The translations under genes were made by a program, and so were the position numbers. DNA of 64,000 bases, taken from assembly GCA_020719045.1 (NCBI GenBank), contig DYQY01000002.1, positions 70,360 to 134,359 on the forward strand. Reading direction: 5' to 3'. This document shows positions 1 through 64,000 of this stretch, piece after piece. Positions within the stretch are counted from its first letter, which is position 1. Each line of letters begins with the position of its first letter. The notes below the pieces were generated by a model that ran no database searches, was not told the origin of the DNA, and saw only the letters and a list, made by a program, of their open reading frames with translations. Source of the stretch: Candidatus Termititenax sp. (lineage in GTDB: Bacteria; Margulisbacteria; Riflemargulisbacteria; GWF2-35-9; DYQY01).

Positions 1-55
1 ATATAAGTCCTGTGTCCGCTGTAGCTTCAGCGAAAGCGGACTTGTGGGGCAGCCA
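1..55. repeat. 55-bp direct repeat, left copy
   Basis: Positions 1-55 are identical to 407-461. The unit carries an inverted repeat (GTCCGCT ... AGCGGAC) able to fold into a hairpin. It begins with ATATAA, which in the right copy is the last codon and stop of the GIY-YIG gene. This left copy may therefore be the tail of another such gene lying before the window, which I infer. The left edge is cut by the window start. Confidence 0.9.
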
Positions 56-82
56 TCCTTCGCTCTGCGAGCTACGGCTGGC
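52..82. repeat. Palindromic hairpin next to left repeat
   Basis: Outer arms GCCA/TGGC flank an inner GCTC/GAGC hairpin with small mismatches. The segment lies between the left 55-bp repeat and the GIY-YIG gene and is absent after the right copy. It could be part of the same mobile cassette or a structured 5' region of its transcript. Confidence 0.45.
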
Positions 83-160
83 ACAGCCAATATAATATTA
101 TTGAATTTTAAGACTAATGCTAAAAGTAGAAATATATATTTCTTTTTCAAAGGGGCTATT

Positions 161-412
161 ATGGAACAACAATACTATGTCTATATACTCAAAAGCCTTA
201 AAACTAATCATCTATATAAAGGATTTACAGAAAATCTTGAAAAAAGAGTTATTGAACACAATTTTGATAAATCTATTCACACTGACAAAACTGATGGTCC
301 ATTTGAACTAATTTGGCATTGTTGCTTCAATGATAAATATAAAGCACTTGCTTTTGAAAAATATCTCAAAAGTGGTTCTGGTAGAGCGTTTATTAACAAA
401 CACTTAATATAA
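161..412 (+). CDS. Small single-domain GIY-YIG endonuclease-like protein
   Basis: This 83-residue protein is almost entirely a GIY-YIG nuclease domain of the UvrC/YhbQ type. Residues YYVYILKS form the first strand (the YIG-equivalent), followed by LYKGFTENLEKRVIEHN, where GFT-x8-R matches the catalytic Arg region. A later glutamate sits in AFEKYLKSGSGR. I chose the ATG at 161 because AAAGGGG lies just upstream and the domain starts there; longer in-frame starts would read through repeat sequence. The stop codon lies inside the right copy of the 55-bp repeat. Family members are typically small stand-alone DNA nucleases of unknown role; action as a mobile nuclease here is inference. Confidence 0.8.
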   Translation: MEQQYYVYILKSLKTNHLYKGFTENLEKRVIEHNFDKSIHTDKTDGPFELIWHCCFNDKYKALAFEKYLKSGSGRAFINKHLI

Positions 413-461
413 GTCCTGTGTCCGCTGTAGCTTCAGCGAAAGCGGACTTGTGGGGCAGCCA
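407..461. repeat. 55-bp direct repeat, right copy
   Basis: Identical to 1-55. It supplies the final Ile codon and TAA stop of the GIY-YIG gene (ATATAA at 407-412) and then the GTCCGCT/AGCGGAC hairpin, which could act as a terminator-like structure although no T-run follows. Confidence 0.9.
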
Positions 462-487
462 CACATATAAATAAACTGATAAACTGA

Positions 488-516
488 TAAACAAATATAC
501 AAATAAACGCTATAAT
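488..516 (+). promoter_or_regulatory. Promoter of nitroreductase gene, leaderless geometry
   Basis: A -35-like TAAACA (488-493), 17-nt spacer and perfect -10 TATAAT (511-516) precede the ATG at 523 by only 6 nt. Transcription would begin at or beside the start codon, and no Shine-Dalgarno is visible. A short AAACTGAT direct repeat overlaps the -35 region. Confidence 0.65.
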
Positions 517-522
517 ACCCCT

Positions 523-1149
523 ATGAAAAATTTATCATCAGAAGAGTTTCAGCAAAATGAAACACTTGGCACAATAGACAAAAGACACAGTACTAGGTTC
601 TTTGCTAATAAAGAGGTAGACGATAAAGATATTATCCTTTTACTTAATGCTGCTAACAAAGCTCCTTCTGCACATAACCAACAATCATGGAAATTTATTG
701 TAATTAAAGACCAAAAGAAAAAAGACCTTGCTGCCCTTATTGCAAACAGAGCTACAGACTTTCCAAGAACTTCAGCAGTGCTACTTAGAATGGCATCAAG
801 AAGCATTTCTAGTGCACCTGTTGTAATAGCAGTAGCTAACACCGGTGAACTTATTGACCATGGACGTGATTTATTTCAAATAGATGAAGTAGACTCAGAC
901 TTATTTTTCCGAACAATGGAAATACAAAGCTCCTCTGCTGCAGTACAAAACTTACTACTTGCTGCTACTTCTATTGAATTAAGTACTGTTTGGTTAGGTG
1001 TTATGTATTTAATTAAAGATGAGGTTCTGGAACTATTAGAAGAACCTAAAGGCGAATTTATGGCTATTGTTCCTGTTGGTTATCCAGAAAAACCAGGCTC
1101 TAGTCCTAAAAAAAGACCAGTTGATTTAATTATTAAACAACTTAACTAA
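523..1149 (+). CDS. Nitroreductase family protein
   Basis: At 208 residues this matches the FMN-dependent nitroreductase family, which uses NAD(P)H to reduce nitroaromatics, quinones or flavins in the cytoplasm. Near residues 20-35 is RHSTRFFANKEV, the conserved flavin-phosphate-binding Arg/Ser segment. It is followed by the helix AANKAPSAHNQQSWKFIVI, the family hallmark (APSxxNxQxW). The C-terminal half (VQNLLLAATSIELSTVWLGV) fits the second conserved block. The start is fixed by a promoter ending 6 nt upstream. YaeQ follows after 13 nt and is probably cotranscribed. The substrate cannot be predicted. Confidence 0.88.
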   Translation: MKNLSSEEFQQNETLGTIDKRHSTRFFANKEVDDKDIILLLNAANKAPSAHNQQSWKFIVIKDQKKKDLAALIANRATDFPRTSAVLLRMASRSISSAPVVIAVANTGELIDHGRDLFQIDEVDSDLFFRTMEIQSSSAAVQNLLLAATSIELSTVWLGVMYLIKDEVLELLEEPKGEFMAIVPVGYPEKPGSSPKKRPVDLIIKQLN

Positions 1150-1162
1150 TAAGAATATATTT

Positions 1163-1702
1163 ATGGCACTTAATTCAACTATTTATAAAGTAATACTAGA
1201 AATCTCGGATATGGACAGGCATTACTATAAACAACACAAACTTACACTAGCAAAGCACCCTTCAGAAACTGATGAAAGACTGATGGTAAGAATACTTACC
1301 TTTGCTATGTTTGCAGATGATGAACTTAATTTTGGTAAAGATATTAATGCAGATGACGAACCAGCTCTGTATATTAATGATTTCACTGGTGCTAGTAAGC
1401 TTTGGATAGAACTTGGTCAACCTAGCGAAAGAATCATCCGAAAAGCCTGCAATAAATCAAATAAAGTTATTCTAATTATATATGGAAAAAGTCCAGAACT
1501 ATGGTGGAAAAACAATCAAAATGAATTTAAACTTAAAAACAATCTACAAGTAATACTTCTAAAAACAGAAGAAACCAGTAACCTAGCAACAATAGCAGAC
1601 AGAACAATGAATCTTACTTGTACAGTTGAAGACGGACAAATAACAGTTATAAATGAAACAAAATCAGTAGCAATCCAACCAGTTGAATTAAAAAAAGTCT
1701 AA
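1163..1702 (+). CDS. YaeQ family protein
   Basis: The 179-residue product matches the YaeQ family along its length: the N-terminal STIYKVILEISDMDRHYY, the central ETDERLMVRILTFAMFA and the SKLWIELGQPSERIIRKAC block are characteristic. YaeQ proteins have a PD-(D/E)xK-nuclease-like fold; their function is not established, though the E. coli relative was once reported as a suppressor of an RfaH defect. The gene lies 13 nt after the nitroreductase with no recognisable Shine-Dalgarno, so translation may be coupled. It converges on ndk with only 6 nt between stop codons and no visible terminator. Confidence 0.85.
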   Translation: MALNSTIYKVILEISDMDRHYYKQHKLTLAKHPSETDERLMVRILTFAMFADDELNFGKDINADDEPALYINDFTGASKLWIELGQPSERIIRKACNKSNKVILIIYGKSPELWWKNNQNEFKLKNNLQVILLKTEETSNLATIADRTMNLTCTVEDGQITVINETKSVAIQPVELKKV

Positions 1703-1708
1703 ATAACT

Positions 1709-2110
1709 TTATCCAAAGAATACTTTAAGTTCTCTTTGTGCACTTTCAATAGAGTCAGAAGAATGAACAACATTTCTATTGGTAGAAGTAGCATATCTTG
1801 CTCGTATTGTTCCAGGAGCAGCTACAAGTGGATTAGTTGCACCACACAACCTTCTTACATCTGCAATTGCATTCTCGCCAATTATCTCTATCGCATATAA
1901 CGGACCTGAAGTAATAAACTGCATTAAATCTTCAAAGAACGGTTTTCCATCATGCTCACCATAATGTTCATATGCTTTTTCAAAGGTTAATGTCATAAGT
2001 TTTAATTGTTTTATCTCTAACTCAGTATGACTTTCAAACATATCTAAAATATTCGCAACAACTCTACGTTTCACCGCATCAGGTTTAATCAGAACTAATG
2101 TTGTTTCCAT
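1709..2110 (-). CDS. ndk: Nucleoside diphosphate kinase
   Basis: Nucleoside diphosphate kinase transfers the gamma-phosphate of ATP to (d)NDPs through a phospho-histidine. The 133-residue chain has the family start (TLVLIKPDAV, residues 4-13), the nucleotide-binding segment GATNPLVAAPGTIR (about 90-103) and the active-site motif NVVHSSDS with catalytic His116. Length is slightly below the usual 140-150. The ATG directly follows the argH stop codon, making ndk the last gene of purA-argG-argH-ndk and presumably translationally coupled. Confidence 0.95.
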   Translation of the reverse strand: METTLVLIKPDAVKRRVVANILDMFESHTELEIKQLKLMTLTFEKAYEHYGEHDGKPFFEDLMQFITSGPLYAIEIIGENAIADVRRLCGATNPLVAAPGTIRARYATSTNRNVVHSSDSIESAQRELKVFFG

Positions 2111-3498
2111 TTATACCCCCTTATTCTCTGCCATATTAAGTCTTGCGTTATCAATCTGTGTTTCAATACTCTTCAAAGAAGTTCCGCCATAACTATCTCG
2201 TGAATCGACACTGCAAAAAACATTCAATTTACTCAAAATATCATCACAAAATAAATCAGAAAACTGTCTAAATTCATCATAAGATAATACTACTAAATCT
2301 TTATGACTATCCTCACAATATCTAACAATTTTACCAACCACTGAATGAGCTTCTCTAAAAGGCATACCTTTTAATACTAAATAGTCAGCAATATCAGTGG
2401 CAAGCAAATAACCTTTATTAATCTTATCAGATAGCAATTCACGATTAAACTCCAGTGTGTTTAAGCAACCTATATTTACCCTTAAAACCTGTTCTACCGT
2501 ATCAACGGCTTCAAAAAATAAATGCTTATCCTCTTGCAAATCTCTGTTATATCCCATAGGCAAAGACTTAAGAGTTGTAATCATTCCTATCAATGAACCA
2601 ACTACCCTACCAGTTTTTCCTCTAGTTAATTCATAAACATCAGGATTCTTTTTCTGTGGCATAATTGATGAGCCAGTTGTGTATGCATCACTTAATTTAA
2701 CAAAACCAAATTCTTCTGATGTCCAAATAATCATATCCTCACTTAATCTAGAAAAATGTAGCATGATTGAATTCAAACAATACAGAATATCCAAAACGTA
2801 GTCCCTATCTGCCACGCTATCAAGCGAATTGGCCGTAGGTTGCCTCATATTCAATTCTTCAGCGATTTTGAACCTATCTATCCCATAAGGACTGCCAGCA
2901 AGCGCTCCTGCCCCTAATGGCACTTCTCTTAAAAATTTCTTAAAAAACTTTAATTTCTCTAAATCTCTCAAAAACATTTCATGATAGGCAAGAAAATACA
3001 AACTAGCCCTAATTGGCTGCGCTTTCTGCAAATGCGTATACCCAGGCATGACAACATCTTTATTCTGCTCTGCTTTGTTAATCAACGAAACCAATAATTC
3101 CTTAAGTAACAGTATTACAGTATCTACTCTATTCAAAATAGTAAGTTTAAAAGCTGTAACAACCTGGTCATTACGACTTCTCCCAGTATGAATCTTCTTT
3201 CCCGTATCGCCAAGTTTATCTGTAAGATACTTCTCGATATTCATATGGATATCTTCCAACTTATCATCTGGAATAAAAGTTCCATTATCTCGCTCTTTTT
3301 GTAGCTGGTCTAAAACACCCTCTAAATTCTCAGCTTCTTCATGGGTAACAATCGCTTTGTCCCTTAATTGATGCAAATGAGCTTTGGTAGCTAATATATC
3401 TGCTTTAAATAAATGGATATCATCTTGCAGTGACGAAGTGAATTTCTCTACATCAAGGTTTGTTTCCTCAGAGAATCTTCCGCCCCAAATCTTTTCGC

Positions 3499-3502
<4 letters not shown>
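2111..3502 (-). CDS. argH: Argininosuccinate lyase
   Basis: ArgH cleaves argininosuccinate to arginine and fumarate, the last step of arginine synthesis, as a cytoplasmic homotetramer. The 463-residue protein is full length. Signature regions are HTGRSRNDQ (105-113), [10 protein letters not shown] (154-163, with the proton-transfer His) and the fumarate-lyase signature [12 protein letters not shown] (277-288). Its start overlaps the argG stop by 4 nt. The fumarate released can enter the fumarase and TCA-type genes encoded further along. Confidence 0.97.
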
Positions 3503-5951
<2,449 letters not shown>

Positions 5952-5981
5952 TTATTTATTTCTTCCAAATATTTTTATATA

Positions 5982-6149
5982 CCCCACCGTGCCGTGTGCT
6001 TACTTGTCTCTGAACCAGAACAATTCAGAGTGGGTCAGACCGAAGTCTGTTCTAAAACTGACTAAAATGAACCGCAATCCATTTCAAGTACAGCTCCCGT
6101 ATTTTTTATGTTGGCTCATCTCTCAATAAACATCACCAACACGGTCGGG
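5982..6149 (-). ncRNA. Structured RNA upstream of purA (6S RNA-like candidate)
   Basis: Read on the minus strand, the two ends of this 168-nt segment pair in an imperfect closing helix of about 20 pairs. CCC-ACCGUG at the 5' end pairs with CACGG-UGGGG at the 3' end, and inner pairing extends to UUAUU with AGUAA, interrupted by single-base bulges. Inside are an apical stem (AGCUG/CAGUU plus UGAAAUG/CAUUUUA), a UUCG tetraloop hairpin (CAGAC-UUCG-GUCUG) and a 7-bp hairpin (CUCUGAA/UUCAGAG). A long bulged closing stem with a hairpin on the 3' side of a central bubble recalls 6S RNA, at about the right length. It could instead be a cis-regulatory purA leader. No terminator separates it from purA. 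Confidence 0.5.
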
Positions 6150-6171
6150 CGAAATGCCAATTTATATAGCA

Positions 6172-6200
6172 ATCATAACATTTATTATACAGAATGTTAA
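6172..6200 (-). promoter_or_regulatory. Promoter for the structured RNA and purA operon
   Basis: On the minus strand TTAACA (6195-6200), a 17-nt spacer and TATGAT (6172-6177) form a good vegetative promoter. Predicted transcription starts about 15-20 nt before the closing helix of the RNA. This is the only convincing promoter in the intergenic region. Confidence 0.6.
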
Positions 6201-6232
6201 TTGTTTTATTACCTTCAAAATCTCTAAACTTA

Positions 6233-7327
6233 TTAATATGTTTTTCTTCTGTATAACCAGAAAAAAATTAGTATACAAAGGAAGAACAACAATGGGAACC
6301 AGGCAGCTAAAAATGGATTAAACAACCCACCTATACCCATAGCCCTTGTATATGCGGACAAGAAGAACAATAGTGCTATGCTTATTAAAGAACCAACAAT
6401 GCTAAAAATAATTCCCCACACATCTTTAGAGGACTTAACAAAAATTAAAACAAAAACAACACCAAGAAGTGCAAATACTAAATTAACCGCTGATGAGGAA
6501 AACTTAAAATAATACTCGACCATCATAGCTTTTGGATCTAATCCTGCTCTTTTAAGAGATACAATGTTTTCCCTTATCTGAAAAGAGCTCATCTCTTTTG
6601 GATTTCTTAACTTCATATAATTATTATCCATATCGTAACTAAGCTTAATCTTCATTTCATCAAACCCTGCTTCAAAACTCAAGAAACCATCAGCTTCAAA
6701 ATTATACGTTTTACCATCAATTAATTGCCAATAAGTATCTGTCCATATGGCCTTTTTAGCAGATATTACTTTTGGAGCGTTACCACCAACATCATAGATA
6801 AGGATGTCCTGCATATCGCTTCTATTCTTATTTACCTTCTTCACGTAAACATACTTGTCATCAGTATCCTTAAAGAAAACGTTCTCTTCTATCATTGGGA
6901 TACTTTCCTTCAAAATAAGTCTATGAATCATAGTATTTGACCTATAGTTTGTTACTGGAACTACATATTCACTTAATAAAAAAGATAAAGAAACGACCAT
7001 ACATGCAAAAACAAAGAAAGGAGCCAATACCCTTTCATAGATGATTCCTGATGTCCAATATATCTGGATTTCATTATCATTTATCATTCTAAACATAACT
7101 AACATTACAGAAAAAAGTGAAGCAATAGGCAAAAAAAGAACAATAATTGCTGGTATTTTGTATACAAGCAACTTAATGAGAACTAGTGGACTAATCCCTC
7201 TATTAACAACATATTCCATAAGGGAAAAAATAACATCGGCTATGCCGATTAAAACTAAAGCAAAAACCGCTACCAAAAAAGGAAGAAATAATTCCCTTAA
7301 AAAATAGCGGTCTATGATTTTAAACAT
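6233..7327 (-). CDS. LptF/LptG family permease (LPS transport)
   Basis: The 364-residue protein belongs to the YjgP/YjgQ family, the membrane subunits that with LptB extract lipopolysaccharide from the inner membrane towards LptC/A. It shows the typical plan: about three N-terminal membrane helices (residues 12-120, with the signature IIDRYFLRELFLPFLVA), a periplasmic beta-jellyroll-like middle (about 125-255) and three C-terminal helices ending LFFLCILIFFWLYRR. It follows rpsU by 4 nt. Its presence implies an LPS-like outer membrane. I cannot tell LptF from LptG; the partner is not in the window. Confidence 0.88.
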   Translation of the reverse strand: MFKIIDRYFLRELFLPFLVAVFALVLIGIADVIFSLMEYVVNRGISPLVLIKLLVYKIPAIIVLFLPIASLFSVMLVMFRMINDNEIQIYWTSGIIYERVLAPFFVFACMVVSLSFLLSEYVVPVTNYRSNTMIHRLILKESIPMIEENVFFKDTDDKYVYVKKVNKNRSDMQDILIYDVGGNAPKVISAKKAIWTDTYWQLIDGKTYNFEADGFLSFEAGFDEMKIKLSYDMDNNYMKLRNPKEMSSFQIRENIVSLKRAGLDPKAMMVEYYFKFSSSAVNLVFALLGVVFVLIFVKSSKDVWGIIFSIVGSLISIALLFFLSAYTRAMGIGGLFNPFLAAWFPLLFFLCILIFFWLYRRKTY

Positions 7328-7331
7328 TAAT

Positions 7332-7529
7332 CTACCAATTATCCTTCGCCTGTTGAGATTTATTCCTTCTAACAGCCGCCTTTTTGTTTCTTTTATTTAC
7401 AATAGAAGGTTTTTCATAAAATTCTCTACTTTTTACTTCGAGCAATATACCTTCTTCTTTAACTTTACGTTTAAATTTTCTAAGTACCTTTTCAATAGGT
7501 TCATCTGGGTTTCTTTTAAATTCTGCCAC
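7332..7529 (-). CDS. rpsU: 30S ribosomal protein S21
   Basis: S21 is a small basic protein of the 30S platform near the 16S rRNA 3' end. The core EPIEKVLRKFKRKVKEEGIL followed by REFYEKPS is diagnostic. I chose the GTG at 7529 (65 residues). An in-frame ATG 18 nt earlier lies within the sequence GGGAGGTG, which is better read as the Shine-Dalgarno (spaced 9-10 nt from the GTG) and would add a non-homologous N-terminus. Confidence 0.92.
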   Translation of the reverse strand: MAEFKRNPDEPIEKVLRKFKRKVKEEGILLEVKSREFYEKPSIVNKRNKKAAVRRNKSQQAKDNW

Positions 7530-7636
7530 GACTTCTTCACCTCCCATCCTAATCTTGTAACTAACAACTACACTCTAATTAAACTATATTTTCATCAAAA
7601 ACTCTACTTATGATTTTATAAATAAACAGTATTTTT

Positions 7637-7969
7637 TTATCCTGGAGGCCACTCAAACTGTCTCTTACCCATAACATGAAAATGAACATGATCAACTGTT
7701 TGCTGACCATATTTACCACAGTTATTTACTACCCTAAAACCTTCTTCAAGGTCATGCTCTTCAGCAATAATCTGAATAGCACTTGTTATTTCAACCATGA
7801 TTCCTGGATCAATTGTTAATATAGAAGTATAATGTTCCTTTGGAAGTACTAAACAATGAAATGGTGCTACAGGATTAATATCCATAACAGCAATAACATT
7901 GGTACTCTGGAAAATAATAGTTGAAGACATCTCTTTGTTTACTATCTTACAAAAAATACAATCACTCAT
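7637..7969 (-). CDS. HIT family protein, HinT-like
   Basis: This 110-residue histidine-triad protein probably hydrolyses nucleoside phosphoramidates or related purine nucleotides. It begins SDCIFCKIV, the HinT start with CxxC, and ends with the catalytic triad HVHFHVMG. The ATG at 7969 is preferred because GGGGAG sits 7 nt upstream; an upstream in-frame ATG adds five residues. Either start overlaps the end of ricT, so the two are coupled. Like many HinT proteins it ends soon after the triad (FEWPPG). Confidence 0.9.
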   Translation of the reverse strand: MSDCIFCKIVNKEMSSTIIFQSTNVIAVMDINPVAPFHCLVLPKEHYTSILTIDPGIMVEITSAIQIIAEEHDLEEGFRVVNNCGKYGQQTVDHVHFHVMGKRQFEWPPG

Positions 7970-8720
7970 ATATAAACTCCCCATCTTGATAATTATCTAA
8001 CTCATATGATAAGCAACATTTTAATCGCCCACAACAACCTGACAACTTGGGAATATTAATTGATAATCCTTGTTCCTTTGCCATCTTTACAGTTACAGTT
8101 GAACCTTTATTCCAGTCAACGCAACACAGGGTTTTCCCGCAATCACCAACTCCACCAAATAACTTCGCCTCTCCTCTGCTGCCAACTTCTCTTAACTCTA
8201 CTTTAGCCTTTAGATGCTGAGAAAGGTCTAATGTAAATGGCTGGAAATTATTCTTCCTTGGTTTGTTTTGTTTATCTTTCTTATTATCAATCTCTTCTCT
8301 TTTATAATAAAAAATATACCTATGTCCCTCAAATATCTTTTCTACTTTAAAAAACTTAACAGTTAAATTGTGTTGATGCTTTTTCTTGATGCACTGAATA
8401 AAGGCTTCAGTTTCATCATCCTTCAGTCTACTGTATACTTCATCATCTTCAGGAGTTGCCACTCTAACAATTCTTTTAACTAGGATTTCACCTTTTTGCT
8501 CTGTTTTCATATTTGGCAATTCTTTTCTTAAGGCTATTTCTCCGTATTCAAGACCACGTGTAGTCTCGACAACAACCTTCTGACCTAGAAGAACAGGAAT
8601 TTGTATCCTTAGAATAGGATAAACTTTATCAAAAAAACGAAATTTTACTCCAAAATATAGAGACCCTTCACTAGGTTTCTTATTATCTTTCTCAGGATTA
8701 CTATTATTTATACTCTCCAT
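7962..8720 (-). CDS. PSP1 domain protein, RicT/YaaT-like
   Basis: The 252-residue protein has the PSP1 C-terminal domain with the cysteine-rich signature DCGKTLCC ... LSGCCGRLKCCLSYE. In Bacillus the RicT (YaaT) homologue acts in a complex with RicA and RicF that binds Fe-S clusters and stimulates RNase Y. The context also matches Bacillus, where yaaT lies beside holB and tmk. The first residues (MESINNSNPEKDNKK) are low-complexity and probably disordered. The gene follows holB by 1 nt. Confidence 0.9.
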   Translation of the reverse strand: MESINNSNPEKDNKKPSEGSLYFGVKFRFFDKVYPILRIQIPVLLGQKVVVETTRGLEYGEIALRKELPNMKTEQKGEILVKRIVRVATPEDDEVYSRLKDDETEAFIQCIKKKHQHNLTVKFFKVEKIFEGHRYIFYYKREEIDNKKDKQNKPRKNNFQPFTLDLSQHLKAKVELREVGSRGEAKLFGGVGDCGKTLCCVDWNKGSTVTVKMAKEQGLSINIPKLSGCCGRLKCCLSYELDNYQDGEFIYE

Positions 8721-8721
8721 G

Positions 8722-9552
8722 TTATCCCTTCATTTCTATTAGCATTAATACCAAATTATTATCAACACTCACAGGACGATTCAAATACAAATGATATTTT
8801 CTTACAATCCCAGACAAATGCAAGAATTTATTTATACTAGTACGCTTAAACAGTTCTAGGTAATAAGATTCAAGCTTAATCAAAAAATCTTTAACCTCTG
8901 ACCTGTCAAACTTATTCTCTTCAACATACAAAAGCAATTCATGAACAGTATTATTCTCTATAAAATCATTGAATTTGTCCACAGAAATAAACTTAGAAAT
9001 CTCTTGAGTTAGCTCTAAATCATTCTTATATCCAAATATTATTACTTGAGACCTAGACCTAATTGTTGATAAAAGAGAATACTTATTTGCAACATCAAAA
9101 ACAAAAACAACTTTATCTGGAATATCTTCTAATATTTTCAACAATCCATTTAGCGCAACTGGTGTTAAGTCTTCAGCGTGATCAATATACACAAGCAAAT
9201 AACCTTGATATGAACCACTTAAAATTTCCAACCTAAGTTCACGAATATCGTCAGCAGAAATACTCTTCTTTTTAGTCTCCTTTTCGGAATCTGCTTCACT
9301 TTCTTTTGAGATAAGTTTAAAAGAATGAAACTTACCATCGTTAATTGCTTTGCAGTTACTACATTTATTACATGGCCTCACTTCTCCAGTACAGTTCAAT
9401 ACTGAAGCAAGATATTTTGACATATGTAATTTTGATTCTCTATCCGTTCCAGCAAAAATATAACTCGGAAAAACCTTACCATTAATAACAGAGTTATCAA
9501 TCATTTGCTTCACCCCATCATTTAAAACTGGATTAAGCAAAGTATTTATCAT
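8722..9552 (-). CDS. holB: DNA polymerase III subunit delta-prime
   Basis: HolB is the delta-prime subunit of the clamp loader. The 276-residue chain has the AAA+ arrangement without a functional P-loop (YIFAGTDRESKLHMSKYLA), a zinc module (CTGEVRPCNKCSNC), a relict Walker B (YLLVYIDHAED) and the sensor region STIRSRSQVIIFGY containing the SRC-like arginine motif. It overlaps tmk by 20 nt. Sequence divergence makes delta-prime versus a DnaX-like protein a small uncertainty, but size and tmk-holB-ricT order favour HolB. Confidence 0.85.
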   Translation of the reverse strand: MINTLLNPVLNDGVKQMIDNSVINGKVFPSYIFAGTDRESKLHMSKYLASVLNCTGEVRPCNKCSNCKAINDGKFHSFKLISKESEADSEKETKKKSISADDIRELRLEILSGSYQGYLLVYIDHAEDLTPVALNGLLKILEDIPDKVVFVFDVANKYSLLSTIRSRSQVIIFGYKNDLELTQEISKFISVDKFNDFIENNTVHELLLYVEENKFDRSEVKDFLIKLESYYLELFKRTSINKFLHLSGIVRKYHLYLNRPVSVDNNLVLMLIEMKG

Positions 9553-10171
9553 TAATCACCTTTTGTACTTGTTCACTTACAAAACTCACAGTTGAATTTG
9601 TAGTGTTAATTAGTTTAATTCTATCTGGTTCACTCTTTTGGATTTCTAAATAAGTATTTCTAATTAATGCATGAAATGCTGAACTTTCATTCTCAAACCT
9701 ATCTGTAGCTATCTTAGTTGCCCTTTTTATACCAATCTCATAATCTACGTCTAACAAAATTGTCAGCTCAGGAACTAAACCATAGGCAGAAAAATTATTT
9801 AAGTAATCTATAAGATCCCTAGAAAAACCTCTTCCTCCAACCTGATAAGCAACCGTCGAGTCAATAAATCTATCGCACAAAACAAAGGTTCCCTTTTTTA
9901 GGGCTGGCATCACTATTTCTTTAATGTGCTGTGCTCTGTCTGCTTGAAAAAGCAATAATTCAGTTCTATCTCCTATTGAAATATCATAAGGACTTAGTAT
10001 CATTCCTCGTATTTCACCACCTAGTTTTGTGCCACCAGGCTCTCTAGTTACAAGAACTTGTTTACCTTTGCTTTTCAAGTATTCGGATAATCTGTGTATT
10101 TGAGTTGATTTACCGCCACCTTCTGGTCCCTCAAAAGTAATAAAATTTCCACTATAGCTCTTTTTTACCAT
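9533..10171 (-). CDS. tmk: Thymidylate kinase
   Basis: Tmk phosphorylates dTMP to dTDP. The 212-residue protein has the P-loop GPEGGGKS (15-22), the TREPGGT motif of the dTMP site and the DRFIDSTVAYQ block with the family DRY/F motif. It overlaps the R3H-ATPase gene by 20 nt upstream and holB by 20 nt downstream, so all three are likely translated in coupling. Confidence 0.96.
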   Translation of the reverse strand: MVKKSYSGNFITFEGPEGGGKSTQIHRLSEYLKSKGKQVLVTREPGGTKLGGEIRGMILSPYDISIGDRTELLLFQADRAQHIKEIVMPALKKGTFVLCDRFIDSTVAYQVGGRGFSRDLIDYLNNFSAYGLVPELTILLDVDYEIGIKRATKIATDRFENESSAFHALIRNTYLEIQKSEPDRIKLINTTNSTVSFVSEQVQKVINDKYFA

Positions 10172-11651
10172 ATATTTTCACTCTCCTATTAGGCTCTTTA
10201 CCTACACTTTGACTCACAAATCCTTGTGCGAAAATCAACTGATGTTGAAATCTGCGCACAAACGAATTAGCTACCGGCAATTCTATTGGAATTGAAGTTT
10301 TTTTGTATTTCTTAATTGCTGAAAAAACAATATCCTCAGCCTCTTCTGTTTCTGATGAACCACCGATTCTAAAAAAGAATCTTAAAAATTTCGACAACTG
10401 AGGAAAGGTAGAAGACTTAACAGTATGAATAGGAATATCATGTGCCTTCCCATACTTTTCTATTGCCGAACTTCTTTTTAAACTTGACTTAGTAGTCACT
10501 ATAACATCGGCATCTTCTGGTCGATTAACAATAGCACCCGCAAGACCTAAAGAATCAAGAGCTAATTCAAAATTTGCTCTATTAATTGAAAAGATAAAAA
10601 ACTTTACTGCATTACTGTTATCAACTACATCTGTATCTTCTATAGGCAAAATCTCCTCCAACTCAACTGCCAGAGAACCATCTTCCTTAATAATTCTAAT
10701 TTCAGGCGAAACAGGTTTAGACCTCAACATGAAATCTATCTGAGACGCCACATCTTTGTAACAATGAAGATTAGCCCTATCCTTGATCTCAATAACTATA
10801 TCAAAAGTTGGCTTTGCTGCCCTTTCAAGGATAGTCTTCTGCGTTCCTCTTCTTTTTGCTTCTTCGTCACCTAGAGTAGCAGTCTCAATACCACCTATTA
10901 AGTCTGATAAAGTTGGATTCTTAATCAAATTATTAAGCGTTTGTCCATGAGCGGTTGCAATCAGCTGAACGCCTCTTTCTGCAATAGTTCTTGCAGCCTT
11001 AGCTTCAGCCTCTGTACCAATCTCATCTATTATTATTACTTCTGGCATATGATTCTCAACTGCTTCAATCATAACCTGGTGTTGCATATCTACGTTCTTA
11101 ACTTGCATTCTTCGTGCATCACCAATACCAGGGTGAGGAATATCTCCTTCACCAGCAATCTCATTTGACGTATCAACAATAATTACTCTTTTCCCTTTAT
11201 CAGCAAGCAATCTAGCCGACTCCCTTAACTTCGTTGTCTTTCCACTACCAGGCGGACCAAGCAACAATATTGACTGGTCAGTCCCTAATAAATCCTGAAT
11301 AACAGTAGCAGAACCGTAGATTGCCCGACCTACTCTTATAGTTAATCCGATGACAACATCTTGCCTATTTCTAATAGCAGATATCCTATGGAGTGTTCTA
11401 TCTAAACCAGCCCTATTATCAGAAGAAAACATGGCCAATTTACCAACCACAGAATTAATATCCTCCATAGTTGCAACGTGTTCTAACTTATGCGTTTTCT
11501 TTTCTTCTCTAATTTCAATATTTCTTCCAAAATCGATAATTATTTCATCAACCTTAGCTAAATCACACTTCTTTTTGATTATATCAACAATAAATTTAGG
11601 TAATATCTCAAATAACTTATATAAATCTTGTAAGTTTGTTGTGCTTTCCAT
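10152..11651 (-). CDS. AAA ATPase with C-terminal R3H domain (Ycf45/SpoIIIAA-like)
   Basis: This 499-residue protein has an N-terminal helical region, an ATPase core with Walker A GPPGSGKT (132-139), Walker B VIIIDEIG and a sensor-like ATAHGQTLNNL. A C-terminal R3H nucleic-acid-binding domain includes the signature RRFQH in NSFVRRFQHQLIFAQ. This architecture is known from cyanobacterial and plastid Ycf45 proteins and Gram-positive relatives of SpoIIIAA; its role is poorly defined. The gene is embedded between HU and tmk with overlaps on both sides, suggesting a housekeeping nucleic-acid function. Confidence 0.85.
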   Translation of the reverse strand: MESTTNLQDLYKLFEILPKFIVDIIKKKCDLAKVDEIIIDFGRNIEIREEKKTHKLEHVATMEDINSVVGKLAMFSSDNRAGLDRTLHRISAIRNRQDVVIGLTIRVGRAIYGSATVIQDLLGTDQSILLLGPPGSGKTTKLRESARLLADKGKRVIIVDTSNEIAGEGDIPHPGIGDARRMQVKNVDMQHQVMIEAVENHMPEVIIIDEIGTEAEAKAARTIAERGVQLIATAHGQTLNNLIKNPTLSDLIGGIETATLGDEEAKRRGTQKTILERAAKPTFDIVIEIKDRANLHCYKDVASQIDFMLRSKPVSPEIRIIKEDGSLAVELEEILPIEDTDVVDNSNAVKFFIFSINRANFELALDSLGLAGAIVNRPEDADVIVTTKSSLKRSSAIEKYGKAHDIPIHTVKSSTFPQLSKFLRFFFRIGGSSETEEAEDIVFSAIKKYKKTSIPIELPVANSFVRRFQHQLIFAQGFVSQSVGKEPNRRVKIYGKKEL

Positions 11652-11923
11652 TAATTCACAGCTTTCTTTAGTTCGCTTCCTGCCTTAAATCCAACATAAT
11701 TACTTGAAGGAACAATAATCTTATCATGGTTAATCGGGCTCCTACCTTCCCTAGCGTCCCTATGCCTTACCTCAAATGAACCAAATCCTACAATACCAAC
11801 AGACTCACCTCTACGAAGAGAATCAATTATTTCATCGAAACATACCTCAACCAATAAAGAGACATCCTTTTTTGAAATATCAACCCTTTCAGTAATCCTA
11901 TCTATCAATACCTTTTTATTCAT
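11651..11923 (-). CDS. HU family DNA-binding protein
   Basis: The 90-residue protein is a standard HU/IHF-type nucleoid protein. It has an N-terminal two-helix dimerisation region (MNKKVLIDRITERVDISKKD), the GFGSFEVRHRDAREGRSP hallmark (VGFGSF with the arm-base RxxRxGRxP) and the C-terminal VGFKAGSELKKAVN. The arm lacks a canonical Asn-Pro at its tip; IVPSSNYVGF is present. It overlaps recR (8 nt) and the R3H gene (1 nt, TAATG). Confidence 0.93.
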   Translation of the reverse strand: MNKKVLIDRITERVDISKKDVSLLVEVCFDEIIDSLRRGESVGIVGFGSFEVRHRDAREGRSPINHDKIIVPSSNYVGFKAGSELKKAVN

Positions 11924-12521
11924 TTAAATGTTTCCTTCCCTCAAAGGCCTTATGCAACGTTAAATGGTCTGCCCATTCAAGCTCACCACCAACAGGGATA
12001 CCATAAGCGAGCTGTGTAATCTTAAGATTAAAAGGTGCTAGTAAACGCTTTAAATATAAAGCAGTTGTTTCACCTTCAACTGTTGGCTTAATTGCAAAAA
12101 TTATTTCATCAAAACTATCATCTTCTAACCTATGAAGTAGTTCTCTAATCCTCAAACTATCTGGACCAATACCATCTAACGGAGATATAACGCCTCCCAA
12201 GACATGATACATGCCCTTATATTTACCCATACCTTCAACTGCGAGGAGATCTTTCTGATCACTGACAACACAAAGTTTCTTATGATCCCTTGTTTTATCG
12301 TTACAAAGAGAACAACCATCTTCTACATTCATAAAACTATAGCAACATTCACAGTAGGAAACTTTATCTCCAATTTCCTCAATCATTTTTGCTATAGATT
12401 TAACTTCATCCTTTGGAAGACTTAATAAATAAAAAGATAATCGCTGAGCTGTTCTTTTGCCAATGCCTGGCATCTTAGAAAATTCATGGATTAAATCACC
12501 TAACGGATTAGTATATTCCAA
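11916..12521 (-). CDS. recR: Recombination protein RecR
   Basis: RecR works with RecO (and RecF) to load RecA at gaps. The 201-residue protein has the helix-hairpin-helix start (LIHEFSKMPGIGKRTAQRLSF), a four-cysteine zinc finger (CECC ... CSLC) and a Toprim domain (LCVVSDQKDLLAVEGMG ... GGVISPLDGIGPD). The start appears to be TTG at 12521, with GGGA shortly before it, immediately after the ybaB stop. ybaB-recR is a conserved bacterial pair; dnaX, often upstream, is not here. Confidence 0.95.
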   Translation of the reverse strand: MEYTNPLGDLIHEFSKMPGIGKRTAQRLSFYLLSLPKDEVKSIAKMIEEIGDKVSYCECCYSFMNVEDGCSLCNDKTRDHKKLCVVSDQKDLLAVEGMGKYKGMYHVLGGVISPLDGIGPDSLRIRELLHRLEDDSFDEIIFAIKPTVEGETTALYLKRLLAPFNLKITQLAYGIPVGGELEWADHLTLHKAFEGRKHLNE

Positions 12522-12522
12522 T

Positions 12523-12810
12523 CTATCCCAACCCCGGAATATTTAATCCTTGGAATTGACCAGCAGACTTCATAGTGACTTCCTGAAATGCCTTGTTAAC
12601 AGTTTCTTTTATCAAATCAGCAGCTTTTCTTGGGTCCAAACCCTCTGCAATCTTTAAATCCTTTATCTTCATTTCACCCGTCATAACAACAGTAACTTCA
12701 TTGTTTCTAGAACTCACTTCAATACTAATCTTCTTAAGTTCTTTCATCTGCTTACGAAGATCACCTAATTGTTTCATCATATCGCCCATGTTACCCATAT
12801 TTCCAAACAT
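12523..12810 (-). CDS. YbaB/EbfC nucleoid-associated protein
   Basis: The 95-residue protein matches the YbaB/EbfC family of small dimeric DNA-binding proteins. It has a Met/Gly-rich N-terminus (MFGNMGNMGDMMKQLGDL), a coiled-coil helix (KQMKELKKI) and the strand EVTVVMTGEMKIKDLKI followed by PRKAADLIKETVNKAFQ. It is first of a long minus-strand cluster. A GGAGGT lies 7 nt before the ATG and a TATAAT promoter element about 35 nt upstream. Confidence 0.93.
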   Translation of the reverse strand: MFGNMGNMGDMMKQLGDLRKQMKELKKISIEVSSRNNEVTVVMTGEMKIKDLKIAEGLDPRKAADLIKETVNKAFQEVTMKSAGQFQGLNIPGLG

Positions 12811-12844
12811 ACAATACCTCCAAAATTAATTATAAATTAATACT

Positions 12845-12873
12845 ATTATAGCTTTTTCAATGAAAAAATTAAA
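12845..12873 (-). promoter_or_regulatory. Promoter upstream of ybaB-recR cluster
   Basis: Minus-strand TATAAT (12845-12850) is preceded at 17 nt by the weak -35 TTTAAT (12868-12873). The predicted leader of about 28 nt includes the GGAGGT of ybaB, so this is a conventional leadered promoter. Confidence 0.5.
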
Positions 12874-12912
12874 ACACAAATATATGTAGAAAATACGATA
12901 GGTATAATTAAA

Positions 12913-13743
12913 TTAACTAGACTTAACGCTTTCAAGTAGCATTGAAAATCTATTAAGTATCACACCTGATGATTCAATTATCTTCTTATCTTGCATACCT
13001 AAAATCCTATAAGCGGTTTGCTTAATACTATTGCCTACCTTAGTCTTAGAAAACGCAAAAGAGACTGGCGATCTTTTTTGAATAGACTCTTTTACTGTGA
13101 GAGGATCGTCTAAAATAAACCCATAATTCTTTAATGTGTATTTAAGAAATTTCTCAGCTGCCATATTTAGTTTTCTAAAAACAGCATCAGCTTCAGTAAC
13201 ATTTCTAACTCTATTTATTACAACACCGATATCGTCAGACTTACCGTTTGTCTTAATAACTTTAATAATAGCATAAGCATCTGAAAGTGAAGTCAAGTCT
13301 GGAGTAGCCACAACTATTGTTCTGTCAGCTATTGAAATTAACTTCATAACATTATGAGACATTCCTGCCTCAGTATCTAGCACAATCAAGTCATATTCTG
13401 AATCCAATAAATTTAACTGACTCATGAGTCCATGTCTCTTCTGATGAGAAATATTAGAAAGCTTAAATATTCCAGAAGCACCAGGAATAATATCAATGCC
13501 TCCCGGACCCTTAATTATAATTTCTTTCAATGTTTTCTTACCTTCAACAACATCCATAATGTCATAATCAGGATAAACGCCAGTTACTATATGAACATTG
13601 GCCATTCCTAGGTCACCATCAAGCACTAGCGTTTTCTTACCTAAAAGAACTGCTTCAATAGCAAGGTTTACGGAAAATAATGTCTTACCAACACCACCCT
13701 TACCACTTGTAACTGCTACTATTTCTGCTTTTTTGGAGCCCAT
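12913..13743 (-). CDS. flhG: MinD/ParA-type ATPase FlhG (flagellar number regulator)
   Basis: The 276-residue protein is a deviant-Walker ATPase: GKGGVGKT (14-21), LVLDGDLGMANVHI and YDLIVLDTEAGMSHNVM. The DLGMAN segment is typical of FlhG/YlxH, which sets flagellar number and placement with FlhF. The ATG at 13743 is chosen because GGAGGG lies 4-5 nt upstream and the TATAAT promoter (13801-13806) lies inside the longer reading frame, ruling out earlier starts. It sits beside the flagellar operon but has its own promoter. flhF and flhA are not in the window. Confidence 0.85.
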   Translation of the reverse strand: MGSKKAEIVAVTSGKGGVGKTLFSVNLAIEAVLLGKKTLVLDGDLGMANVHIVTGVYPDYDIMDVVEGKKTLKEIIIKGPGGIDIIPGASGIFKLSNISHQKRHGLMSQLNLLDSEYDLIVLDTEAGMSHNVMKLISIADRTIVVATPDLTSLSDAYAIIKVIKTNGKSDDIGVVINRVRNVTEADAVFRKLNMAAEKFLKYTLKNYGFILDDPLTVKESIQKRSPVSFAFSKTKVGNSIKQTAYRILGMQDKKIIESSGVILNRFSMLLESVKSS

Positions 13744-13800
13744 TTTACCCTCCTTCATTTCACTGATATCACCACTAGTTGTAAATGTAAACATATCCAT

Positions 13801-13829
13801 ATTATACACACCACAGGTAGAGTAATCAA
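13801..13829 (-). promoter_or_regulatory. Promoter of flhG
   Basis: Minus-strand TTGATT (13824-13829), 17-nt spacer, TATAAT (13801-13806). It abuts the opposing promoter of the acetyltransferase gene: the two -35 elements are only 6 bp apart, so the promoters may compete for polymerase. Confidence 0.7.
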
Positions 13830-13835
13830 GCGTGA

Positions 13836-13864
13836 TTGTCAAAAAAAAAAAATTGTTTTATAAT
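13836..13864 (+). promoter_or_regulatory. Promoter of GNAT gene with A-tract spacer, leaderless geometry
   Basis: TTGTCA (13836-13841), a 17-nt spacer and TATAAT (13859-13864) end 6 nt before the ATG at 13871. The spacer contains most of a 12-A homopolymer (13841-13852). Length change in that tract by slippage would alter -35/-10 spacing. Confidence 0.75.
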
Positions 13865-13870
13865 GAACTA

Positions 13871-14338
13871 ATGGTCAATAAAAACATTGTAATAAAAAAA
13901 GCAAAAATAGCAGATGCAACTGCTATAAAATCAATACTAGACGAGTACGCTAATCAGCGAAAACTACTCGCCAGATCACTTCAATATATTATTGAAAATA
14001 TCAGAGAATTTCATCTTGCTACAATTGATAATGAAGTTATTGGAACTTGCGCCTTAAAAGTGTCTACAGTTGACCTAGCTGAAATCAAATCACTAGCAGT
14101 TAAAGAGGCTTACATGAAAGAAGGAATTGGCTCAAAACTCATAGAAGCTGTATTATCAGAAGGAAAAGACCTTGGCGTAAAGGAATTTTTCGCCTTAACA
14201 TATGTGCCTGATTTCTTCTACAAAAAAGGATTCATAATGATTCAAAAGGAAGACCTACCACACAAGATTTGGACAGAATGCGTCCATTGTCCATTCTTCC
14301 CAAACTGTAACGAAACTGCTGTTATCTTAAAAAACTAG
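13871..14338 (+). CDS. GNAT family N-acetyltransferase (ArgA/YhfO-like)
   Basis: The 155-residue protein is a single GNAT domain. Its acetyl-CoA motif is LAVKEAYMKEGIGSKLIEAVL (motif A, with Q/RxxGxG replaced by KEGIGS), preceded by EVIGTCALKV. The final segment FFYKKGFIMIQKEDLPHKIWTECVHCPFFPNC, with a Cys pair, resembles N-acetylglutamate synthase-type acetyltransferases, which would fit the arg genes nearby, but substrate is unproven. The ATG at 13871 is set by a promoter ending 6 nt upstream. The 3' end overlaps fliI by 4 nt in convergent orientation. Confidence 0.82.
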   Translation: MVNKNIVIKKAKIADATAIKSILDEYANQRKLLARSLQYIIENIREFHLATIDNEVIGTCALKVSTVDLAEIKSLAVKEAYMKEGIGSKLIEAVLSEGKDLGVKEFFALTYVPDFFYKKGFIMIQKEDLPHKIWTECVHCPFFPNCNETAVILKN

Positions 14339-15780
14339 AAGTCATCAAAATCAATATCATCAAAGTCTAAATCTCCACCCAAAAGATCATCATCAACTTG
14401 TTTGCTTACTGTCTCTGGAGCTTTAGAGAAGGTTGAGGTCACAACCCCTCCACCTTTACCCATAATCGAGGTTATCTGATTGATAGTTTCTTTGAAAGGA
14501 TGATTCTCATATGTGCCTTGCCTCAAAAATTGATTTATAGGATCTATCTTGTCAATTGCCCAATCTATCTTTGGATTACTTCCCTTCACATAAGCACCAA
14601 TATTAATTAAGTCCTCTGCTTCAGAATATCGAGCCAAAGCCTCTCTAAGCAATCCTGCTGCCCTAACATGATCCTCACTATTAATCGAAGTAAATAAACG
14701 GCTTACGCTTGCATTTACATCCACCGATGGAAAATGATTCTTTGCAGCAATATCACGAGAAAGGATTACGTGACCATCTAAAATCCCTCTAGCTGTGTCG
14801 GCTATTGGTTCGTCCATGTCACTTCCTTCAACAAGAACAGTATATATAGCAGTTATCGTCCCAACAGGCGCAGTACCAGTTCGTTCCATTAGTCTAGGCA
14901 TTAAAGCAAAAACAGAAGGAGGATAACCTTTAGTTGTTGGTGGCTCACCAGTCGCTAAACCTACTTCACGCTGAGCCATTGCGTACCTTGTCGTACTATC
15001 CATCATAAACAAAACATTCTTGCCTTGATCACGAAAATACTCAGCTATCGCAGTACCAACCAATGCTCCTTTTAAACGAATAAGCGGTGGTTTATCTGAT
15101 GTAGCTACAATAACAACAGAACGCTTCAAGCCCTCTTCACCCAAGGACTCTTCTATAAAATCCCTAACTTCACGCCCTCTTTCACCAACCAATGCGATTA
15201 CAGACACATCAGCAGTAGACTGCCTCGCCATTTGTCCCATAATTGTTGACTTACCAACACCAGAACCTGCAAAAATACCAATACGCTGGCCTTTGCCAAA
15301 AGTCAAAAGACCATCAATTACTCTTATACCTGTCTGGAGAACTTCCTTTATTCTTGGTCTTTTGACAGGGTCAGGAGGATTATTATCCAAAGGATACTCA
15401 GTTTCAAAAGATAATGGACCTAACCCATCGATTGGATCACCCAATCCATCTAAAACTCTACCAAGCAATCCTTTCCCAACCTTTACCATAAGTGGCTTGC
15501 CAGTCGAATAAACCAAACTTCCAGGACCAATTCCCTCAATTGGACCAAATGGCATCAACAATACACGATTTTCATTAAACCCAACAACTTCGGCCCTTAA
15601 CTCATTGTTTTTTGATACCTGAATTAAACAAACATCTCCAACTTTTGCGCCTTGCAAATGAGCCTCTATTACAAGACCTACAACCTCTACAACTTTACCC
15701 ACTATCTTATGGAGTGGCTCCATCTTCTCAATCTCTTTAATATACTTAGAAAAATTTACTGACTCGTTATTCGTCATCAT
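14335..15780 (-). CDS. fliI: Flagellar export ATPase FliI with acidic C-terminal tail
   Basis: FliI is the F1-beta-like ATPase powering entry of flagellar subunits into the type III export gate. The 481-residue chain has an N-terminal barrel, Walker A AGSGVGKST (171-179), VIALVGERGREVRDFIEE and the MDSTTRYAMAQREVGLATGEPP catalytic block. The last 40 or so residues form an extension ending in a strongly acidic D/F-rich tail (DLDFDDIDFDDF) not usual in FliI, which is typically about 440 residues. It overlaps fliH by 14 nt and is last in the flagellar operon. Confidence 0.95.
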   Translation of the reverse strand: MMTNNESVNFSKYIKEIEKMEPLHKIVGKVVEVVGLVIEAHLQGAKVGDVCLIQVSKNNELRAEVVGFNENRVLLMPFGPIEGIGPGSLVYSTGKPLMVKVGKGLLGRVLDGLGDPIDGLGPLSFETEYPLDNNPPDPVKRPRIKEVLQTGIRVIDGLLTFGKGQRIGIFAGSGVGKSTIMGQMARQSTADVSVIALVGERGREVRDFIEESLGEEGLKRSVVIVATSDKPPLIRLKGALVGTAIAEYFRDQGKNVLFMMDSTTRYAMAQREVGLATGEPPTTKGYPPSVFALMPRLMERTGTAPVGTITAIYTVLVEGSDMDEPIADTARGILDGHVILSRDIAAKNHFPSVDVNASVSRLFTSINSEDHVRAAGLLREALARYSEAEDLINIGAYVKGSNPKIDWAIDKIDPINQFLRQGTYENHPFKETINQITSIMGKGGGVVTSTFSKAPETVSKQVDDDLLGGDLDFDDIDFDDF

Positions 15781-16762
15781 CAGTTAGAAAATCGAAATTA
15801 TCAACACCAAGACTGTCACCAAAAGACAATAAGTCATCATTGTCTTTAAATATATCATCAGAGGTTGGCACTGTTGCAGCTATTTCTTCAGCAACTTTTG
15901 TATCCATTAGTGCAGGTTTATCGCAATCCTTAATACTACAAATTAAATCCTTAATACTCTGCATTTTTGATTCTATTCTTGAGTCTATTATTCCAAAATT
16001 AGCTTCTATTAAACAACCACCCTGAGAAACATCAGCATCTCCTACTATTTTACACTCTTTAATTGACATAAACTCAGACAATAGCTTTGCCTTATTATCT
16101 TCCAAATGTTGAACATTTTCTGGATTTACCTTAATGGTTAAGTCATGACCACTTGTAACAGGCACCAAGGCTTCTCTAACAACTTCAAGCATAATGTTTT
16201 TATCTATCTCAATAGAACGAGACAATAACTTCTTAACAATAACATCTAACAAAGCTATTAAATATGGCTCTGTATTAGTAAGAATTTCTTTTTTATATTC
16301 ATCAAGCTCTTTAAACTTATTAATTAACCCATATAAGGCATCTTCATAATTCTTCCTTGCTTTATCGTGATCTGCTCTACCCTGTGCCTCTCCCTTAACT
16401 AAACCATCCGCAATTCCTTGATTATTACCTTTTGCATAGCCCTCATCATAGGCATCCTTTATTACCCTTTGTTTAGTTGCTTCAATATCAGAAAAAAAGG
16501 ACTGTTTTTCCTTTTCAACATTACGTATTTTTTCATCCAAAGCCATTTCTTTACTAATTAGATTTTCTTTTTCTTTCTCTAAACTTAACCTATATGCTTC
16601 GGCTTCCTTCATTAGCTCATTCTTAAGTAAACGAATCTCTTCCTCAATCTTATCTTTAGGGATACATAAATCTAACTTAAACTTTTGAGAAGAACTTTTT
16701 AAAATTGAACGGTCAACATGTTCTTTACCGTAATTCAATTGGTTTTTTTTAATTAAAGCCAT
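15767..16762 (-). CDS. fliH: Flagellar assembly protein FliH
   Basis: FliH is the stator-like regulator of FliI. The 331-residue protein has a long charged coiled-coil (about 35-135), a Gly-repeat segment GYAKGNNQGIADGLVKGEAQG typical of FliH GxxxG helices, and a C-terminal V-ATPase-E-like domain (IALLDVIVKKLLSRSIEIDKN ... DADVSQGGCLIEANFGIIDSRIE). A C-terminal extension ends in the acidic NFDFLTDDDE, echoing the FliI tail. It is flanked by the short FliG-like gene and fliI, as expected. Confidence 0.9.
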   Translation of the reverse strand: MALIKKNQLNYGKEHVDRSILKSSSQKFKLDLCIPKDKIEEEIRLLKNELMKEAEAYRLSLEKEKENLISKEMALDEKIRNVEKEKQSFFSDIEATKQRVIKDAYDEGYAKGNNQGIADGLVKGEAQGRADHDKARKNYEDALYGLINKFKELDEYKKEILTNTEPYLIALLDVIVKKLLSRSIEIDKNIMLEVVREALVPVTSGHDLTIKVNPENVQHLEDNKAKLLSEFMSIKECKIVGDADVSQGGCLIEANFGIIDSRIESKMQSIKDLICSIKDCDKPALMDTKVAEEIAATVPTSDDIFKDNDDLLSFGDSLGVDNFDFLTDDDE

Positions 16763-16763
16763 G

Positions 16764-17288
16764 TTATGCCTTATTCGCTTGCTTAATTAAGTGCTTTATC
16801 TTATCAATAAACTCTTTCTTTACTTTACTCTCTATACCCTCAAGAATAGCTGTTTTCTGAAAATCCTTAACAATACTAATCCCATCCTTTTCAAGCATCT
16901 CAATTAATGATTCTTTTCTATCATCATTAAAGAAACCTACCAAGAAACTCTGAAATATAGTTTTCTCCTGTTTCAACACTCTACAGGCATATACCAACTC
17001 AACCTTAGCAAAAAATTCATCACCATCTAAATCTAAAATACTCACTACTTTTTCAGGTAGTAATTCTTCTTCCTCAAGATCAATATCAAGCAAATCTTCA
17101 TCTTTCAATATATTATCTAAAACAAAAGAATCAATGTCATCTGGTAAAGGAATTTGACCAACATAAGGCAATATCTCGTCTTGTACTTTCTCAAAAACAT
17201 CTGAGGGAAGCTTCTTTAAAATATTATCAGAAAATACTTCACCTAGCATTGTAAAAACTAATATTGTTTTTTGTTTATTATTAAACAT
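16764..17288 (-). CDS. Short FliG-like protein (N-terminal domain only)
   Basis: This 174-residue protein occupies the fliG slot between fliF and fliH. Its start, KTILVFTMLGEVFSDNILKKLPSDVFEKVQDEI (residues 6-38), resembles the FliG N-terminal domain that binds FliF. The middle is highly acidic (DEDLLDIDLEEEELL) and I cannot find the FliG middle-domain EHPQ motif or the C-terminal charged torque helix; full FliG is about 330 residues. Either a separate full FliG exists elsewhere or the rotor is unusual. The assignment rests on position and weak N-terminal similarity. It overlaps fliF by 8 nt. Confidence 0.6.
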   Translation of the reverse strand: MFNNKQKTILVFTMLGEVFSDNILKKLPSDVFEKVQDEILPYVGQIPLPDDIDSFVLDNILKDEDLLDIDLEEEELLPEKVVSILDLDGDEFFAKVELVYACRVLKQEKTIFQSFLVGFFNDDRKESLIEMLEKDGISIVKDFQKTAILEGIESKVKKEFIDKIKHLIKQANKA

Positions 17289-18792
17289 CAGTATTCCTAA
17301 TCCATTTAATTATTCTTTTAATTACAATATCCTCATTATTATTAACAAATGATCTAAATTTCTCTAAAGAAAAATCCACATCCTCTTCACGTGACTCAAT
17401 TTCAGCAACTGGACCTTCTTCATCTTGAGGTACACTCAACTGTTCATCATTACTTTTATTAGAAAAAATAAAATAAACAACAATAACCACACCAATACCA
17501 AGAATTACAACACCAAACAGAATCATAATAAAAACATTATTCTTGCCCTTATTCTGACCATAGCTTTGCTCTACATTATCAATTATTTCCTCAGGCTCAG
17601 GACGAGAATCAAGATAATTATCCGTAGCTTCTATGTGAACAAAAGGCATTAACTCAATTACAATACTATCTCTGCCTGACTTATAATCAACAACAGAAGC
17701 AACTAACTGAAAGGTGCTTTGCTTAATGCTTTGATTAAAATTCAAAGATAAACTTGAGTTATCTAATATTATAGCAATATTAATTTTATCTATATCAAAA
17801 GGTGTACTTTCTTTATATGATTCAGTAAGTGCAACAGTTGTATAAACCATGTACCTGCCTACCGGATAAAGAGTCTTCAAAACATCCTTAACCTTAGTCG
17901 TATAAGTATTTTCATAGTTCTCTTTAAGCTCTTTCTTGAATTTTAATAATAACTCTAATGGTGATGATTCATCTGAACTACTAACTCTCAACAACTTAAC
18001 AACATCATCAAGCTCAGTGTTCTCAGCGCTTTTTACAAACTTAGCACTCAAAATATTCCCTTTATTATCAATAACTGCAACATTCTCAGGCGGAAGATTC
18101 TCAACAGAACTAGCAACCAAATGCATAATACCCTTAACTTGCGCGTCAGTAACTTCAGCATTCTCTGCTATATTCAAGATTACAGACGTGGAACCTGGAA
18201 CTTTCTCACCAAACAATGTTTTTTCTGGCATTACAATTTGAACCCTAGCACTGTTTATGTTTTCCATAGTGGAAATAATTCTTGATAACTCTCCACTAAC
18301 AGCCCTTATATACTTTATTCTTCTATCATAGTCTGTCGCACCTAACCCTGCTGATTCATCAAATATCTCAAACCCAACGATTCCACCTTCTGGCAGACCA
18401 AGTTGGGCAAGTTTGAGCTTTACTTCATCAGCATACTCTTTTGGCACAGAAATATTAACAACTCGGCCATCTTTAATAGACTCAAAAGGGATATTTTCAT
18501 AGCTCAATACTTTTCTTATCTGAGCTGCATCCATAGGAGTTATTTCTTCAAACACTGGAACATATTTATATTTCTTTTCAGAAACCTTAGTTTTTGACTC
18601 TTCTAAATTCTTAGAGGAATTATGCCTTACATAAAATCCAACGCCGATTGCAACCAGCACCAGTACAATAAAAATTGCAAGACCAACTTGAACCCATCTA
18701 TTTGACAGGAACCCTAAAAATGACGACCCTCGACTTCCTTCTCCAACTTCTAAAGGGGCATCTTCAACATCTTGTTCATTTACCTCTACCAT
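17281..18792 (-). CDS. fliF: Flagellar MS-ring protein FliF
   Basis: FliF forms the inner-membrane MS ring on which the rotor and export gate assemble. The 503-residue chain has a first membrane helix at about 30-50 (WVQVGLAIFIVLVLVAIGVG), the periplasmic ring-building motifs (GLPEGGIVGFEIFD; YDRRIKYIRAVSGELSRIISTMENINSARVQIVMPE), a second helix near 425-450 and a C-terminal cytoplasmic segment ending FSLEKFRSFVNNNEDIVIKRIIKWI that would bind FliG. It is slightly shorter than usual (about 530-560). Confidence 0.95.
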   Translation of the reverse strand: MVEVNEQDVEDAPLEVGEGSRGSSFLGFLSNRWVQVGLAIFIVLVLVAIGVGFYVRHNSSKNLEESKTKVSEKKYKYVPVFEEITPMDAAQIRKVLSYENIPFESIKDGRVVNISVPKEYADEVKLKLAQLGLPEGGIVGFEIFDESAGLGATDYDRRIKYIRAVSGELSRIISTMENINSARVQIVMPEKTLFGEKVPGSTSVILNIAENAEVTDAQVKGIMHLVASSVENLPPENVAVIDNKGNILSAKFVKSAENTELDDVVKLLRVSSSDESSPLELLLKFKKELKENYENTYTTKVKDVLKTLYPVGRYMVYTTVALTESYKESTPFDIDKINIAIILDNSSLSLNFNQSIKQSTFQLVASVVDYKSGRDSIVIELMPFVHIEATDNYLDSRPEPEEIIDNVEQSYGQNKGKNNVFIMILFGVVILGIGVVIVVYFIFSNKSNDEQLSVPQDEEGPVAEIESREEDVDFSLEKFRSFVNNNEDIVIKRIIKWIRNTDV

Positions 18793-18801
18793 ATTTACTT
18801 A

Positions 18802-19137
18802 TTATACAGCCATTTGGAGAATTTCTTTAGTGGTTTGCACTGCAGAATTAATAACTGTCATAGCAAGGCTTAAAGAAACCGTAGCTTTCTCCATTTGAAT
18901 TATTACTTCCTCCAAAGAAACCTTACCATCGACATACTGATTTATTAACGCATCTGACTTAATTTCTTGCTGACTAACTCTATTTAATCCATCAAGTGCT
19001 TTATCTAATGCAATTTGAAACAAGTTCTCGTTTAATGTTATTTCTTCAGCAGGATTTGGTTTTAATGCATAAACATTAAAAAGATCATCTGTTTTTCCAA
19101 TCATTGCATCTTTAACTAAATTTATTCCACCAGCCAT
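18802..19137 (-). CDS. fliE: Flagellar hook-basal body protein FliE
   Basis: FliE links the MS ring to the proximal rod. The 111-residue protein has the family C-terminal segment VSLEEVIIQMEKATVSLSLAMTVINSAVQTTKEILQMAV (consensus xxDVMxAxEKAxLxLQLxVQVRNKVVxAYQEIMRMQV). Position between flgC and fliF is the conserved flgB-flgC-fliE-fliF order. Confidence 0.93.
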   Translation of the reverse strand: MAGGINLVKDAMIGKTDDLFNVYALKPNPAEEITLNENLFQIALDKALDGLNRVSQQEIKSDALINQYVDGKVSLEEVIIQMEKATVSLSLAMTVINSAVQTTKEILQMAV

Positions 19138-19139
19138 AA

Positions 19140-19577
19140 TTACTTCCCTATATTCATAATTGTTTGAGCGACCTGTTTAGCTGAACTAAAAACTGCGGCA
19201 TTTGCCTCATACATTCTTCTTGTAACTGCCATATCAGACATCTCCTGAGATAAAGAATATCCAGAAATTGCAACAAAACCATTTTCGTCAGCCATTGGAT
19301 TACCAGGATCATACACCTTTTCAGCTGAACTATTATCTTCTTTAACCTCTGAAACAAAAGGTTCATTTGTTCCAGGTAAGGTTCTTACTACCAATGATCT
19401 TCTCTTATAAGGAGTCCCGTCAGAAGACCTATATGAATTCATATTTGCAATATTTTCTGCTATAGCTTGAAGTTTTTGTTGTTGTACAATCATACCTGAA
19501 CTACTAACCCCCATCACATTAAAAACATCAGCAAAACCAACAATAGATAAACATAAAACAAATATAATGCTACGCAT
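19140..19577 (-). CDS. flgC: Proximal rod protein FlgC with signal-peptide-like N-terminus
   Basis: FlgC is a proximal rod subunit normally exported by the flagellar type III apparatus. Residues 17-145 match the family: DVFNVMGVSSSGMIVQQQKLQ, AENIANMNSYRSSDGTPYKRR, and the C-terminal MSDMAVTRRMYEANAAVF. Residues 1-16 form an extra hydrophobic stretch, MRSIIFVLCLSIVGFA, like a short Sec signal peptide; removing it would leave the ordinary FlgC start. The ATG at 19577 is supported by GGAGGA 5 nt upstream and no alternative start codon lies at the usual position. The extension therefore appears real and is odd. Confidence 0.9.
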   Translation of the reverse strand: MRSIIFVLCLSIVGFADVFNVMGVSSSGMIVQQQKLQAIAENIANMNSYRSSDGTPYKRRSLVVRTLPGTNEPFVSEVKEDNSSAEKVYDPGNPMADENGFVAISGYSLSQEMSDMAVTRRMYEANAAVFSSAKQVAQTIMNIGK

Positions 19578-19579
19578 AT

Positions 19580-19891
19580 CTATCCTCCTTTACCCAAAGT
19601 AGCAACTTTCTTTAAATTCTTAAGCTTACTTGAAAGCAAATTTGCATATGACGTTAGTTTTAAGTTGTTTTCAGCATACTTAGTCATTTCCTGATCCATC
19701 AAAGCTTCTTTATCGCCTAATTTAACTTTTGCCTTTTCTAAAGCTGAGTCAAAATCTAACTTATTAAAATTCCCAGACTCAATATTCGCAATATTGGTTG
19801 CTATGTTCTTTTGTCTTACGGAAGAAGCTTTCACGGCCTTTTCAAGGCTATCAAAAGATTGACCAAAAACTACCCCATTTAATTCAGCCAT
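19580..19891 (-). CDS. flgB: Proximal rod protein FlgB
   Basis: FlgB is the other proximal rod subunit. The 103-residue protein has the N-terminal rod motif LEKAVKASSVRQKNIATNIANIESGNFNKLDF (NIANIxTPGY-like) and a C-terminal helix LKLTSYANLLSSKLKNLK. It is shorter than the common 130-residue form. Its ribosome-binding site is a run of nine Gs ending 4 nt before the ATG. Confidence 0.9.
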   Translation of the reverse strand: MAELNGVVFGQSFDSLEKAVKASSVRQKNIATNIANIESGNFNKLDFDSALEKAKVKLGDKEALMDQEMTKYAENNLKLTSYANLLSSKLKNLKKVATLGKGG

Positions 19892-19895
19892 ATTG

Positions 19896-19904
19896 CCCCC
19901 CCCC
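19896..19904 (-). promoter_or_regulatory. G9 homopolymer as the flgB ribosome-binding site
   Basis: On the minus strand nine consecutive Gs lie 2 nt after the fliA stop and 4 nt (CAAT) before the flgB ATG, the position of the Shine-Dalgarno. G-rich sites occur elsewhere in this operon (flgG, flgI, flgH) but are shorter. Slippage in the tract would change SD spacing. Confidence 0.7.
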
Positions 19905-19906
19905 TA

Positions 19907-20686
19907 TTAAATAGACCATTTCCTACCCATCTTATAAGAAAGATTTCGTTTTAATTTATCTAATACCTTCATATGCAATCTACTTATCTTACTTTTAGAC
20001 ATTTGCATTATTTTAGATATCTCCATTTGATTCTTATTCTCATAGTAATACAGCTTAACTAATTGTTGCTCTTCAGCTGTAAGCTTAGACAATGAGTCAT
20101 GGAGATTAATTCGCTCATTAGAACGCTCTATTCTTCCAATAATTTCATCACCGACATCTTGTCTTTGAAGAACAGTAGAAATATTTTCAATATTCTCTAA
20201 AGATAACAAATAAATAATTACTGAGCTATTTAATGCTTGATACAAAGAAGCGTCTGTATCTGCCGAAACTTCACCACCCTCAGTGTTACTATCTGCCATA
20301 TCTCTAGCCAATTCCATAATTCTTTCTTTTACGCGTTCTTTGTCAACAACTTTGTTGTAGCCTGGATTCTTAGTTTTCCATTCCTTACGAATATTATCTA
20401 ATATCTCGCCTCGAATTCTATATGTAGCATATGTTCTAAAAATAGCGCCCTTTTCATTATTGTAGTTCTTCCATGCCTTCATTAAACCTTCCCAGCCAAA
20501 ACTAACCAAATCATCAAATTCCATTCCTGGAGGCAAATTACCGCCAGAAAAAATACTTGCTACAATAGTCTTAATTAAATTGATAAATTCATCTTTTTTA
20601 TCTTCTGGAATAGCTTCAACCCTTGTCTCTGCCTCAGATGCTCTATAAAGAGGATTAACCTCTACGATTTTTATCTCATCACTCAT
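19907..20686 (-). CDS. fliA: Flagellar sigma factor sigma-28 (FliA)
   Basis: The 259-residue protein is a group 3 sigma factor directing late flagellar and chemotaxis promoters. Region 2 is FDDLVSFGWEGLMKAWKNYN followed by FRTYATYRIRGEILDNIRKEW, close to the FliA consensus (FxxYAxxRIRGAMLDELR). Region 4 is LTAEEQQLVKLYYYENKNQMEISKIMQMSKSKISRLHMKVLDKLK. The region between is less conserved than usual. Its place inside the structural operon, between flgJ-like and flgB, is uncommon. No FlgM anti-sigma gene is visible nearby. Confidence 0.92.
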   Translation of the reverse strand: MSDEIKIVEVNPLYRASEAETRVEAIPEDKKDEFINLIKTIVASIFSGGNLPPGMEFDDLVSFGWEGLMKAWKNYNNEKGAIFRTYATYRIRGEILDNIRKEWKTKNPGYNKVVDKERVKERIMELARDMADSNTEGGEVSADTDASLYQALNSSVIIYLLSLENIENISTVLQRQDVGDEIIGRIERSNERINLHDSLSKLTAEEQQLVKLYYYENKNQMEISKIMQMSKSKISRLHMKVLDKLKRNLSYKMGRKWSI

Positions 20687-20689
20687 TAA

Positions 20690-20995
20690 TTACTCTCCAA
20701 AATCTAAATCTAACGTTCCACTATCTATCATTTGCTCAGCTACTTGTTGTCTAAAAATGTCATCTGTCATCATTTTAGCAACATCATCAGAAAACATTCC
20801 CTTAAACAGATTTTCTTCATCTTCATCAGCCTGAAAAATATCTCCTAATGACACTCTATTCATAAAAACCTTATCAATAAATAGCTTCGCAAACTCCCTT
20901 TTTACCTCTGCTGCTTGCTCAGTAGTAGGATTTTGTAACCTATTAGAGTCTATTATACTGGAATTCCCAATAAATGTTAAAGGGTTAACCGTCAT
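20690..20995 (-). CDS. FlgJ-like rod-binding protein without muramidase domain
   Basis: The 101-residue protein resembles the FlgJ N-terminal rod-binding domain: EQAAEVKREFAKLFIDKVFMNRV and FKGMFSDDVAKMMTDDIFRQQVAEQMIDSG (compare FExxFLxxMLKxMR and YxxMxDxQxAxxxxxxGGxGLA). Many non-proteobacterial FlgJ proteins lack the C-terminal glucosaminidase, so this is the minimal form. It follows flgI with 1-nt overlap, as flgJ does in proteobacteria. Confidence 0.8.
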   Translation of the reverse strand: MTVNPLTFIGNSSIIDSNRLQNPTTEQAAEVKREFAKLFIDKVFMNRVSLGDIFQADEDEENLFKGMFSDDVAKMMTDDIFRQQVAEQMIDSGTLDLDFGE

Positions 20996-22032
20996 TAAAT
21001 TACCTCAATTTCGGCAGTAATTGCGCCAGCAGCTTTAATTGCCTGCAAAATTGAAACCATTGTTGATGGTTTTGCACCTAATGCATTCAATGATTTAACC
21101 AAGTCTGACAAGGTATCACCATTCTGAATAACCTTAAAGTTTGTATTAGTTTCTGAAACATTTATATTTACAACGTCATAAATATCCCTATCAATCTTAA
21201 TGGAAATGTCACCATAATTTATCGCAACAGGAGATATTCTTACCTTCTCACCTATGACTATTGCACCAGTTCTCTCACTTATAACTATTTTAGCTGAAAC
21301 ATCTGGCTTTACTGAAACGTCCATAAGTTTAGCAATAAAGCCTACCTTATCTTTTTTATGCTCAGGAGACAGACGGACTTTAACAGCAGCAGGATCTGTT
21401 GTCTCGCAAAAAGCAAGTCCTGCAGCCTCAATAGCTGTACCAATCCTTGTAGCAGTTATATAATCTGGACTCTTCAAGTTAAGCACTAAATAATTTTCAT
21501 CTGTTAAAATAATAGGCACTTCTTTCTCGACAATACCTCCGTTAGAAATAATTCCTCTGTTTGATTCATTTTTCTGATATCTTATCTCACCTGACTCAGC
21601 AGAAATACCGCCAACCACAATATTACCCTGAGCTGTCATATAGGCATTCCCGTCAGCTCCAGTCAATGGTGTTAACAATAACGTACCACCTCTAAGTGAT
21701 GCAGCATCACCTATTGAAGAAACATTAACATCTAACTTTTGGCCATTCTTTGCATAAGGAGGCAACTCAGCAGTCACCATTACAGATGCCATATTTTTAC
21801 CTTGAAGGTCTTTATCATTTGGAGACAAACCCATTTTGTTTAGTAAGTTCTTCATGGACTTCTGTGTCATAAGAACCCTTGGGGAATCACCTGTGTTCTT
21901 AAGACCTACAACTAAACCATAGCCCATAATCATATTTGATCTGGCATTCTCTAAATAAACTAATTCCTTTATCCTTGTTTGAGTTGCGAAAATACTACAT
22001 GATAACAAAAGCAGAATAATATAGTTTTTCAT
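20995..22032 (-). CDS. flgI: Flagellar P-ring protein FlgI
   Basis: FlgI forms the periplasmic P-ring bushing around the rod and is restricted to diderms. The 345-residue protein has a Sec signal peptide (IILLLLSCSIFA), then RIKELVYLENARSNMIMGYGLVVGLKNTGDS, GKNMASVMVTAELPPYAKNGQKLDVNVSSIGDAASLRGGTLLLTPL and the C-terminal GDTLSDLVKSLNALGAKPSTMVSILQAIKAAGAITAEIEVI, all diagnostic. Confidence 0.97.
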   Translation of the reverse strand: MKNYIILLLLSCSIFATQTRIKELVYLENARSNMIMGYGLVVGLKNTGDSPRVLMTQKSMKNLLNKMGLSPNDKDLQGKNMASVMVTAELPPYAKNGQKLDVNVSSIGDAASLRGGTLLLTPLTGADGNAYMTAQGNIVVGGISAESGEIRYQKNESNRGIISNGGIVEKEVPIILTDENYLVLNLKSPDYITATRIGTAIEAAGLAFCETTDPAAVKVRLSPEHKKDKVGFIAKLMDVSVKPDVSAKIVISERTGAIVIGEKVRISPVAINYGDISIKIDRDIYDVVNINVSETNTNFKVIQNGDTLSDLVKSLNALGAKPSTMVSILQAIKAAGAITAEIEVI

Positions 22033-22041
22033 TTTAACCCC

Positions 22042-22632
22042 CTAAAAAATCCAATCAAGCATCTGAGCAAAAAATCCTTTTTCCTGATCACGAGAAACAT
22101 TTCCATATCCCTTTAACTTAAGTACAACATTAGAGATTTTGGATGAGTTAATTGAATTATCTGGCAAAATGTCGACTTTTCGAACAATTCCTTCTAATGA
22201 AATCTCTTCTTCCTCGTTATTAATTATAATTGTCTTTGAGCCTCTAATATAAAACTGATTTCCATCAACCTTATAAATTGTTGCAGTAAGTGCTCCTTGT
22301 AATTTACTAGAGCGACCAGTACTTCCACTTCCAGTGAATCTATTCTCAGCTGAATAGCCAAAACCACCCTGATTATCAGAAGACTTACCAGTGTCCAAAT
22401 AACTAGCTGCCTGTGACCAGCTTAAGTCCGCATCACCCTTAATTCCAGTATCTCTTCTAAGTTGAGTATTTGCTTTCTGACTTGCGATATGATACTCGTC
22501 TATATTAATAAGAAGAATATCTCCTACATTCTTTGCCATAACAGAACCATATGGGTTCTGACTTTCTTCATTCCACAACGAGCCAGCAAAAAGGAATGAA
22601 CCTAATATAATTAACAACAAATACTTTTTCAT
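22042..22632 (-). CDS. flgH: Flagellar L-ring protein FlgH, no lipobox cysteine
   Basis: FlgH forms the outer-membrane L ring. The 196-residue protein has a signal sequence (YLLLIILGSFLFAGSLW), then SVMAKNVGDILLINIDE, the NRFTGSGSTGRSSKLQGALTATI core and GNQFYIRGSKTIIINNEEEEISLEGIVR. FlgH is usually a lipoprotein with Cys after the signal; here the equivalent region reads LFAGSLW without Cys, so it is probably a soluble mature protein or anchored differently. The end GFFAQMLDWIF matches the family. Confidence 0.95.
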   Translation of the reverse strand: MKKYLLLIILGSFLFAGSLWNEESQNPYGSVMAKNVGDILLINIDEYHIASQKANTQLRRDTGIKGDADLSWSQAASYLDTGKSSDNQGGFGYSAENRFTGSGSTGRSSKLQGALTATIYKVDGNQFYIRGSKTIIINNEEEEISLEGIVRKVDILPDNSINSSKISNVVLKLKGYGNVSRDQEKGFFAQMLDWIF

Positions 22633-22659
22633 TTCCCCCTGCCCCCTTTTCTAAAACAA

Positions 22660-23016
22660 CTATCTGTTAATACTAACTATCTGGTTGTCCTCCCCTAAAA
22701 GAACTTTCAATGGCGAATAGCCATTTGCTTCAGCTTCTTCCATCATGCCATAAGTCATTATTATTATTACATCACCTTTTTCAGCAAGCCTTGCTGCTGC
22801 ACCATTAAGTGTTATCTCTCCTTGTTTATTACCTTTAATCGCATAGGTAATAAACCTTTCACCATTATTTACATTAACAACATGCACTTGCTCGTATTCA
22901 GAAATATTAGCCTGCTTTAGCAAGTCCTCATAGATGGTGATACTTCCTTCATAAGCAATATTCTTATCCACCACTGTTGCTCTATGAATTTTTGATTTTA
23001 AAATATTTATAAGCAT
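22660..23016 (-). CDS. panD: Aspartate 1-decarboxylase PanD
   Basis: PanD makes beta-alanine from aspartate for pantothenate and CoA, using a pyruvoyl group formed by self-cleavage. The 118-residue chain has KSKIHRATVVDKNIAYEGSITI with the Gly-Ser processing site in EGS, VHVVNVNNGERFITYAI and LNGAAARLAEKGDVIIIMTYG. All expected residues are present. It lies between flgA and flgH, overlapping flgA by 1 nt, so it is transcribed with flagellar genes and away from any other pantothenate gene in the window. Confidence 0.95.
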   Translation of the reverse strand: MLINILKSKIHRATVVDKNIAYEGSITIYEDLLKQANISEYEQVHVVNVNNGERFITYAIKGNKQGEITLNGAAARLAEKGDVIIIMTYGMMEEAEANGYSPLKVLLGEDNQIVSINR

Positions 23017-23717
23017 TAATAAATTTCTACCTCCACATTTTTACTGTCTACAACCCTTGCCTCAAGAGTTTTCCCAGTCTGCTTATTAAGCACCTTAATT
23101 GTACTACCTAAGCTTCCGTTTTTCAACGAAACACCTGGCATTGAAATACTAACCCTACCTACTCTAGAATTTATGCTACATTCATCATTAATTTTTATAG
23201 CATCTTGCTCCTTTACATCATATTTATAAAAGACATTACCCTTTGTCTTATAAAAAACATTCTCTTTACCAGCTATATCTGTAATCTTTCCAATCACTTG
23301 CTGTGACACATCTCTAAGCGGTTTCCAATCTAAAACCAACATATCTTTCGAAATAATATCGCCTTTATTTATTACACCCATGGCAACCGGGACAAGCACA
23401 CTAACTTCAAGATAAAAAGGAATCTTTCTTAAAAGCAAGTGATTACTGCCTAACAAATCCAGTTCATTATATCCAACATCATATCTGCTTGGAAAAACCA
23501 ATTTTCCTTCAGGCATATCTTCAACCTTTACTGAAAAAGTAACAGGCACATCAAGATATGAATAGTAATCACTAATGCTTGCAGAAAGTTCAGCCTGATT
23601 AACAGCTAATGCAAAGGTAAAAATCAAACACAAAAAGCTAAATCTAAGATCTAGCAATTTCTGTAGCTGATTTAAGCATATTTTCGCCAGATTGAATTGC
23701 TTTTGAAATAACATCAA
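23016..23717 (-). CDS. flgA: Flagella basal body P-ring formation protein FlgA
   Basis: FlgA is the periplasmic chaperone for P-ring assembly. From about residue 23 the protein reads as a signal peptide (LRFSFLCLIFTFALAVNQAE) followed by two SAF-like domains; VLVPVAMGVINKGDIISKDMLVLDWKPLRD and SINSRVGRVSISMPGVSLKNGSLGSTIKVLNKQTGKTLEARVVD are typical. The ATG at 23717 overlaps flgG by 74 nt and gives an unlikely N-terminus. An in-frame TTG near 23657 would place the signal peptide correctly; the start is uncertain. Confidence 0.88.
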   Translation of the reverse strand: MMLFQKQFNLAKICLNQLQKLLDLRFSFLCLIFTFALAVNQAELSASISDYYSYLDVPVTFSVKVEDMPEGKLVFPSRYDVGYNELDLLGSNHLLLRKIPFYLEVSVLVPVAMGVINKGDIISKDMLVLDWKPLRDVSQQVIGKITDIAGKENVFYKTKGNVFYKYDVKEQDAIKINDECSINSRVGRVSISMPGVSLKNGSLGSTIKVLNKQTGKTLEARVVDSKNVEVEIY

Positions 23718-24432
23718 ACGCTCTCTGTGTTATAAGCATCTCCATCATGGAGCCTATAATATCAACATTACTTGATTCAATGGCAAATTGTGAAATAGTA
23801 CCAAGATTATCCTCACCAGGGTTACTTACCATTGCCTCACCAGAAGCAGCTGTCTGCTTAAATAGGTTGTTTCCAACACTCTCCAGCCCAGCAGGGTTAG
23901 TAAACTTTGCAAGCCTTATTTGCCCAACAAACCTTTCTTGAGTTTCTTGGCTCATTGTAATAAACACATTACCATCAGGAGCAACCCTTACTGTTTTCGT
24001 TCCATCTGGAATGGTTATTCCTGGCTCTAAAATATTTCCATTAGGGTCAACCAATTGACCTCTACTATCTAAATTTAAATTTCCAGCTCTACCGTATGCT
24101 ACTTCTGAGTTTGGCAACTGAAAAATAAAAAACCCATTACCATTAATTGCTAAATCAAACTCATTATTAGTTACAGAAATTGTACCTTGGCTAAAATCTT
24201 TTGGCGTAGCAACTATTTTAACTCCAGCACCTAACTCAATATTAGATGGTTTATTGAATTCATCCAAGCGCTGTACTGCTCTATCTAAAACCTGTGGGAA
24301 AATATTTTCCATGTCCGTTCTTGTTGACTTGTAACCAATTGTCTTTGAGTTTGAAATATTGTTAGTGATATTTATCATATCCTTTTCCAAGGCAGTCATA
24401 CCTGTTGCACCAACGAAGAATTGTCTAATCAT
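23644..24432 (-). CDS. flgG: Distal rod protein FlgG
   Basis: FlgG builds the distal rod. The 262-residue protein has the standard N-terminus (FFVGATGMTALEKDMINITNNISNSKTIGYKSTRT), the central LGAGVKIVATPKDFSQGTISVTNNEFDLAINGNGFF and the C-terminal SNVDIIGSMMEMLITQRAFDVISKAIQSGENML. It opens the flagellar operon, with GGGGGT 5 nt before the ATG. A separate flgF is not adjacent, so one FlgG-type protein may serve both rod positions or flgF lies elsewhere. Confidence 0.95.
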   Translation of the reverse strand: MIRQFFVGATGMTALEKDMINITNNISNSKTIGYKSTRTDMENIFPQVLDRAVQRLDEFNKPSNIELGAGVKIVATPKDFSQGTISVTNNEFDLAINGNGFFIFQLPNSEVAYGRAGNLNLDSRGQLVDPNGNILEPGITIPDGTKTVRVAPDGNVFITMSQETQERFVGQIRLAKFTNPAGLESVGNNLFKQTAASGEAMVSNPGEDNLGTISQFAIESSNVDIIGSMMEMLITQRAFDVISKAIQSGENMLKSATEIARS

Positions 24433-24459
24433 AAAATACCCCCAGTTTATTATTGAAAC

Positions 24460-24477
24460 GCTAATTCAAATATTAGC
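24460..24477. promoter_or_regulatory. Inverted repeat upstream of flgG
   Basis: A perfect 6-bp inverted repeat (GCTAAT, 6-nt spacer, ATTAGC) lies 28 nt before the flgG start, the only candidate regulatory structure in the 89-bp gap preceding the flagellar operon. I see no convincing sigma-28 or sigma-54 promoter here. Operator function is a guess. Confidence 0.3.
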
Positions 24478-24521
24478 CGCTTTTATATACTCAGACAATA
24501 GAAAGAAAAAAAAGTTTCAAA

Positions 24522-25022
24522 TTATTTATAACTAACAACTACAGGAAACTTTTCTACCTCTAATCTATAAATAGCTTCTGGCCCTAACTCAGAAAAAGCA
24601 ACACATTCCATCTTCTTTATCCTATCCGCTAAATACGCACCAGCCCCACCAATTGTAGAGAAATAAATAGCATGATTCGCTCTAATGGAGTTCTTTACTT
24701 CCTCTGAACGTTTACCTTTACCAATCATTACCTTTAATCCTTTTTCCAAAAGAAGAGGCGTGAATTTATCCATCCTTGAACTAGTAGTTGGGCCAGCTGA
24801 CCCACAAACAACTCCAGCTCTTGCAGGAGTTGGTCCCATATAATAAATAGACGAAAGACTAAAGCCTAAAGATAAAAGATTTCCTTCTCTTTCAAGTATT
24901 TCTATAATCCTCTGATGAGTATTATCTCTAGCAGAATAAATTGTTCCTGACAAATAAACAAACTCACCTAAAGTTAAACTACTAATATCTTCATTTGTTA
25001 AAGGTAATTTTAATTCTTTCAT
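24522..25022 (-). CDS. Fumarate hydratase class I, beta subunit
   Basis: The 166-residue protein is the C-terminal (beta) half of two-subunit class I fumarase or tartrate dehydratase, interconverting fumarate and malate. It has LSGTIYSARDNTHQRI (residues 25-40), GPTPARAGVVCGSAGPTTSSRMD and the IGKG/GGAGAYLADRI blocks. It follows the alpha subunit by 3 nt. Split subunits are common in Clostridia, thermophiles and archaea. Fumarase is favoured over tartrate dehydratase because icd and argH are nearby. Confidence 0.9.
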   Translation of the reverse strand: MKELKLPLTNEDISSLTLGEFVYLSGTIYSARDNTHQRIIEILEREGNLLSLGFSLSSIYYMGPTPARAGVVCGSAGPTTSSRMDKFTPLLLEKGLKVMIGKGKRSEEVKNSIRANHAIYFSTIGGAGAYLADRIKKMECVAFSELGPEAIYRLEVEKFPVVVSYK

Positions 25023-25025
25023 AAT

Positions 25026-25856
25026 CTACAACTTCACAACACAATGCCTTGAACTATGACAACCTACATTTAAAGCAACAGGCATAGAAGCAATATGACA
25101 TGGAGCTATTTCTATAAAAACATCCATGGCAGTTAACTTACCTCCGAACCCACCAACACCTATACCAAGAGAATTAACTTCTTCTAAAATCCTCTGCTCT
25201 AATAATGAATACCTCTGAACTGAACTTCGCTCACCTATTTTACGAAAAAGAGCTTTTTTGGCTAACATGGCACTTTTCTCCATATCTCCACCAATACCTA
25301 TACCAAGTATGAGTGGTGGACAACAGTTCATGCCCTTCTCCTTTATCCTTGCTACAACTTTATCAACAATCCCTTGCTCACCGTCAGCTGGGTCTAGCAT
25401 CCATAAAGCAGAAGCATTCTCGCTACCTCCACCCTTTGACATTATTTGTAGCTCAAAACCATCACCATCAACTAGCTCTACATGCACAATTGCAGGCGTA
25501 TTATCTTCTGTATTAACTCTATTAATAGGGTCAACTACCACAGACTTTCGAAGATAATTTTCTAAATATCCTTTTTTTACTGCTATATTAATTGATTCTT
25601 CTAAGCTCTTATCTAGTTTTACTTCTACTCCAACTTTAGCAAATACAATAACAATCCCAGTATCCTGACATAAAGCAATTTGCTTCTTATTAGCTATATC
25701 TGAATTTTCAATTAGTATATTTAAGAAGTCTTTCTCTGGACTATCAACCTTAGCAGTCTTAAAACAACTTAAGATATTATCGTCTATCTTAAAGTTAATC
25801 TCAGAAACTCTTTTTGAAACAACTTCAATTATTGTATCTGAGTTAATATGTCTCAT
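25026..25856 (-). CDS. Fumarate hydratase class I, alpha subunit
   Basis: The 276-residue alpha subunit carries the oxygen-sensitive [4Fe-4S] cluster. Likely ligand cysteines are in LCQDTGIVIVF, MNCCPPLILGIGIGGD and VGCHSSRHC. GGGSENAS and GVGGFGGKLTAMDV are also characteristic. It begins 2 nt after icd and precedes the beta subunit, giving icd-fumA-fumB transcription behind the UPF0182 gene. An oxygen-labile fumarase suggests an anaerobic or microaerobic habit. Confidence 0.92.
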   Translation of the reverse strand: MRHINSDTIIEVVSKRVSEINFKIDDNILSCFKTAKVDSPEKDFLNILIENSDIANKKQIALCQDTGIVIVFAKVGVEVKLDKSLEESINIAVKKGYLENYLRKSVVVDPINRVNTEDNTPAIVHVELVDGDGFELQIMSKGGGSENASALWMLDPADGEQGIVDKVVARIKEKGMNCCPPLILGIGIGGDMEKSAMLAKKALFRKIGERSSVQRYSLLEQRILEEVNSLGIGVGGFGGKLTAMDVFIEIAPCHIASMPVALNVGCHSSRHCVVKL

Positions 25857-25858
25857 TT

Positions 25859-27073
25859 TTACATATTACGACATAATTCGTCAGAGAATGCAGAAGTAGA
25901 TAATTCTGTAGCACCATCCATTAACCTTGCAAGATCATAAGTAACTAATTTAGAGGAAATAGTCTTTTCCATTGCATTAATTATTAGTTTGCCTGCTTCT
26001 TGCCAACCAAGGTAATCAAGCATCATAACTGCAGATAAAATTAGTGAAGATGGATTTACCTTATCGAGATTCGCATATTTTGGAGCTGTTCCATGTGTAG
26101 CCTCAAATAAAGCTACTCCACTGGAATAATTAATATTAGCACCTGGAGCGATACCAATACCACCAACACAAGCTGCTAATGCATCAGAAATATAATCACC
26201 ATTTAAGTTAAGTGTAGCAATAACATCGTAGTCTTCTGGACGTAATAAAATCTGTTGCAAGAATGCATCTGCAATAGCATCTTTAATCACAATATCTTTA
26301 CCATTTGTTGGATTCTTTATCTTCATCCATGGACCATTATCAATTAATTCTGCACCAAACTCTTCTTTTGCTACCTGATAGCCCCAATCTCTAAAAGCAC
26401 CTTCAGTAAACTTCATAATATTACCTTTATGAACAATAGTTACAGAGCTTCTGTCTTGTTCTATAGCATAAACAATAGCAGCTCTAACCAGTCTAGATGT
26501 TCCCTCTTTGGAAACAGGTTTAATACCAATACCAGATGATTCTGGAAATCTTATCTTAGTTACTTTCATCTCGTTCTGTAAGAAGTCGATTACCTTCTTA
26601 ACCTCTGGAGTACCACAAGCCCATTCAACACCAGCATATATATCTTCTGTGTTTTCTCTAAAGATGACCATATCTGTAAGCTCTGGTCTCTTAAGTGGAG
26701 ATGGCACACCTTGAAAATACCTTACTGGCCTTAGACAAACATAAAGGTCTAAAACTTGTCTAAGCGTAACATTCAAACTTCTAATACCGCCACCAACAGG
26801 AGTTGTAAGTGGTCCTTTAATTGAAACAACATATTCTTCTATCTTCTTAAGTGTATCCTCTGGAAGCCATTCACCTTTTTCTTTAAGAGCTTTCTCTCCA
26901 GCAAATACTTCAAGCCACTCTATTTTCTTGCCAATTTTTGCACAAGCAAAATCAACAACTTGCTTCATTGATTTGGTAATATCTGCACCAATACCATCGC
27001 CTTCGATGTAAGGGATAATAACTTCATCTGGAACTACTAATTTAGAATCTTTTACGACTATCTTACTTGCCAT
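25859..27073 (-). CDS. icd: Isocitrate dehydrogenase
   Basis: The 404-residue enzyme oxidatively decarboxylates isocitrate to 2-oxoglutarate. The N-terminal [22 protein letters not shown], substrate loop [33 protein letters not shown] (Ser and Arg contacts), [19 protein letters not shown] and the metal-binding [12 protein letters not shown] are present. Nucleotide specificity is probably NADP, judging by overall resemblance to the E. coli enzyme, but I did not align the pocket. It lies 2 nt after the UPF0182 gene. Confidence 0.95.
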
Positions 27074-27075
27074 GA

Positions 27076-29811
27076 CTACTTACTCTTTTCTAGCTCTTCA
27101 ATTGTGCTTCCTAGTTTTTTAATATTATCACCATAAGCTGACCAATTTCCTTGCTTAAGTGATTGCTCTGCGCTCTTGTAGAAACCTTTTGCCTTGCTTA
27201 TTAATTCCTTAACAGATGATTTCTGAGGTTTCTCTCCAAGTGGAGTATCTTTATCAGCAACCTTTGATGTTGGTATTTCTAATTGTAAAACTTTTGCTAA
27301 AGCTTCCTCAAATGTTGATTCCATTGCTAAACTATTCTTATAAGCTACAATTACCCTTTTAAGTTCTGGAAACTTGGATTGAGTTGCCTGTAAATAAATT
27401 GGCTCAACATATAAAAATGTATTACTAATTGGGATAACTAATAGATTACCTCTTATTACTCTTGAACCAAGCTGTCCCCACAATGTAAGCTGTTGAGAAA
27501 TCTCGGTATCTTGGTCAATTCTAGATTCAATCTGCATTGGACCATAGATAAGCTGTTCCTTTGGCAGTTTATACACTGTTATCTCTCCATACTTCTCAGG
27601 GTCACAATTCGCACTCATCCAACCAATCATATTGTTTTTCTTAGCAGGAGTAAAAGGAGTCATTAGCCTAAAGGTTAGTGACTTATCTTCTGGTAGCTTC
27701 ATATTTACAAAATATGGCTCAACAGGTCTTGCTTCGTTATCATATGTTTCATTTGGGATTACCCAAAGGTCTTCCTGATTATAGAAAACTTGAGGCTCTG
27801 TCATATGGTAAGAAGAATACATTTTCGCTTGGATAGAAAATAAGTCTACAGGGTAACGGAAATGTGCTACAAATTCCTTACCTAATTCACTTACTGGCTT
27901 AAATAAGTCTGGAAATATTTTACTGTACGCCATAATTAAAGGCTCTTTATCCACTATATAGAAGTCCGTTTTACCAGTGTAAGCGTTAACAATAACCTTA
28001 ACTGAGTTCCTAATATAATTGTATTGCGCATAGAAAGGATCAGAGTATGGATATCTATCAGAAATCGTATAGGCATCCAAGAACCAATATAGCTGACCAT
28101 TAACAACAACTGAATATGGATCTTTATCATAGACTAGAAATGGTGCTATTTTTCTAACTCTAGTCATAATGTTTCTATCAAAAAGAACTTTACTGTCAGG
28201 CTTAATGTATTCAGAAATCAGTAGTTTAAAATCATTAAACTTTATAGCAAATACCATCTTCTTCCATAAACTATCAAGCTTAATTCCTTTATCACCAGCA
28301 TAGTTTGAGTATTGGTTGTTCTCTCCTGATGGGTAATCAAATTCTTTTGCAGAAGTATTGGTTATTATGTATTTATTGGTAGACTCTCCAAAATAAATTG
28401 CTAAATTATCCATTTTCAAATCAATATTAGACTTATGAGGGATATCATAAACATAAAACTCAGGAAGCCCTTCTCTTGAAATCTTATTAACTGGCATCAT
28501 AACTAATCCATAACCATGAGTATATGTAAGCTTCTGATTAATCCAGTTCTGTGCCCTCACTGGAAGCTTATCAGCATCTAGTTCTCTTGCTGAAACCATG
28601 ACCTGTTGATACTTTCCATTTATCCAATATCTATCTATATCTACATCATTAAAATCATAATATAAACGTATTTCCTGCAACTGAGACAATGTTTGCAACA
28701 ATGGTCTTGTGTCCCATAACCTAACATTTTCAATTGTCTCAACATTACTCTTGATATCTTTAGCTGAGAGGTTCTCTGCAATAGTAATGTCTCTTTCAAA
28801 TACCTTATCTAAACCGTATGCTTTTCTAGTGTAATTAATACTATGTTGGATATATGGTCTTTCTTTTTCAATCTCATTTGGTTTAACAATAAACTGACTC
28901 ATAAGCGCAGGATATACTCCACGCATAACCAGATAAATAACTATAAGAACAACAAAAGCAACAATTGGTAAAGTAACAGACTGTCTAAAAATATTAAATA
29001 AAAATAAACCAGCAATGATAATCGCTATCCCTACTAGCCATTTAATACCTATAAGCTGAGCATGTACATCTGTATAGCCAGCACCATACACAATTCCAGA
29101 AGGTGAAAAAAGCATATCATACATACCAAGCTGATAGCCCCAAGCAATAAGCCCAAACAGAAAAGCAAACAGAATACTAAAATGGATTCTTACTCCTGGA
29201 TGAACCATAATACTTAATCCCTTTAAAGAGAAAGCTTTATAATGAGCGTAAATCAGCCCAGAAGCTACCATAACTGAAACCAAAATACCGAATAACCAAC
29301 TTTTAATTACTAAGAAGAATGGAAAGGAAAAGAAATAAAAGCTTACATCTTTATTAAATATTGGGTCAGTTGCACCAAATTGTTGTTGGTTTAGATATAA
29401 AAGCAATTTGTCCCACTGAATAATCCAAACAGAACTTACTACCATACCAACAACTAAGGAAACAATCAGAGGCATCCAAGCCACTACCCTTAACTTACCT
29501 ACTATTGAAAAAATATTAACTTGTGAAAAAATATCAAATTTTCTACTTTCAGAAGTTACAACCTCTGGTTCTTTTAAAATTTTTCTTCTAATAAAAATAG
29601 CTAAATAAATATTAATTAATACAACAAGTGCAGCAACTAATGATAGTGCTAAGAAAACTACCCACTTACTAAGTAACATTTTAATAAAAACATCTTGATA
29701 ACCTAAATCAAAATGCCATAAATATTCTGGGTATAGATTAATAAGCCCTTTTATTAATGGAATTCCAAAGAAAAAAACTGCTAACGCAACGTAGGTGTAG
29801 ATTATATTCAT
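27076..29811 (-). CDS. UPF0182 family large membrane protein
   Basis: This 911-residue protein matches the UPF0182 family: seven or so N-terminal membrane helices (residues 1-310) followed by a large extracytoplasmic domain. Motifs include [58 protein letters not shown] and the MPLTFIYVEP-equivalent [13 protein letters not shown]. The C-terminus is charged and low complexity. Function is unknown; the family is widespread in Actinobacteria, Cyanobacteria and some Firmicutes. It heads an operon with icd and fumarase. No Shine-Dalgarno precedes the ATG and the -10 element ends only 10 nt upstream. Confidence 0.9.
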
Positions 29812-29821
29812 AGTAATCTAT

Positions 29822-29849
29822 AGTATAGAATATGAAGCGAAATAATCAA
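29822..29849 (-). promoter_or_regulatory. Promoter of UPF0182-icd-fum operon
   Basis: Minus-strand TTGATT (29844-29849), 16-nt spacer, TATACT (29822-29827), 10 nt before the ATG. The implied leader is only a few nucleotides, making this transcript close to leaderless. Confidence 0.5.
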
Positions 29850-29879
29850 ACTTGTTTCTTCATTTTTCTTTATTATTCA

Positions 29880-29927
29880 CCCTTCCGTCTCAGCTTCACT
29901 GAGCCACCTTCCCTTGAAAAGGGAAGG
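29880..29927. repeat. Bipartite palindromic element downstream of fic
   Basis: On the minus strand: a 9-bp hairpin CCTTCCCTT-TTC-AAGGGAAGG, then TGGC, a small hairpin (CTCAG/CTGAG), and a third arm copy GGAAGGG. The layout (hairpin, TGGC, hairpin, repeated arm) is the same as at 32280-32324, so these appear to be members of one dispersed repeat type. It starts 1 nt after the fic stop and could terminate fic transcription. Confidence 0.65.
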
Positions 29928-29928
29928 A

Positions 29929-30849
29929 TTATTTTATTATGATTAGTTTTAATCCCACAAGGATTCCTTCAATAATAAGCGCAGTTAATGGAACAACATC
30001 TTCGTGTATCTGACTTTTTTCTAATGCTTCGTAATATCTAATCTTCTTGTCTTGCTCAATAATAGACGGCGGGTAATTATTTATAAGAAGTATAGCTTGT
30101 AATAACAATCTACCTATTCTGCCATTACCATCACCAAAAGGATGAATTTGTTCAAACCTACTATGGATCTTTGCGCAATGATTAAAGAAACTATCTGTTA
30201 AACTATTGATATCAACAATTAACTCATCCATTAATGTGGGAACTTTCATATAATTAGCAGTAACTGTTCTAGACCCAACTATCCTTACCGGATGATTACG
30301 ATACAAACCTGCATCCTCTAAAATGCCATTCATCAATATCGAATGTAGTTTCAAAATAAACTTTTCATCTATCCTAAAATTTCCTTCTGCTATTTGTTTT
30401 AACAAAAAATTCCAAGCAGTTTGATGATTCTTTGCTTCTAATTGCTCTAGTAAACTTTTGTTGACTGTTTGATTTTCAAACAAAATAGCTTGTGTTTCTC
30501 TCATTGTAAGAGTGCTACCTTCTATTTTATCAGTGTGATAGGTAAGAGATAAAACTAATGACTCTCTAATATCTTTAAACTTATTAATAAGTTCTAGAAA
30601 GTTACTATTTTTTCTTGCTTCTTCAATCAAATCTAACCTAGCATCATTAATCGATACTGCAGGGGCTTTGCCTATGGTCTTTGTGTATTCATTTAGTATC
30701 TGGTTCTGTTTCGACTTACGTGGAACAGACTTTCCATTTAACCAACTGTTCATTGATGGGAAGCTAACACCAAACTTATCAGCAAGTTGCTGTTGTGTTA
30801 AGTCGAGATATTCTTGTAATAAGTTAAGTTGTTGTAAATAATCCATCAT
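29929..30849 (-). CDS. Fic family protein with N-terminal HTH domain
   Basis: Fic enzymes usually transfer AMP from ATP to target hydroxyls. The 306-residue protein has an N-terminal helix-turn-helix (residues 13-45, LDLTQQQLADKFGVSFPSMN SWLNG), an inhibitory helix with the TxxxEG motif at T106-G111, and the catalytic HPFGDGNGRIGR (236-247), intact. The inhibitory motif before the core marks a class II Fic, with self-restraint. A flap-like segment (VGSRTVTANYMKVP) precedes the core. Two palindromes in its promoter suggest autoregulation by the HTH domain. No separate antitoxin gene is adjacent. Confidence 0.93.
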   Translation of the reverse strand: MMDYLQQLNLLQEYLDLTQQQLADKFGVSFPSMNSWLNGKSVPRKSKQNQILNEYTKTIGKAPAVSINDARLDLIEEARKNSNFLELINKFKDIRESLVLSLTYHTDKIEGSTLTMRETQAILFENQTVNKSLLEQLEAKNHQTAWNFLLKQIAEGNFRIDEKFILKLHSILMNGILEDAGLYRNHPVRIVGSRTVTANYMKVPTLMDELIVDINSLTDSFFNHCAKIHSRFEQIHPFGDGNGRIGRLLLQAILLINNYPPSIIEQDKKIRYYEALEKSQIHEDVVPLTALIIEGILVGLKLIIIK

Positions 30850-30855
30850 TATTTA

Positions 30856-30903
30856 ATGATAGCAAACTTTATAAAGAATTGAAATATTTAAAACTTTATA
30901 AAG
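30856..30903 (-). promoter_or_regulatory. fic promoter and tandem palindromic operators
   Basis: Two copies of the 10-bp palindrome CTTTATAAAG (30867-30876 and 30894-30903; 27 bp centre to centre) lie upstream of fic. The nearer copy occupies the spacer before an extended -10 TGCTATCAT (hexamer 30856-30861), which ends 6 nt before the ATG at 30849. Binding of the HTH domain there would block polymerase; that is inferred. Confidence 0.6.
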
Positions 30904-30911
30904 CTACAAAA

Positions 30912-31214
30912 CTATTTCTTTTTAAGTTTCTTTGGTTTTGGTAAAGGCACCTCATCAGCCGTTAGCCGGATAAGTTCACAAAGCCAATCTCTACCATCGA
31001 TTCTATCACCGATTAAGAAATAGTTCTTCGACCCTGGATATGGCGGTTCTTCAGTTACTTCTTCTAAATACTCTCTTCCAGCAATAGTAGGTTTTACATA
31101 CAGTTGATTATCACAATACATGGCGTATTCACCAAACATTTTACGAAAGAAAACACCTCTCATATCTGAAAGCTGTTCTTCTAAATATTCTATAAAATCA
31201 TGATCTGTGGACAT
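30912..31214 (-). CDS. TfoX N-terminal domain protein
   Basis: The 100-residue protein is a stand-alone TfoX_N domain: VFFRKMFGEYAMYCDNQLYVKPTIAGREYL and the PPYPGSKNYFLIGDRIDGRDWLCELIRLT block. Full-length TfoX (Sxy) activates competence genes in gammaproteobacteria, but single-domain homologues are widespread without known function. The C-terminal tail PKPKKLKKK is basic. It lies 12 nt downstream of argC and is probably cotranscribed. Confidence 0.88.
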   Translation of the reverse strand: MSTDHDFIEYLEEQLSDMRGVFFRKMFGEYAMYCDNQLYVKPTIAGREYLEEVTEEPPYPGSKNYFLIGDRIDGRDWLCELIRLTADEVPLPKPKKLKKK

Positions 31215-31226
31215 GTGAGTTAGAAA

Positions 31227-32204
31227 CTAAACTAAACCTTCTGTTTCATCAAAACCAAACATTACGTTCATGTTCTGAATAGCTTGGCCAGAAGCACCTT
31301 TAGTAAGGTTATCAATAACACTCACCATTATAAAATTACCTTCTTTTGTTCCTTTATATAATTTAAATACACATTTATTAGTCCAAGCAACATCAGATAC
31401 TTTTGGGTCGCCATCTTTTAAAAAGTTCACAAATGTTTCACCCTTATAAAAGTTTTCTAAAATAGACTGCAACTCTTCTAGTGAACTCTTAGACTTAAAA
31501 TAAATAGTAGAAAGAATCCCACGATCTATTGGCAATAAATGAGGAGTAAATTCAATCTTCGCATCCAAGTAAGTTTCCATCTCTATCTGATGACGATGAC
31601 TACTGATTCCATATGCTTTAAAATCTGCTAATTCTATAAAAGCCTTCATCTGCTCTTCAACTTTAACGCCTGCACCAGATACGCCACTGGAAGAGTCTGA
31701 AATAATATCTGACACTTTATCCTTAATAGGAATCATAGGAAGTAAAACAGATGTTACATAGCAACCAGGGTTACCGATTAGATTCGCTTTTGCTACTTCT
31801 TTACGATATACCTCTGTAAGGCCATACACTGCTTCACTACATAGCTCTGGTGAAGTATGTTTAGGATACTTCTTTTCATATACTACTGGGTCAGCAAAAC
31901 GGAAATCAGCACTAAGGTCTACAACCTTAATATTATTAGCTAATAACTCTTTAGCAAACTGCATTGATGTTCCATGTGGAGTTGCTAAAAATACCAAATC
32001 AATCTTAAGCGATTTCATCTTCTCTATAGAATATTCTTCTAAAACCAAATCACTATCAAGCGTAGGATATAAGCTCTTTATAGCTATACCAGCTTGACTA
32101 GTAGAGGTGATGCAAATAACTTTTGCCTGCTTGTGTTTATTAAGCAGTCTAATAAGCTCTGAACCCGTGTAACCTGTTGCTCCAACAATTGCTATATTTT
32201 TCAT
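31227..32204 (-). CDS. argC: N-acetyl-gamma-glutamyl-phosphate reductase
   Basis: ArgC reduces N-acetylglutamyl phosphate to the semialdehyde in arginine synthesis, complementing argG and argH. The 325-residue enzyme starts MKNIAIVGATGYTGSELIRLL with the NADP-binding glycine loop, has the catalytic-Cys motif GNPGCYVTS and the HRHQIEME block. The ATG at 32204 is used although the frame stays open 67 codons further; that extension is translated from palindromic repeats and has no homology character. A TATACT element ends 8 nt upstream and no Shine-Dalgarno is seen. Confidence 0.95.
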   Translation of the reverse strand: MKNIAIVGATGYTGSELIRLLNKHKQAKVICITSTSQAGIAIKSLYPTLDSDLVLEEYSIEKMKSLKIDLVFLATPHGTSMQFAKELLANNIKVVDLSADFRFADPVVYEKKYPKHTSPELCSEAVYGLTEVYRKEVAKANLIGNPGCYVTSVLLPMIPIKDKVSDIISDSSSGVSGAGVKVEEQMKAFIELADFKAYGISSHRHQIEMETYLDAKIEFTPHLLPIDRGILSTIYFKSKSSLEELQSILENFYKGETFVNFLKDGDPKVSDVAWTNKCVFKLYKGTKEGNFIMVSVIDNLTKGASGQAIQNMNVMFGFDETEGLV

Positions 32205-32212
32205 AATACGAA

Positions 32213-32242
32213 AGTATATCACAACCCTACTCCCCCTGTCAC
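32213..32242 (-). promoter_or_regulatory. Promoter of argC overlapping a palindromic repeat
   Basis: Minus-strand GTGACA (32237-32242), 18-nt spacer, TATACT (32213-32218), 8 nt before the ATG. The -35 hexamer is one arm of the GTCAC/GTGAC hairpin in the repeat at 32229-32271, so the repeat may have supplied a promoter element. Confidence 0.45.
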
Positions 32243-32271
32243 TTTGTGACATCCCCCTCATTGAGAGGGAC
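32229..32271. repeat. Palindromic element, copy in reverse orientation
   Basis: CTCCCCCT arm, hairpin GTCAC-TTT-GTGAC, then CCCTC-ATTGA-GAGGG. This is the layout of 32280-32324 in the opposite orientation, so two related elements lie tail to tail, 8 bp apart, upstream of argC. Confidence 0.6.
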
Positions 32272-32279
32272 TCTAAAAG

Positions 32280-32324
32280 GCTCCCTCGTGGAGGGAGCTG
32301 GCAGTCGAAGACTGACTGAGGGAG
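32280..32324. repeat. Palindromic element, forward copy
   Basis: A perfect 8-bp hairpin GCTCCCTC-GTG-GAGGGAGC, then TGGC, the hairpin AGTC-GAA-GACT and a third arm copy GAGGGAG. Similar short palindromic units (GAGGGAG ... GACTGAGGGAG) are, as I recall, dispersed in many bacterial genomes, including non-autonomous mobile repeats; I cannot verify this here. Confidence 0.65.
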
Positions 32325-32386
32325 CATTGCTAACCTCTCCCCGCAGAAGACACACATTAATTTACTTAGGAACTCGGATGCTGCGA

Positions 32387-32418
32387 CCCTCTCCATTTCA
32401 TTCATGAAACGGAGAGGG
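32387..32418. repeat. Long perfect-stem hairpin CCCTCTCC/GGAGAGGG
   Basis: Arms of 8 bp (CCCTCTCC/GGAGAGGG) continue after one mismatch into TTTCA/TGAAA around a 4-nt loop. It belongs to the same cluster of palindromic repeats between argC and lexA. No T-run follows on either side. Confidence 0.6.
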
Positions 32419-32458
32419 TAACGGCACTAATCATTATTCAAAAATACTTATAACTTCC

Positions 32459-32623
32459 GTGGGTGAGGTTCGTCGAAATATCTGCGATTTTATATTTGCT
32501 CAAAACGCTTCGGGACAACTTAACAAAGTAAAAAAATATTTGAGTGCGGAACCTGAACAAGATGACTTTGTAGTAATTTTAGGAGCATGCCCACATACGC
32601 ATAAAAAATATTTTTCCAAATAA
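32459..32623 (+). other. Unexplained 32425-32720 region with a small GTG ORF
   Basis: The 300 bp between the last hairpin and the lexA promoter hold no confident gene. A 54-codon frame from GTG at 32459 (start VGEVRRNICDFIFAQNASGQ) has plausible composition but no Shine-Dalgarno or known domain. The opposite strand is also open (32500-32703). An imperfect hairpin, TCTTGAT/ATCAAGA, lies at about 32676-32706. I suspect a dispersed non-coding repeat or gene remnant. Confidence 0.2.
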
Positions 32624-32724
32624 CCAATGGGTGCGATAAAAATTACCCAAAAGTCACGCAGTGAATTGAAGCACTCTTGATTTTTTGCTTCGTTTTTTAT
32701 CAAGAAAAAATGAAGAACAACCTA

Positions 32725-32753
32725 TTGACTTATCTCTTGTACATTTGTACAAT
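32725..32753 (+). promoter_or_regulatory. lexA promoter with overlapping SOS box
   Basis: TTGACT (32725-32730), 17-nt spacer, TACAAT (32748-32753), then 6 nt and the lexA ATG. Embedded at 32737-32752 is the inverted repeat TTGTACA-TT-TGTACAA, a likely LexA operator covering the spacer and -10. Its core GTAC-N4-GTAC fits the LexA box described for Cyanobacteria (RGTACNNNDGTWCB) better than the E. coli CTGT-N8-ACAG; the flanking bases differ from that consensus. Confidence 0.75.
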
Positions 32754-32759
32754 AAACCT

Positions 32760-33338
32760 ATGGATATCAAAAAAGACCTAGAAAAAATAAGAGACTTCTT
32801 CAAAAAGCACGATAGGTTACCTAGCCTCGGCGAAATAGCTGACCTCTTCAGCTACTCTTCCCGAAACTCAGCAGTCTATTTAGTAAACAAATTAATTGAA
32901 AACAATATTATTGAAAAAGACCCCTCGACCGGCAAGCTACTCACAACCCCCATCTTCCATAATAGAGTTAAACTATTAGGATCTGTAGCTGCCGGTTTTC
33001 CAATTGCCGAAGAAGAAGAGCTACAAGGGACAATCTCGCTAGAGGAGTATTTAATAGATAAACCAACCTCTACTTTTATGTTAGAAGTAAAAGGCGATTC
33101 CATGATAGACGCAGGTATACTACCAAAAGACATGGTACTAGTAGAAAAAGGTCGTTTAGCTAAAAGCGGCGATATTGTAATAGCCGAAGTCGACGGAGAA
33201 TGGACAATGAAGTACCTCCGTAAAACTAACGGTAAAACTTACCTACAAGCCGCTAACTCAAAATATCCAGACATCTACCCAGAAAAAACAATGAACATTG
33301 CTGGCGTTGTTATAAGTACTTGTCGTAAATATGGATAA
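32760..33338 (+). CDS. lexA: SOS repressor LexA
   Basis: LexA represses DNA-damage genes until RecA filaments stimulate self-cleavage. The 192-residue protein has an N-terminal winged-helix (LPSLGEIADLFSYSSRNSAVYLVNKLIENNIIEKD), the cleavage site Ala78-Gly79 in SVAAGFPI, nucleophile Ser114 in GDSMIDAGI and base Lys151 in TMKYL. All cleavage residues are intact. The ATG at 32760 fits the homology and the promoter that ends 6 nt upstream; an earlier in-frame ATG lies before the promoter. dinB overlaps its 3' end by 8 nt. Confidence 0.95.
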   Translation: MDIKKDLEKIRDFFKKHDRLPSLGEIADLFSYSSRNSAVYLVNKLIENNIIEKDPSTGKLLTTPIFHNRVKLLGSVAAGFPIAEEEELQGTISLEEYLIDKPTSTFMLEVKGDSMIDAGILPKDMVLVEKGRLAKSGDIVIAEVDGEWTMKYLRKTNGKTYLQAANSKYPDIYPEKTMNIAGVVISTCRKYG

Positions 33339-34575
33339 CCGACCTCTTAGCATCATCCATTGGCCACAAGCAATCCTACACCTTGATGGTGATAGCTTCT
33401 TTGCTTCTGTTGAAAAAGCACTAAACCCAGCACTCAAGGATAAACCAGTAGTTACAGGTCAGGAACGCGGGATAGCGTCTTCTATGAGTTACGAAGCCAA
33501 GAAGCTTGGAATAACCAGAGGAATGCCCATAGCTAAAATAAAACAAGAATATCCCGAATGCATAGTTGTTGCAGGAAACTACGAAGCCTACACCATGTTT
33601 GCCGGTAAAATATTTAATATCATGCGACGATATACTCCAGCCGTTGAAGAATACTCCATTGATGAAGCCTTTGCAGATATCACTGGTCTTAGGAAAATGC
33701 ACAACTGTAGCTACAAAGAAATCGCAATTAAAATGCAAAAGGACATCATGGACGAGCTTAACATCTCCGTATCTGTAGGCGTAAGCCTTTCCAAAACATT
33801 AGCCAAGCTATGCTCTAACTTCCGAAAACCTTTTGGAATAACTTGTGTAGATGGAACAAATATTCATATCTTATTACAAAAGACCCCAATAGAAAAAGTA
33901 TGGGGTATAGGAAAAAACACAGCCGCCTTCCTTAGAAAATACGATTGCAACACCGCCTATGATTTCATCAAAAAAGACCATATCTTTGTAAACAGATATT
34001 TGGATAAAAAAGAACGAGAAATATATAACGAACTAAAGGGCGAATATCTATACAAAATTAAAACAGACAAAAAATCAACCTATCAAAGTATAAGCAAAGC
34101 AAAAACATTCACTCCAACCAAAGATAAGGAAGCTATCCTATCTCAACTATACAAAAACATAGAAGATGCTTGCGCTAAAAGCAGGAAGTACAATCTGGTG
34201 GCAACCAAGTTTACAATTGTCACCAAAACACAAACATTCTTTACTAACGGACAAAAAGTGACACTATCTCGCCCAACAGCCTCAGCTAGCGAACTATACA
34301 AGATAATCGAACCTCTTCTCGATTCACTAATAATACCAAACATTATTTATCGCCAAACAGCCTGTGTCCTATCAGACCTAACGGCCGACAATAACTCTCA
34401 ACTATCACTATTCGAGGATAATTTAAAAATAGCCAAAATAGAGCACCTTAACAAAACAGTAGACTCATTAAATAAAAAGTTTGGATATAACACTATTCAT
34501 TTAGCAAGAAGCTTAAAAGCAAGAAGCTTATACACCAGAGAACTTGCTATCCCTAAACTAAATATAGCCGTATAG
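33331..34575 (+). CDS. Y-family DNA polymerase (DinB/UmuC type)
   Basis: This 414-residue translesion polymerase contains the palm carboxylates in LHLDGDSFFASVE and YSIDEAFADIT, the fingers loop ASSMSYEAKKLGITRGMPI, SVGVSLSKTLAKLCSNFRKP, the helix-hairpin-helix IEKVWGIGKNTAAFLRKY and a little-finger domain. The end contains LSLFED, a plausible beta-clamp motif (QLSLFE). Overlap with lexA makes lexA-polymerase a two-gene SOS operon. DinB and UmuC-like subfamilies are hard to separate by eye. Confidence 0.92.
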   Translation: MDNRPLSIIHWPQAILHLDGDSFFASVEKALNPALKDKPVVTGQERGIASSMSYEAKKLGITRGMPIAKIKQEYPECIVVAGNYEAYTMFAGKIFNIMRRYTPAVEEYSIDEAFADITGLRKMHNCSYKEIAIKMQKDIMDELNISVSVGVSLSKTLAKLCSNFRKPFGITCVDGTNIHILLQKTPIEKVWGIGKNTAAFLRKYDCNTAYDFIKKDHIFVNRYLDKKEREIYNELKGEYLYKIKTDKKSTYQSISKAKTFTPTKDKEAILSQLYKNIEDACAKSRKYNLVATKFTIVTKTQTFFTNGQKVTLSRPTASASELYKIIEPLLDSLIIPNIIYRQTACVLSDLTADNNSQLSLFEDNLKIAKIEHLNKTVDSLNKKFGYNTIHLARSLKARSLYTRELAIPKLNIAV

Positions 34576-35628
34576 TTAAATAATAAACTCTACCTCAGAA
34601 AACTTCTCAATCAGAATATTCTTTAAATAATGCATAGCAGGCATCTCGCCCTGAAAATGGCCAATGTCCAAAACAGAAAGCCCCAACTCTTCTGCTTCAA
34701 CTGCAGAATGGTAATCAATATCCCCTGTAATAAACAAATCAATGTCCATCGAGGCAACCTTACTAATCAAACTCTTGCCACTACCACCACAAAAAGCAAC
34801 CCTCTTAACTCTTCTGTCTAAATCAAGATTACCAAAAAGCTTCCCGTCAAATGGAGATAAAAAATCTCTTACAGACTTTTCGTCTTTTAAAACTACATAA
34901 CGACCTAACCCAATATTCTTATCTGTATTCTTTAAAAGTATAATGTCGTATGCAGGCTCCTCATATGGATGGATAGACTTCATTTTGGACACAACTCTAT
35001 CTAGGTCTATTTCTTTGACTATTGTTTCTATCCTGACCTCTTCAACTTTCTCTAGTACTCCAGCCTGTCCGATAAATGGACTTGCACTATCGTTAGGAAG
35101 AAAAGTTCCTTCACCAACTGCACTAAACGAACAGTGCGAGTAATTACCAATATTACCTAAATCTAACTCCAGAAAAGAAGTCCTAAATTCCTCAAGCTTA
35201 TCTTTAGGGACGTATACAATTAGTTTATACAAAGCTACAGACAATGGACTCAAAACCCTTATATCTTTAAACCCATACTGTTCAGCTAAAACATCACTAA
35301 CTCCATCTTTGTTTACATCAAAGTTTGTATGAAGCGAATATACAGCAATATCATTCTTAAGCAGAATCTCAATATTCTTTCCAATATATTTAGCTGTATC
35401 TATCTGAATGAGTGGCTTAAAAAATAATGGATGATGTGTCAAAACCAAGTCCACTCTTAAAGCAACAGCTTGTTCAACAACTTTTGAAGACAATGTCAAA
35501 CATAAAAGGACTTTTGAAACCGGCTTATCCTTCGTGCCTAACTGTAATCCACAGTTATCCCAATCATAAGAGTATTTAGTTGGATACTTAGCTTCTAAAA
35601 AACTAACAACTGAGGAAACTTTAAGCAT
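34576..35628 (-). CDS. Nif3-like dinuclear metal centre protein (YqfO type)
   Basis: The 350-residue protein has the two Nif3 halves with metal-binding motifs WDNCGLQLG, LVLTHHPLFF, LHTNFDVNKDGVSDVLAEQ and, near the C-terminus, ITGDIDYHSAVEAEELGLSVLDIGHFQGE. Between them (about 130-235) is the inserted PII-like domain of YqfO. Nif3/DUF34 proteins are linked to GTP cyclohydrolase 1 type 2 annotation and metal homeostasis, but the reaction is not settled. It follows the upstream gene directly (TAAATG). Confidence 0.9.
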   Translation of the reverse strand: MLKVSSVVSFLEAKYPTKYSYDWDNCGLQLGTKDKPVSKVLLCLTLSSKVVEQAVALRVDLVLTHHPLFFKPLIQIDTAKYIGKNIEILLKNDIAVYSLHTNFDVNKDGVSDVLAEQYGFKDIRVLSPLSVALYKLIVYVPKDKLEEFRTSFLELDLGNIGNYSHCSFSAVGEGTFLPNDSASPFIGQAGVLEKVEEVRIETIVKEIDLDRVVSKMKSIHPYEEPAYDIILLKNTDKNIGLGRYVVLKDEKSVRDFLSPFDGKLFGNLDLDRRVKRVAFCGGSGKSLISKVASMDIDLFITGDIDYHSAVEAEELGLSVLDIGHFQGEMPAMHYLKNILIEKFSEVEFII

Positions 35629-36555
35629 TTACGCTAATAAGTTAGGGACATTCTCTTCTCTGGCCCTTTTTGCTATCCCTTGTTTAATATTTCTCAAGAA
35701 ATCACCCTTAACAGCAGAAGTTGCTTTATTTAACATTTCAAGCTTAGCTTCAAGCCTATAGGAACCATCACTCATCATCGCCTCAGAAGAGAATACGTAT
35801 TTGTATACATTGTCTTTTTGAGTAGTTGTTTCGAATCTATATGGCCTAACAATTGTTTTAACTCTTTCTTCTTTTGTATACAATGAATTTAGTACTCTTT
35901 TTCCATGCTCAGTAATATTAAACTTACATTCATGAACAGAACTACCTTTAGATATAACGTTTACAATATCTAGATAACTCAAAGTTTTAAAAATGAAAAG
36001 GAATATAAACTGTTTATTATTAAACACTTCACCTTTAGAATAATAGAACTTTTCAGGATCGTTATAATCTCTAAAGAAAGCATATCTAGTTGTTAATAGT
36101 CTGTATAATGTCTCAAAAGAAACTACATCCTCATCACAAAGGCCATGCAGAGTTTTCACTATAGATTTACGCTTATTTACTAAATCAAAATCATTGTTAG
36201 TAAAAGGGGTATTAAACACAAGAGGAGATTTATAATATTCATTATAATCTCTAGTAAAAAACAAAAATTTAAACATATTATCAAACAAAAAATCAGTACT
36301 TTTAATTTTGTTTACTAATTCCTGGTTTACTTTCCATGTTTGGTCTTCAACATAGATAAATTTTGTTATTAATAAAAAAAGTGAAATATAATTGGCTAAA
36401 TCTTTTGGGAACTTGTAGTCGGCAGCTAAATTCTTGACCCTTGCTTTTAATGTTTTCCGCTTGTTTAATATATCCATCTCTTCTGTATGAACCGAAGACA
36501 GATACTCTTCCACAAAACAAATTACATTGCCATGATCCTTATATGTCGCTTCCAC
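35629..36555 (-). CDS. Protein of unknown function upstream of nif3
   Basis: I do not recognise this 308-residue protein. It is mostly helical, Phe/Tyr/Lys-rich, has no signal peptide or clear membrane segment, and includes a segment (CKFNITEHGKRVLNSLYTKEERV, about 213-235) that could be a winged-helix turn. The C-terminus is basic (KQGIAKRAREE). It begins with GTG after a G-rich ribosome-binding site and is directly coupled to nif3. Upstream are two TGTATACA-like motifs that may regulate it. Confidence 0.6.
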   Translation of the reverse strand: MEATYKDHGNVICFVEEYLSSVHTEEMDILNKRKTLKARVKNLAADYKFPKDLANYISLFLLITKFIYVEDQTWKVNQELVNKIKSTDFLFDNMFKFLFFTRDYNEYYKSPLVFNTPFTNNDFDLVNKRKSIVKTLHGLCDEDVVSFETLYRLLTTRYAFFRDYNDPEKFYYSKGEVFNNKQFIFLFIFKTLSYLDIVNVISKGSSVHECKFNITEHGKRVLNSLYTKEERVKTIVRPYRFETTTQKDNVYKYVFSSEAMMSDGSYRLEAKLEMLNKATSAVKGDFLRNIKQGIAKRAREENVPNLLA

Positions 36556-36685
36556 TAAATTCCCCCCTTTTAGTTTATCGACCGAAACCCCGAATAATCA
36601 GTCAAAATAACCCCCCTGTATACAAGGGTCTGAATCTAGTTTACCATAAAAAAACAAAAAGTCAAAACTATGTATACAAAAAAGT
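36556..36685 (-). promoter_or_regulatory. Intergenic region with two TGTATACA-type motifs
   Basis: This 130-bp gap precedes the unknown gene and follows the epimerase. It holds palindromic TGTATACA near 36671-36678 and a CTGTATACA near 36617-36625, about 54 bp apart, plus G-runs in the ribosome-binding region of the downstream gene. I see no confident -35/-10 pair. Confidence 0.3.
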
Positions 36686-37612
36686 TTACTCGCTACAAAG
36701 CACTGAAATGCCCTGTAGTAAATCATAACGAGGGGAAAAAGAAAAATCATTTTTAATTCTAGATATATCTGCTACCGAGAACTTAATGTCTCCTTTACGT
36801 ACATCCTTGTATACAACCTGTACATCTTTACTATATACCTTCTGAAAAACCTTAATCAAATCGGTCAAAGAACTCTGCACGCCAGAACCTACATTGTATA
36901 TTGAAAAATCAGAATACGACATCATCATCATTATATTAGCGGTTACAATATCTTTAATATACACAAAATCTCTAGTTTGACTGCCGTCACCAAAAATTGT
37001 TACATCTTGTCCCTTAAAAATTCTTTCCTTAAATATAGAAATAACCCCCGAATAATCACTAGAAGGATTCTGCCTTTCACCGTATACATTAAAATACCTT
37101 AAACCCATAAACTGAGTAGAACCTTTTTCACTGTATATCACGGCTAAATCCTCATTAATCATTTTGTGCTCACCATATGGGCTTGTTGGATGTAATTGCA
37201 TAAATTCATTCTTAGGCAAAACAGGGCCATCTCCATATACTGCTGCTGAGGACGCAAAAACGACTTTGTCCACTCCTGTCCTCTGCGCATGTTTAAATAT
37301 ATTTTCAGTGCCTGCAACATTTACTGATTTTGTATTTTCTGGCTCGTTGATTGATTTCTGAACAGAAGCTATCGCAGCTTGATGAAAAACAACATCAAAC
37401 TTTCCCTGCTCAAACAGTTTAGCAACAGCATCTTCATTACGGATATCCATATGTATAAATTCAATATTCTTCTGATCTATATGAGCTAAATTTTCAAGAC
37501 TTCCTGAAGATAAGTTGTCCACAATCGTGACTTTATGGTCAAGCAAAACAAGTTCTTCAACAATATGAGAGCCAATAAATCCAGCGCCACCAGTTACTAA
37601 TGTTTTATCCAT
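36686..37612 (-). CDS. NAD-dependent nucleotide-sugar epimerase/dehydratase
   Basis: An extended short-chain dehydrogenase of 308 residues, most like UDP-glucose/UDP-GlcNAc 4-epimerase. It shows the NAD loop GGAGFIGSH (8-16), FASSAAVYGDGP with the catalytic Ser/Thr, YGEHK as YxxxK, RYFNVYGERQNPSSDYSGV and the GDGSQTRDFVYIKDI block. It probably supplies a sugar nucleotide for surface polysaccharide. It overlaps the PfpI gene by 8 nt. Exact substrate is not determinable. Confidence 0.9.
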   Translation of the reverse strand: MDKTLVTGGAGFIGSHIVEELVLLDHKVTIVDNLSSGSLENLAHIDQKNIEFIHMDIRNEDAVAKLFEQGKFDVVFHQAAIASVQKSINEPENTKSVNVAGTENIFKHAQRTGVDKVVFASSAAVYGDGPVLPKNEFMQLHPTSPYGEHKMINEDLAVIYSEKGSTQFMGLRYFNVYGERQNPSSDYSGVISIFKERIFKGQDVTIFGDGSQTRDFVYIKDIVTANIMMMMSYSDFSIYNVGSGVQSSLTDLIKVFQKVYSKDVQVVYKDVRKGDIKFSVADISRIKNDFSFSPRYDLLQGISVLCSE

Positions 37613-38114
37613 TCAAATACTCCCTTATATTTTTTGTAAACGACTGAGCAGCTAATGCTCCATCTGCCGTAATGATATTACCATCAACTTCTACTTCTCT
37701 AGCTGTATATATTACTCCTTTATTCATTTTAATTTTTTCTGCATCTCCATGGAAAACCGTTGCTTTCTTGCCATCCAATATCCCAGCCCCTGCTAATAGT
37801 AATGGAGCCATACATATAGCTGACACAAGCCTATTTGAAGAATAAAAATTATTAATAATTTCCTTTAACGTTAGATTATCCAAATAAGAATAGCCACCTG
37901 GACCACCGACCAAAATCAGAGCATCAAAATCTTCAGGAACAATATCTTCAATTACATTATTCACCATAAAGGTGCCACCTAATTTACCAGTAGCCAAACC
38001 TTTCTTGCTCGAGAATACTTTGACATCAAACTCCTCAGAAAGTCCACTATACGGCACGAATAATTCTTCATCCCTAAACCCCTCAAAAGCAATGACAACA
38101 GCAATACGCTTCAT
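37605..38114 (-). CDS. DJ-1/PfpI family protein
   Basis: The 169-residue protein is a class I glutamine-amidotransferase-like alpha/beta protein: ALILVGGPGGYSYLD (a conserved Gly-rich turn), the nucleophile-elbow Cys in SAICMAPLLLAGAGIL, and HGDAEKI in the position of the partner His. Relatives include the chaperone or deglycase DJ-1 and PfpI proteases; activity is not predictable. The ATG at 38114 overlaps the DUF3307 stop (TAATG); an earlier GTG adds two residues. Confidence 0.9.
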   Translation of the reverse strand: MKRIAVVIAFEGFRDEELFVPYSGLSEEFDVKVFSSKKGLATGKLGGTFMVNNVIEDIVPEDFDALILVGGPGGYSYLDNLTLKEIINNFYSSNRLVSAICMAPLLLAGAGILDGKKATVFHGDAEKIKMNKGVIYTAREVEVDGNIITADGALAAQSFTKNIREYLNG

Positions 38115-38836
38115 TAGCACAGCCCAATAATTAACTTGACAGGGAAAAACAACACTATAAATATAAACAAGGTCAAATGTTCAATCGTAAATCTTCTTCC
38201 ATCATACACTAATCGTTTCTTTAATATTTGCCTTAAAACAACTATTGATAATACCCCTACCCAAAACAAACTACCTATTAACATTAAAAAGATACATACC
38301 CTAATAAACATCGAGAAATAGTCATGCCTAAGAACCTCAACACGTAAATCAACAGTTCTATCATAATAATAAAGAATAACGGAGATTCCATATGAAACAT
38401 AAACAGAAAAACAAACAGTAAAAAGCAACATCAAAGTAGCATTATTACTTAAACCAACAATGCTTTTAACTAGCTCAAAAAAAGAAGTTGTAATAAGTCC
38501 ATCTCCAATAAAGAAAAACATAGAAGAGAGAATTAAAACGTGCAATGCTTGGTCAATAAAAAAATGAGACAATTCCTTCTGAATAATATTTCTTTGAAAA
38601 AAAAGCTTTATCTTATCTATAAAATAATGTGTCACAGAAACCAAAAGGAGCCATATAAAAAACCCAAAATTTAAAGAAACTGGAAATAATAAAACAAATG
38701 CCAGCAAGAAAAAAATGCCAACATGAAAAAAAATACCAATTTTTGATTTTATTTTTAATTTATACATGAAATTATTCTGCAAAACAAAATCCGATAACAC
38801 GTGTGCTAATAACAAACAAACAAATATATTTAACAT
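38114..38836 (-). CDS. DUF3307 family integral membrane protein
   Basis: The 240-residue protein has about six membrane helices and the motifs of DUF3307: HVLSDFVLQNNFMYKLK at the start, SVTHYFIDKIKLFF and HFFIDQALHVLIL. The histidines and aspartates within helices suggest a metal site or lipid-modifying membrane enzyme, but the family is uncharacterised. AAGGAG precedes the ATG. It sits 16 nt after the giant Ig-like protein gene and may be cotranscribed with it. Confidence 0.85.
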   Translation of the reverse strand: MLNIFVCLLLAHVLSDFVLQNNFMYKLKIKSKIGIFFHVGIFFLLAFVLLFPVSLNFGFFIWLLLVSVTHYFIDKIKLFFQRNIIQKELSHFFIDQALHVLILSSMFFFIGDGLITTSFFELVKSIVGLSNNATLMLLFTVCFSVYVSYGISVILYYYDRTVDLRVEVLRHDYFSMFIRVCIFLMLIGSLFWVGVLSIVVLRQILKKRLVYDGRRFTIEHLTLFIFIVLFFPVKLIIGLC

Positions 38837-38852
38837 TTACTCGTCTCCTTTA

Positions 38853-41800
38853 CTATTTAATATCAAAAACGAAATCATAAAATACATCTGGAGAATAGAG
38901 CCTACGTGCTCGTATAATATACCTACCGCTTATTGGACTACAAACAACATTATTCTCAACTATTCCATTAGCGTTAGTTACTGACCTCCTATTAAAGTCC
39001 ACAATGGCTCCAAGAGGCTTCTGAACCAATTCCCACAAAATAGCATCATACGCTACTTTATTTCTGGTTTTACTATAAATAACATCAAGAGATAATGGAA
39101 CCCTTACTACATCTTTCTTAGACAAATATTCGCCAAATCCAGATAATGGCCTTATTAAATATTCACCATCAAAAACTCTAATATTATACTCAATCTTATT
39201 AGCTAGCAAATAAGAACTAATAACTAAACTATACTCACCGGGGTCATCAAAGGTGTTTTCAAATTTATATTCATCACCAATAGGAACGATGCGCTTAAGT
39301 GTCTTAATACTACCATCTACCTTTGATAAAATACGAATATCTAATTCAATGCCTGATTTACTTTCAACTAACCCAACCTTAGGAACAACTAAAAATGAAA
39401 ATGATTCTGTTTGATTTATAAAGGTCGAGTGATGTAATCTATCGACAACAGCTATATTATATATTGAGCCTGTCTTTGAATTAAGTTTAAACGACACCTT
39501 ATCACTCATCCACGGAATCATTCTATTCTTTGCAATAGAAACTGTAACATCTTCAATGTTATTTCGCACATCAGGGGTTAACAACACCTCAAGCATGGCA
39601 CTAGGTTCTATAAGCAGTTTCTCAACCTTTCTATTCTTGCCAACCTTAATACTTCCAGCAACAACCCTATCCTTATTGTTATATATCTTTAAGCGATATG
39701 GTTGTTGTCCAACAAACAAATCCATTTTATTTGAACGATTAAAAACTATTTTCTCATTATTAATAACAACCACATCATCACCAAAATCAACAGGAGCTGG
39801 ATCGGCCTGTGACTCTTCTTGCTTAGGATTTTCTGCATCCACTGGTAATCCTACATAATTTAAACTCACTTCACTTGCCAAATCTTTTACGATATCAACA
39901 TTAAATATAACTGATGCCCTAGAATTTAATTCAACTACCTTTACAACAAATTTTCTTTCATAAGCCCTATTAATATCTGGCATAGAGGATCTTCCTTCAG
40001 AATCAGTCTTCGTTCTTCTAACAAAAGAAGCATCTTTAGCTACCTCATAAATCTCCCATTCAAGAGGAACGTTAGGAACAGGGTTGTTTAGTCTGTCTAC
40101 AAGTTGAATCTCACATAACCTGCTACCATCATTAACATTAACAACAACTTTTTCTGACTGTAACGGAACGAGCTTTAACAACCCACCATCCTTGTTCTTT
40201 TCAGCCGATTTCTTTTGTTTGATTTTTTCGCTAACAACAGATAAATCAAAAACGGTTTTAAGTTTATCTTGGAACTGAGGATAAGCTATTATTTTATACT
40301 TCCCTAAAGCTACTGGCGCTGTGAATTTTTGTTTTGCAAATCCATTAACATCTGTTTTACTCATTTTTTCTAAAACGACTGCACCTTTAGCGCCTTTTTC
40401 ATCGCTAATAAGCTGAAATATAATCGGCATATCCTGAACAGAATTACCATGTAAATCAAAAGCTTTAACAACATACATCTCAGGAATCTCTTTACCTACT
40501 AACACCTCTTGACTGTCCCCTGCAATCTTCTTAATGGATGATACAGAAAGACCAAGCACCTTCACATAATAAGAGACATACTCCCATTTACCGCCTCGTT
40601 TATAATAGGCCTTAATCTCTTTAACACCAGGATTCATATCAGCAACAAAATTAAAAGTAGATATCCCACGTCTATCGGTTTTAACAGTCTGAATATATTG
40701 TCTATTTTCACCCTTAACATCTACAGCATATGACCATCTAACTTGTTCTCCAACCATAGGGTTTTCATATATATCACTTAACTTAATTGATAAAACCTCA
40801 GCCAAAGACGCCCCTGGATTCAAAACCTGATTATTTCCAGAAAGAATTACTGCAGAGTAAAGCACTTCTGGCTTCACATCTACAACAACCGCCTGCTTAA
40901 CATCATTATCAAAATCAGAATAGACAACCACATTATACCTTCCTGCTTTTTCAGGCATCACAATATCAAACATTGCTATACCCTTCGCATCAGTAAATGC
41001 ATCAGCCCCAGCAGAAGTAGTAACCATCCTTCCAAAGTACATATCCATGCTTAATTTTGCTTTTTCAACAAAGTTTCCATATCTATCTACCACTCGCGTC
41101 TTATAAATCCCTTTATACTGTTTACCAGCAACATACTCTCTACTCTTATCATCTGCATCAACAATAATTAAACTATCAACACCTGACTCAGTAGCATCAA
41201 ACTGATAAAAAACTGAACTTGAATAAGAGGCATCTGTAACATACAAATAATACTTTCCTTTATTGTCAGGAACTTGGAAAGGAAGCACTGTATATCCAGT
41301 AGGACTTATCTCAACTTTTTTATTAAAATCATGCTTTAACACTTTTTTCGCATTATTAATACCATAAACAATAGTTCCCTTAGTTATTAAATTATCATTT
41401 TTATCATAGAACTGTGCCCCTACAGAGCTAACTTGTCTAAAAACCGGAAATCTTGGATTATCCTTTGCCACAAGTCTAATTCTTGTTGGTCTATCAGGAA
41501 CTGCTTTTACGACTATATCTTTTTCTAAAGTGTTAATTTTGGCAGTATAAATATAATCTCCCTTCAAGTTACCAAGAATCGGATTAAATTCTGCCATTCC
41601 TTGTCTATTAGTCTTCAGTTGATATACCTGTTCTGATTCTTTGCCTACAATTGCACCAGAAGGAGCTTTTTTCAGTCTTACTGATAAAAATATATCAACA
41701 ACTGGAGAAGCATTATTATCAGCAACAAAAACCTGAATTGGCTTATCTAGATTAGAACCAACAACGCCTTCTATAAAGTCAGGGACTACTATGCTAGATA

Positions 41801-44318
41801 TTTCTTCAGGGATAGCATTTATCTTAACCCAAGTTATTCTTGGTTTACCATCAACGAAATATTTACCTTTTAGATTAATAACATCTTTTTGATCACTAGC
41901 AACAAAATTAAAACTTACTCGTCCCTCTTTATCAGTTGCTAACGTATAATTTTGTAAATATTGAACTCCTCGCTTATAAACAATATATTCGATATTAACC
42001 TTCTCATCTGGCAGTACTGCTCCATACTGATCCCTCAAAACAAATTCAATAGGTTCAGCAAGCATCTGACTCGTGAAAACATTTAATACAGGCTTACTTA
42101 CTAAGTATAACTTATAGAAGCTTGGTTGCTTAGCAGATATCTTAAAAGACTGTCTTACTTTTCCAACTTGAGCAACTACAATGTTTTCTTTGCTATCAGA
42201 CTCGCCAACCTTAACTACAGCTCTCGCATAACCATCCAAATCAGTAGTTTCATCTAGATCAACAAAAGAGATATTCTTCTGCGTACTCCACTTAACCTCA
42301 GCATTTGGTATTGGGTTCTTTTTATCATCCAGAACATGAATAACTAATGGTTCAGAATTCTTTTCCCACTCAATAGTTTGATTGTTTCCAGTAACAATCT
42401 TCATTTGCGCAGCATTTCCTGGCATAACCAAAACCACAAAAGCAGCCTCATACTCAGGAACTTTTGGAGAAGAAGCAATAACCTGAAAATAACCCACCAC
42501 CTCTGGCGTTCTAAAGTTAACAATAGCAATACCATTTTTGTCTGTGCGGATTCTCTTTGCCTCTAACTCCTCAAAAGTACTTGTTTGAAAAGAAAAATCA
42601 ATAGGGATATGAGGACAAGGATTACCTTTATCATCTAAAACCTTAACTTTAAAAGGTGCTTTTAATGGAATACCAATGATTGCTTCAACTTCCTCTTGAC
42701 CTAAAGCAATTATCTCAACTGGCTTTGTTGACTCACTCTGAACAGTATAAGCAAATTGAGAGTTAGTTCCTTCAAGTTTAGCAATTATTAAAGATCTACC
42801 AGAATTATCACTTAAACGATAATCAAAACTTACCTTACCCTTCTTATCAGACTTTGCTTCAGCAAAAACAAAAGGCTCGTTCTTTTCATCAATGTCTTGT
42901 TCTAATAATTGAACCTTAGCCCCTGGTACTTCATTCTTATACTGGTCATAAACTTTTAAAACAAAAGCCTTCCTCATCAATTTACCTGCTCTTTGAAAAA
43001 CCATTGCTCTATTTGTTACATCACTTATAATAAAAGGCGCCTCTGGCTCTGTTTTAAAAGCATAAACAAATTTATTACCCTTAACATTTAGCTGAAGTTC
43101 ATGATTACCTACTTTATGACCGAATCGTAAACTTACTTTTAACTTACCATTTTTATCTGTAAAAACTGTCATAGGGGTTAAAAGCAATGGATTATTCTTA
43201 CCTTTTGCAGTAAAGCTCACCTTTACTCTTTCATTTGCTATTATTTCACCCAACGCATTAACAAATTCAAACTCAACCCCATCTAACCTTGAAGCAACTT
43301 TATATATTTTTGATGTTAATTTAGTCTTAACAACAACTTCTTTTCTTTTCTGCTTCTCTATTCTTTCTGATACGACTGTTCTTTGGAAAAAGTTATTAGC
43401 GCCTCTAAATACATCAGAAACATTACTCTGCATTGTTCCAATGAAGCTATTTCCAGTCTTACTAATATTATTAACATATATAAAAAGATAATTATTTCTG
43501 AAAACCGCTAAAAAATGATCAGTGATTACTGAAACTCTTTTTTCAAGAACACTTACACCCTTTTCGCCAATGTGAAATAAAGAATTATCATTACTATATG
43601 TAACATCTGCAACCTTAGATAACCCCTTACCCATAAACCCGCCAACAGGCTTTGCATTATCCTTAACAAAACCAAATAACGATGATATAGCCTTAAATAC
43701 AAATTTATTGAACTCTACAAAAAAATTCCACAATATACTTAGATATCTTGATGTTTCCCTTAAAACACCCTTAAAAAGCTTACCATATGATATTTTTGAT
43801 GATTCTGTTTTATACCTAAAATCAACAACGATATTCTTAACATTAATTACAGCTCCATCTTTCTCAGAGAAAACATACTCAGTATCAAAGACCCCATCAA
43901 ATAATGGCATCTTATCTTTATTTATTGTTACTTCAGGATCTGAAACAGACGCTTTACACGATATATCCAAAATCTGTTTTTCTAAAATAGATTCTTGTGG
44001 AAAACGAAACTCTAAATTAATAAAATTTTTCTGTTTATCCATAATCGACAACTGATACAGCTTATTTGCATCATAATCTAAGTTAACTGAACGATAAACA
44101 TTATCTCTTTTCTGCCAAGCAATACTCTTATCGTTAAGTAGTACGTTCTCCAAAACAAAACTATCACCTATTAAAAAGAATGACTGATTTTTTGTATCAA
44201 AAGCTACTGATGAACGATAATCCTGTGTTGGACCATAAAAAAAGAAATATATTAATGGGATGGAAACAATAAAAAGAAGATACATGCCTAATAATATTAA
44301 TAAGAGTTTCTTCTTCAT
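38853..44318 (-). CDS. 1821-residue membrane-anchored Ig-like (Big_1) repeat protein
   Basis: One N-terminal membrane helix (KLLLILLGMYLLFIVSIPLIYFFF, residues 4-27) is followed by a unique region to about 330 and then roughly a dozen repeats of 90-130 residues resembling bacterial Ig-like group 1 (invasin-type) domains. The recurring pattern is D-x-x-x-N-P-V-P-x-A/V-x-V-x-W/F, then TDxxGxA-x-x-x-F and G-x-Y-x-V-x-A, for example LDDKGNPCPHIPIDFSF and VVDRYGNFVEKAKLSM. No C-terminal anchor or sorting motif is seen, so it probably projects from the inner membrane into the periplasm. An adhesive or structural role is likely but unproven; the alpha-2-macroglobulin family was considered but no thioester motif is present. 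Confidence 0.8.
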   Translation of the reverse strand: MKKKLLLILLGMYLLFIVSIPLIYFFFYGPTQDYRSSVAFDTKNQSFFLIGDSFVLENVLLNDKSIAWQKRDNVYRSVNLDYDANKLYQLSIMDKQKNFINLEFRFPQESILEKQILDISCKASVSDPEVTINKDKMPLFDGVFDTEYVFSEKDGAVINVKNIVVDFRYKTESSKISYGKLFKGVLRETSRYLSILWNFFVEFNKFVFKAISSLFGFVKDNAKPVGGFMGKGLSKVADVTYSNDNSLFHIGEKGVSVLEKRVSVITDHFLAVFRNNYLFIYVNNISKTGNSFIGTMQSNVSDVFRGANNFFQRTVVSERIEKQKRKEVVVKTKLTSKIYKVASRLDGVEFEFVNALGEIIANERVKVSFTAKGKNNPLLLTPMTVFTDKNGKLKVSLRFGHKVGNHELQLNVKGNKFVYAFKTEPEAPFIISDVTNRAMVFQRAGKLMRKAFVLKVYDQYKNEVPGAKVQLLEQDIDEKNEPFVFAEAKSDKKGKVSFDYRLSDNSGRSLIIAKLEGTNSQFAYTVQSESTKPVEIIALGQEEVEAIIGIPLKAPFKVKVLDDKGNPCPHIPIDFSFQTSTFEELEAKRIRTDKNGIAIVNFRTPEVVGYFQVIASSPKVPEYEAAFVVLVMPGNAAQMKIVTGNNQTIEWEKNSEPLVIHVLDDKKNPIPNAEVKWSTQKNISFVDLDETTDLDGYARAVVKVGESDSKENIVVAQVGKVRQSFKISAKQPSFYKLYLVSKPVLNVFTSQMLAEPIEFVLRDQYGAVLPDEKVNIEYIVYKRGVQYLQNYTLATDKEGRVSFNFVASDQKDVINLKGKYFVDGKPRITWVKINAIPEEISSIVVPDFIEGVVGSNLDKPIQVFVADNNASPVVDIFLSVRLKKAPSGAIVGKESEQVYQLKTNRQGMAEFNPILGNLKGDYIYTAKINTLEKDIVVKAVPDRPTRIRLVAKDNPRFPVFRQVSSVGAQFYDKNDNLITKGTIVYGINNAKKVLKHDFNKKVEISPTGYTVLPFQVPDNKGKYYLYVTDASYSSSVFYQFDATESGVDSLIIVDADDKSREYVAGKQYKGIYKTRVVDRYGNFVEKAKLSMDMYFGRMVTTSAGADAFTDAKGIAMFDIVMPEKAGRYNVVVYSDFDNDVKQAVVVDVKPEVLYSAVILSGNNQVLNPGASLAEVLSIKLSDIYENPMVGEQVRWSYAVDVKGENRQYIQTVKTDRRGISTFNFVADMNPGVKEIKAYYKRGGKWEYVSYYVKVLGLSVSSIKKIAGDSQEVLVGKEIPEMYVVKAFDLHGNSVQDMPIIFQLISDEKGAKGAVVLEKMSKTDVNGFAKQKFTAPVALGKYKIIAYPQFQDKLKTVFDLSVVSEKIKQKKSAEKNKDGGLLKLVPLQSEKVVVNVNDGSRLCEIQLVDRLNNPVPNVPLEWEIYEVAKDASFVRRTKTDSEGRSSMPDINRAYERKFVVKVVELNSRASVIFNVDIVKDLASEVSLNYVGLPVDAENPKQEESQADPAPVDFGDDVVVINNEKIVFNRSNKMDLFVGQQPYRLKIYNNKDRVVAGSIKVGKNRKVEKLLIEPSAMLEVLLTPDVRNNIEDVTVSIAKNRMIPWMSDKVSFKLNSKTGSIYNIAVVDRLHHSTFINQTESFSFLVVPKVGLVESKSGIELDIRILSKVDGSIKTLKRIVPIGDEYKFENTFDDPGEYSLVISSYLLANKIEYNIRVFDGEYLIRPLSGFGEYLSKKDVVRVPLSLDVIYSKTRNKVAYDAILWELVQKPLGAIVDFNRRSVTNANGIVENNVVCSPISGRYIIRARRLYSPDVFYDFVFDIK

Positions 44319-44389
44319 TTTTTCCCCTGATTATCAACTTCTATACGTATGATTAAATTTTAATATTAAACATAAGGAAGCACAAGGCA

Positions 44390-44422
44390 TACGCAGAATT
44401 CTTAAAGAAAGAATTCTGCGTA
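44390..44422. repeat. Perfect 14-bp inverted repeat downstream of pfp
   Basis: TACGCAGAATTCTT, a 5-nt loop, and its exact complement lie 17 bp beyond the pfp stop, in the gap before the giant-protein gene's upstream neighbour. It would make a strong hairpin in either transcript but lacks a T-run. It probably ends or stabilises the glycolytic transcript. Confidence 0.6.
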
Positions 44423-44439
44423 AACACTCGGTAATAAAT

Positions 44440-46119
44440 CTAATAATCAAACTTTAAAGTAGAGTAAACTCTATTTAAAGCAACAGTCATAGGCATTTGC
44501 TTAGCAGAAGGTCCCCAAAGCTGTCTTGGACCAGGCGAATTAAACAAATCACTACTTGCCCAATCATCTCTCCTTGACTCAAAAAACTGAAAAGCAGGTG
44601 AATCTAATTTAACCAATGCTTTTTCAATTACCATCTCATCATGACCATGCCTTCTCTCAATATTCAATAAACCAGTAAGCGGTATGCCAAGTATCTTTAT
44701 TTCTTTATCAAAAGACGCAACTGAAGCAATATAACCAGTTTTGCCAGCCAAAATCAATGAACCAGCTGTTAATCCAAGATTATATGTATATGCTGCATCA
44801 AACAATGTAGGAGCTCCACATCTGCCTTCATAACCAAAAAAATGCTGTTGATGATTAAATGGAACTGACGAATCCATTTCCTTAACTTTACGCTGAACCA
44901 TCTCAATAATTAATCGCTCAGTAGGAATTAATGAAACTTGTAAGTTTCCATGAGAATCTCTATCAGCTAGCAACATATCTTCAATATAATCTGGCAATGA
45001 AGCCATTAACTTTGTATTCTCTGCTGTTAACTTAGTATAAATAAACTCTCTTTTTTCCTCTTTGTCTTTATTTGCAAGAACACTAGAGAACTCAGCTACT
45101 TTATCATTTAATTCTGCAACTAGATGCTTCATTTCAGGAATAAATTCAATAATTCCTTCTGGAACAAGAACTACACCATAGTTAATACCCTTCTTAGATC
45201 TTTCAACAACAACCTTTGCAATGCTGCTAATAATATCATCTAAGGATAACCTTTTTTCCTCAACTTCCTCAGAAATAAGACATATAGCTGGCTTTGTCTG
45301 CAATGCTACTTCTAATGCAACATGCGAAGCACTTCTTCCCATTAACTTAATAAAATGCCAATACTTTCGTGAAGATGGGGTATCTTGAAGAATATTCCCA
45401 ACTAGCTCAGCATAAATCTTTGTAGCTGTATCAAAACCGAAAGAAATAGGCAACAAGTCTCCGACCTGTAAGTCACCATCGATTGTTTTAGGACATCCGA
45501 TAACTTGAACACCCATATCATAAAGATATTCCGCTAAAACAGCAGCATTAGTGTTTGAATCATCACCACCAATAACAACTATTGCATTTAGTTCATATTT
45601 CTTACAAGTAGCTTTAACCATTGAAAACTGTTCATCAGTCTTAATCTTAGTTCTATCACTTCCTAAGTAATCAAAACCGCCAGTATTAGCAATACTTAAA
45701 ATATCCTTATCTGAAATCTCAAACAAATCTCCCTTAAGTAACCCCTTAGGTCCAGCTTTAACACCGTATAACTTGTTATTTGTTCCTAATATTCGCTTAA
45801 GACCAACGACTACGTTATGACCTCCAGCTGCAGGTCCACCAGAAAACAATACGGCAACATTTAAGCCAGACTTAGCTGTTAAATTTGTTGCCCTAGCCTT
45901 TAAAACCTTATTGCCAGATTCTGAAACAGAGTTTTTAAATGCCTCATTTACCTTTAAGGTATCTTTATTATATAACTCTGTACCTTCTTCTTCAAAACCA
46001 ACCGGCAATAATGCGCCATCTTTCAAAAAAACCTTACAAGTTGGAATATCCATTTGCTTTATTTCTTGTTCAAATAAAGAATTATGACCTTCCGTACTAA
46101 TTAGCAAATCTTTTATCAC
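44440..46119 (-). CDS. pfp: PPi-dependent 6-phosphofructokinase
   Basis: This 559-residue enzyme phosphorylates fructose 6-phosphate with pyrophosphate, reversibly. The PPi signature is present: GGDDSNTNAA, with Asp where ATP enzymes have Gly, and PKTIDGDL with the Lys that favours PPi. FSGGPAAGGHNVV is the first glycine-rich loop. Length fits the plant-beta/long clade group. I prefer the GTG at 46119, 9 nt after AGGAGG, over an upstream TTG only 3 nt from it. It ends the operon hppA-tpiA-fba-pfp. Confidence 0.95.
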   Translation of the reverse strand: MIKDLLISTEGHNSLFEQEIKQMDIPTCKVFLKDGALLPVGFEEEGTELYNKDTLKVNEAFKNSVSESGNKVLKARATNLTAKSGLNVAVLFSGGPAAGGHNVVVGLKRILGTNNKLYGVKAGPKGLLKGDLFEISDKDILSIANTGGFDYLGSDRTKIKTDEQFSMVKATCKKYELNAIVVIGGDDSNTNAAVLAEYLYDMGVQVIGCPKTIDGDLQVGDLLPISFGFDTATKIYAELVGNILQDTPSSRKYWHFIKLMGRSASHVALEVALQTKPAICLISEEVEEKRLSLDDIISSIAKVVVERSKKGINYGVVLVPEGIIEFIPEMKHLVAELNDKVAEFSSVLANKDKEEKREFIYTKLTAENTKLMASLPDYIEDMLLADRDSHGNLQVSLIPTERLIIEMVQRKVKEMDSSVPFNHQQHFFGYEGRCGAPTLFDAAYTYNLGLTAGSLILAGKTGYIASVASFDKEIKILGIPLTGLLNIERRHGHDEMVIEKALVKLDSPAFQFFESRRDDWASSDLFNSPGPRQLWGPSAKQMPMTVALNRVYSTLKFDY

Positions 46120-46141
46120 TATCAATTACCTCCTAAGATAA

Positions 46142-47113
46142 TTATGCTTTTCCAGCACTACCAAGAACGTTGATGTTCTTTAATTTATAAAGCTCTTTTA
46201 ATGCATCTCTCGCTGGTCCAAGATATTTTCTTGGATCAAACTCGCCTGGACTATCATGAAATACTTTTCTAATAGCTGCTGTCATTGCAAGTCTTCCATC
46301 TGAGTCGATATTAATCTTACATACAGCTGATTTGGCAGCTAATCTTAATTGTTCCTCAGGAATACCAATAGCATCGGCCATTTTTCCGCCTGTAGCGTTA
46401 ATGATAGCTACTAAATCTTGTGGAACTGATGAAGAACCATGAAGAACAATTGGAAAACCTGGAATCTTTCTTTCAATTTGCTCAAGAATATCTAATCTAA
46501 TCTTTGGATCTTGTCCTGGCTTAAACTTAAATGCACCATGTGAAGTACCAACAGCAATAGCTAAACTATCTACACCTGTTTTAGAAACGAATTCTTCAAC
46601 TTCTTCTGGCTGTGTATACACATGATCAGCGGCTACAACATCATCTTCTACTCCAGCTAAAACACCTAGCTCACCTTCAACAGTAACATAGTTTTCTCTT
46701 GAATGAGCATATTCAACAACTTGTCTTGTTAACTTAATATTTTCTTCGAAAGAATGATGTGAACCATCAATCATAACAGAAGAGAAACCTGTATCAATAC
46801 AATCCTTACAGATCTGAAAATCAGAACCATGGTCTAAATGTAGAACTATTGGAATATTTCCACCTAATTCTTTAGCATACTCAACCGCACCTTGTGCCAT
46901 ATATCTTAATAATGTCTGATTAGCATATTTTCTAGCACCAGAAGATACTTGTAAAATAACTGGAGAATTTGTCTCAACGCATGCTTGGATAATAGCTTGC
47001 ATCTGCTCCATATTATTGAAATTATAAGCTGGAATTGCATATCCACCCTTAACTGCTTTTGCAAACAACTCTTTACTATTTACTAAACCTAACTCTTTAT
47101 AACTAACTGTCAT
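46142..47113 (-). CDS. fba: Class II fructose-bisphosphate aldolase
   Basis: The 323-residue zinc aldolase splits fructose 1,6-bisphosphate to glyceraldehyde 3-phosphate and DHAP. Zinc ligands are in PIVLHLDHGSD and LHGSSSVPQDL, with YVTVEGELGVLAGVEDD and ISIDTD-like NIDSDGRLAMTAAIRKV. This clade (KYANQTLLRYMAQGAVEYAKE) is common in anaerobes and Clostridia. AGGAGGGG precedes the ATG. It sits 14 nt after tpiA and 22 nt before pfp, so product and substrate enzymes are adjacent. Confidence 0.97.
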   Translation of the reverse strand: MTVSYKELGLVNSKELFAKAVKGGYAIPAYNFNNMEQMQAIIQACVETNSPVILQVSSGARKYANQTLLRYMAQGAVEYAKELGGNIPIVLHLDHGSDFQICKDCIDTGFSSVMIDGSHHSFEENIKLTRQVVEYAHSRENYVTVEGELGVLAGVEDDVVAADHVYTQPEEVEEFVSKTGVDSLAIAVGTSHGAFKFKPGQDPKIRLDILEQIERKIPGFPIVLHGSSSVPQDLVAIINATGGKMADAIGIPEEQLRLAAKSAVCKINIDSDGRLAMTAAIRKVFHDSPGEFDPRKYLGPARDALKELYKLKNINVLGSAGKA

Positions 47114-47127
47114 TTTACCCCTCCTAA

Positions 47128-47877
47128 TTAATAATTAATAATATCAGCGAAACTGTCGGCTTTTAAACTTGCCCCACCTACCAATGCACCATCAATATCA
47201 GACTTACCCATTAACTCATTACTAGTTTCTGGAGTAACGCTACCACCATAAAGAATAGAAATCTGTTCAGCTACTGCTTCGCTAGTCATTGATACTAACA
47301 GCTTACGAATATACACATGAACATCATTTGCTTGTTGTGGTGTAGCTGTCTTTCCTGTACCTATTGCCCAAACTGGCTCATAAGCAATAACAATTTTCTT
47401 TAAATCATCAGCAGAAATATCTTTAAGACCTTCAGAAACCTGCTCCTTTATAACCTTCTCAACCTTACCAGCTTCTCTCTGCTCTAATGTTTCACCAACG
47501 CAATAAATAGGAGTTAAATTATTTTCAATAGCAACTTTAACTTTATTATTTAAAAACTGATTAGATTCATTAAAATACTGTCTTCTTTCTGAATGACCAA
47601 TAATAACATATTTGCAGCCAACACTCTTAAGCATAGAAGCACTAATTTCACCAGTATAAGCACCTTTTTCTTCAGTATACATATTCTGAGCACCTAGTTT
47701 AATATCAGAATCTTTAACTATTTCATTAACAGATGATAAGTTTGTAAAAGAAGGGCAAATAACTACCTCAACCTTATTTTTATTCTTAAATCCCTTTTTT
47801 AATTTCTCAACAAGCTGAACAGCTTCGTCAAGATCCTTGTTCATTTTCCAATTACCAGCAATAATCATTTTTCCCAT
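47128..47877 (-). CDS. tpiA: Triosephosphate isomerase
   Basis: TpiA interconverts DHAP and glyceraldehyde 3-phosphate. The 249-residue barrel has NWKMN with the catalytic Lys, IGHSERR with the catalytic His, AYEPVWAIGTGKTA with catalytic Glu and loop 6, and the phosphate-binding YGGSV ... GALVGGASLK. It follows the pyrophosphatase homologue by 16 nt. Confidence 0.98.
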   Translation of the reverse strand: MGKMIIAGNWKMNKDLDEAVQLVEKLKKGFKNKNKVEVVICPSFTNLSSVNEIVKDSDIKLGAQNMYTEEKGAYTGEISASMLKSVGCKYVIIGHSERRQYFNESNQFLNNKVKVAIENNLTPIYCVGETLEQREAGKVEKVIKEQVSEGLKDISADDLKKIVIAYEPVWAIGTGKTATPQQANDVHVYIRKLLVSMTSEAVAEQISILYGGSVTPETSNELMGKSDIDGALVGGASLKADSFADIINY

Positions 47878-47893
47878 TTTAAATCTCCCTTTC

Positions 47894-49861
47894 TTAACTT
47901 ATTATCGGCACAAAAATAATTGTTATCAAAATAACAACCTTTAAAAACGCATTAATTGATGGTCCTAAAACATCTTTCATGCAATCACCGTATAAATCTG
48001 CTTCTGTAGCATTTACGTACCTTTTTGTATCTTTACCGCCCATGAAACCCTTTTCAATATAATTTTTTGCATTATCAAGCAAAACACCAGAATTCGTATA
48101 ACTAATTGAAAGAAATGTTGAAACCATAATACATCCCACAAAAAAAGCAGCTAACACTTCTACACTTAAAAACCTACCGATAATAAATGGCAGAAAGAAA
48201 ACAGCAAGTGATGGCAACATTAAATCTTTAAGAATATTAATCCCATATAATCTAACAAATCTTCTCAAATCAGGAGTCGTCTTTCCCTGTCTTAAATAAG
48301 GTATCTCCTGTAGTTGAATCTTTGCCTCATCAAACATAGCAGTTACAGTATAAGAAAGTGCTCTCATAATTACTGACACAAAAATATATGGAAATAATCC
48401 ACCAAGAAAAAGCGAAAGCATAATTACTGGATGGAACAAAGGAATACTATTATAGTTAATTCCTGATATCTGAACAAAAGATAAGAAAAAAGAAAAAGCC
48501 ATGAACAATACAGCATAGGATGAAGCATGCTTACCCACTGCCGCTAACGCATTACCTGTTGAGTTCATGTATTGAATATCTCTTAACTGAGTCTCGTTTT
48601 TATCCATACTTGCAATACCCTTTAAAGTATCCAAAAAAGGAGCCGAAAAAGAAGATGCAACCATTAGTGGCAACATTGACACAAACCCAATGCCAACCAA
48701 AATAATCCCATAATAATCAGAAATCTTATAAGCAATAAAAACAAATACTGCAGCAATTATAATTGGGATATAAGTTGTCCTCATGCCCACTGATATTGCA
48801 TTAATAATTGATAACACGGTGCTATATTGTGATAAATAAGCATTATCTTTTACTTGTTTATGAGAATCAGAAGTATAGATATCAGTAATAGCTCCAATTA
48901 TTATTGAAAAAATAACGCCCATGATGATACAAACAAAAGGGCTCATTTGACTTGATAGACCTAAAAAACTACTGGTAGTAATTAATGGCAAAGTATTTGC
49001 CTTTGTAACAAAAAAAACAAAAATCGCTATAACTAATAAAGAAAAATATGTTGCATGCAATGGTTTAAGAATAGTTGCCATAAACTGCTCTCTTTTTAAA
49101 AACAGAAAAACAAAACTAATAAGGAAAGCAATAACTAAACTACCAATGCCAATAACAACAGGATAATACACTAACATTAATGCATCATTAATATTAATAA
49201 CATCTGTAATAAAATAAGCTCCTACATAAATAATTACCGCCACAAACATCCCGATAAATGCTTCTATTAAATTTATATTAATAGCTAATCCGCTATTTAA
49301 AAAATCACCTACTTTATCTGCTAAAGAGGAAACATTTCTTAAATCATTAACATTAATATCGGCCTCTTCTCTAGCAAGTAGCTCTGATGATATATCAGCC
49401 CCCTTAGCAAACAACCCTCCACCCACTTGAAGAAAAAAGGAAACAATAGCCATACCCATCAAATAATAAAGAGTGGACATTGCTCCATATATAAATAAAA
49501 CGATGAAAAGACCCAATAACGGTGTAACAGTCAAAAATATTGAAAAGAAAATACCAACAGCATAGTAAAGATCAAATAACTTTGAAGAATTATCTAAAAG
49601 CGATATTTCTTTTCTTTCTACAAACTTAAAGGCAATAGGAAACGCGAAGTAAGCACAAAAAATAGTTAATAGTCCACCAATAAAAAAAGAAATTACATTC
49701 GTTAAAACTACAGATGCACCAAATAAGAATGATAAAACAACGAGAATAACCATAAAGGCAACTAGAAGTAATGAACTAAAAATAAAGTATCTTCTTAATA
49801 AATATATAAAGTTCTCTCTTATAAGATTAATTATATTATTAAAAAGCTCTTTACCTTCCAT
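47894..49861 (-). CDS. Membrane pyrophosphatase homologue with altered active site
   Basis: The 655-residue protein has about 15 membrane helices and aligns by eye with H+/Na+-translocating pyrophosphatases: GGGLFAKGAD (147-156), NDLRNVSSLADKVGD (172-186), NSTGNALAAVGK and DNAKNYIEKGFMGGKDTKRYVNA. However, the PPi site differs. Canonical DVGADLVGK reads DISSELLAR (156-164), DNVGDNVGD reads DKVGDFLNS (182-190), SDNAGGIAEM is LDTLKGIASM and GDTVGDPFKD is ADLYGDCMKD. Several Mg-PPi ligands are thus lost or changed. It may be a divergent pump, a paralogue with another role, or inactive. It is first in the operon with tpiA, fba and PPi-dependent pfp, 18 nt after tRNA-Lys. Confidence 0.8.
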   Translation of the reverse strand: MEGKELFNNIINLIRENFIYLLRRYFIFSSLLLVAFMVILVVLSFLFGASVVLTNVISFFIGGLLTIFCAYFAFPIAFKFVERKEISLLDNSSKLFDLYYAVGIFFSIFLTVTPLLGLFIVLFIYGAMSTLYYLMGMAIVSFFLQVGGGLFAKGADISSELLAREEADINVNDLRNVSSLADKVGDFLNSGLAININLIEAFIGMFVAVIIYVGAYFITDVININDALMLVYYPVVIGIGSLVIAFLISFVFLFLKREQFMATILKPLHATYFSLLVIAIFVFFVTKANTLPLITTSSFLGLSSQMSPFVCIIMGVIFSIIIGAITDIYTSDSHKQVKDNAYLSQYSTVLSIINAISVGMRTTYIPIIIAAVFVFIAYKISDYYGIILVGIGFVSMLPLMVASSFSAPFLDTLKGIASMDKNETQLRDIQYMNSTGNALAAVGKHASSYAVLFMAFSFFLSFVQISGINYNSIPLFHPVIMLSLFLGGLFPYIFVSVIMRALSYTVTAMFDEAKIQLQEIPYLRQGKTTPDLRRFVRLYGINILKDLMLPSLAVFFLPFIIGRFLSVEVLAAFFVGCIMVSTFLSISYTNSGVLLDNAKNYIEKGFMGGKDTKRYVNATEADLYGDCMKDVLGPSINAFLKVVILITIIFVPIIS

Positions 49862-49882
49862 GAATACCTCGTATTTTTTTGG

Positions 49883-49955
49883 TGCACCGTGAAGGATTCG
49901 AACCTTCGACCCTCTGATTAAGAGTCAGATGCTCTACCAACTGAGCTAACGGTGC
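49883..49955 (-). tRNA. tRNA-Lys (CTT)
   Basis: A full cloverleaf: acceptor GCACCGT/ACGGTGC, D-arm AGCTCAGTTGGTAGAGC, anticodon stem TCTGA/TCAGA with loop CTCTTAA (anticodon CTT), T-arm GGTTCGAATCC. Discriminator A and CCA are encoded (to 49880). Only 18 nt separate the CCA from the start of the pyrophosphatase homologue. Confidence 0.97.
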
Positions 49956-50025
49956 ATTAATTTTTTGCATCATCAGTATACCAGAAACTAATACCTTGAA
50001 CAATAAATAAGTATGCAAAGAATGG

Positions 50026-50099
50026 CGCGCTCGAAGAGACTTGAACTCCCGACACACGGATTCGAAGTCCGTTGCTCTATCCAGCTGAGCTACGAGCGC
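50026..50099 (-). tRNA. tRNA-Arg (TCG)
   Basis: Acceptor GCGCTCG/CGAGCGC, anticodon stem ACGGA/TCCGT with loop CTTCGAA (anticodon TCG, codon CGA), T-arm AGTTCAAGTCT. Discriminator G and encoded CCA follow (50023-50025). It lies 70 nt upstream of tRNA-Lys and is probably cotranscribed. Confidence 0.96.
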
Positions 50100-50132
50100 G
50101 TTTATATCATATTAAAGTATATCTTTTTATGG

Positions 50133-50843
50133 TTATTTGAACAACTTGAACCAAGCGTATTTAATTGTTTCCGCAACTGTTAATAAACCATATGTACAAC
50201 TGCGAATAAAATTAATAGAAGACGCTTCTGGAAAATACCTAACAGGAACTTGAATTTCTCCGATTCTGAAACCCTTCAGCAGTGAATTAAATAACATCTG
50301 ACTATCAAAAACAAAATCGTCAGAATGCCTATGATAATCAACTTCTTTTAAAACTTCTGATTTAAACGCACGCATACCAGTATGCCACTCAGATAAGTTT
50401 TGACCACTAAAAAGATTCTGGAACAAGGTCAAAAACCTATTAGATATATACTTATATAAAGGCATGCCCCCTGCTAATGCTTCTTTTCTGCTTCTTATTC
50501 TTGAACCAAGAACAACATCGCAAAGGTTAATCTCTAACATCTCTATCATTAGAGGAATCAACTTAGGATCATACTGATAGTCAGGATGAAGCATAACAAC
50601 AAACTTGGGATTAAACTCAAGTGCTTTATCGTAGCAAGTTTTTTGATTGCCACCATAGCCTTTATTCTGTTCATGAACGAACACCTTAATGCCAAGTTTC
50701 TTTGCAACAGAAACTGTTTCATCACTACTTGCATCATCAACCAATAAAACCTGCAAATCTTTACTAGCTGGAATTTCACTAACTACCTTTGTTACTGTCT
50801 TTGCAGCATTATAAGCTGGCAGAACCACAACTGTTTTAATCAC
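50133..50843 (-). CDS. Family 2 glycosyltransferase, dolichyl/polyprenyl-phosphate sugar synthase type
   Basis: The 236-residue GT-A enzyme begins VVLPAYNAAKTVTKVV and shows LLVDDASSDETV, NKGYGGNQKTCYDKAL and MLHPDYQYDP (the DxD-equivalent), then GSRIRSRKEALAGGMPLYK and the WHTGMRAF acceptor region. Such enzymes move a sugar from a nucleotide donor to polyprenyl phosphate or to glycans. It starts with GTG overlapping the stop of the upstream membrane-TPR gene by 4 nt, so the two form a coupled pair. There is no C-terminal membrane helix. Confidence 0.88.
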   Translation of the reverse strand: MIKTVVVLPAYNAAKTVTKVVSEIPASKDLQVLLVDDASSDETVSVAKKLGIKVFVHEQNKGYGGNQKTCYDKALEFNPKFVVMLHPDYQYDPKLIPLMIEMLEINLCDVVLGSRIRSRKEALAGGMPLYKYISNRFLTLFQNLFSGQNLSEWHTGMRAFKSEVLKEVDYHRHSDDFVFDSQMLFNSLLKGFRIGEIQVPVRYFPEASSINFIRSCTYGLLTVAETIKYAWFKLFK

Positions 50844-52651
50844 ATTCTTCCCTCAACCTGATACTGCTTTGCCATTCTTAAATTATCTACAGCAGTAACA
50901 TTATTTGGGTCCACCTGGATAGCTCTCTGAAAATACTCAATTGCCATATCAATGTCTCCCTTTTTACCATAAGCTAAGCCAATATTGTTATATAAGCCTG
51001 AATGTCTAGGATTAATGATAATCCCCTGTCTGTAATAAAAAATAGCCTCATCAAGCCTACCCAACTTCTCCATAGCAACTCCAATATTATTATAAGTTGC
51101 ATCATACTTAGGTTCTTGTCTAATTGCCTTCTCAAAAAAACCAACCGCATCAATTAATCGATTCTCATGGATTGCTGCAATGCCTAAATTATTATAAATC
51201 CTATACAAGAGCGGATTGTTTGGGTCAGAATCAACTGCTTTTTGATAATATTTAATAGAGCCTTTTATATCACCTTTAGAAGACAATGCTGAACCAAGAT
51301 TATTTAATACACTAAAATATGTTGGATTAATCTCTAAAGCTTGATGATAGACAGCTATCGCCTTATCCAATTGTCCCTTTTCGCTATATGAAAGCCCTAA
51401 ATTATTAAAAATAAGGGGAGTACCAATCTCATACTTAAGCTGATGCTCAAACAAAGATATTGGTTCCTCCCAATAAGACGCCTGAAGTTTTGCCAGTGGA
51501 ACTTGAACAAAAATTAATATAACGACAATTACGGAATAAACAATTTCTCTGTTTTTATTTTTATTAACTAATTCATACAACACCCAAGCAATAATTATAC
51601 TTAACCCTATATAGGTGATATATGTATATCTATCTGCCATAGCTTGTGTTCCTACTTGCACTATCCCTATTACTGGCACTAATGTACCTAAAAACCAAAA
51701 CCAACCAACAATAAGATATTTTTTTGCCTTATGCTGCTGTAGGAAAAAGAGAGTAACAAAAGCAATTGCAATAAATGAAAAAATAAAAGCAAATATAGAA
51801 ATATACTGATTGTAAGGATAAAAAACCACTAACGGGTGTGGCCAAAACAATTTACCGATATACTTAATAACTGCGAACATTGCATTTTGTATTCTTAATA
51901 ATATCGGGAATTGCGATACTGTCTGAACTGCTCCCATGCTCTGCTGTGCCCAAAAGGTTAATAATGAAGAAACTATGGTTAAAATGAAGAATGGTATCTT
52001 CTCAACAATAACCATTACCTTCAGTCTAGCTAAAGGCCAAAAATCCATAAGCAATAAAACAAATGGCAACGTAACAAGCATCGGCTTTGACATTAAACCC
52101 AAACCAAAAAAGACCAAAGTAACAACATAGCTAATCCACTTAATTACACCTCTGCCCTTAATGTATAAATAATACATAATCATTGTTAAGAACAGAAAAA
52201 AAGCACTTAATACATCTTTTCGCTCGGCAATCCAAGCAACTGACTCAACGTGCGCTGGATGTAAGGCAAATATCACACAAACCAATAAAGATGGCCACTT
52301 CATGCTAGTAAACAAATACAATAGAATAAATAACAAAAAAGTATTAACAATGTGAATTGCGACATTAACCACATGGTGACCAGCTGGATTAATACCAAAA
52401 ACACTAAAATCAATCATATGAGATATCCAAGTAACTGGATGCCAGTTGTTTGAATGAACTGCTGTAAAACACCAAGTTAAACTTTCAATGTTTATACCCT
52501 TCTGAATATTGTAGTTTTCAGAAACATATTCGTTGTCATCATAATTAACATAAAGGAATTTACTGACATCAGAATAGACATAAATACTGGTAATAACCAA
52601 AGCTACAAAGCAATAAATAAATAGTAAATTTCTTTTAATTTTATTAATCAT
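50840..52651 (-). CDS. TMTC-like membrane glycosyltransferase with TPR repeats
   Basis: The 603-residue protein has about ten membrane helices in residues 10-395 and five TPR units in the last 200 (for example AIAVYHQALEINPT, DAVGFFEKAIRQEPK, MAIEYFQRAIQVDPN). The first loop holds an acidic pair (Asp38-Asp39 in NYDDNEYV), then NWHPVTWISHMIDFSVFG and LHPAHVESVAWIAERKDVLSAFF. This layout matches TMTC-type GT-C glycosyltransferases, which use lipid-linked sugar. The coupled GT2 downstream could make that lipid-linked donor. Substrate is unknown. Confidence 0.82.
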   Translation of the reverse strand: MINKIKRNLLFIYCFVALVITSIYVYSDVSKFLYVNYDDNEYVSENYNIQKGINIESLTWCFTAVHSNNWHPVTWISHMIDFSVFGINPAGHHVVNVAIHIVNTFLLFILLYLFTSMKWPSLLVCVIFALHPAHVESVAWIAERKDVLSAFFLFLTMIMYYLYIKGRGVIKWISYVVTLVFFGLGLMSKPMLVTLPFVLLLMDFWPLARLKVMVIVEKIPFFILTIVSSLLTFWAQQSMGAVQTVSQFPILLRIQNAMFAVIKYIGKLFWPHPLVVFYPYNQYISIFAFIFSFIAIAFVTLFFLQQHKAKKYLIVGWFWFLGTLVPVIGIVQVGTQAMADRYTYITYIGLSIIIAWVLYELVNKNKNREIVYSVIVVILIFVQVPLAKLQASYWEEPISLFEHQLKYEIGTPLIFNNLGLSYSEKGQLDKAIAVYHQALEINPTYFSVLNNLGSALSSKGDIKGSIKYYQKAVDSDPNNPLLYRIYNNLGIAAIHENRLIDAVGFFEKAIRQEPKYDATYNNIGVAMEKLGRLDEAIFYYRQGIIINPRHSGLYNNIGLAYGKKGDIDMAIEYFQRAIQVDPNNVTAVDNLRMAKQYQVEGRM

Positions 52652-52674
52652 TACCTAATTATCATACCAAAAGT

Positions 52675-53580
52675 ATGCAACTTTCTACAGCACCTTTCGA
52701 TATATTAACCATGTACAATAAAATAATCTCTTGTAATTCCCCATCTGTAAGCAAACTTGACTCTGGCAAGCTTTGGAAGTTTCAGTCAAAACACAAAGCA
52801 TTAGATTTGCTTCCACTACATCAATTAATACTACTACTTGGGCATTTTATACACCTAATCTCAATAGAGGTACATTTATTAATACACGAACACCAAAGCA
52901 CTCTAGAGCATTTTCTTAATAAAGTAATTGAGAGTACCTTTGATAAATATATTCAGTCCAAAATATCTGAGCGACTTATTACTAACTTAAAAATTAATCA
53001 TGACATGATTAAACAAGAAATAATTAAAAGCATAGGCAATCAAAGTAATACTGAAAAAATTAAATTATATAAAGCATGCAAAAAGCAGGACGTTAATGCT
53101 TTATTAGAAAATATTCGAAACAACAAAACAGAAGAAAAATTATTACCCATGTATTATCTATTTCTAATTACATTGTCAATCAAAGATGACAAAAAATTAA
53201 TTAATATGTCAGAAATATTAATTAATTTATCTTCTTGTGAGGAATTTCAAACTAATCCTTGTTTAAAAGGTTTGTTAATCCTCTGCTTAATCCAACAAAA
53301 CTTCAGCATTTCCGATGCTGAAATAATTCTTAAGAACTTAAAAGTATCAGGCGCTGGAGCCCATTTTATGCTTTTTCATTATCTAGAATTATCATTGAAA
53401 CACGATAATTATAATCAAGCACTAAACTTTGCTAACACATTAAAAAATAGAAATTTCCAAAAGAATGAATTGGATATCTTGATGAATATGCCTTACTTAA
53501 AGCAACACAACATTACAAATTTAAATGAGTTAATCAGTTTATTAGAAGAAAAAATCAAAGAAGCGATTCCGCAACCTTAA
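52675..53580 (+). CDS. Unknown alpha-helical protein
   Basis: I do not recognise this 301-residue protein. It is Leu/Ile/Lys/Asn-rich and almost wholly helical. A central part (about 140-270) suggests degenerate TPR-like pairs (MLFHYLELSLKHDNYNQALNFANTLKNRNFQ). No signal peptide is seen. There is no Shine-Dalgarno; a weak TATCAT lies 9 nt before the ATG. Its start is 23 bp from the divergent TMTC-like gene and its 3' end overlaps the flavoprotein gene by 26 nt in convergent orientation. Confidence 0.65.
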   Translation: MQLSTAPFDILTMYNKIISCNSPSVSKLDSGKLWKFQSKHKALDLLPLHQLILLLGHFIHLISIEVHLLIHEHQSTLEHFLNKVIESTFDKYIQSKISERLITNLKINHDMIKQEIIKSIGNQSNTEKIKLYKACKKQDVNALLENIRNNKTEEKLLPMYYLFLITLSIKDDKKLINMSEILINLSSCEEFQTNPCLKGLLILCLIQQNFSISDAEIILKNLKVSGAGAHFMLFHYLELSLKHDNYNQALNFANTLKNRNFQKNELDILMNMPYLKQHNITNLNELISLLEEKIKEAIPQP

Positions 53581-55078
53581 TCCCATCTACAGCGCTAGAA
53601 ATAATTCCACCACTGTGACCACTGCCTTCTCCTATAACATATAGGTTATCAAAACCAAAACAACGCAAACTATCATCACGCAAGACTTGAATAGGTGATG
53701 ATGTCTTACTTTCAAGCCCCATAATTTGCCCTTCTTCAAAACCTTTCATTTTACGACTAAAATCAACTAAACCAGACCTCATAGCCTCGCTTAACTTACT
53801 AGGAAACATTTCCCATAATACTGTAGGCTCAAGCCCTAATGGATAACTAGTAGCCGTTAAAGGCAACGATTCTTTTTCCTTTATAAAATCAAAAATACTA
53901 CAAGCTGGTATTTTGTAACTATTCGTTTTCTTAAAAAATGATTGTTCTAATTGATCTATCCAATCCAAAGACTCTAGTGGACTAACTTCTTTTTGTAATA
54001 AATCCTTTAAATCAACAGCTACCACACAAGCAGAATTTGCGAACTGTCCACTCCTGCTAAAATAACTCATTCCATTAACAACACTACTACCTGCAACTGA
54101 TGTTGAGGGGACTATTATCCCTCCAGGACACATACAAAAAGAATACACAGACAAACTATCAGAAGAATTATACGTTAGTCTGTACTCTGCAGAACTAACA
54201 CTAGGAAGCGTTTCTCTGCCCCACTGAGCTTTATTTATTAAGGACTGAGGATGCTCAACTCTAGAACCGATTGCAAAATTTTTGTTATTAAACTTTACCC
54301 CACGATTAATAAGCATCCTATAAGTAGAATAAGAAGAATGTCCTGGTGCAACAAAATAATAATCAGCAACTATGACACCTTTGCTTGTCTTAGCCTCAAC
54401 AACTTTACCATTCTTAACAACAATATCTTCCAGTGCTGTCTCGAACTCAATCTTTCCACCTATTTCCTGAAACCTTTCTCTAAGTTTTTTGACAAGTGTA
54501 ATAAGGTTATCACTACCTAAATGTGGATGAGATAAATAAGCGATTTCTTCTGGCGCACCTGCCTCAATATAGCTATCTAAAACAAATTGTTTTTCCTGAG
54601 AAGCATGCTTACTTCTAGCAGTTAATTTGCCATCTGAAAATGTTCCTGCGCCACCCTCACCAGTAGCATAGTTTGCTAAAACATCAAACTGACCTGTGGA
54701 TTCAAAATTTTTAATTGCACTAGCTCTAGCGATTACCTCTTTGCCTTGTTCAATTATAGTTGTCTGAAACCCTGCTTTTTGTAAAACATAAGCAGAGAAA
54801 AAACCAGCTGGACCACTCCCAACAACTAAAACTTTTTGTGATCTTTTCTTATAAGGAATATTTAGTTTAGCTGGTTTTGGTGAAAATCCTTTAATTGATT
54901 TAGCAAACACCTCAACATTAATCTGCCAATGTATATTTCCTTTGTTTCTAGCATCTAAACTTTTTGTTTCAATATTATAAATAAACTCAGACAACCGAAT
55001 TTTCTTTGCTATCTTTGTGCGCAAATCTTCATCTGTATAGTCAGTCGGTAAATTAAAACTAAGTTTTTGGTATCCCAT
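53555..55078 (-). CDS. FAD-dependent dehydrogenase (COG2509 type)
   Basis: The 507-residue flavoprotein has an N-terminal ferredoxin-like region, the dinucleotide motif VLVVGSGPAGFFSAYVLQKAG (about 89-108), and the ATGEGGAGTFSDGKLTAR block characteristic of the uncharacterised FAD-dependent dehydrogenases of COG2509. A middle VEHPQSLINKAQWG and C-terminal YVIGEGSGHSGGIISSAVDGIKVAE complete the family pattern. Substrate unknown. It directly follows the RNA methyltransferase gene (2-nt gap). Confidence 0.88.
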   Translation of the reverse strand: MGYQKLSFNLPTDYTDEDLRTKIAKKIRLSEFIYNIETKSLDARNKGNIHWQINVEVFAKSIKGFSPKPAKLNIPYKKRSQKVLVVGSGPAGFFSAYVLQKAGFQTTIIEQGKEVIARASAIKNFESTGQFDVLANYATGEGGAGTFSDGKLTARSKHASQEKQFVLDSYIEAGAPEEIAYLSHPHLGSDNLITLVKKLRERFQEIGGKIEFETALEDIVVKNGKVVEAKTSKGVIVADYYFVAPGHSSYSTYRMLINRGVKFNNKNFAIGSRVEHPQSLINKAQWGRETLPSVSSAEYRLTYNSSDSLSVYSFCMCPGGIIVPSTSVAGSSVVNGMSYFSRSGQFANSACVVAVDLKDLLQKEVSPLESLDWIDQLEQSFFKKTNSYKIPACSIFDFIKEKESLPLTATSYPLGLEPTVLWEMFPSKLSEAMRSGLVDFSRKMKGFEEGQIMGLESKTSSPIQVLRDDSLRCFGFDNLYVIGEGSGHSGGIISSAVDGIKVAESLL

Positions 55079-55080
55079 AC

Positions 55081-55848
55081 TTAGCTCACCAACTCGTACA
55101 GAATTATTCCTGCAGCAACAGCAACATTTAATGATTCCATCTCGGATGACATTTTAATATTAATAAATTTGTCTGTTATTTTTTCAATTTCTGCACTCAC
55201 GCCATGTGACTCACTACCAAGAACTAAACAAAAATGTTTTGCTTGTTTCATGGACTTTAAATTCTCACCTTGTTTCACATTAGTTGAAATAGTTGGCATT
55301 TTCTCTTTAATCTTCTTTATTAAATCTAAACTCTTATTATCTTCTTCTATGTTCAGTTTAAATATAGCATCCTTGCTTGAATTCACTGTCTTAGGATTAT
55401 ACAAATCAACACAACGACTATCTACCACAACATTCCTTAATCCAAAAGCAATTGCAGTTCTAAGTATTGTCCCTAAGTTCCCTGGATCACTTACTCCATT
55501 CAAATATAAAACAGAACTCGTCATGTCTATCTTAGATGAAACCTTCTTATAAACCGCACAAATCCCAGAAGGAGTATCAAGCACTGAAAAAGCTTTATTA
55601 ATCTTCTCATCTATCACAAAATAGTTAGTCAAAAGCTTAGTAATTGCAATGACTTTATCATTATTCTTACTTAAAAGTTCCTTAGTTATATATACTGTCT
55701 CTGGCTTAATCCCTTGAGCTAATGCATCATGGATAGTTACCAAATTCTCAACCAAAAACTTTCCAAACTTATCTCTATATTTCTTTTGAGACAATCTACT
55801 TAAAAAATTAATTTTCTCATTAGACTTACTGGTTATAATATTTTGCAT
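55081..55848 (-). CDS. SpoU/TrmH-family RNA 2'-O-methyltransferase
   Basis: The 255-residue SPOUT enzyme has an N-terminal substrate-binding domain (KYRDKFGKFLVEN, as in 23S rRNA Gm2251/TrmH-like proteins) and the three knot motifs: VSDPGNLGTILRTA, LVLGSESHGVS and IKMSSEMESLNVAVAAGIILYEL. It probably methylates rRNA or tRNA. The ATG at 55848 is used: the frame is open further but would run into tRNA-His. An extended -10 (TGCTATACT) ends 6 nt before this ATG. Confidence 0.9.
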   Translation of the reverse strand: MQNIITSKSNEKINFLSRLSQKKYRDKFGKFLVENLVTIHDALAQGIKPETVYITKELLSKNNDKVIAITKLLTNYFVIDEKINKAFSVLDTPSGICAVYKKVSSKIDMTSSVLYLNGVSDPGNLGTILRTAIAFGLRNVVVDSRCVDLYNPKTVNSSKDAIFKLNIEEDNKSLDLIKKIKEKMPTISTNVKQGENLKSMKQAKHFCLVLGSESHGVSAEIEKITDKFINIKMSSEMESLNVAVAAGIILYELVS

Positions 55849-55854
55849 AGGGAT

Positions 55855-55863
55855 AGTATAGCA
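55855..55863 (-). promoter_or_regulatory. Extended -10 promoter of the SPOUT gene, leaderless geometry
   Basis: TGCTATACT (hexamer 55855-55860) lies between the 3' end of tRNA-His and the ATG at 55848, leaving 6 nt. The -35 position falls in the tRNA and is not consensus, so the TG extension may substitute. Confidence 0.55.
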
Positions 55864-55872
55864 CAAATCTGG

Positions 55873-55946
55873 GGTGACTGATGGGGTTTGAACCCACGAC
55901 AACCGGAACCACAATCCGGGGCTCTACCAACTGAGCTACAGCCACC
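55873..55946 (-). tRNA. tRNA-His (GTG)
   Basis: Acceptor GTGGCTG/CAGTCAC with encoded G-1 (55946) opposite discriminator C73, anticodon stem CCGGA/TCCGG and loop TTGTGGT (anticodon GTG), T-arm GGGTTCAAACCC, encoded CCA (55870-55872). The G-1:C73 pair is the His identity element. Confidence 0.97.
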
Positions 55947-55962
55947 ATAATAAAAAAATTGG

Positions 55963-56036
55963 CGCGCCCGAGACGATTCGAACGTCTGGCCTACGGCTTA
56001 GAAGGCCGTTGCTCTATCCAGCTGAGCTACGGGCGC
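55963..56036 (-). tRNA. tRNA-Arg (TCT)
   Basis: Acceptor GCGCCCG/CGGGCGC, anticodon stem ACGGC/GCCGT and loop CTTCTAA (anticodon TCT, codon AGA), discriminator G and encoded CCA. It lies 16 nt from tRNA-His in a three-tRNA cluster. Confidence 0.96.
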
Positions 56037-56079
56037 TCTTGAAACTAATAACTAAAAAAAGACCTGAATCTTTTAGTGG

Positions 56080-56152
56080 AGCGGGAGACCAGTCTCGAAC
56101 TGGCGACCCCCAGCTTGGAAGGCTAGTGCTCTACCAACTGAGCTACTCCCGC
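56080..56152 (-). tRNA. tRNA-Gly (TCC)
   Basis: Acceptor GCGGGAG/CTCCCGC, anticodon stem CTAGC/GCTGG (one wobble) with loop CTTCCAA (anticodon TCC), T-arm AGTTCGAGACT, encoded CCA. It is first of the Gly-Arg-His cluster on this strand. Confidence 0.96.
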
Positions 56153-56224
56153 ACACACACCTGTTGTTTTCACAACCGGCACAATATTATAACATGTCTA
56201 CCAGATTTGAAAATACTCAAATCA

Positions 56225-57577
56225 CTATACTTTTGGTAGCTTCAATAGTGCTTTCTTAATCTCATCTTCAGGGTACTCAAAATCCTCAAGCTTATTCTCG
56301 AAATACTTCTGATATGAAGTCATATCAAAATGACCATGACCTGAACAATTAAATAAAATAGTTCTTTCTTTACCTTCTTCTTTAGCTTTTAGGGCTTCTT
56401 CGATAGCACCTTTAACTGCATGAGCTGTCTCTGGGGCTACAATATGACCTTCTGTTTTTGCAAAAAGAATAGCAGCATCAAACACTGGTTTCTGATGATA
56501 AGCAACTGCTTCTACTAAATTTTCTTGAACTAATTTTGATACTATTGGAGCCATTCCATGATATCTTAATCCTCCAGCATGAATAGATGCAGGAACAAAA
56601 TCATGCCCCAATGTATGCATCTTTACTACTGGTGCCATCTTTGCAGTATCTCCATAATCATATGCATAAATACCTTTTGTAAGTGTAGGACAGGCTGTTG
56701 GCTCTACGGCAACTAATCGCACATTCTTTGAACCATGAATTTTATCATAAGCAAATGGAGTAGCTATTCCGCCAAAATTAGAACCACCACCAACACAACC
56801 AATAACTACATCCGGATAATCTCCAACTTTCTTAAACTGTTCCTTACACTCTAAACCAATGACAGATTGATGTAACAATACATGATTAAGTACTGAACCT
56901 AACGCATAGTTTGTATCTTTATTCTTAAGCGCAACCTCTACTGCCTCACTTATTGCAATCCCTAATGAACCAGGACAATTAGGGTCTTCTTTTAATATAT
57001 TTCTACCAGAATCTGTTGTATTTGAAGGAGATGAAATACATTTACCGCCCCAAGTCTCCATCATAAGCCTTCTTGAAGGCTTCATGTCATAACTACACTT
57101 AACCATATACACCAATACTTCTATTCCAAACATACTTCCAGCTAAGCTAAGAGAACTACCCCACTGACCTGCGCCTGTCTCAGTTGATAATTTATTGATA
57201 CCTTCTTTTTTATTATAATAAGCTTGAGCAATAGCAGTATTTGGTTTATGCGAGCCTGCTGGTGATACACCCTCCCATTTATAATAAATCTTGGCTGGTG
57301 TTCCTAATGCTTGCTCCAACCCATAAGCCCTATACATTGGTGACGGTCTCCAAATAGATAATTTATCCATAACTTCTGAAGGAATATCAATCCATCTTTG
57401 TGATGACATCTCCTGCTCAATTAGTGCCATAGGAAATATTGCAGACAATAAATCTGGTGTAGCAGGCTCTAATGTTACTGGATGTAATGGTGGGTCTATT
57501 GGACTACTTAAATCAGCTAAAATATTGTACCATTGCTTTGGCATTTCTTTTTCAGTAAGTGTAATTTTTCTTTCCAT
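56225..57577 (-). CDS. Tryptophan synthase beta chain, TrpB2 type
   Basis: The 450-residue PLP enzyme joins indole and serine to tryptophan. It matches the TrpB2 subgroup (long N-terminus with MPKQWYNILADL, LYRAxxLE-like MYRAYGLEQALG), with PLP lysine in SPAGSHKPNTA and TETGAGQWGSSLS. TrpB2 enzymes often work without TrpA; no trpA or other trp gene is here. The ATG at 57577 is preferred, with GGAG 6-7 nt upstream, over a TTG two codons earlier. Confidence 0.95.
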   Translation of the reverse strand: MERKITLTEKEMPKQWYNILADLSSPIDPPLHPVTLEPATPDLLSAIFPMALIEQEMSSQRWIDIPSEVMDKLSIWRPSPMYRAYGLEQALGTPAKIYYKWEGVSPAGSHKPNTAIAQAYYNKKEGINKLSTETGAGQWGSSLSLAGSMFGIEVLVYMVKCSYDMKPSRRLMMETWGGKCISSPSNTTDSGRNILKEDPNCPGSLGIAISEAVEVALKNKDTNYALGSVLNHVLLHQSVIGLECKEQFKKVGDYPDVVIGCVGGGSNFGGIATPFAYDKIHGSKNVRLVAVEPTACPTLTKGIYAYDYGDTAKMAPVVKMHTLGHDFVPASIHAGGLRYHGMAPIVSKLVQENLVEAVAYHQKPVFDAAILFAKTEGHIVAPETAHAVKGAIEEALKAKEEGKERTILFNCSGHGHFDMTSYQKYFENKLEDFEYPEDEIKKALLKLPKV

Positions 57578-57730
57578 GCTCAACTCCTAAAATATTATGA
57601 TATTATTATGTTACTGTAGACAGTATCGTTTGTCTAGAAAGCCCAAAACAATTCTCATCAATAATTTTATAAATCGACAACTTGCCAATCTAACTGTTTA
57701 TAGCTACAATATCCTTTGCATTTTAAAAGT

Positions 57731-57805
57731 CGGGGTATAGCGCAGTCCGGTTAGCGCACTTGTTTTGGGAACAAGGGGCCGCAAGTTCGAATCTTGCTAC
57801 CCCGA
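57731..57805 (+). tRNA. tRNA-Pro (TGG)
   Basis: Acceptor CGGGGTA/TACCCCG, D-arm AGCGCAGTCCGGTTAGCGC, anticodon stem CTTGT/ACAAG with loop TTTGGGA (anticodon TGG), T-arm AAGTTCGAATCTT, discriminator A and encoded CCA (57806-57808). The C1:G72 start is usual for bacterial tRNA-Pro. The 147-bp gap before it, after the trpB start, shows no other feature I can identify. Confidence 0.97.
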
Positions 57806-57822
57806 CCATTTTAAAAGATGCA

Positions 57823-57831
57823 TGTTATACT
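57823..57831 (+). promoter_or_regulatory. Extended -10 promoter, leaderless geometry
   Basis: TGTTATACT (hexamer 57826-57831) ends 7 nt before the ATG at 57839, just downstream of tRNA-Pro. There is no -35 match and no Shine-Dalgarno, as at the SPOUT gene beside tRNA-His. Confidence 0.5.
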
Positions 57832-57838
57832 TACCTAT

Positions 57839-58414
57839 ATGGAAAAAAATCAAATTACTATAGCTCCCGTTAACAATACTCCAATAGATTTTATTGCACA
57901 TAGCAAAATGCTATTACCAGAAATAGCCACACTTCTACCTACTGATATTTATCACACCAAAACAATCGCAACGATAATTGGAATGATTGCGGAAAACAAT
58001 AAACATAATGAAAACAACAAAATAAGCATCATAATTGAAAAGGATGATACCAATCTAAAAATAACCGCAAATGACGAAGGACCAGGATTTAGCGCACCAA
58101 TATTAACCTGTATAAAGGAAAGCTTCACAACCTACACCAAAAGCGCCGGACAAGGGCTATTTTCGCTTCTACTTATTACTATTTCCTGCAATGGAACTAT
58201 TATTATTGAAAGCAAAAAGATGAAAGAAAAATACTCCTTTCAAAAGGCTATTCAAAACAACACACAACAAATAATGATTGATGATGTTATTTCAGCCATC
58301 AAGGCAAATTATGAAAATAAAGAATACGGATTAATAACTAAGATTATAATACCTCTTAACAGTCTAAATAAACAAACAGCTCATCTAAACCTTGACTCAT
58401 ATATTAACTGGTAA
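57839..58414 (+). CDS. GHKL-type ATP-binding protein (RsbW/histidine kinase-like fold)
   Basis: The 191-residue protein looks like a lone HATPase domain. It has an N-box-like MIAENNKH, the G1 box NDEGPGFS and a G2-like AGQGLFSLLLI, but no His-phosphotransfer region or membrane segment. Such stand-alone domains often act as anti-sigma or switch kinases. The C-terminal 60 residues are not assignable. The ATG at 57839 is supported by a -10 element 7 nt upstream; an upstream ATG in frame would overlap the promoter. It converges on the chemotaxis receptor gene. Confidence 0.7.
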   Translation: MEKNQITIAPVNNTPIDFIAHSKMLLPEIATLLPTDIYHTKTIATIIGMIAENNKHNENNKISIIIEKDDTNLKITANDEGPGFSAPILTCIKESFTTYTKSAGQGLFSLLLITISCNGTIIIESKKMKEKYSFQKAIQNNTQQIMIDDVISAIKANYENKEYGLITKIIIPLNSLNKQTAHLNLDSYINW

Positions 58415-58433
58415 CGACAAACCAAGTAGGTAA

Positions 58434-60443
58434 TTAACTCTCTAAAACGTCTTTTAATGTCTGAGACAATCTTCTAATGTTTTGAATTAATTTAACATTC
58501 ATATCAGTAGCTTGGGTCAAATCAAAAGCTGAAGCAGATACTTCTCCTGCAATAGCATTATTGCCACATGCAATATTCTCAATCTCTTTTGTTTCTAAAA
58601 GCATCTGTTCAGTACTAGCTTGAATAAGATCTAACTCATCAATACTCTTTGAAAAAATCTCTGAAACACCTGTTGAACTATCAGCAATTGCTTTAGAAGA
58701 ATCAGCCAATGATTTAATTGAAACAGAATTCTCATCTACAGAAGCAAACAATTGTTCAGTTATACGCATTACACTATCAAAGCTACTAGACATGGTTTCT
58801 GAGGCACTATAGATACTCTCAACCATACTAACTGTATTATCAACAGCATCTATTATATTTAACAATGCGACTTTAGCATTTTCCGTTTGTGTAACCCCAT
58901 GTTCTACCTGAACATTGCTCTTATCCATAGACTCAACAGCCTCTTTAGTAATCTTTTGGATGGTATATAGAAGGTCAGCTATCTCTTTTGTGGCCTTTCC
59001 AGACTTCTCTGCAAGCTTCCTTACCTCATCAGCGACAACAACGAAGCCTACCCCAGCCTCTCCAGCTCTTGCTGCTTCTATTGCAGCATTAAGCGCTAGT
59101 AAGTTAGTTTGGTCTGCTATATCGTCAATAATATCAATTATGTCTTCTATCCGCTTTGAATACTGTGCCAAATCGCTAATTTTCTTCGAAGAATCTAAAA
59201 CAATATTTCTAATATCATTCATTTCTTGATGAATGTTTTCAACACTTATCTTCCCTTTTTCTGCTACCTCAGCTGAGGCGATTGAACTGTTATAAACATT
59301 TTTTGTATTGTCTTTGATTTTATTAACTGCCTCGAGAGTACCTGACATATTATCACTTGTAAGCTCTATTTTATCTCTCTGAATCTGAGCATTTTCATTT
59401 AATATTTGTATTAACTTATTAGTATTTTGTAAGGCAATAGTATTATTCTGAACGCTTTGATTTTGGACCTTAACATTATCATTAATATTTTTCACACTCT
59501 GACCTACTTGATCAATTGCACCAGTAACAGTTGTTAGTCTATCGGTTTGAGACATCGCACCTTTTGCAACCTCTAGAAGTGCAGTCGTAAGCTTATGAAA
59601 ATTAGCAGATATTTCAGAAACATTCTTCTCCAAAGAATCAAGATTCGCATGCAAATCATCTGACAAACTATTTGATTTATGAACAAATTCTTTAAAGTAA
59701 GCGACAAGTCTTAAATACTCATTTTTTAAAGGAACAAAAGTTGCACAAACATCAAACTTTGGCTCGTACTTAAGCACATTATCACATAAAGAAGTCATCT
59801 CATTTAAAAAACGTTTTACGTCGTATGCTACCCTTATTTTTTTAATTATTACATAGGAAATAATTGCCAAAACATAACCAAATAAAGATAACACAAACAA
59901 CAAAGAAATAGAATTGTCTTTGTCTTGAACATTTTTTGCAACAGAATCTGTACCAATAATAATACCACTTTCACTTAAAAGCTTAGCAACAGCTATTTTC
60001 CTAACAACCCCACCATTCTCAACGGAAGAATAATATATAACAGAAGCTTCACCTTTTTGCTTTACATTATTTATTAACTCTTTCAAAAAGGGAGTGCCTT
60101 TTTGATCTTTAAACCCAGCAATTGTAAGCTTATTTATTAAATAGCCCATTGGATGATATAAAACTTTATCATATTTACTTATTGCCCAAAAATACTTACT
60201 TCCTGACTTAAAATCTTTAATTAAAGCTATCTTGCCTTCTACGGAATTAATTCTATCTAAAGCACTTGAAAGTGAATCAAGTTGTTCAATTACTTTTTCC
60301 TTAATAATTACATCATCATTTGAGCTGTGATGATTATTAATATGAAACAAAATGGTGAAGGTAAGAAATACAGAAACACCAACAAAAAGTATTGGAATAA
60401 AATAAAATAACTCATACTTTCTACAACTTAATTTATTAATCAA
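58434..60443 (-). CDS. Methyl-accepting chemotaxis protein
   Basis: A 669-residue receptor with membrane helices at about 13-34 and 178-198 flanking a periplasmic sensor (single-Cache-like, with [20 protein letters not shown]), then a long coiled-coil signalling domain. The hairpin tip [45 protein letters not shown] is canonical and binds CheA/CheW. It appears to start with TTG at 60443 after GGGGG; no nearby ATG fits. It is the last gene after rfbD and would feed the flagellar motor encoded in this window. No che genes are present here. Confidence 0.95.
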
Positions 60444-60473
60444 AGTTTAGCCCCCATTAAAACCATCAATACT

Positions 60474-61322
60474 TTATAGTTTAGTCAAAAAAAGGTACTC
60501 TGACAATGCTTCTGACCATTCTCTTACGTTATAACCTAACGTATCTTGTAACTTTTGATTACTAAATATGCTATACCTTGGTCTTTTAGCTTTTGAAATA
60601 AATTCTTCACTTGAAACAGGAAAACAATCTACCTTTATAGAACTTAACTCAAAAATCTTTTTAGCAAACTCATACCAAGAACAATGACCATTATTTACAG
60701 CATGAAAGATACCTTTAGCATCATTTTCAAGTAAATCAAGTGTCCATAAAGCCAAATCCTTTGCAAAAGTTGGACAACCAACTTGGTCATTCACAACCCT
60801 TACTTCCCCTCTTTCTTTAGCAAGTCTCAGCATTGTTGAAACGAAATTTTTCCCATTACTACCATACAACCAGGCAGTCCTCAGAAGTAAGAAGTTTCCA
60901 TTTCCCAACACTTCTTGTAAATACTCCTCACCACGAAGCTTACTCTTTCCATAAACACTAACAGGAGCAGCTGCAGCATCTTCTAAGTATGGATTTTGAG
61001 CATCGCCTGAAAATACATAATCAGTAGAAAAATGAACTAACTTTGCTCCAAGGCTTAAAGCCAGCTCTGCAATATTCTTAACGCCATCAGCATTAACAGC
61101 AAACGCAACAGTACTGTCATCCTCTGCATTGTCTACAGCTGTATATGCTGCACAATTTATTATCACGTTGGGAACATTTTTCTCTATAACCACTAATGAA
61201 TCACTTTTAGTAATGTCTATTTCATTTATTGTATATGAAGAAAAATCAATCACTCTTTCTTTGCATAAAAGAACAAATTCACTACCAAGCATCCCGTCAG
61301 CACCAATAATTGCTATTTTCAT
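60474..61322 (-). CDS. rfbD: dTDP-4-dehydrorhamnose reductase
   Basis: RfbD makes dTDP-rhamnose, a surface polysaccharide precursor. The 282-residue extended SDR has the loop GADGMLGSE (8-16), INCAAYTAVDNAEDD, HFSTDYVFSGD and the catalytic YGKSK, with RTAWLYG and NDQVGCPTFAKDLA following. All motifs are intact. The other three rml genes are absent here. It lies 1 nt after the Smr gene. Confidence 0.94.
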   Translation of the reverse strand: MKIAIIGADGMLGSEFVLLCKERVIDFSSYTINEIDITKSDSLVVIEKNVPNVIINCAAYTAVDNAEDDSTVAFAVNADGVKNIAELALSLGAKLVHFSTDYVFSGDAQNPYLEDAAAAPVSVYGKSKLRGEEYLQEVLGNGNFLLLRTAWLYGSNGKNFVSTMLRLAKERGEVRVVNDQVGCPTFAKDLALWTLDLLENDAKGIFHAVNNGHCSWYEFAKKIFELSSIKVDCFPVSSEEFISKAKRPRYSIFSNQKLQDTLGYNVREWSEALSEYLFLTKL

Positions 61323-61323
61323 A

Positions 61324-61716
61324 CTATCTCCTCATCATCATCTTAAGGTATTTCTCTCTACCTTTTTCTTTTTTTTCATTTACTATATCAAGATAAGCAT
61401 TATTCAATGCACTCTCATCCTTAACCTTACTTTTCCTTGGCGAATATTTATTTACAAGTATTTCTTTATATTTTAGCCTAACCTTCAAAAACCCTGAGTC
61501 ACCAATTTCTTTTGTATTCTCACCTTTAATAATATCAACCCATTTATCCTTATGCGCATACAAGGTATTTAGCACGCACTCCCTTAATGCCCCTGTTCCT
61601 TTACCATGGATAATAACAAGCTCAGTAATCCCTTTTGTGTTAAGCAGCTCTCGCTCAAGCATAACCTCAGCTTGCTCGCAATATAGCCCATGCAAATCTA
61701 TTTCTCTTCTTGTCAT
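61324..61716 (-). CDS. Smr domain protein
   Basis: The 130-residue protein has one Smr domain: the DLHGLYCEQAEVML start (LDLHG motif) and ELVIIHGKGTGALRE (HGxGxGxLR) are diagnostic. Smr domains of MutS2 type are nucleases or nucleic-acid binding modules, often linked to ribosome rescue or recombination. The ATG at 61716 overlaps the holA stop (TGATG). The C-terminus is basic and charged (KKEKGREKYLKMMMRR), possibly RNA-binding. Confidence 0.88.
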   Translation of the reverse strand: MTRREIDLHGLYCEQAEVMLERELLNTKGITELVIIHGKGTGALRECVLNTLYAHKDKWVDIIKGENTKEIGDSGFLKVRLKYKEILVNKYSPRKSKVKDESALNNAYLDIVNEKKEKGREKYLKMMMRR

Positions 61717-62642
61717 CAAATATACTTCGACATTACTAGCTCAAGACCAACCATAGGTTTAATTTTCCCAGCTTTGATATCAAAGTCCAACTGATGGATA
61801 TCGGCTAAAAATGCATTGGCTTCTTGCAATGTCCAACTTTTAATATCTTTTAGTAAATTTTCAAGATAAAACCGTTTCTTATTAATTCTCTTGGCTAATT
61901 CATCAAGCAAAGAATAACTAGTACTTTTAAGTAATAAGATAAGCCTTACATGTGAAGATATCCCCCCAATTAAGGCGATTATATCCTCAGGCTTACTTGT
62001 CTCAAAAATATATCTATATAAATCTTTATCCTTTTTTCTTATTGCTTCAAAGATGTCCAAAATACCTTTTTCAGATAATGTAGCTAATTCTTTCACGATT
62101 TTCTCAGTGATTACTTTCTCTGGCATAACATATGTTTCCATTCTAAGCAGATTGGACTCTAGTTGCCACAAATCTACACCTACCATCTCAAGCAACACAT
62201 CAGCAGACTGTCTATCTATCTTAAATCCCCTATTCTTTTCTCTAGCTAAAATCCAATCTATAACTTCACCTTTTTTCCAAATACTAAAAGGTTCAAAAAC
62301 TTCACAATCAGAATTGTTTATCAAAAATTTCACAAACTTTTTTCTCTTATCTGGATTACCTCGACATACAAAAACAATATCATTTGCGGTTTGTTGTTCA
62401 ATAAGTAATTTCTGGAAATATTCTTCATAATCTTCCCTGACTTTTGGTAAACCTTTATAAACAATCATTTTTTTAGAGGAAAATAATGACATGGAAGAAA
62501 AAGCATCAATAAATGTTTCTAATGGATCACTCTCAGAAAACTCTTCATATGAATAGTCTCCATTACTTGCTATGAAACTTGTTTTCAATTCAATAAATCG
62601 CTGAGTTAACAATAACGTTTCTTCGCCGTATAAGAATCTCAA
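61716..62642 (-). CDS. holA: DNA polymerase III subunit delta
   Basis: HolA opens the beta clamp during loading. The 308-residue protein has the divergent AAA+ plan: FLYGEETLLLTQRFIEL, the beta-contact region SMSLFSSKKMIVYKGLPKVRE, KGEVIDWILAREKNRG and the C-terminal collar AKRINKKRFYLENLLKDIKSWTLQEANAFLADIHQLDFDIKAGKI. It appears to start with TTG overlapping the DUF1844 stop (TTGA). Delta-prime is encoded separately at 8722. Confidence 0.92.
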   Translation of the reverse strand: MRFLYGEETLLLTQRFIELKTSFIASNGDYSYEEFSESDPLETFIDAFSSMSLFSSKKMIVYKGLPKVREDYEEYFQKLLIEQQTANDIVFVCRGNPDKRKKFVKFLINNSDCEVFEPFSIWKKGEVIDWILAREKNRGFKIDRQSADVLLEMVGVDLWQLESNLLRMETYVMPEKVITEKIVKELATLSEKGILDIFEAIRKKDKDLYRYIFETSKPEDIIALIGGISSHVRLILLLKSTSYSLLDELAKRINKKRFYLENLLKDIKSWTLQEANAFLADIHQLDFDIKAGKIKPMVGLELVMSKYI

Positions 62643-62950
62643 GTCTTATCTTCCAACTTAACTTCAGTAGTTTCTATATTAATATCAATAGCTTCCTTTA
62701 AATGTTTAGCAACATTATTAATTATCCTATCCAAAAACCTTGTCTCTTCTTCAGATAAATTTCCATTAGTCTTTTCTTTAAGTGCAACTAATACCTCGTA
62801 TGTCTCGTTAGCACCAACCAAATCTTTATTCTTTCTCGTATGTAGAGGATTATCAGCAACAGCCAATTGCTGCATAGCCGTCATATTAAGAGTATAAATC
62901 AATGATTCAAAAAGAGTTTTTCCTCTCTCTAAATTATCTTCACTATTCAT
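62639..62950 (-). CDS. DUF1844 family protein
   Basis: The 103-residue protein matches DUF1844, a short helical cytoplasmic family: FESLIYTLNMTAMQQLAVADNPLHTRKNKDLVGANETYEVLVALKEKTNGNLSEEETRFLDRIINNV carries the conserved DLxxAxxTIDxLxxLxEKTxGNLTxEE pattern. Function unknown. It is wedged between yebC (TAATG overlap) and holA. Confidence 0.8.
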   Translation of the reverse strand: MNSEDNLERGKTLFESLIYTLNMTAMQQLAVADNPLHTRKNKDLVGANETYEVLVALKEKTNGNLSEEETRFLDRIINNVAKHLKEAIDINIETTEVKLEDKT

Positions 62951-63717
62951 TAAATAGTTCCTTCAGAATACAATTGCTCCATTACTTCATCACTGATATC
63001 CGCATTATAATAAACATTTTGCACATCTTCATGATCATCGACTTTGTTAATTAAATTTAATATTTTACCTGCAGTCTCTTTATTAGAAATAGGAACATCC
63101 ACAGATGCAATCATTGTAAGCTCTGCTGTTTCAGCAATAAGTCCACTTTTATCTAAAGCTGTTTTTACATCAATAAAGCTTTCAAAATCACAAGTTACTT
63201 CAATGGAACCATCACTATTTGTTACTATATCATCAAGGTTATAATCAAATGTACACTCCAATACCTGGTCCTCGGTTGCTTTACCTTTTTCAAAAACAAA
63301 CAAACCTTTTTGGGCAAACATATAAGCAACTGCACCCTTTTCTGCCATATTGCCACCTGCCTTAGAAATCAAAGCACGTAACTCTGGCAGAGTTCTATTC
63401 TTGTTATCTGTTGCACACTTAATAATTACAGCCACGCCATCCTGTGCATATGCCTCATACATTACTTCCTCAATCTCGTTACCTGCTCCTCCGCCAACAG
63501 CACGTTGAATTGCTCTGTTTATATTGTCATTTGGCATATTTTCAGCTTTTGCTTTTTGAATTGCCATTCTTAATCTTGGGTTATTCTCAATCTCAGCACC
63601 GCCAATTTTAGCTGAAATAATGATTTCCTTAGCTAGTCTAGTAAAAATCTTTCCTCTTTTGGCATCTTGAGCACCTTTACGATTCTTTATATTCGCCCAC
63701 TTACTATGTCCAGACAT
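62950..63717 (-). CDS. YebC/PmpR family protein
   Basis: The 255-residue protein begins MSGHSKWANIKNRKGAQDAKRGK, the YebC hallmark, with ENPRLRMAIQKAKAENMPNDNI and YEAYAQDGVAVIIKCATDNKNRT. Family members are reported both as transcriptional regulators and, more recently, as factors easing translation of proline-rich stretches. AAGGAG precedes the ATG by 6 nt. It is first gene of yebC-DUF1844-holA-smr-rfbD-receptor. Confidence 0.95.
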   Translation of the reverse strand: MSGHSKWANIKNRKGAQDAKRGKIFTRLAKEIIISAKIGGAEIENNPRLRMAIQKAKAENMPNDNINRAIQRAVGGGAGNEIEEVMYEAYAQDGVAVIIKCATDNKNRTLPELRALISKAGGNMAEKGAVAYMFAQKGLFVFEKGKATEDQVLECTFDYNLDDIVTNSDGSIEVTCDFESFIDVKTALDKSGLIAETAELTMIASVDVPISNKETAGKILNLINKVDDHEDVQNVYYNADISDEVMEQLYSEGTI

Positions 63718-63745
63718 AATTGCTCCTTATTTTCTAATTGATGTA

Positions 63746-63775
63746 ATTATAACGTTTACAAGTAGTATAGGTCAA
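63746..63775 (-). promoter_or_regulatory. Promoter of yebC operon
   Basis: Minus-strand TTGACC (63770-63775), 18-nt spacer, TATAAT (63746-63751), 28 nt before the ATG, leaving a short leader with a good AAGGAG. This contrasts with the leaderless promoters elsewhere. Confidence 0.7.
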
Positions 63776-63881
63776 AAGGTTAAGAAATATAATCGCAATA
63801 AAAAAAACATGAAAATTTTATGCAACAAATCTACTTTTTGTTCGATAACTTAATATAAGAGAAAAACAGGAGGTGAGTAGG

Positions 63882-64000
63882 ATGAAAATAGCAGAAATGG
63901 CAACAAAGGTTAGAAACTTATTTTTCCTTCAACCTGCTCCAGCTAGTGCTTCAGAAAAAAATAAAGCGGTATTTTCATATGACACAGCATACAGCCATAA
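63882..64000 (+). CDS. Start of an unidentified gene, cut by window end
   Basis: An ATG at 63882 follows AGGAGGTGAGTAGG, a strong Shine-Dalgarno. Thirty-nine codons are visible, beginning MKIAEMATKVRNLFFLQP, then Ala/Ser/Pro-rich sequence. It is too short to identify. A TATAAG (near 63854-63859) may be the -10 element; no clear -35 or sigma-28 match is seen. Confidence 0.6.
   Translation, partial: MKIAEMATKVRNLFFLQPAPASASEKNKAVFSYDTAYSH

Follow-up and report, generated by a model that had tools for sequence, protein, structure and literature searches.

Seven genes in a 64,000-nt stretch of bacterial DNA (hereafter, the window) carry a -10-like hexamer no more than 8 nt before the predicted start codon, which raises the question of whether their mRNAs begin at the start codon itself. 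The preliminary description of the window had proposed that they do, and the seven upstream sequences it gave all match the letters of the window, spacers included. In five cases the hexamer lies exactly 6 nt before an ATG: TATAAT ahead of a nitroreductase gene (511..516, + strand; ATG at 523), TATAAT ahead of a GNAT gene (13859..13864, +; ATG at 13871), TATCAT ahead of fic (30856..30861, -; ATG at 30849), TACAAT ahead of lexA (32748..32753, +; ATG at 32760) and TATACT ahead of a SpoU/TrmH-type (SPOUT) methyltransferase gene (55855..55860, -; ATG at 55848). The remaining two are TATACT boxes located 7 nt before a GHKL-like gene (57826..57831, +; ATG at 57839) and 8 nt before argC (32213..32218, -; ATG at 32204). 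The -35 boxes claimed at a 17-nt spacer are present for both GNAT (TTGTCA, 13836..13841, +) and lexA (TTGACT, 32725..32730, +). Pfam confirmed the nitroreductase, GNAT, Fic, LexA-type S24 peptidase, SpoU methylase and ArgC-type semialdehyde dehydrogenase assignments, while that of GHKL fell under the cut-off; the argC start at 32204 is supported by the fact that the Pfam NAD-binding domain begins at residue 70 of the long ORF. Inspection revealed no Shine-Dalgarno sequence upstream of the seven genes, an absence to be expected in part, because the -10 box fills that space. The -10 boxes of the methyltransferase (55848-56152) and of the GHKL-like gene (57731-57839) fall within the 21-30 nt past tRNA genes.

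TANNNT-like hexamers are found everywhere in a genome of 34% GC, and five matches at 6 nt could have been picked by eye from that background; across 682 genes, TANNNT alone is met ~26 times at each position. The distribution of hexamer distances was determined in 864 kb, made up of the window and a further 800 kb from the same genome, G000 (1.75 Mb, 34% GC, 99% complete), of which this is about half. The 682 genes in this sample were assigned the first in-frame ATG predicted by a simple ORF caller, and hexamers were considered TATAAT-like if they showed at most one mismatch to TATAAT with TA...T kept. A TATAAT-like hexamer was present exactly 6 nt before the ATG in 55 genes, against 7.45 expected (Poisson P ~5 × 10⁻²⁹); within the window, the figure was five of the 62 scored genes (0.7 expected). 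Perfect TATAAT boxes occurred 31 times at 6 nt, 11 times at 7 nt and seven times at 8 nt, compared with ~1.5 times at any other position, and ATG was the most over-represented of all 64 triplets at offset 6 after TATAAT (46 versus 22). Second in-frame ATGs, used as decoys, gave 10 hexamers at 6 nt versus 5.8 expected, and third ATGs likewise gave no comparable peak; GTG and TTG starts in the sampled genes showed no leaderless signal. When E. coli K-12 was used as a control, none of 171 genes had a one-mismatch hexamer at 6 nt. In Deinococcus MP1, the positive control, TANNNT was found three times at 6 nt versus 0.58 expected, which is in the expected direction but involves small numbers. Whole-genome counts of TATAAT-N6-ATG, compared with reversed or 13-nt-spaced patterns, were also made across the phylum and varied by lineage; the gene-based histograms were preferred because matches in coding sequence blur such counts. 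An excess that is sharp, confined to 6 nt, specific to ATG, and missing both at decoy ATGs and in E. coli leaves the chance reading with a practically negligible probability, and it was ruled out. The preliminary description had named the lack of a peak near 6 nt as what would overturn it; the distribution does show that peak.

Most of the 6-nt sites belong to divergently placed and well-separated genes. Expressed as a share of genes, the excess over chance was 16.5% (12.0-21.0%) for first-of-unit genes and 4.2% for internal ones. In about one transcription unit out of six, RNA synthesis seems to begin right at the start codon, leaving no leader for ribosome binding.

The 55 sites were then aligned. 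Similarity to a -35 box peaked only at a spacer of 17 nt, the spacing seen at GNAT and lexA; 20 of the 55 sites had at least 4/6 matches at this spacer, against 0-3 at spacers outside 16-18 nt. The alignment also showed TT at -35/-34, T (0.51) at -15 with G (0.49) at -14, forming a TGn extension, and T (0.56) at -1, a pattern of the sigma-70 type in which the ATG supplies the purine of a pyrimidine-purine start. Given the -35 box at 17 nt, the TGn extension and the T at -1, the sites look like sigma-70 promoters that start at the A of the AUG. RNA polymerase would bind the (often weak) -35 box, the TGn extension and the TATAAT-like -10, and transcription would start 7 nt past the hexamer. With a spacer of 6 nt this position is the A of the AUG; spacers of 7-9 nt would put it 1-3 nt before the AUG. 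The -10 box is therefore placed for a predicted transcription start within 3 nt of the start codon, the position that defines a leaderless gene. The mRNA would have no ribosome-binding site, and ribosomes would presumably load on the 5'-terminal AUG.

To follow these sites beyond one genome, the comparison set included a congener (G001, sampled over ~820 kb), five genomes of the order, one more of the class and many of the phylum, the samples from the other genomes being smaller. The spike was also present in the congener, with 30 sites at 6 nt versus 3.7 expected. Among 16 6-nt sites with orthologs in G000 and G001, 11 were at exactly 6 nt in both and 15 agreed within 3 nt, while the sequence just upstream was 60% identical; for comparison sites located at 10-60 nt, the exact distance was kept in 14-45% of cases. 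The geometry between -10 and ATG thus persists while the flanks diverge. Within the window, lexA has the 6-nt spacing in G001 too and the GHKL-like gene keeps its 7 nt; the fic ortholog has TATAAT at 8 nt, the argC ortholog has its box at 7 nt, and the methyltransferase ortholog shows TATAAT-N6-ATG in an unrelated flank. Order- and class-level relatives showed a weak spike (12 at 6 nt versus 3 expected), and other families of the phylum showed excesses at 6-9 nt. G009, G011 and G014 likewise had the peak, with additional sites at 8-9 nt in G011 and G014. In the higher-GC relatives G011 and G014 (L156-L171), the -10 lay at 6, 8 or 9 nt, rarely 7, before the ATG, although the numbers are small.

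Three other readings of the geometry were considered. The A/T-rich hexamer might serve translation rather than be a -10 box, for instance as an S1 or unstructured binding site within a longer leader; an A/T-rich bias near -10 has indeed been ascribed to S1 in other phyla (PMC5397173). A translation site, however, has no need of a TTGACA located exactly 17 nt upstream, of a TGn extension or of the phase-locked repeats described below, and this reading is very improbable. The promoters might also be genuine and the actual start codons be located further downstream, giving transcripts with ordinary leaders, which is conceivable in that the start codons used here are predictions. Against this, codons 2-11 after these ATGs evolve like the coding sequence of other genes: in 17 ortholog pairs, substitution frequencies at the three codon positions were 0.19/0.08/0.37, a coding pattern, while the 30 nt upstream of the ATGs showed 0.36/0.43/0.37 and no such pattern. 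The coding-type substitution from codon 2 onwards indicates, indirectly, that translation probably begins at the predicted ATG, and downstream starts have a slim chance at most of being the explanation. Finally, the methyltransferase (55848) and GHKL-like (57839) genes might owe short-leader mRNAs to the 3'-end processing of a tRNA and not to promoters of their own, since tRNA-His ends at 55870 and tRNA-Pro at 57808, 21 and 30 nt before these genes. Yet the G001 orthologs keep their -10 boxes at 6 and 7 nt, and the 60 nt upstream of them contain no tRNA-like 3' end; as the tRNA is upstream of the methyltransferase in G000 but not in G001, its processing does not explain the geometry there. This reading is unlikely, and both ORFs, close as they are behind tRNAs, appear to have their own promoter. 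Taken as a whole, the best explanation is that all seven are promoters of the sigma-70 type serving leaderless genes (probability roughly 0.92). The preliminary description had suggested leaderless promoters, and the 6-nt spike, the -35, TGn and T(-1) signals, the congener and the constraint from codon 2 all back that suggestion.

The preliminary description had also inferred two classes of translation initiation. This much held: a Shine-Dalgarno class (GGAG/GAGG/AGGA) with a strong peak at 5-9 nt was found beside the leaderless one, which makes two classes likely; about one-sixth of first-of-unit genes would be leaderless, and many others would be translated via Shine-Dalgarno leaders. The proposed division of labour between them did not hold. 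The idea that leaderless genes belong mainly to shorter or regulated units was dropped, since no significant difference in unit length was seen (means of 2.2 and 3.0 genes, P = 0.52). Nor do Shine-Dalgarno leaders mark out the housekeeping genes as a whole, many of these being found in the leaderless set: both glycyl-tRNA synthetase subunits, a class-I W/Y tRNA synthetase, mnmG, tsaD, dus (dihydrouridine synthase), hisB (imidazoleglycerol-phosphate dehydratase), carB, NAD synthase, a RelA/SpoT gene and flhA (FHIPEP).

In the window's genus, a subset of the predicted promoters has tandem repeats with a unit of 7 or 8 bp, which enter the -10 in a fixed phase. In the window, an 8-bp degenerate tandem repeat of the AAACTGAT / AAACAAAT type (467..510, +) runs into the nitroreductase -10; it represents, with one mismatch, a genus-specific octad cassette, RAACNNNTRAACNNTATAATN6ATG. 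Such repeats preceded 13 of 63 leaderless first genes in G000 compared with three of 212 other first genes (Fisher P = 5 × 10⁻⁷). In G001 they preceded 7/55 and 3/249, respectively (P = 3 × 10⁻⁴), which is the cleaner test because the cutoffs were set after seeing examples that came mostly from G000. The 7-bp form is locked to a period of 7 and to the phase of the -10 (CTTTATAAT), with seven sites in G000 versus 0-1 in each other phase, and seven versus 0-2 in G001. With up to one mismatch, CTTTNNNCTTTNNNCTTTATAAT was found 13 times in G000 and 14 times in G001, while its reversed pattern, used as a control, gave 0; each of the phylum's other 72 genomes had 0-2 copies. For the 8-bp form with N6-ATG, the counts in G000 and G001 were six and 10, with one match in those 72 genomes. 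Orthologs retain the repeats but with different units, and in one pair a 7-bp unit is replaced by an 8-bp one. Glycyl-tRNA synthetase is encoded by two unlinked subunit genes (L131:3551-4417 and L130:9268-11289), both predicted to be leaderless and preceded by a repeat tract, which is of the 8-bp type in one and of the 7-bp type in the other. A repeat-like tract at 24838-24880 was discarded as a coincidence, lying inside the fumarase C-terminal gene.

The repeats stop at the -10, at least ~12 nt before the ATG, and do not overlap a ribosome-binding site; as they lie upstream of the inferred transcript, they could only act at the DNA level. It is possible, and we propose it tentatively, that the genus has a distinct promoter architecture: degenerate tandem repeats of 7 or 8 bp, held in phase with the -10, would take the place of the -35 box at leaderless housekeeping genes and drive their expression. 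The units would turn over, or even switch type, between species, with no change in the phase or in the distance from -10 to AUG. This would be explained by a dedicated factor that reads the repeats, or by RNA polymerase treating them as an array of -35/UP-like contacts.

Among named genomes, those of Candidatus Margulisbacteria and Marinamargulisbacteria have the LexA most similar to that of the window. At lexA, a putative LexA operator, TTGTACATTTGTACAA (32737..32752, +), overlaps the -10 and is the sole exact copy in the genome. A search of the genome with this operator returned the lexA copy plus three one-mismatch sites; no SOS regulon was defined, since the exact operator occurs once, at lexA, and the regulon may comprise very few genes or rely on a less strict site. 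In lexA genes of other phyla, palindromes occupy the same promoter position, between -35 and -10 or overlapping the -10. Within the Marinamargulisbacteria, in another family (L010, L012), the palindrome AGTACAATCGTACT covers the -10 and extends as far as the ATG. Across 79 lexA loci from other genomes, the -10 was exactly 6 nt from the 5'-most ATG in 28 and at 5-9 nt from an in-frame start in 42, 36 of which had a -35 with at least 5/6 matches at 17-18 nt. The 42 include 23/24 Nitrospirota, 5/6 Omnitrophota and some Patescibacteria, Riflebacteria, Deferribacteres and Margulisbacteria; being the closest matches to one query and not phylogenetically independent, these figures count loci, not gains. 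When the same rule was applied to the same loci, lexA had the box at 6 nt in 22 of 70 cases versus four of 215 for other genes. Two Nitrospirota genomes differed in their overall counts: in G074 (L064), whose lexA has a near-leaderless layout, TATAATN6ATG occurred 39 times versus 37 for the reversed pattern, i.e. no overall excess, and in G080 it occurred 48 times versus 12. The recurrence of the leaderless-type lexA layout across phyla suggests a testable link between SOS control and leaderless expression.

Leaderless initiation has been proposed as an ancestral mode. With Margulisbacteria usually being assigned a place close to Cyanobacteria, the presence of a clear leaderless class in the former helps to place gains and losses. 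For many cyanobacterial genomes, Zheng et al. 2011 (PMC3160421) report that neither Shine-Dalgarno-led nor leaderless genes are apparent. Leaderless genes are in themselves of a known kind: the same paper reports them with TANNNT ~12 nt upstream, and PMC12340547 reports a -10 motif adjacent to the ORF in Deinococcus-Thermus. As far as these texts go, those systems share with the present one the distance of the -10-like hexamer, the Shine-Dalgarno class beside it and the restriction to a minority of genes. The present system differs in belonging to low-GC Margulisbacteria, which are not among the groups named there, in its near-consensus TATAAT with a -35 at 17 nt, and in its genus-specific subset on phased tandem repeats. 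No report of leaderless genes in Margulisbacteria was found in a non-exhaustive search, and the phylum may be covered by the bacteria-wide scan of PMC12340547. In practice, start codons in uncultured genomes of this kind should be predictable from the -10 box.

TAACTGA heptamers in direct repeats upstream of start codons are known from Beggiatoaceae, Cyanobacteria and Bacteroidetes, and a post-transcriptional role has been proposed for them (PMC4679880). Forward-oriented tandem heptamers upstream of start codons also occur in the window's genus, and the two systems have in common short repeats just before start codons, mostly with no Shine-Dalgarno sequence. The units here are nevertheless CTTTNNN (7 bp) or RAACNNNT (8 bp), not TAACTGA, and they vary (AGCTTTT, ATCTTTT, CACTTTT, AAACAAAT, TTGAACGA). 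Moreover, repeats of the TAACTGA type would be expected to end within several nt of the start codon and overlap the ribosome-binding site, whereas those of the genus end at the -10, outside the inferred transcript. This bears on how heptamers before start codons work, since in the window's genus they would be part of the promoter and not of the mRNA. The literature searched, which was not exhaustive, contained no matching account of such phased-repeat promoters, nor of the leaderless lexA layout across phyla. The lexA of Mycobacterium tuberculosis has been shown by experiment to be leaderless (PMC2897130), being translated from its transcription start site, as predicted here for the window's lexA; as an ortholog-type gene of the present set, it counts in favour of the leaderless reading. 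It differs from the latter in that the putative operator of the window's lexA overlaps the -10, a layout that appears to recur in Nitrospirota, Omnitrophota, Patescibacteria and others.

Follow-up and report, generated by a model that had tools for sequence, protein, structure and literature searches.

The window (the whole 64,000-nucleotide stretch of DNA analyzed here) encodes, at positions 47894..49861 of the reverse strand, a 655-amino-acid protein, referred to below as PPL, that is a diverged and probably non-hydrolyzing homolog of membrane pyrophosphatases (mPPases), as judged from its open reading frame (ORF), its match to the Pfam family PF03030, tables of site residues, and phylogenetic trees. 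PPL very likely does not hydrolyze pyrophosphate (PPi) at a useful rate. The reading preferred here, if only tentatively, is that of a non-hydrolyzing mPPase paralog whose pocket and ion path have perhaps been reused, either for a cation conductance gated by a ligand or for sensing PPi. Among the options listed in the preliminary description of this locus, "non-hydrolyzing paralog" agrees best with the data: a catalytic ligand is lost, a canonical hppA gene is found elsewhere in the genome, and an entire clade shares the changes.

Family membership and residue conservation

The frame is intact from the ATG to the stop codon, as the preliminary description had it, with exactly the coordinates and all four of the motif strings given there, and its 655-residue product matches PF03030 with 322 bits (cutoff, 29.7) over profile positions 20 to 645 of 645, i.e., over the full length. 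The solved mPPases of Vigna align to it with an E value of about 2e-57 over 600 residues, which excludes chance, and the solved Thermotoga mPPase does so with an E value of about 1e-55. Identity to canonical mPPases is below 30%, and PPL scores below all NCBIfam equivalog cutoffs (the best score is 313 versus 546; for TIGR01104, it is 264 versus 652). An AlphaFold2 model built from the window protein, L003, L103, and L104 had a pLDDT of 46 and was not usable. Going by sequence, PPL is within the PF03030 superfamily but is not a member of EC 7.1.3.1, because it failed several defining features of the ion-pumping enzyme.

Residues were compared with those of the Vigna radiata enzyme VrPPase (4A01), whose chain numbering reproduces the published residues, and the pocket was defined as the 16 residues of the hydrolytic center listed in PMC6882861. 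Twelve of these are identical in PPL in the alignment to 4A01 (K250, D253, D279, D283, D507, N534, D691, K694, D723, D727, K730, and D731) and four are changed (D257E, E268V, D269N, and D287S); K261R, K695N, and R242Q are further substitutions, while K12.50, K16.38, and D16.39 (D731) are kept. According to the preliminary description, this protein differs from known mPPases in four Mg-PPi-binding motifs. This is true of the motif strings but not of most ligands within them. K250 (K5.58) corresponds to K153 of PPL (positions 49403..49405; all window features given below are, like PPL, on the reverse strand). DISSELLAR, the first motif, starts with D156 (49394..49396), the counterpart of D253 (D5.61), which is kept, although D257E and K261R fall within the same string. 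The lost E268 and D269 (E5.76 and D5.77) correspond to V171-N172 (49346..49351). The second motif, DKVGDFLNS, keeps D279 and D283 but has S190 (49292..49294) in place of D287 (D6.43), the water-activating aspartate (PMC10897367, PMC5150537). The third, LDTLKGIASM, is changed as a string but retains D507 (D11.57) as D411 (48629..48631), and the fourth, ADLYGDCMKD, is likewise altered, with all of its ligands in place: in DLYGDCMKD (47972..47998), residues D622, D626, K629, and D630 correspond to D723, D727, K730, and D731 (D16.39). Accordingly, a "remodeled" active site is an overstatement for PPL, where most of the site survives and a single loss is decisive, but is the right term for the sister clade B described below.

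That decisive loss breaks the D16.39/D6.43 aspartate pair, in which D16.39 is kept and D6.43 is replaced by Ser. The attacking water is activated by these two aspartates, with D6.43 treated as central (PMC10897367, PMC5150537), and D6.43 has been described as the catalytically essential general base (PMC10897367). Since helix 6 of PPL aligns without gaps from D283 to the ion gate and has no Asp or Glu between D283 and E6.53, the D6.43 ligand is lost rather than shifted, so that a shifted but conserved ligand is ruled out at this position. In the resting state, the water is contacted by D16.39 alone (PMC10897367). With this residue present, and with the pocket ligands in the clade that includes the window protein (clade A, see below) being more often conserved than invariant columns in general (76% versus 51%), slow hydrolysis by PPL may be possible.

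The ion gate of mPPases comprises D6.50, E6.53/6.57, S6.54, N/D16.46, and K16.50. Within the helix 6 gate stretch of PPL (49259..49273), D6.50 is replaced by N197 and S6.54 by A201, while E6.53, the Na+-type gate Glu, is kept as E200; in helix 16 (47939..47953), N637 (N16.46) and K641 (K16.50) are both kept. All five gate residues are kept, in the Na+-type arrangement, in five clade A relatives from family f2. In the window's own genus, R242 is replaced by Gln, D6.50 by Asn, and S6.54 by Ala, which leaves a weaker gate than that of the other clade A members. The overall topology had been described as retained, which does not hold for transmembrane helix 1 (TM1): according to the alignment, TM1 of canonical mPPases is absent from PPL and its six nearest relatives, and the N termini of all seven clade A members align to the linker after TM1. 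By the same alignment, PPL falls short of the 16 helices that characterize mPPases. TM1 is retained in clade B.

Distribution and evolution of the PPL clade

The search for PPL homologs used PF03030 on 55 relatives and a new profile on 47 genomes from the phylum. Short diverged mPPase copies of the PPL type were detected in 23 genomes from 13 families of the phylum. Those of the window's order (n = 7) are referred to here as clade A and those of other families as clade B. In a 32-row tree, whose canonical rows were the mPPases of the phylum itself, Vigna, and Cytophagales, the two clades formed one group (support, 100/100) apart from canonical mPPases, and the same split was recovered in a 67-row tree that included the longest branches (SH-aLRT, 99). 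Long branches may nevertheless bias the placing in these trees, but the location directly upstream of tpiA (see below) is an independent character that agrees with this clade. The signature of the clade consists of L239F, G617Y, and W690L, and the window protein falls within the clade definition. When the window protein was used in a contig search for near relatives outside the phylum, none were found, and the only match was a canonical Cytophagales mPPase with 26% identity; PPL was not found on viral contigs, where mPPases are few.

Every member of clade A keeps 12 or 13 of the 16 pocket residues and has lost the same ones. D269 is replaced by Asn in 7 of 7 members, and D6.43 is replaced by Asn in 5 and by Ser in 2, so the search for a clade sharing the substitutions, suggested in the preliminary description, gave a positive result throughout the order. 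Clade B presents a different picture: K250, D507, D691, and K12.50 are absent in 13 of 13 members, and position 6.43 is free to vary (D, N, H, K, E, S, Q, or A), but the gate is kept, with D6.50 in 13, S6.54 in 12, and K16.50 in 12 of the 13. For the gate-region sites (R242, D6.50, S6.54, and K16.50), 96% of cells are kept in clade B, versus 45% for 119 invariant columns; random four-site sets matched this conservation in 22 of 20,000 draws, a figure that can serve only as a guide because part of the choice of sites followed inspection of the table. The PPLs of family f7 (L063:6080-8053 and L064:6107-8089) have 0 of 16 pocket residues and keep D6.50, S6.54, K16.50, and the adjacency to tpiA. 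That the clade B pocket has decayed next to a nearly invariant gate suggests that selection has kept the ion path instead of hydrolytic activity.

When the window's genome was compared with the other genome of its genus, the dN/dS ratio came to 0.089 for PPL versus 0.093 for the canonical hppA, and two other PPL pairs gave 0.02 and 0.04. These ratios are rough, as dS is near or above 1, but a relic is nonetheless excluded, and PPL, by this comparison of coding sequences, is under strong purifying selection, as strong as that on canonical hppA. There is next to no probability that PPL is a decaying relic or an assembly error, for which the missing catalytic residue and the low (<30%) identity to canonical mPPases are the only points that could be cited. 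Against it stand the intact frame, a relative from the same genus that is 81% identical and has the same changes (which also disposes of sequencing error), the dN/dS range of 0.02 to 0.09 in three pairs, and the presence of the gene in 23 genomes. This explanation is refuted for the clade, and an in-frame stop was seen in a single copy, that of genome G020 (L055:6391-8400), where a single TAA interrupts the frame; in G034, from the same genus, the frame is open.

Genomic context and companion pyrophosphatases

The placing of PPL as the first gene ahead of tpiA, fba, and a PPi-dependent pfp was borne out: the four genes follow in this order on one strand with short gaps (16 bp between PPL and tpiA). 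The tpiA gene (47128..47877), the conserved downstream neighbor, encodes triosephosphate isomerase (PF00121, 349 bits); fba (46142..47113) encodes a class II fructose-bisphosphate aldolase (neighbor family F8, whose representative L039 matched NF005481); and pfp (44440..46125) encodes a PPi-dependent phosphofructokinase (PF00365; TIGR02477, 596 bits versus a cutoff of 588). Directly downstream of pfp is a gene for an 1821-aa protein (38853-44318) with matches to the Big_1 (bacterial Ig-like) and macroglobulin-like domains. On the other side, PPL is directly preceded by tRNA-Lys (CTT) (49880..49955), conserved in 7 of 7 loci of the order, and further upstream by tRNA-Arg (TCG) (50023..50099); some tRNA-Arg is upstream in 7 of 7 loci of the order. 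No riboswitch or other RNA element besides these tRNAs was found upstream of PPL, and a promoter and terminator scan returned sites no more numerous than in shuffled sequences.

Across the phylum, PPL is directly upstream of tpiA in 21 loci, the exceptions being L045, with a gap of 591 bp, and L041, where the contig ends. The gene order in clade A is tRNA-Arg, tRNA-Lys, PPL, tpiA, fba, pfp; that typical of clade B is mgtE, recO, PPL, tpiA, ppiA. The proposed link to a glycolysis operon holds phylum-wide for tpiA but not for fba and pfp, which come after PPL and tpiA in this order only (fba also does so in one more lineage). Where PPL is absent, tpiA commonly precedes fba and in many cases pfp as well, with different genes upstream, so that the cluster either acquired PPL at its head or lost it from there.

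A second, canonical hppA, whose presence the preliminary description had proposed to check, does exist. The window's genome (1.75 Mb, 99% complete) carries one further PF03030 gene, located on another contig (C9:1757-3862, 897 bits), whose product (L001) is a canonical, Na+-type 740-aa mPPase with every ligand intact (16 of 16 pocket residues) and the gate Glu at position 6.53; it passes NF001954, the sodium-translocating model (1026 versus 894), as well as NF001960 and TIGR01104. This genome yielded no soluble PPases of either family I or family II. An mPPase with an intact-looking site is also encoded in 18 of the 23 PPL genomes, and none was found in the other five, which are 83 to 91% complete; thus, PPL is not only an accessory of the canonical enzyme, and the idea that it might be its strict partner is weakened. 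The two genes are unlinked except in G032 (L044:1041-7500), where PPL, tpiA, a PFK-family gene, and canonical hppA occur in a row on one strand, the sole such case seen. In family f2, the active mPPase belongs to two very different types (L008 versus L066 and L069) while PPL stays.

Several other unusual mPPases and PPase complements were encountered in the phylum. A third mPPase type (L065-L070), of about 813 aa and with a very long branch, has K261I, N280C, and inserted loops, along with 16 of 16 pocket residues where checked, and replaces canonical hppA in G002-G005, G007, and G009. A diverged type of about 769 aa (L037, L049, L053, and L054; families f10 and f9) has D6.43 replaced by Asn and D6.50 by Gly, Val, or Asn; since two of these, L037 and L049, fall within the canonical group in the tree, D6.43 was lost more than once. 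In four genomes of family f4 (G008, G010, G013, and G015; 92 to 100% complete), neither mPPases nor family I or II soluble PPases were detected, and the same four carry PPDK. PPDK above the cutoff was not found in the window's genome (G000) and is present in the other genome of the genus; this may be an assembly gap.

Possible functions and comparison with known systems

There is continuing debate over whether ion movement in mPPases is dependent on hydrolysis or on the binding of the substrate (PMC5150537, PMC9408878, PMC10897367). Under the binding-change model (Li et al., PMC5150537), ions move before hydrolysis takes place, so that a protein such as PPL could function in ligand-gated cation conductance or as a sensor. 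An old duplication would have given rise to PPL, followed by inheritance beside tpiA over much of the phylum. The retained pocket of clade A might bind Mg-PPi or a similar phosphate compound without useful hydrolysis, and the bound ligand would then alter the state of the inherited ion path. PPL would either conduct Na+/cations in a ligand-gated manner or sense PPi or phosphate in the membrane, its activity being matched to glycolytic flux in a cell with a PPi-using phosphofructokinase. The weaker gate in the window's genus favors the sensor reading for the window protein itself. A still broader proposal, namely, that an mPPase lineage gave up hydrolysis throughout the phylum but kept its ion path, becoming a PPi/phosphate-gated Na+/cation channel or sensor tied to glycolysis and the first non-enzymatic member of the family, is rather doubtful.

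PPL could instead be a still working PPi-driven pump with an altered site, in which Asn or Ser at position 6.43 would be tolerated, D16.39 would act alone, and fewer Mg ions would be bound. The 12 or 13 pocket residues kept in clade A are in line with such a pump, as are the presence of D16.39, K16.38, K12.50, and E6.53, the lack of detected soluble PPases of families I and II in the genome, and the PPL genomes without a canonical mPPase. However, four f4 genomes lack any of the three PPase families, and the lack of another PPase therefore proves little; besides, the very residue described as the catalytically essential general base (PMC10897367) is gone, D6.50 is also lost in the window protein, canonical hppA is already present, and the orthologous clade B gene has its pocket dismantled, all of which makes a working pump unlikely. 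Similarly unlikely is that PPL serves as a dead subunit, forming heterodimers with the active mPPase and tuning it via the half-of-sites behavior known for the dimer. The dimeric nature of mPPases, with subunit cooperation (PMC9408878), fits this idea, and dead paralogs that activate active enzymes are known elsewhere (PMC5201418, PMC3663545), but the 18 PPL genomes with an intact-looking mPPase have to be set against the five with no canonical enzyme detected, PPL remains constant in f2 while its would-be partner switches between very different types, and hppA is linked to PPL in G032 only.

Transport of a phosphate compound itself (PPi, Pi, or triose phosphate), by a transporter or channel, would be consistent with the retention of the phosphate-binding K250, K694, and K730 alongside the loss of several Mg-binding acids and with the conserved adjacency to tpiA. 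This function is decidedly improbable: the sequence gives no evidence of a wider path, K250 is lost in 13 of 13 clade B proteins, which keep the cation gate, and the adjacency to tpiA is no proof of a functional link, since the other neighbors in the clade (recO, mgtE, and ppiA) are unrelated. If confirmed, the conductance or sensor function preferred here would make PPLs a branch without enzymatic function in a family of primary pumps, located beside tpiA over much of the phylum, and PPLs would caution against annotating every PF03030 match as a proton or sodium pump. Clade A homologs with Asn at D6.43 and a near-intact pocket and gate (the best are L036, L038, and L039) would be tools for the question of hydrolysis versus binding, as these proteins may be able to bind PPi, and to move an ion or gate its passage, without PPi cleavage.

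In the open-access literature searched, every described mPPase is a PPi-driven pump, and no description of an inactive, pseudo-, or non-pumping mPPase branch was found. Outside the family, PPL resembles the prozymes (PMC5201418, PMC3663545) in being a conserved paralog that lacks a catalytic residue and occurs beside an active copy; prozymes, however, are soluble trypanosomatid enzymes that regulate the active one, whereas some PPL genomes are without an active copy. The Na+-regulated H+-PPases of Luoto et al. (2015), as cited in PMC6882861, likewise form a diverged mPPase branch but are reported there to be active and H+ transporting, and it is by this description alone that they are set apart from PPL. 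With the Na+-mPPase of the Thermotoga maritima type (PF03030, TIGR01104, NF001960), PPL shares full-length homology, E6.53, N16.46, K16.50, K12.50, and 12 of the 16 pocket residues; it differs by the loss of D6.43, E268, and D269, the substitutions D257E, D6.50N, S6.54A, and K695N, and the missing TM1. Relative to the H+-mPPase of Vigna radiata (4A01), a member of the same family, the losses in PPL are the same, and the gate Glu is at position 6.57 in the Vigna enzyme but at 6.53 in PPL.
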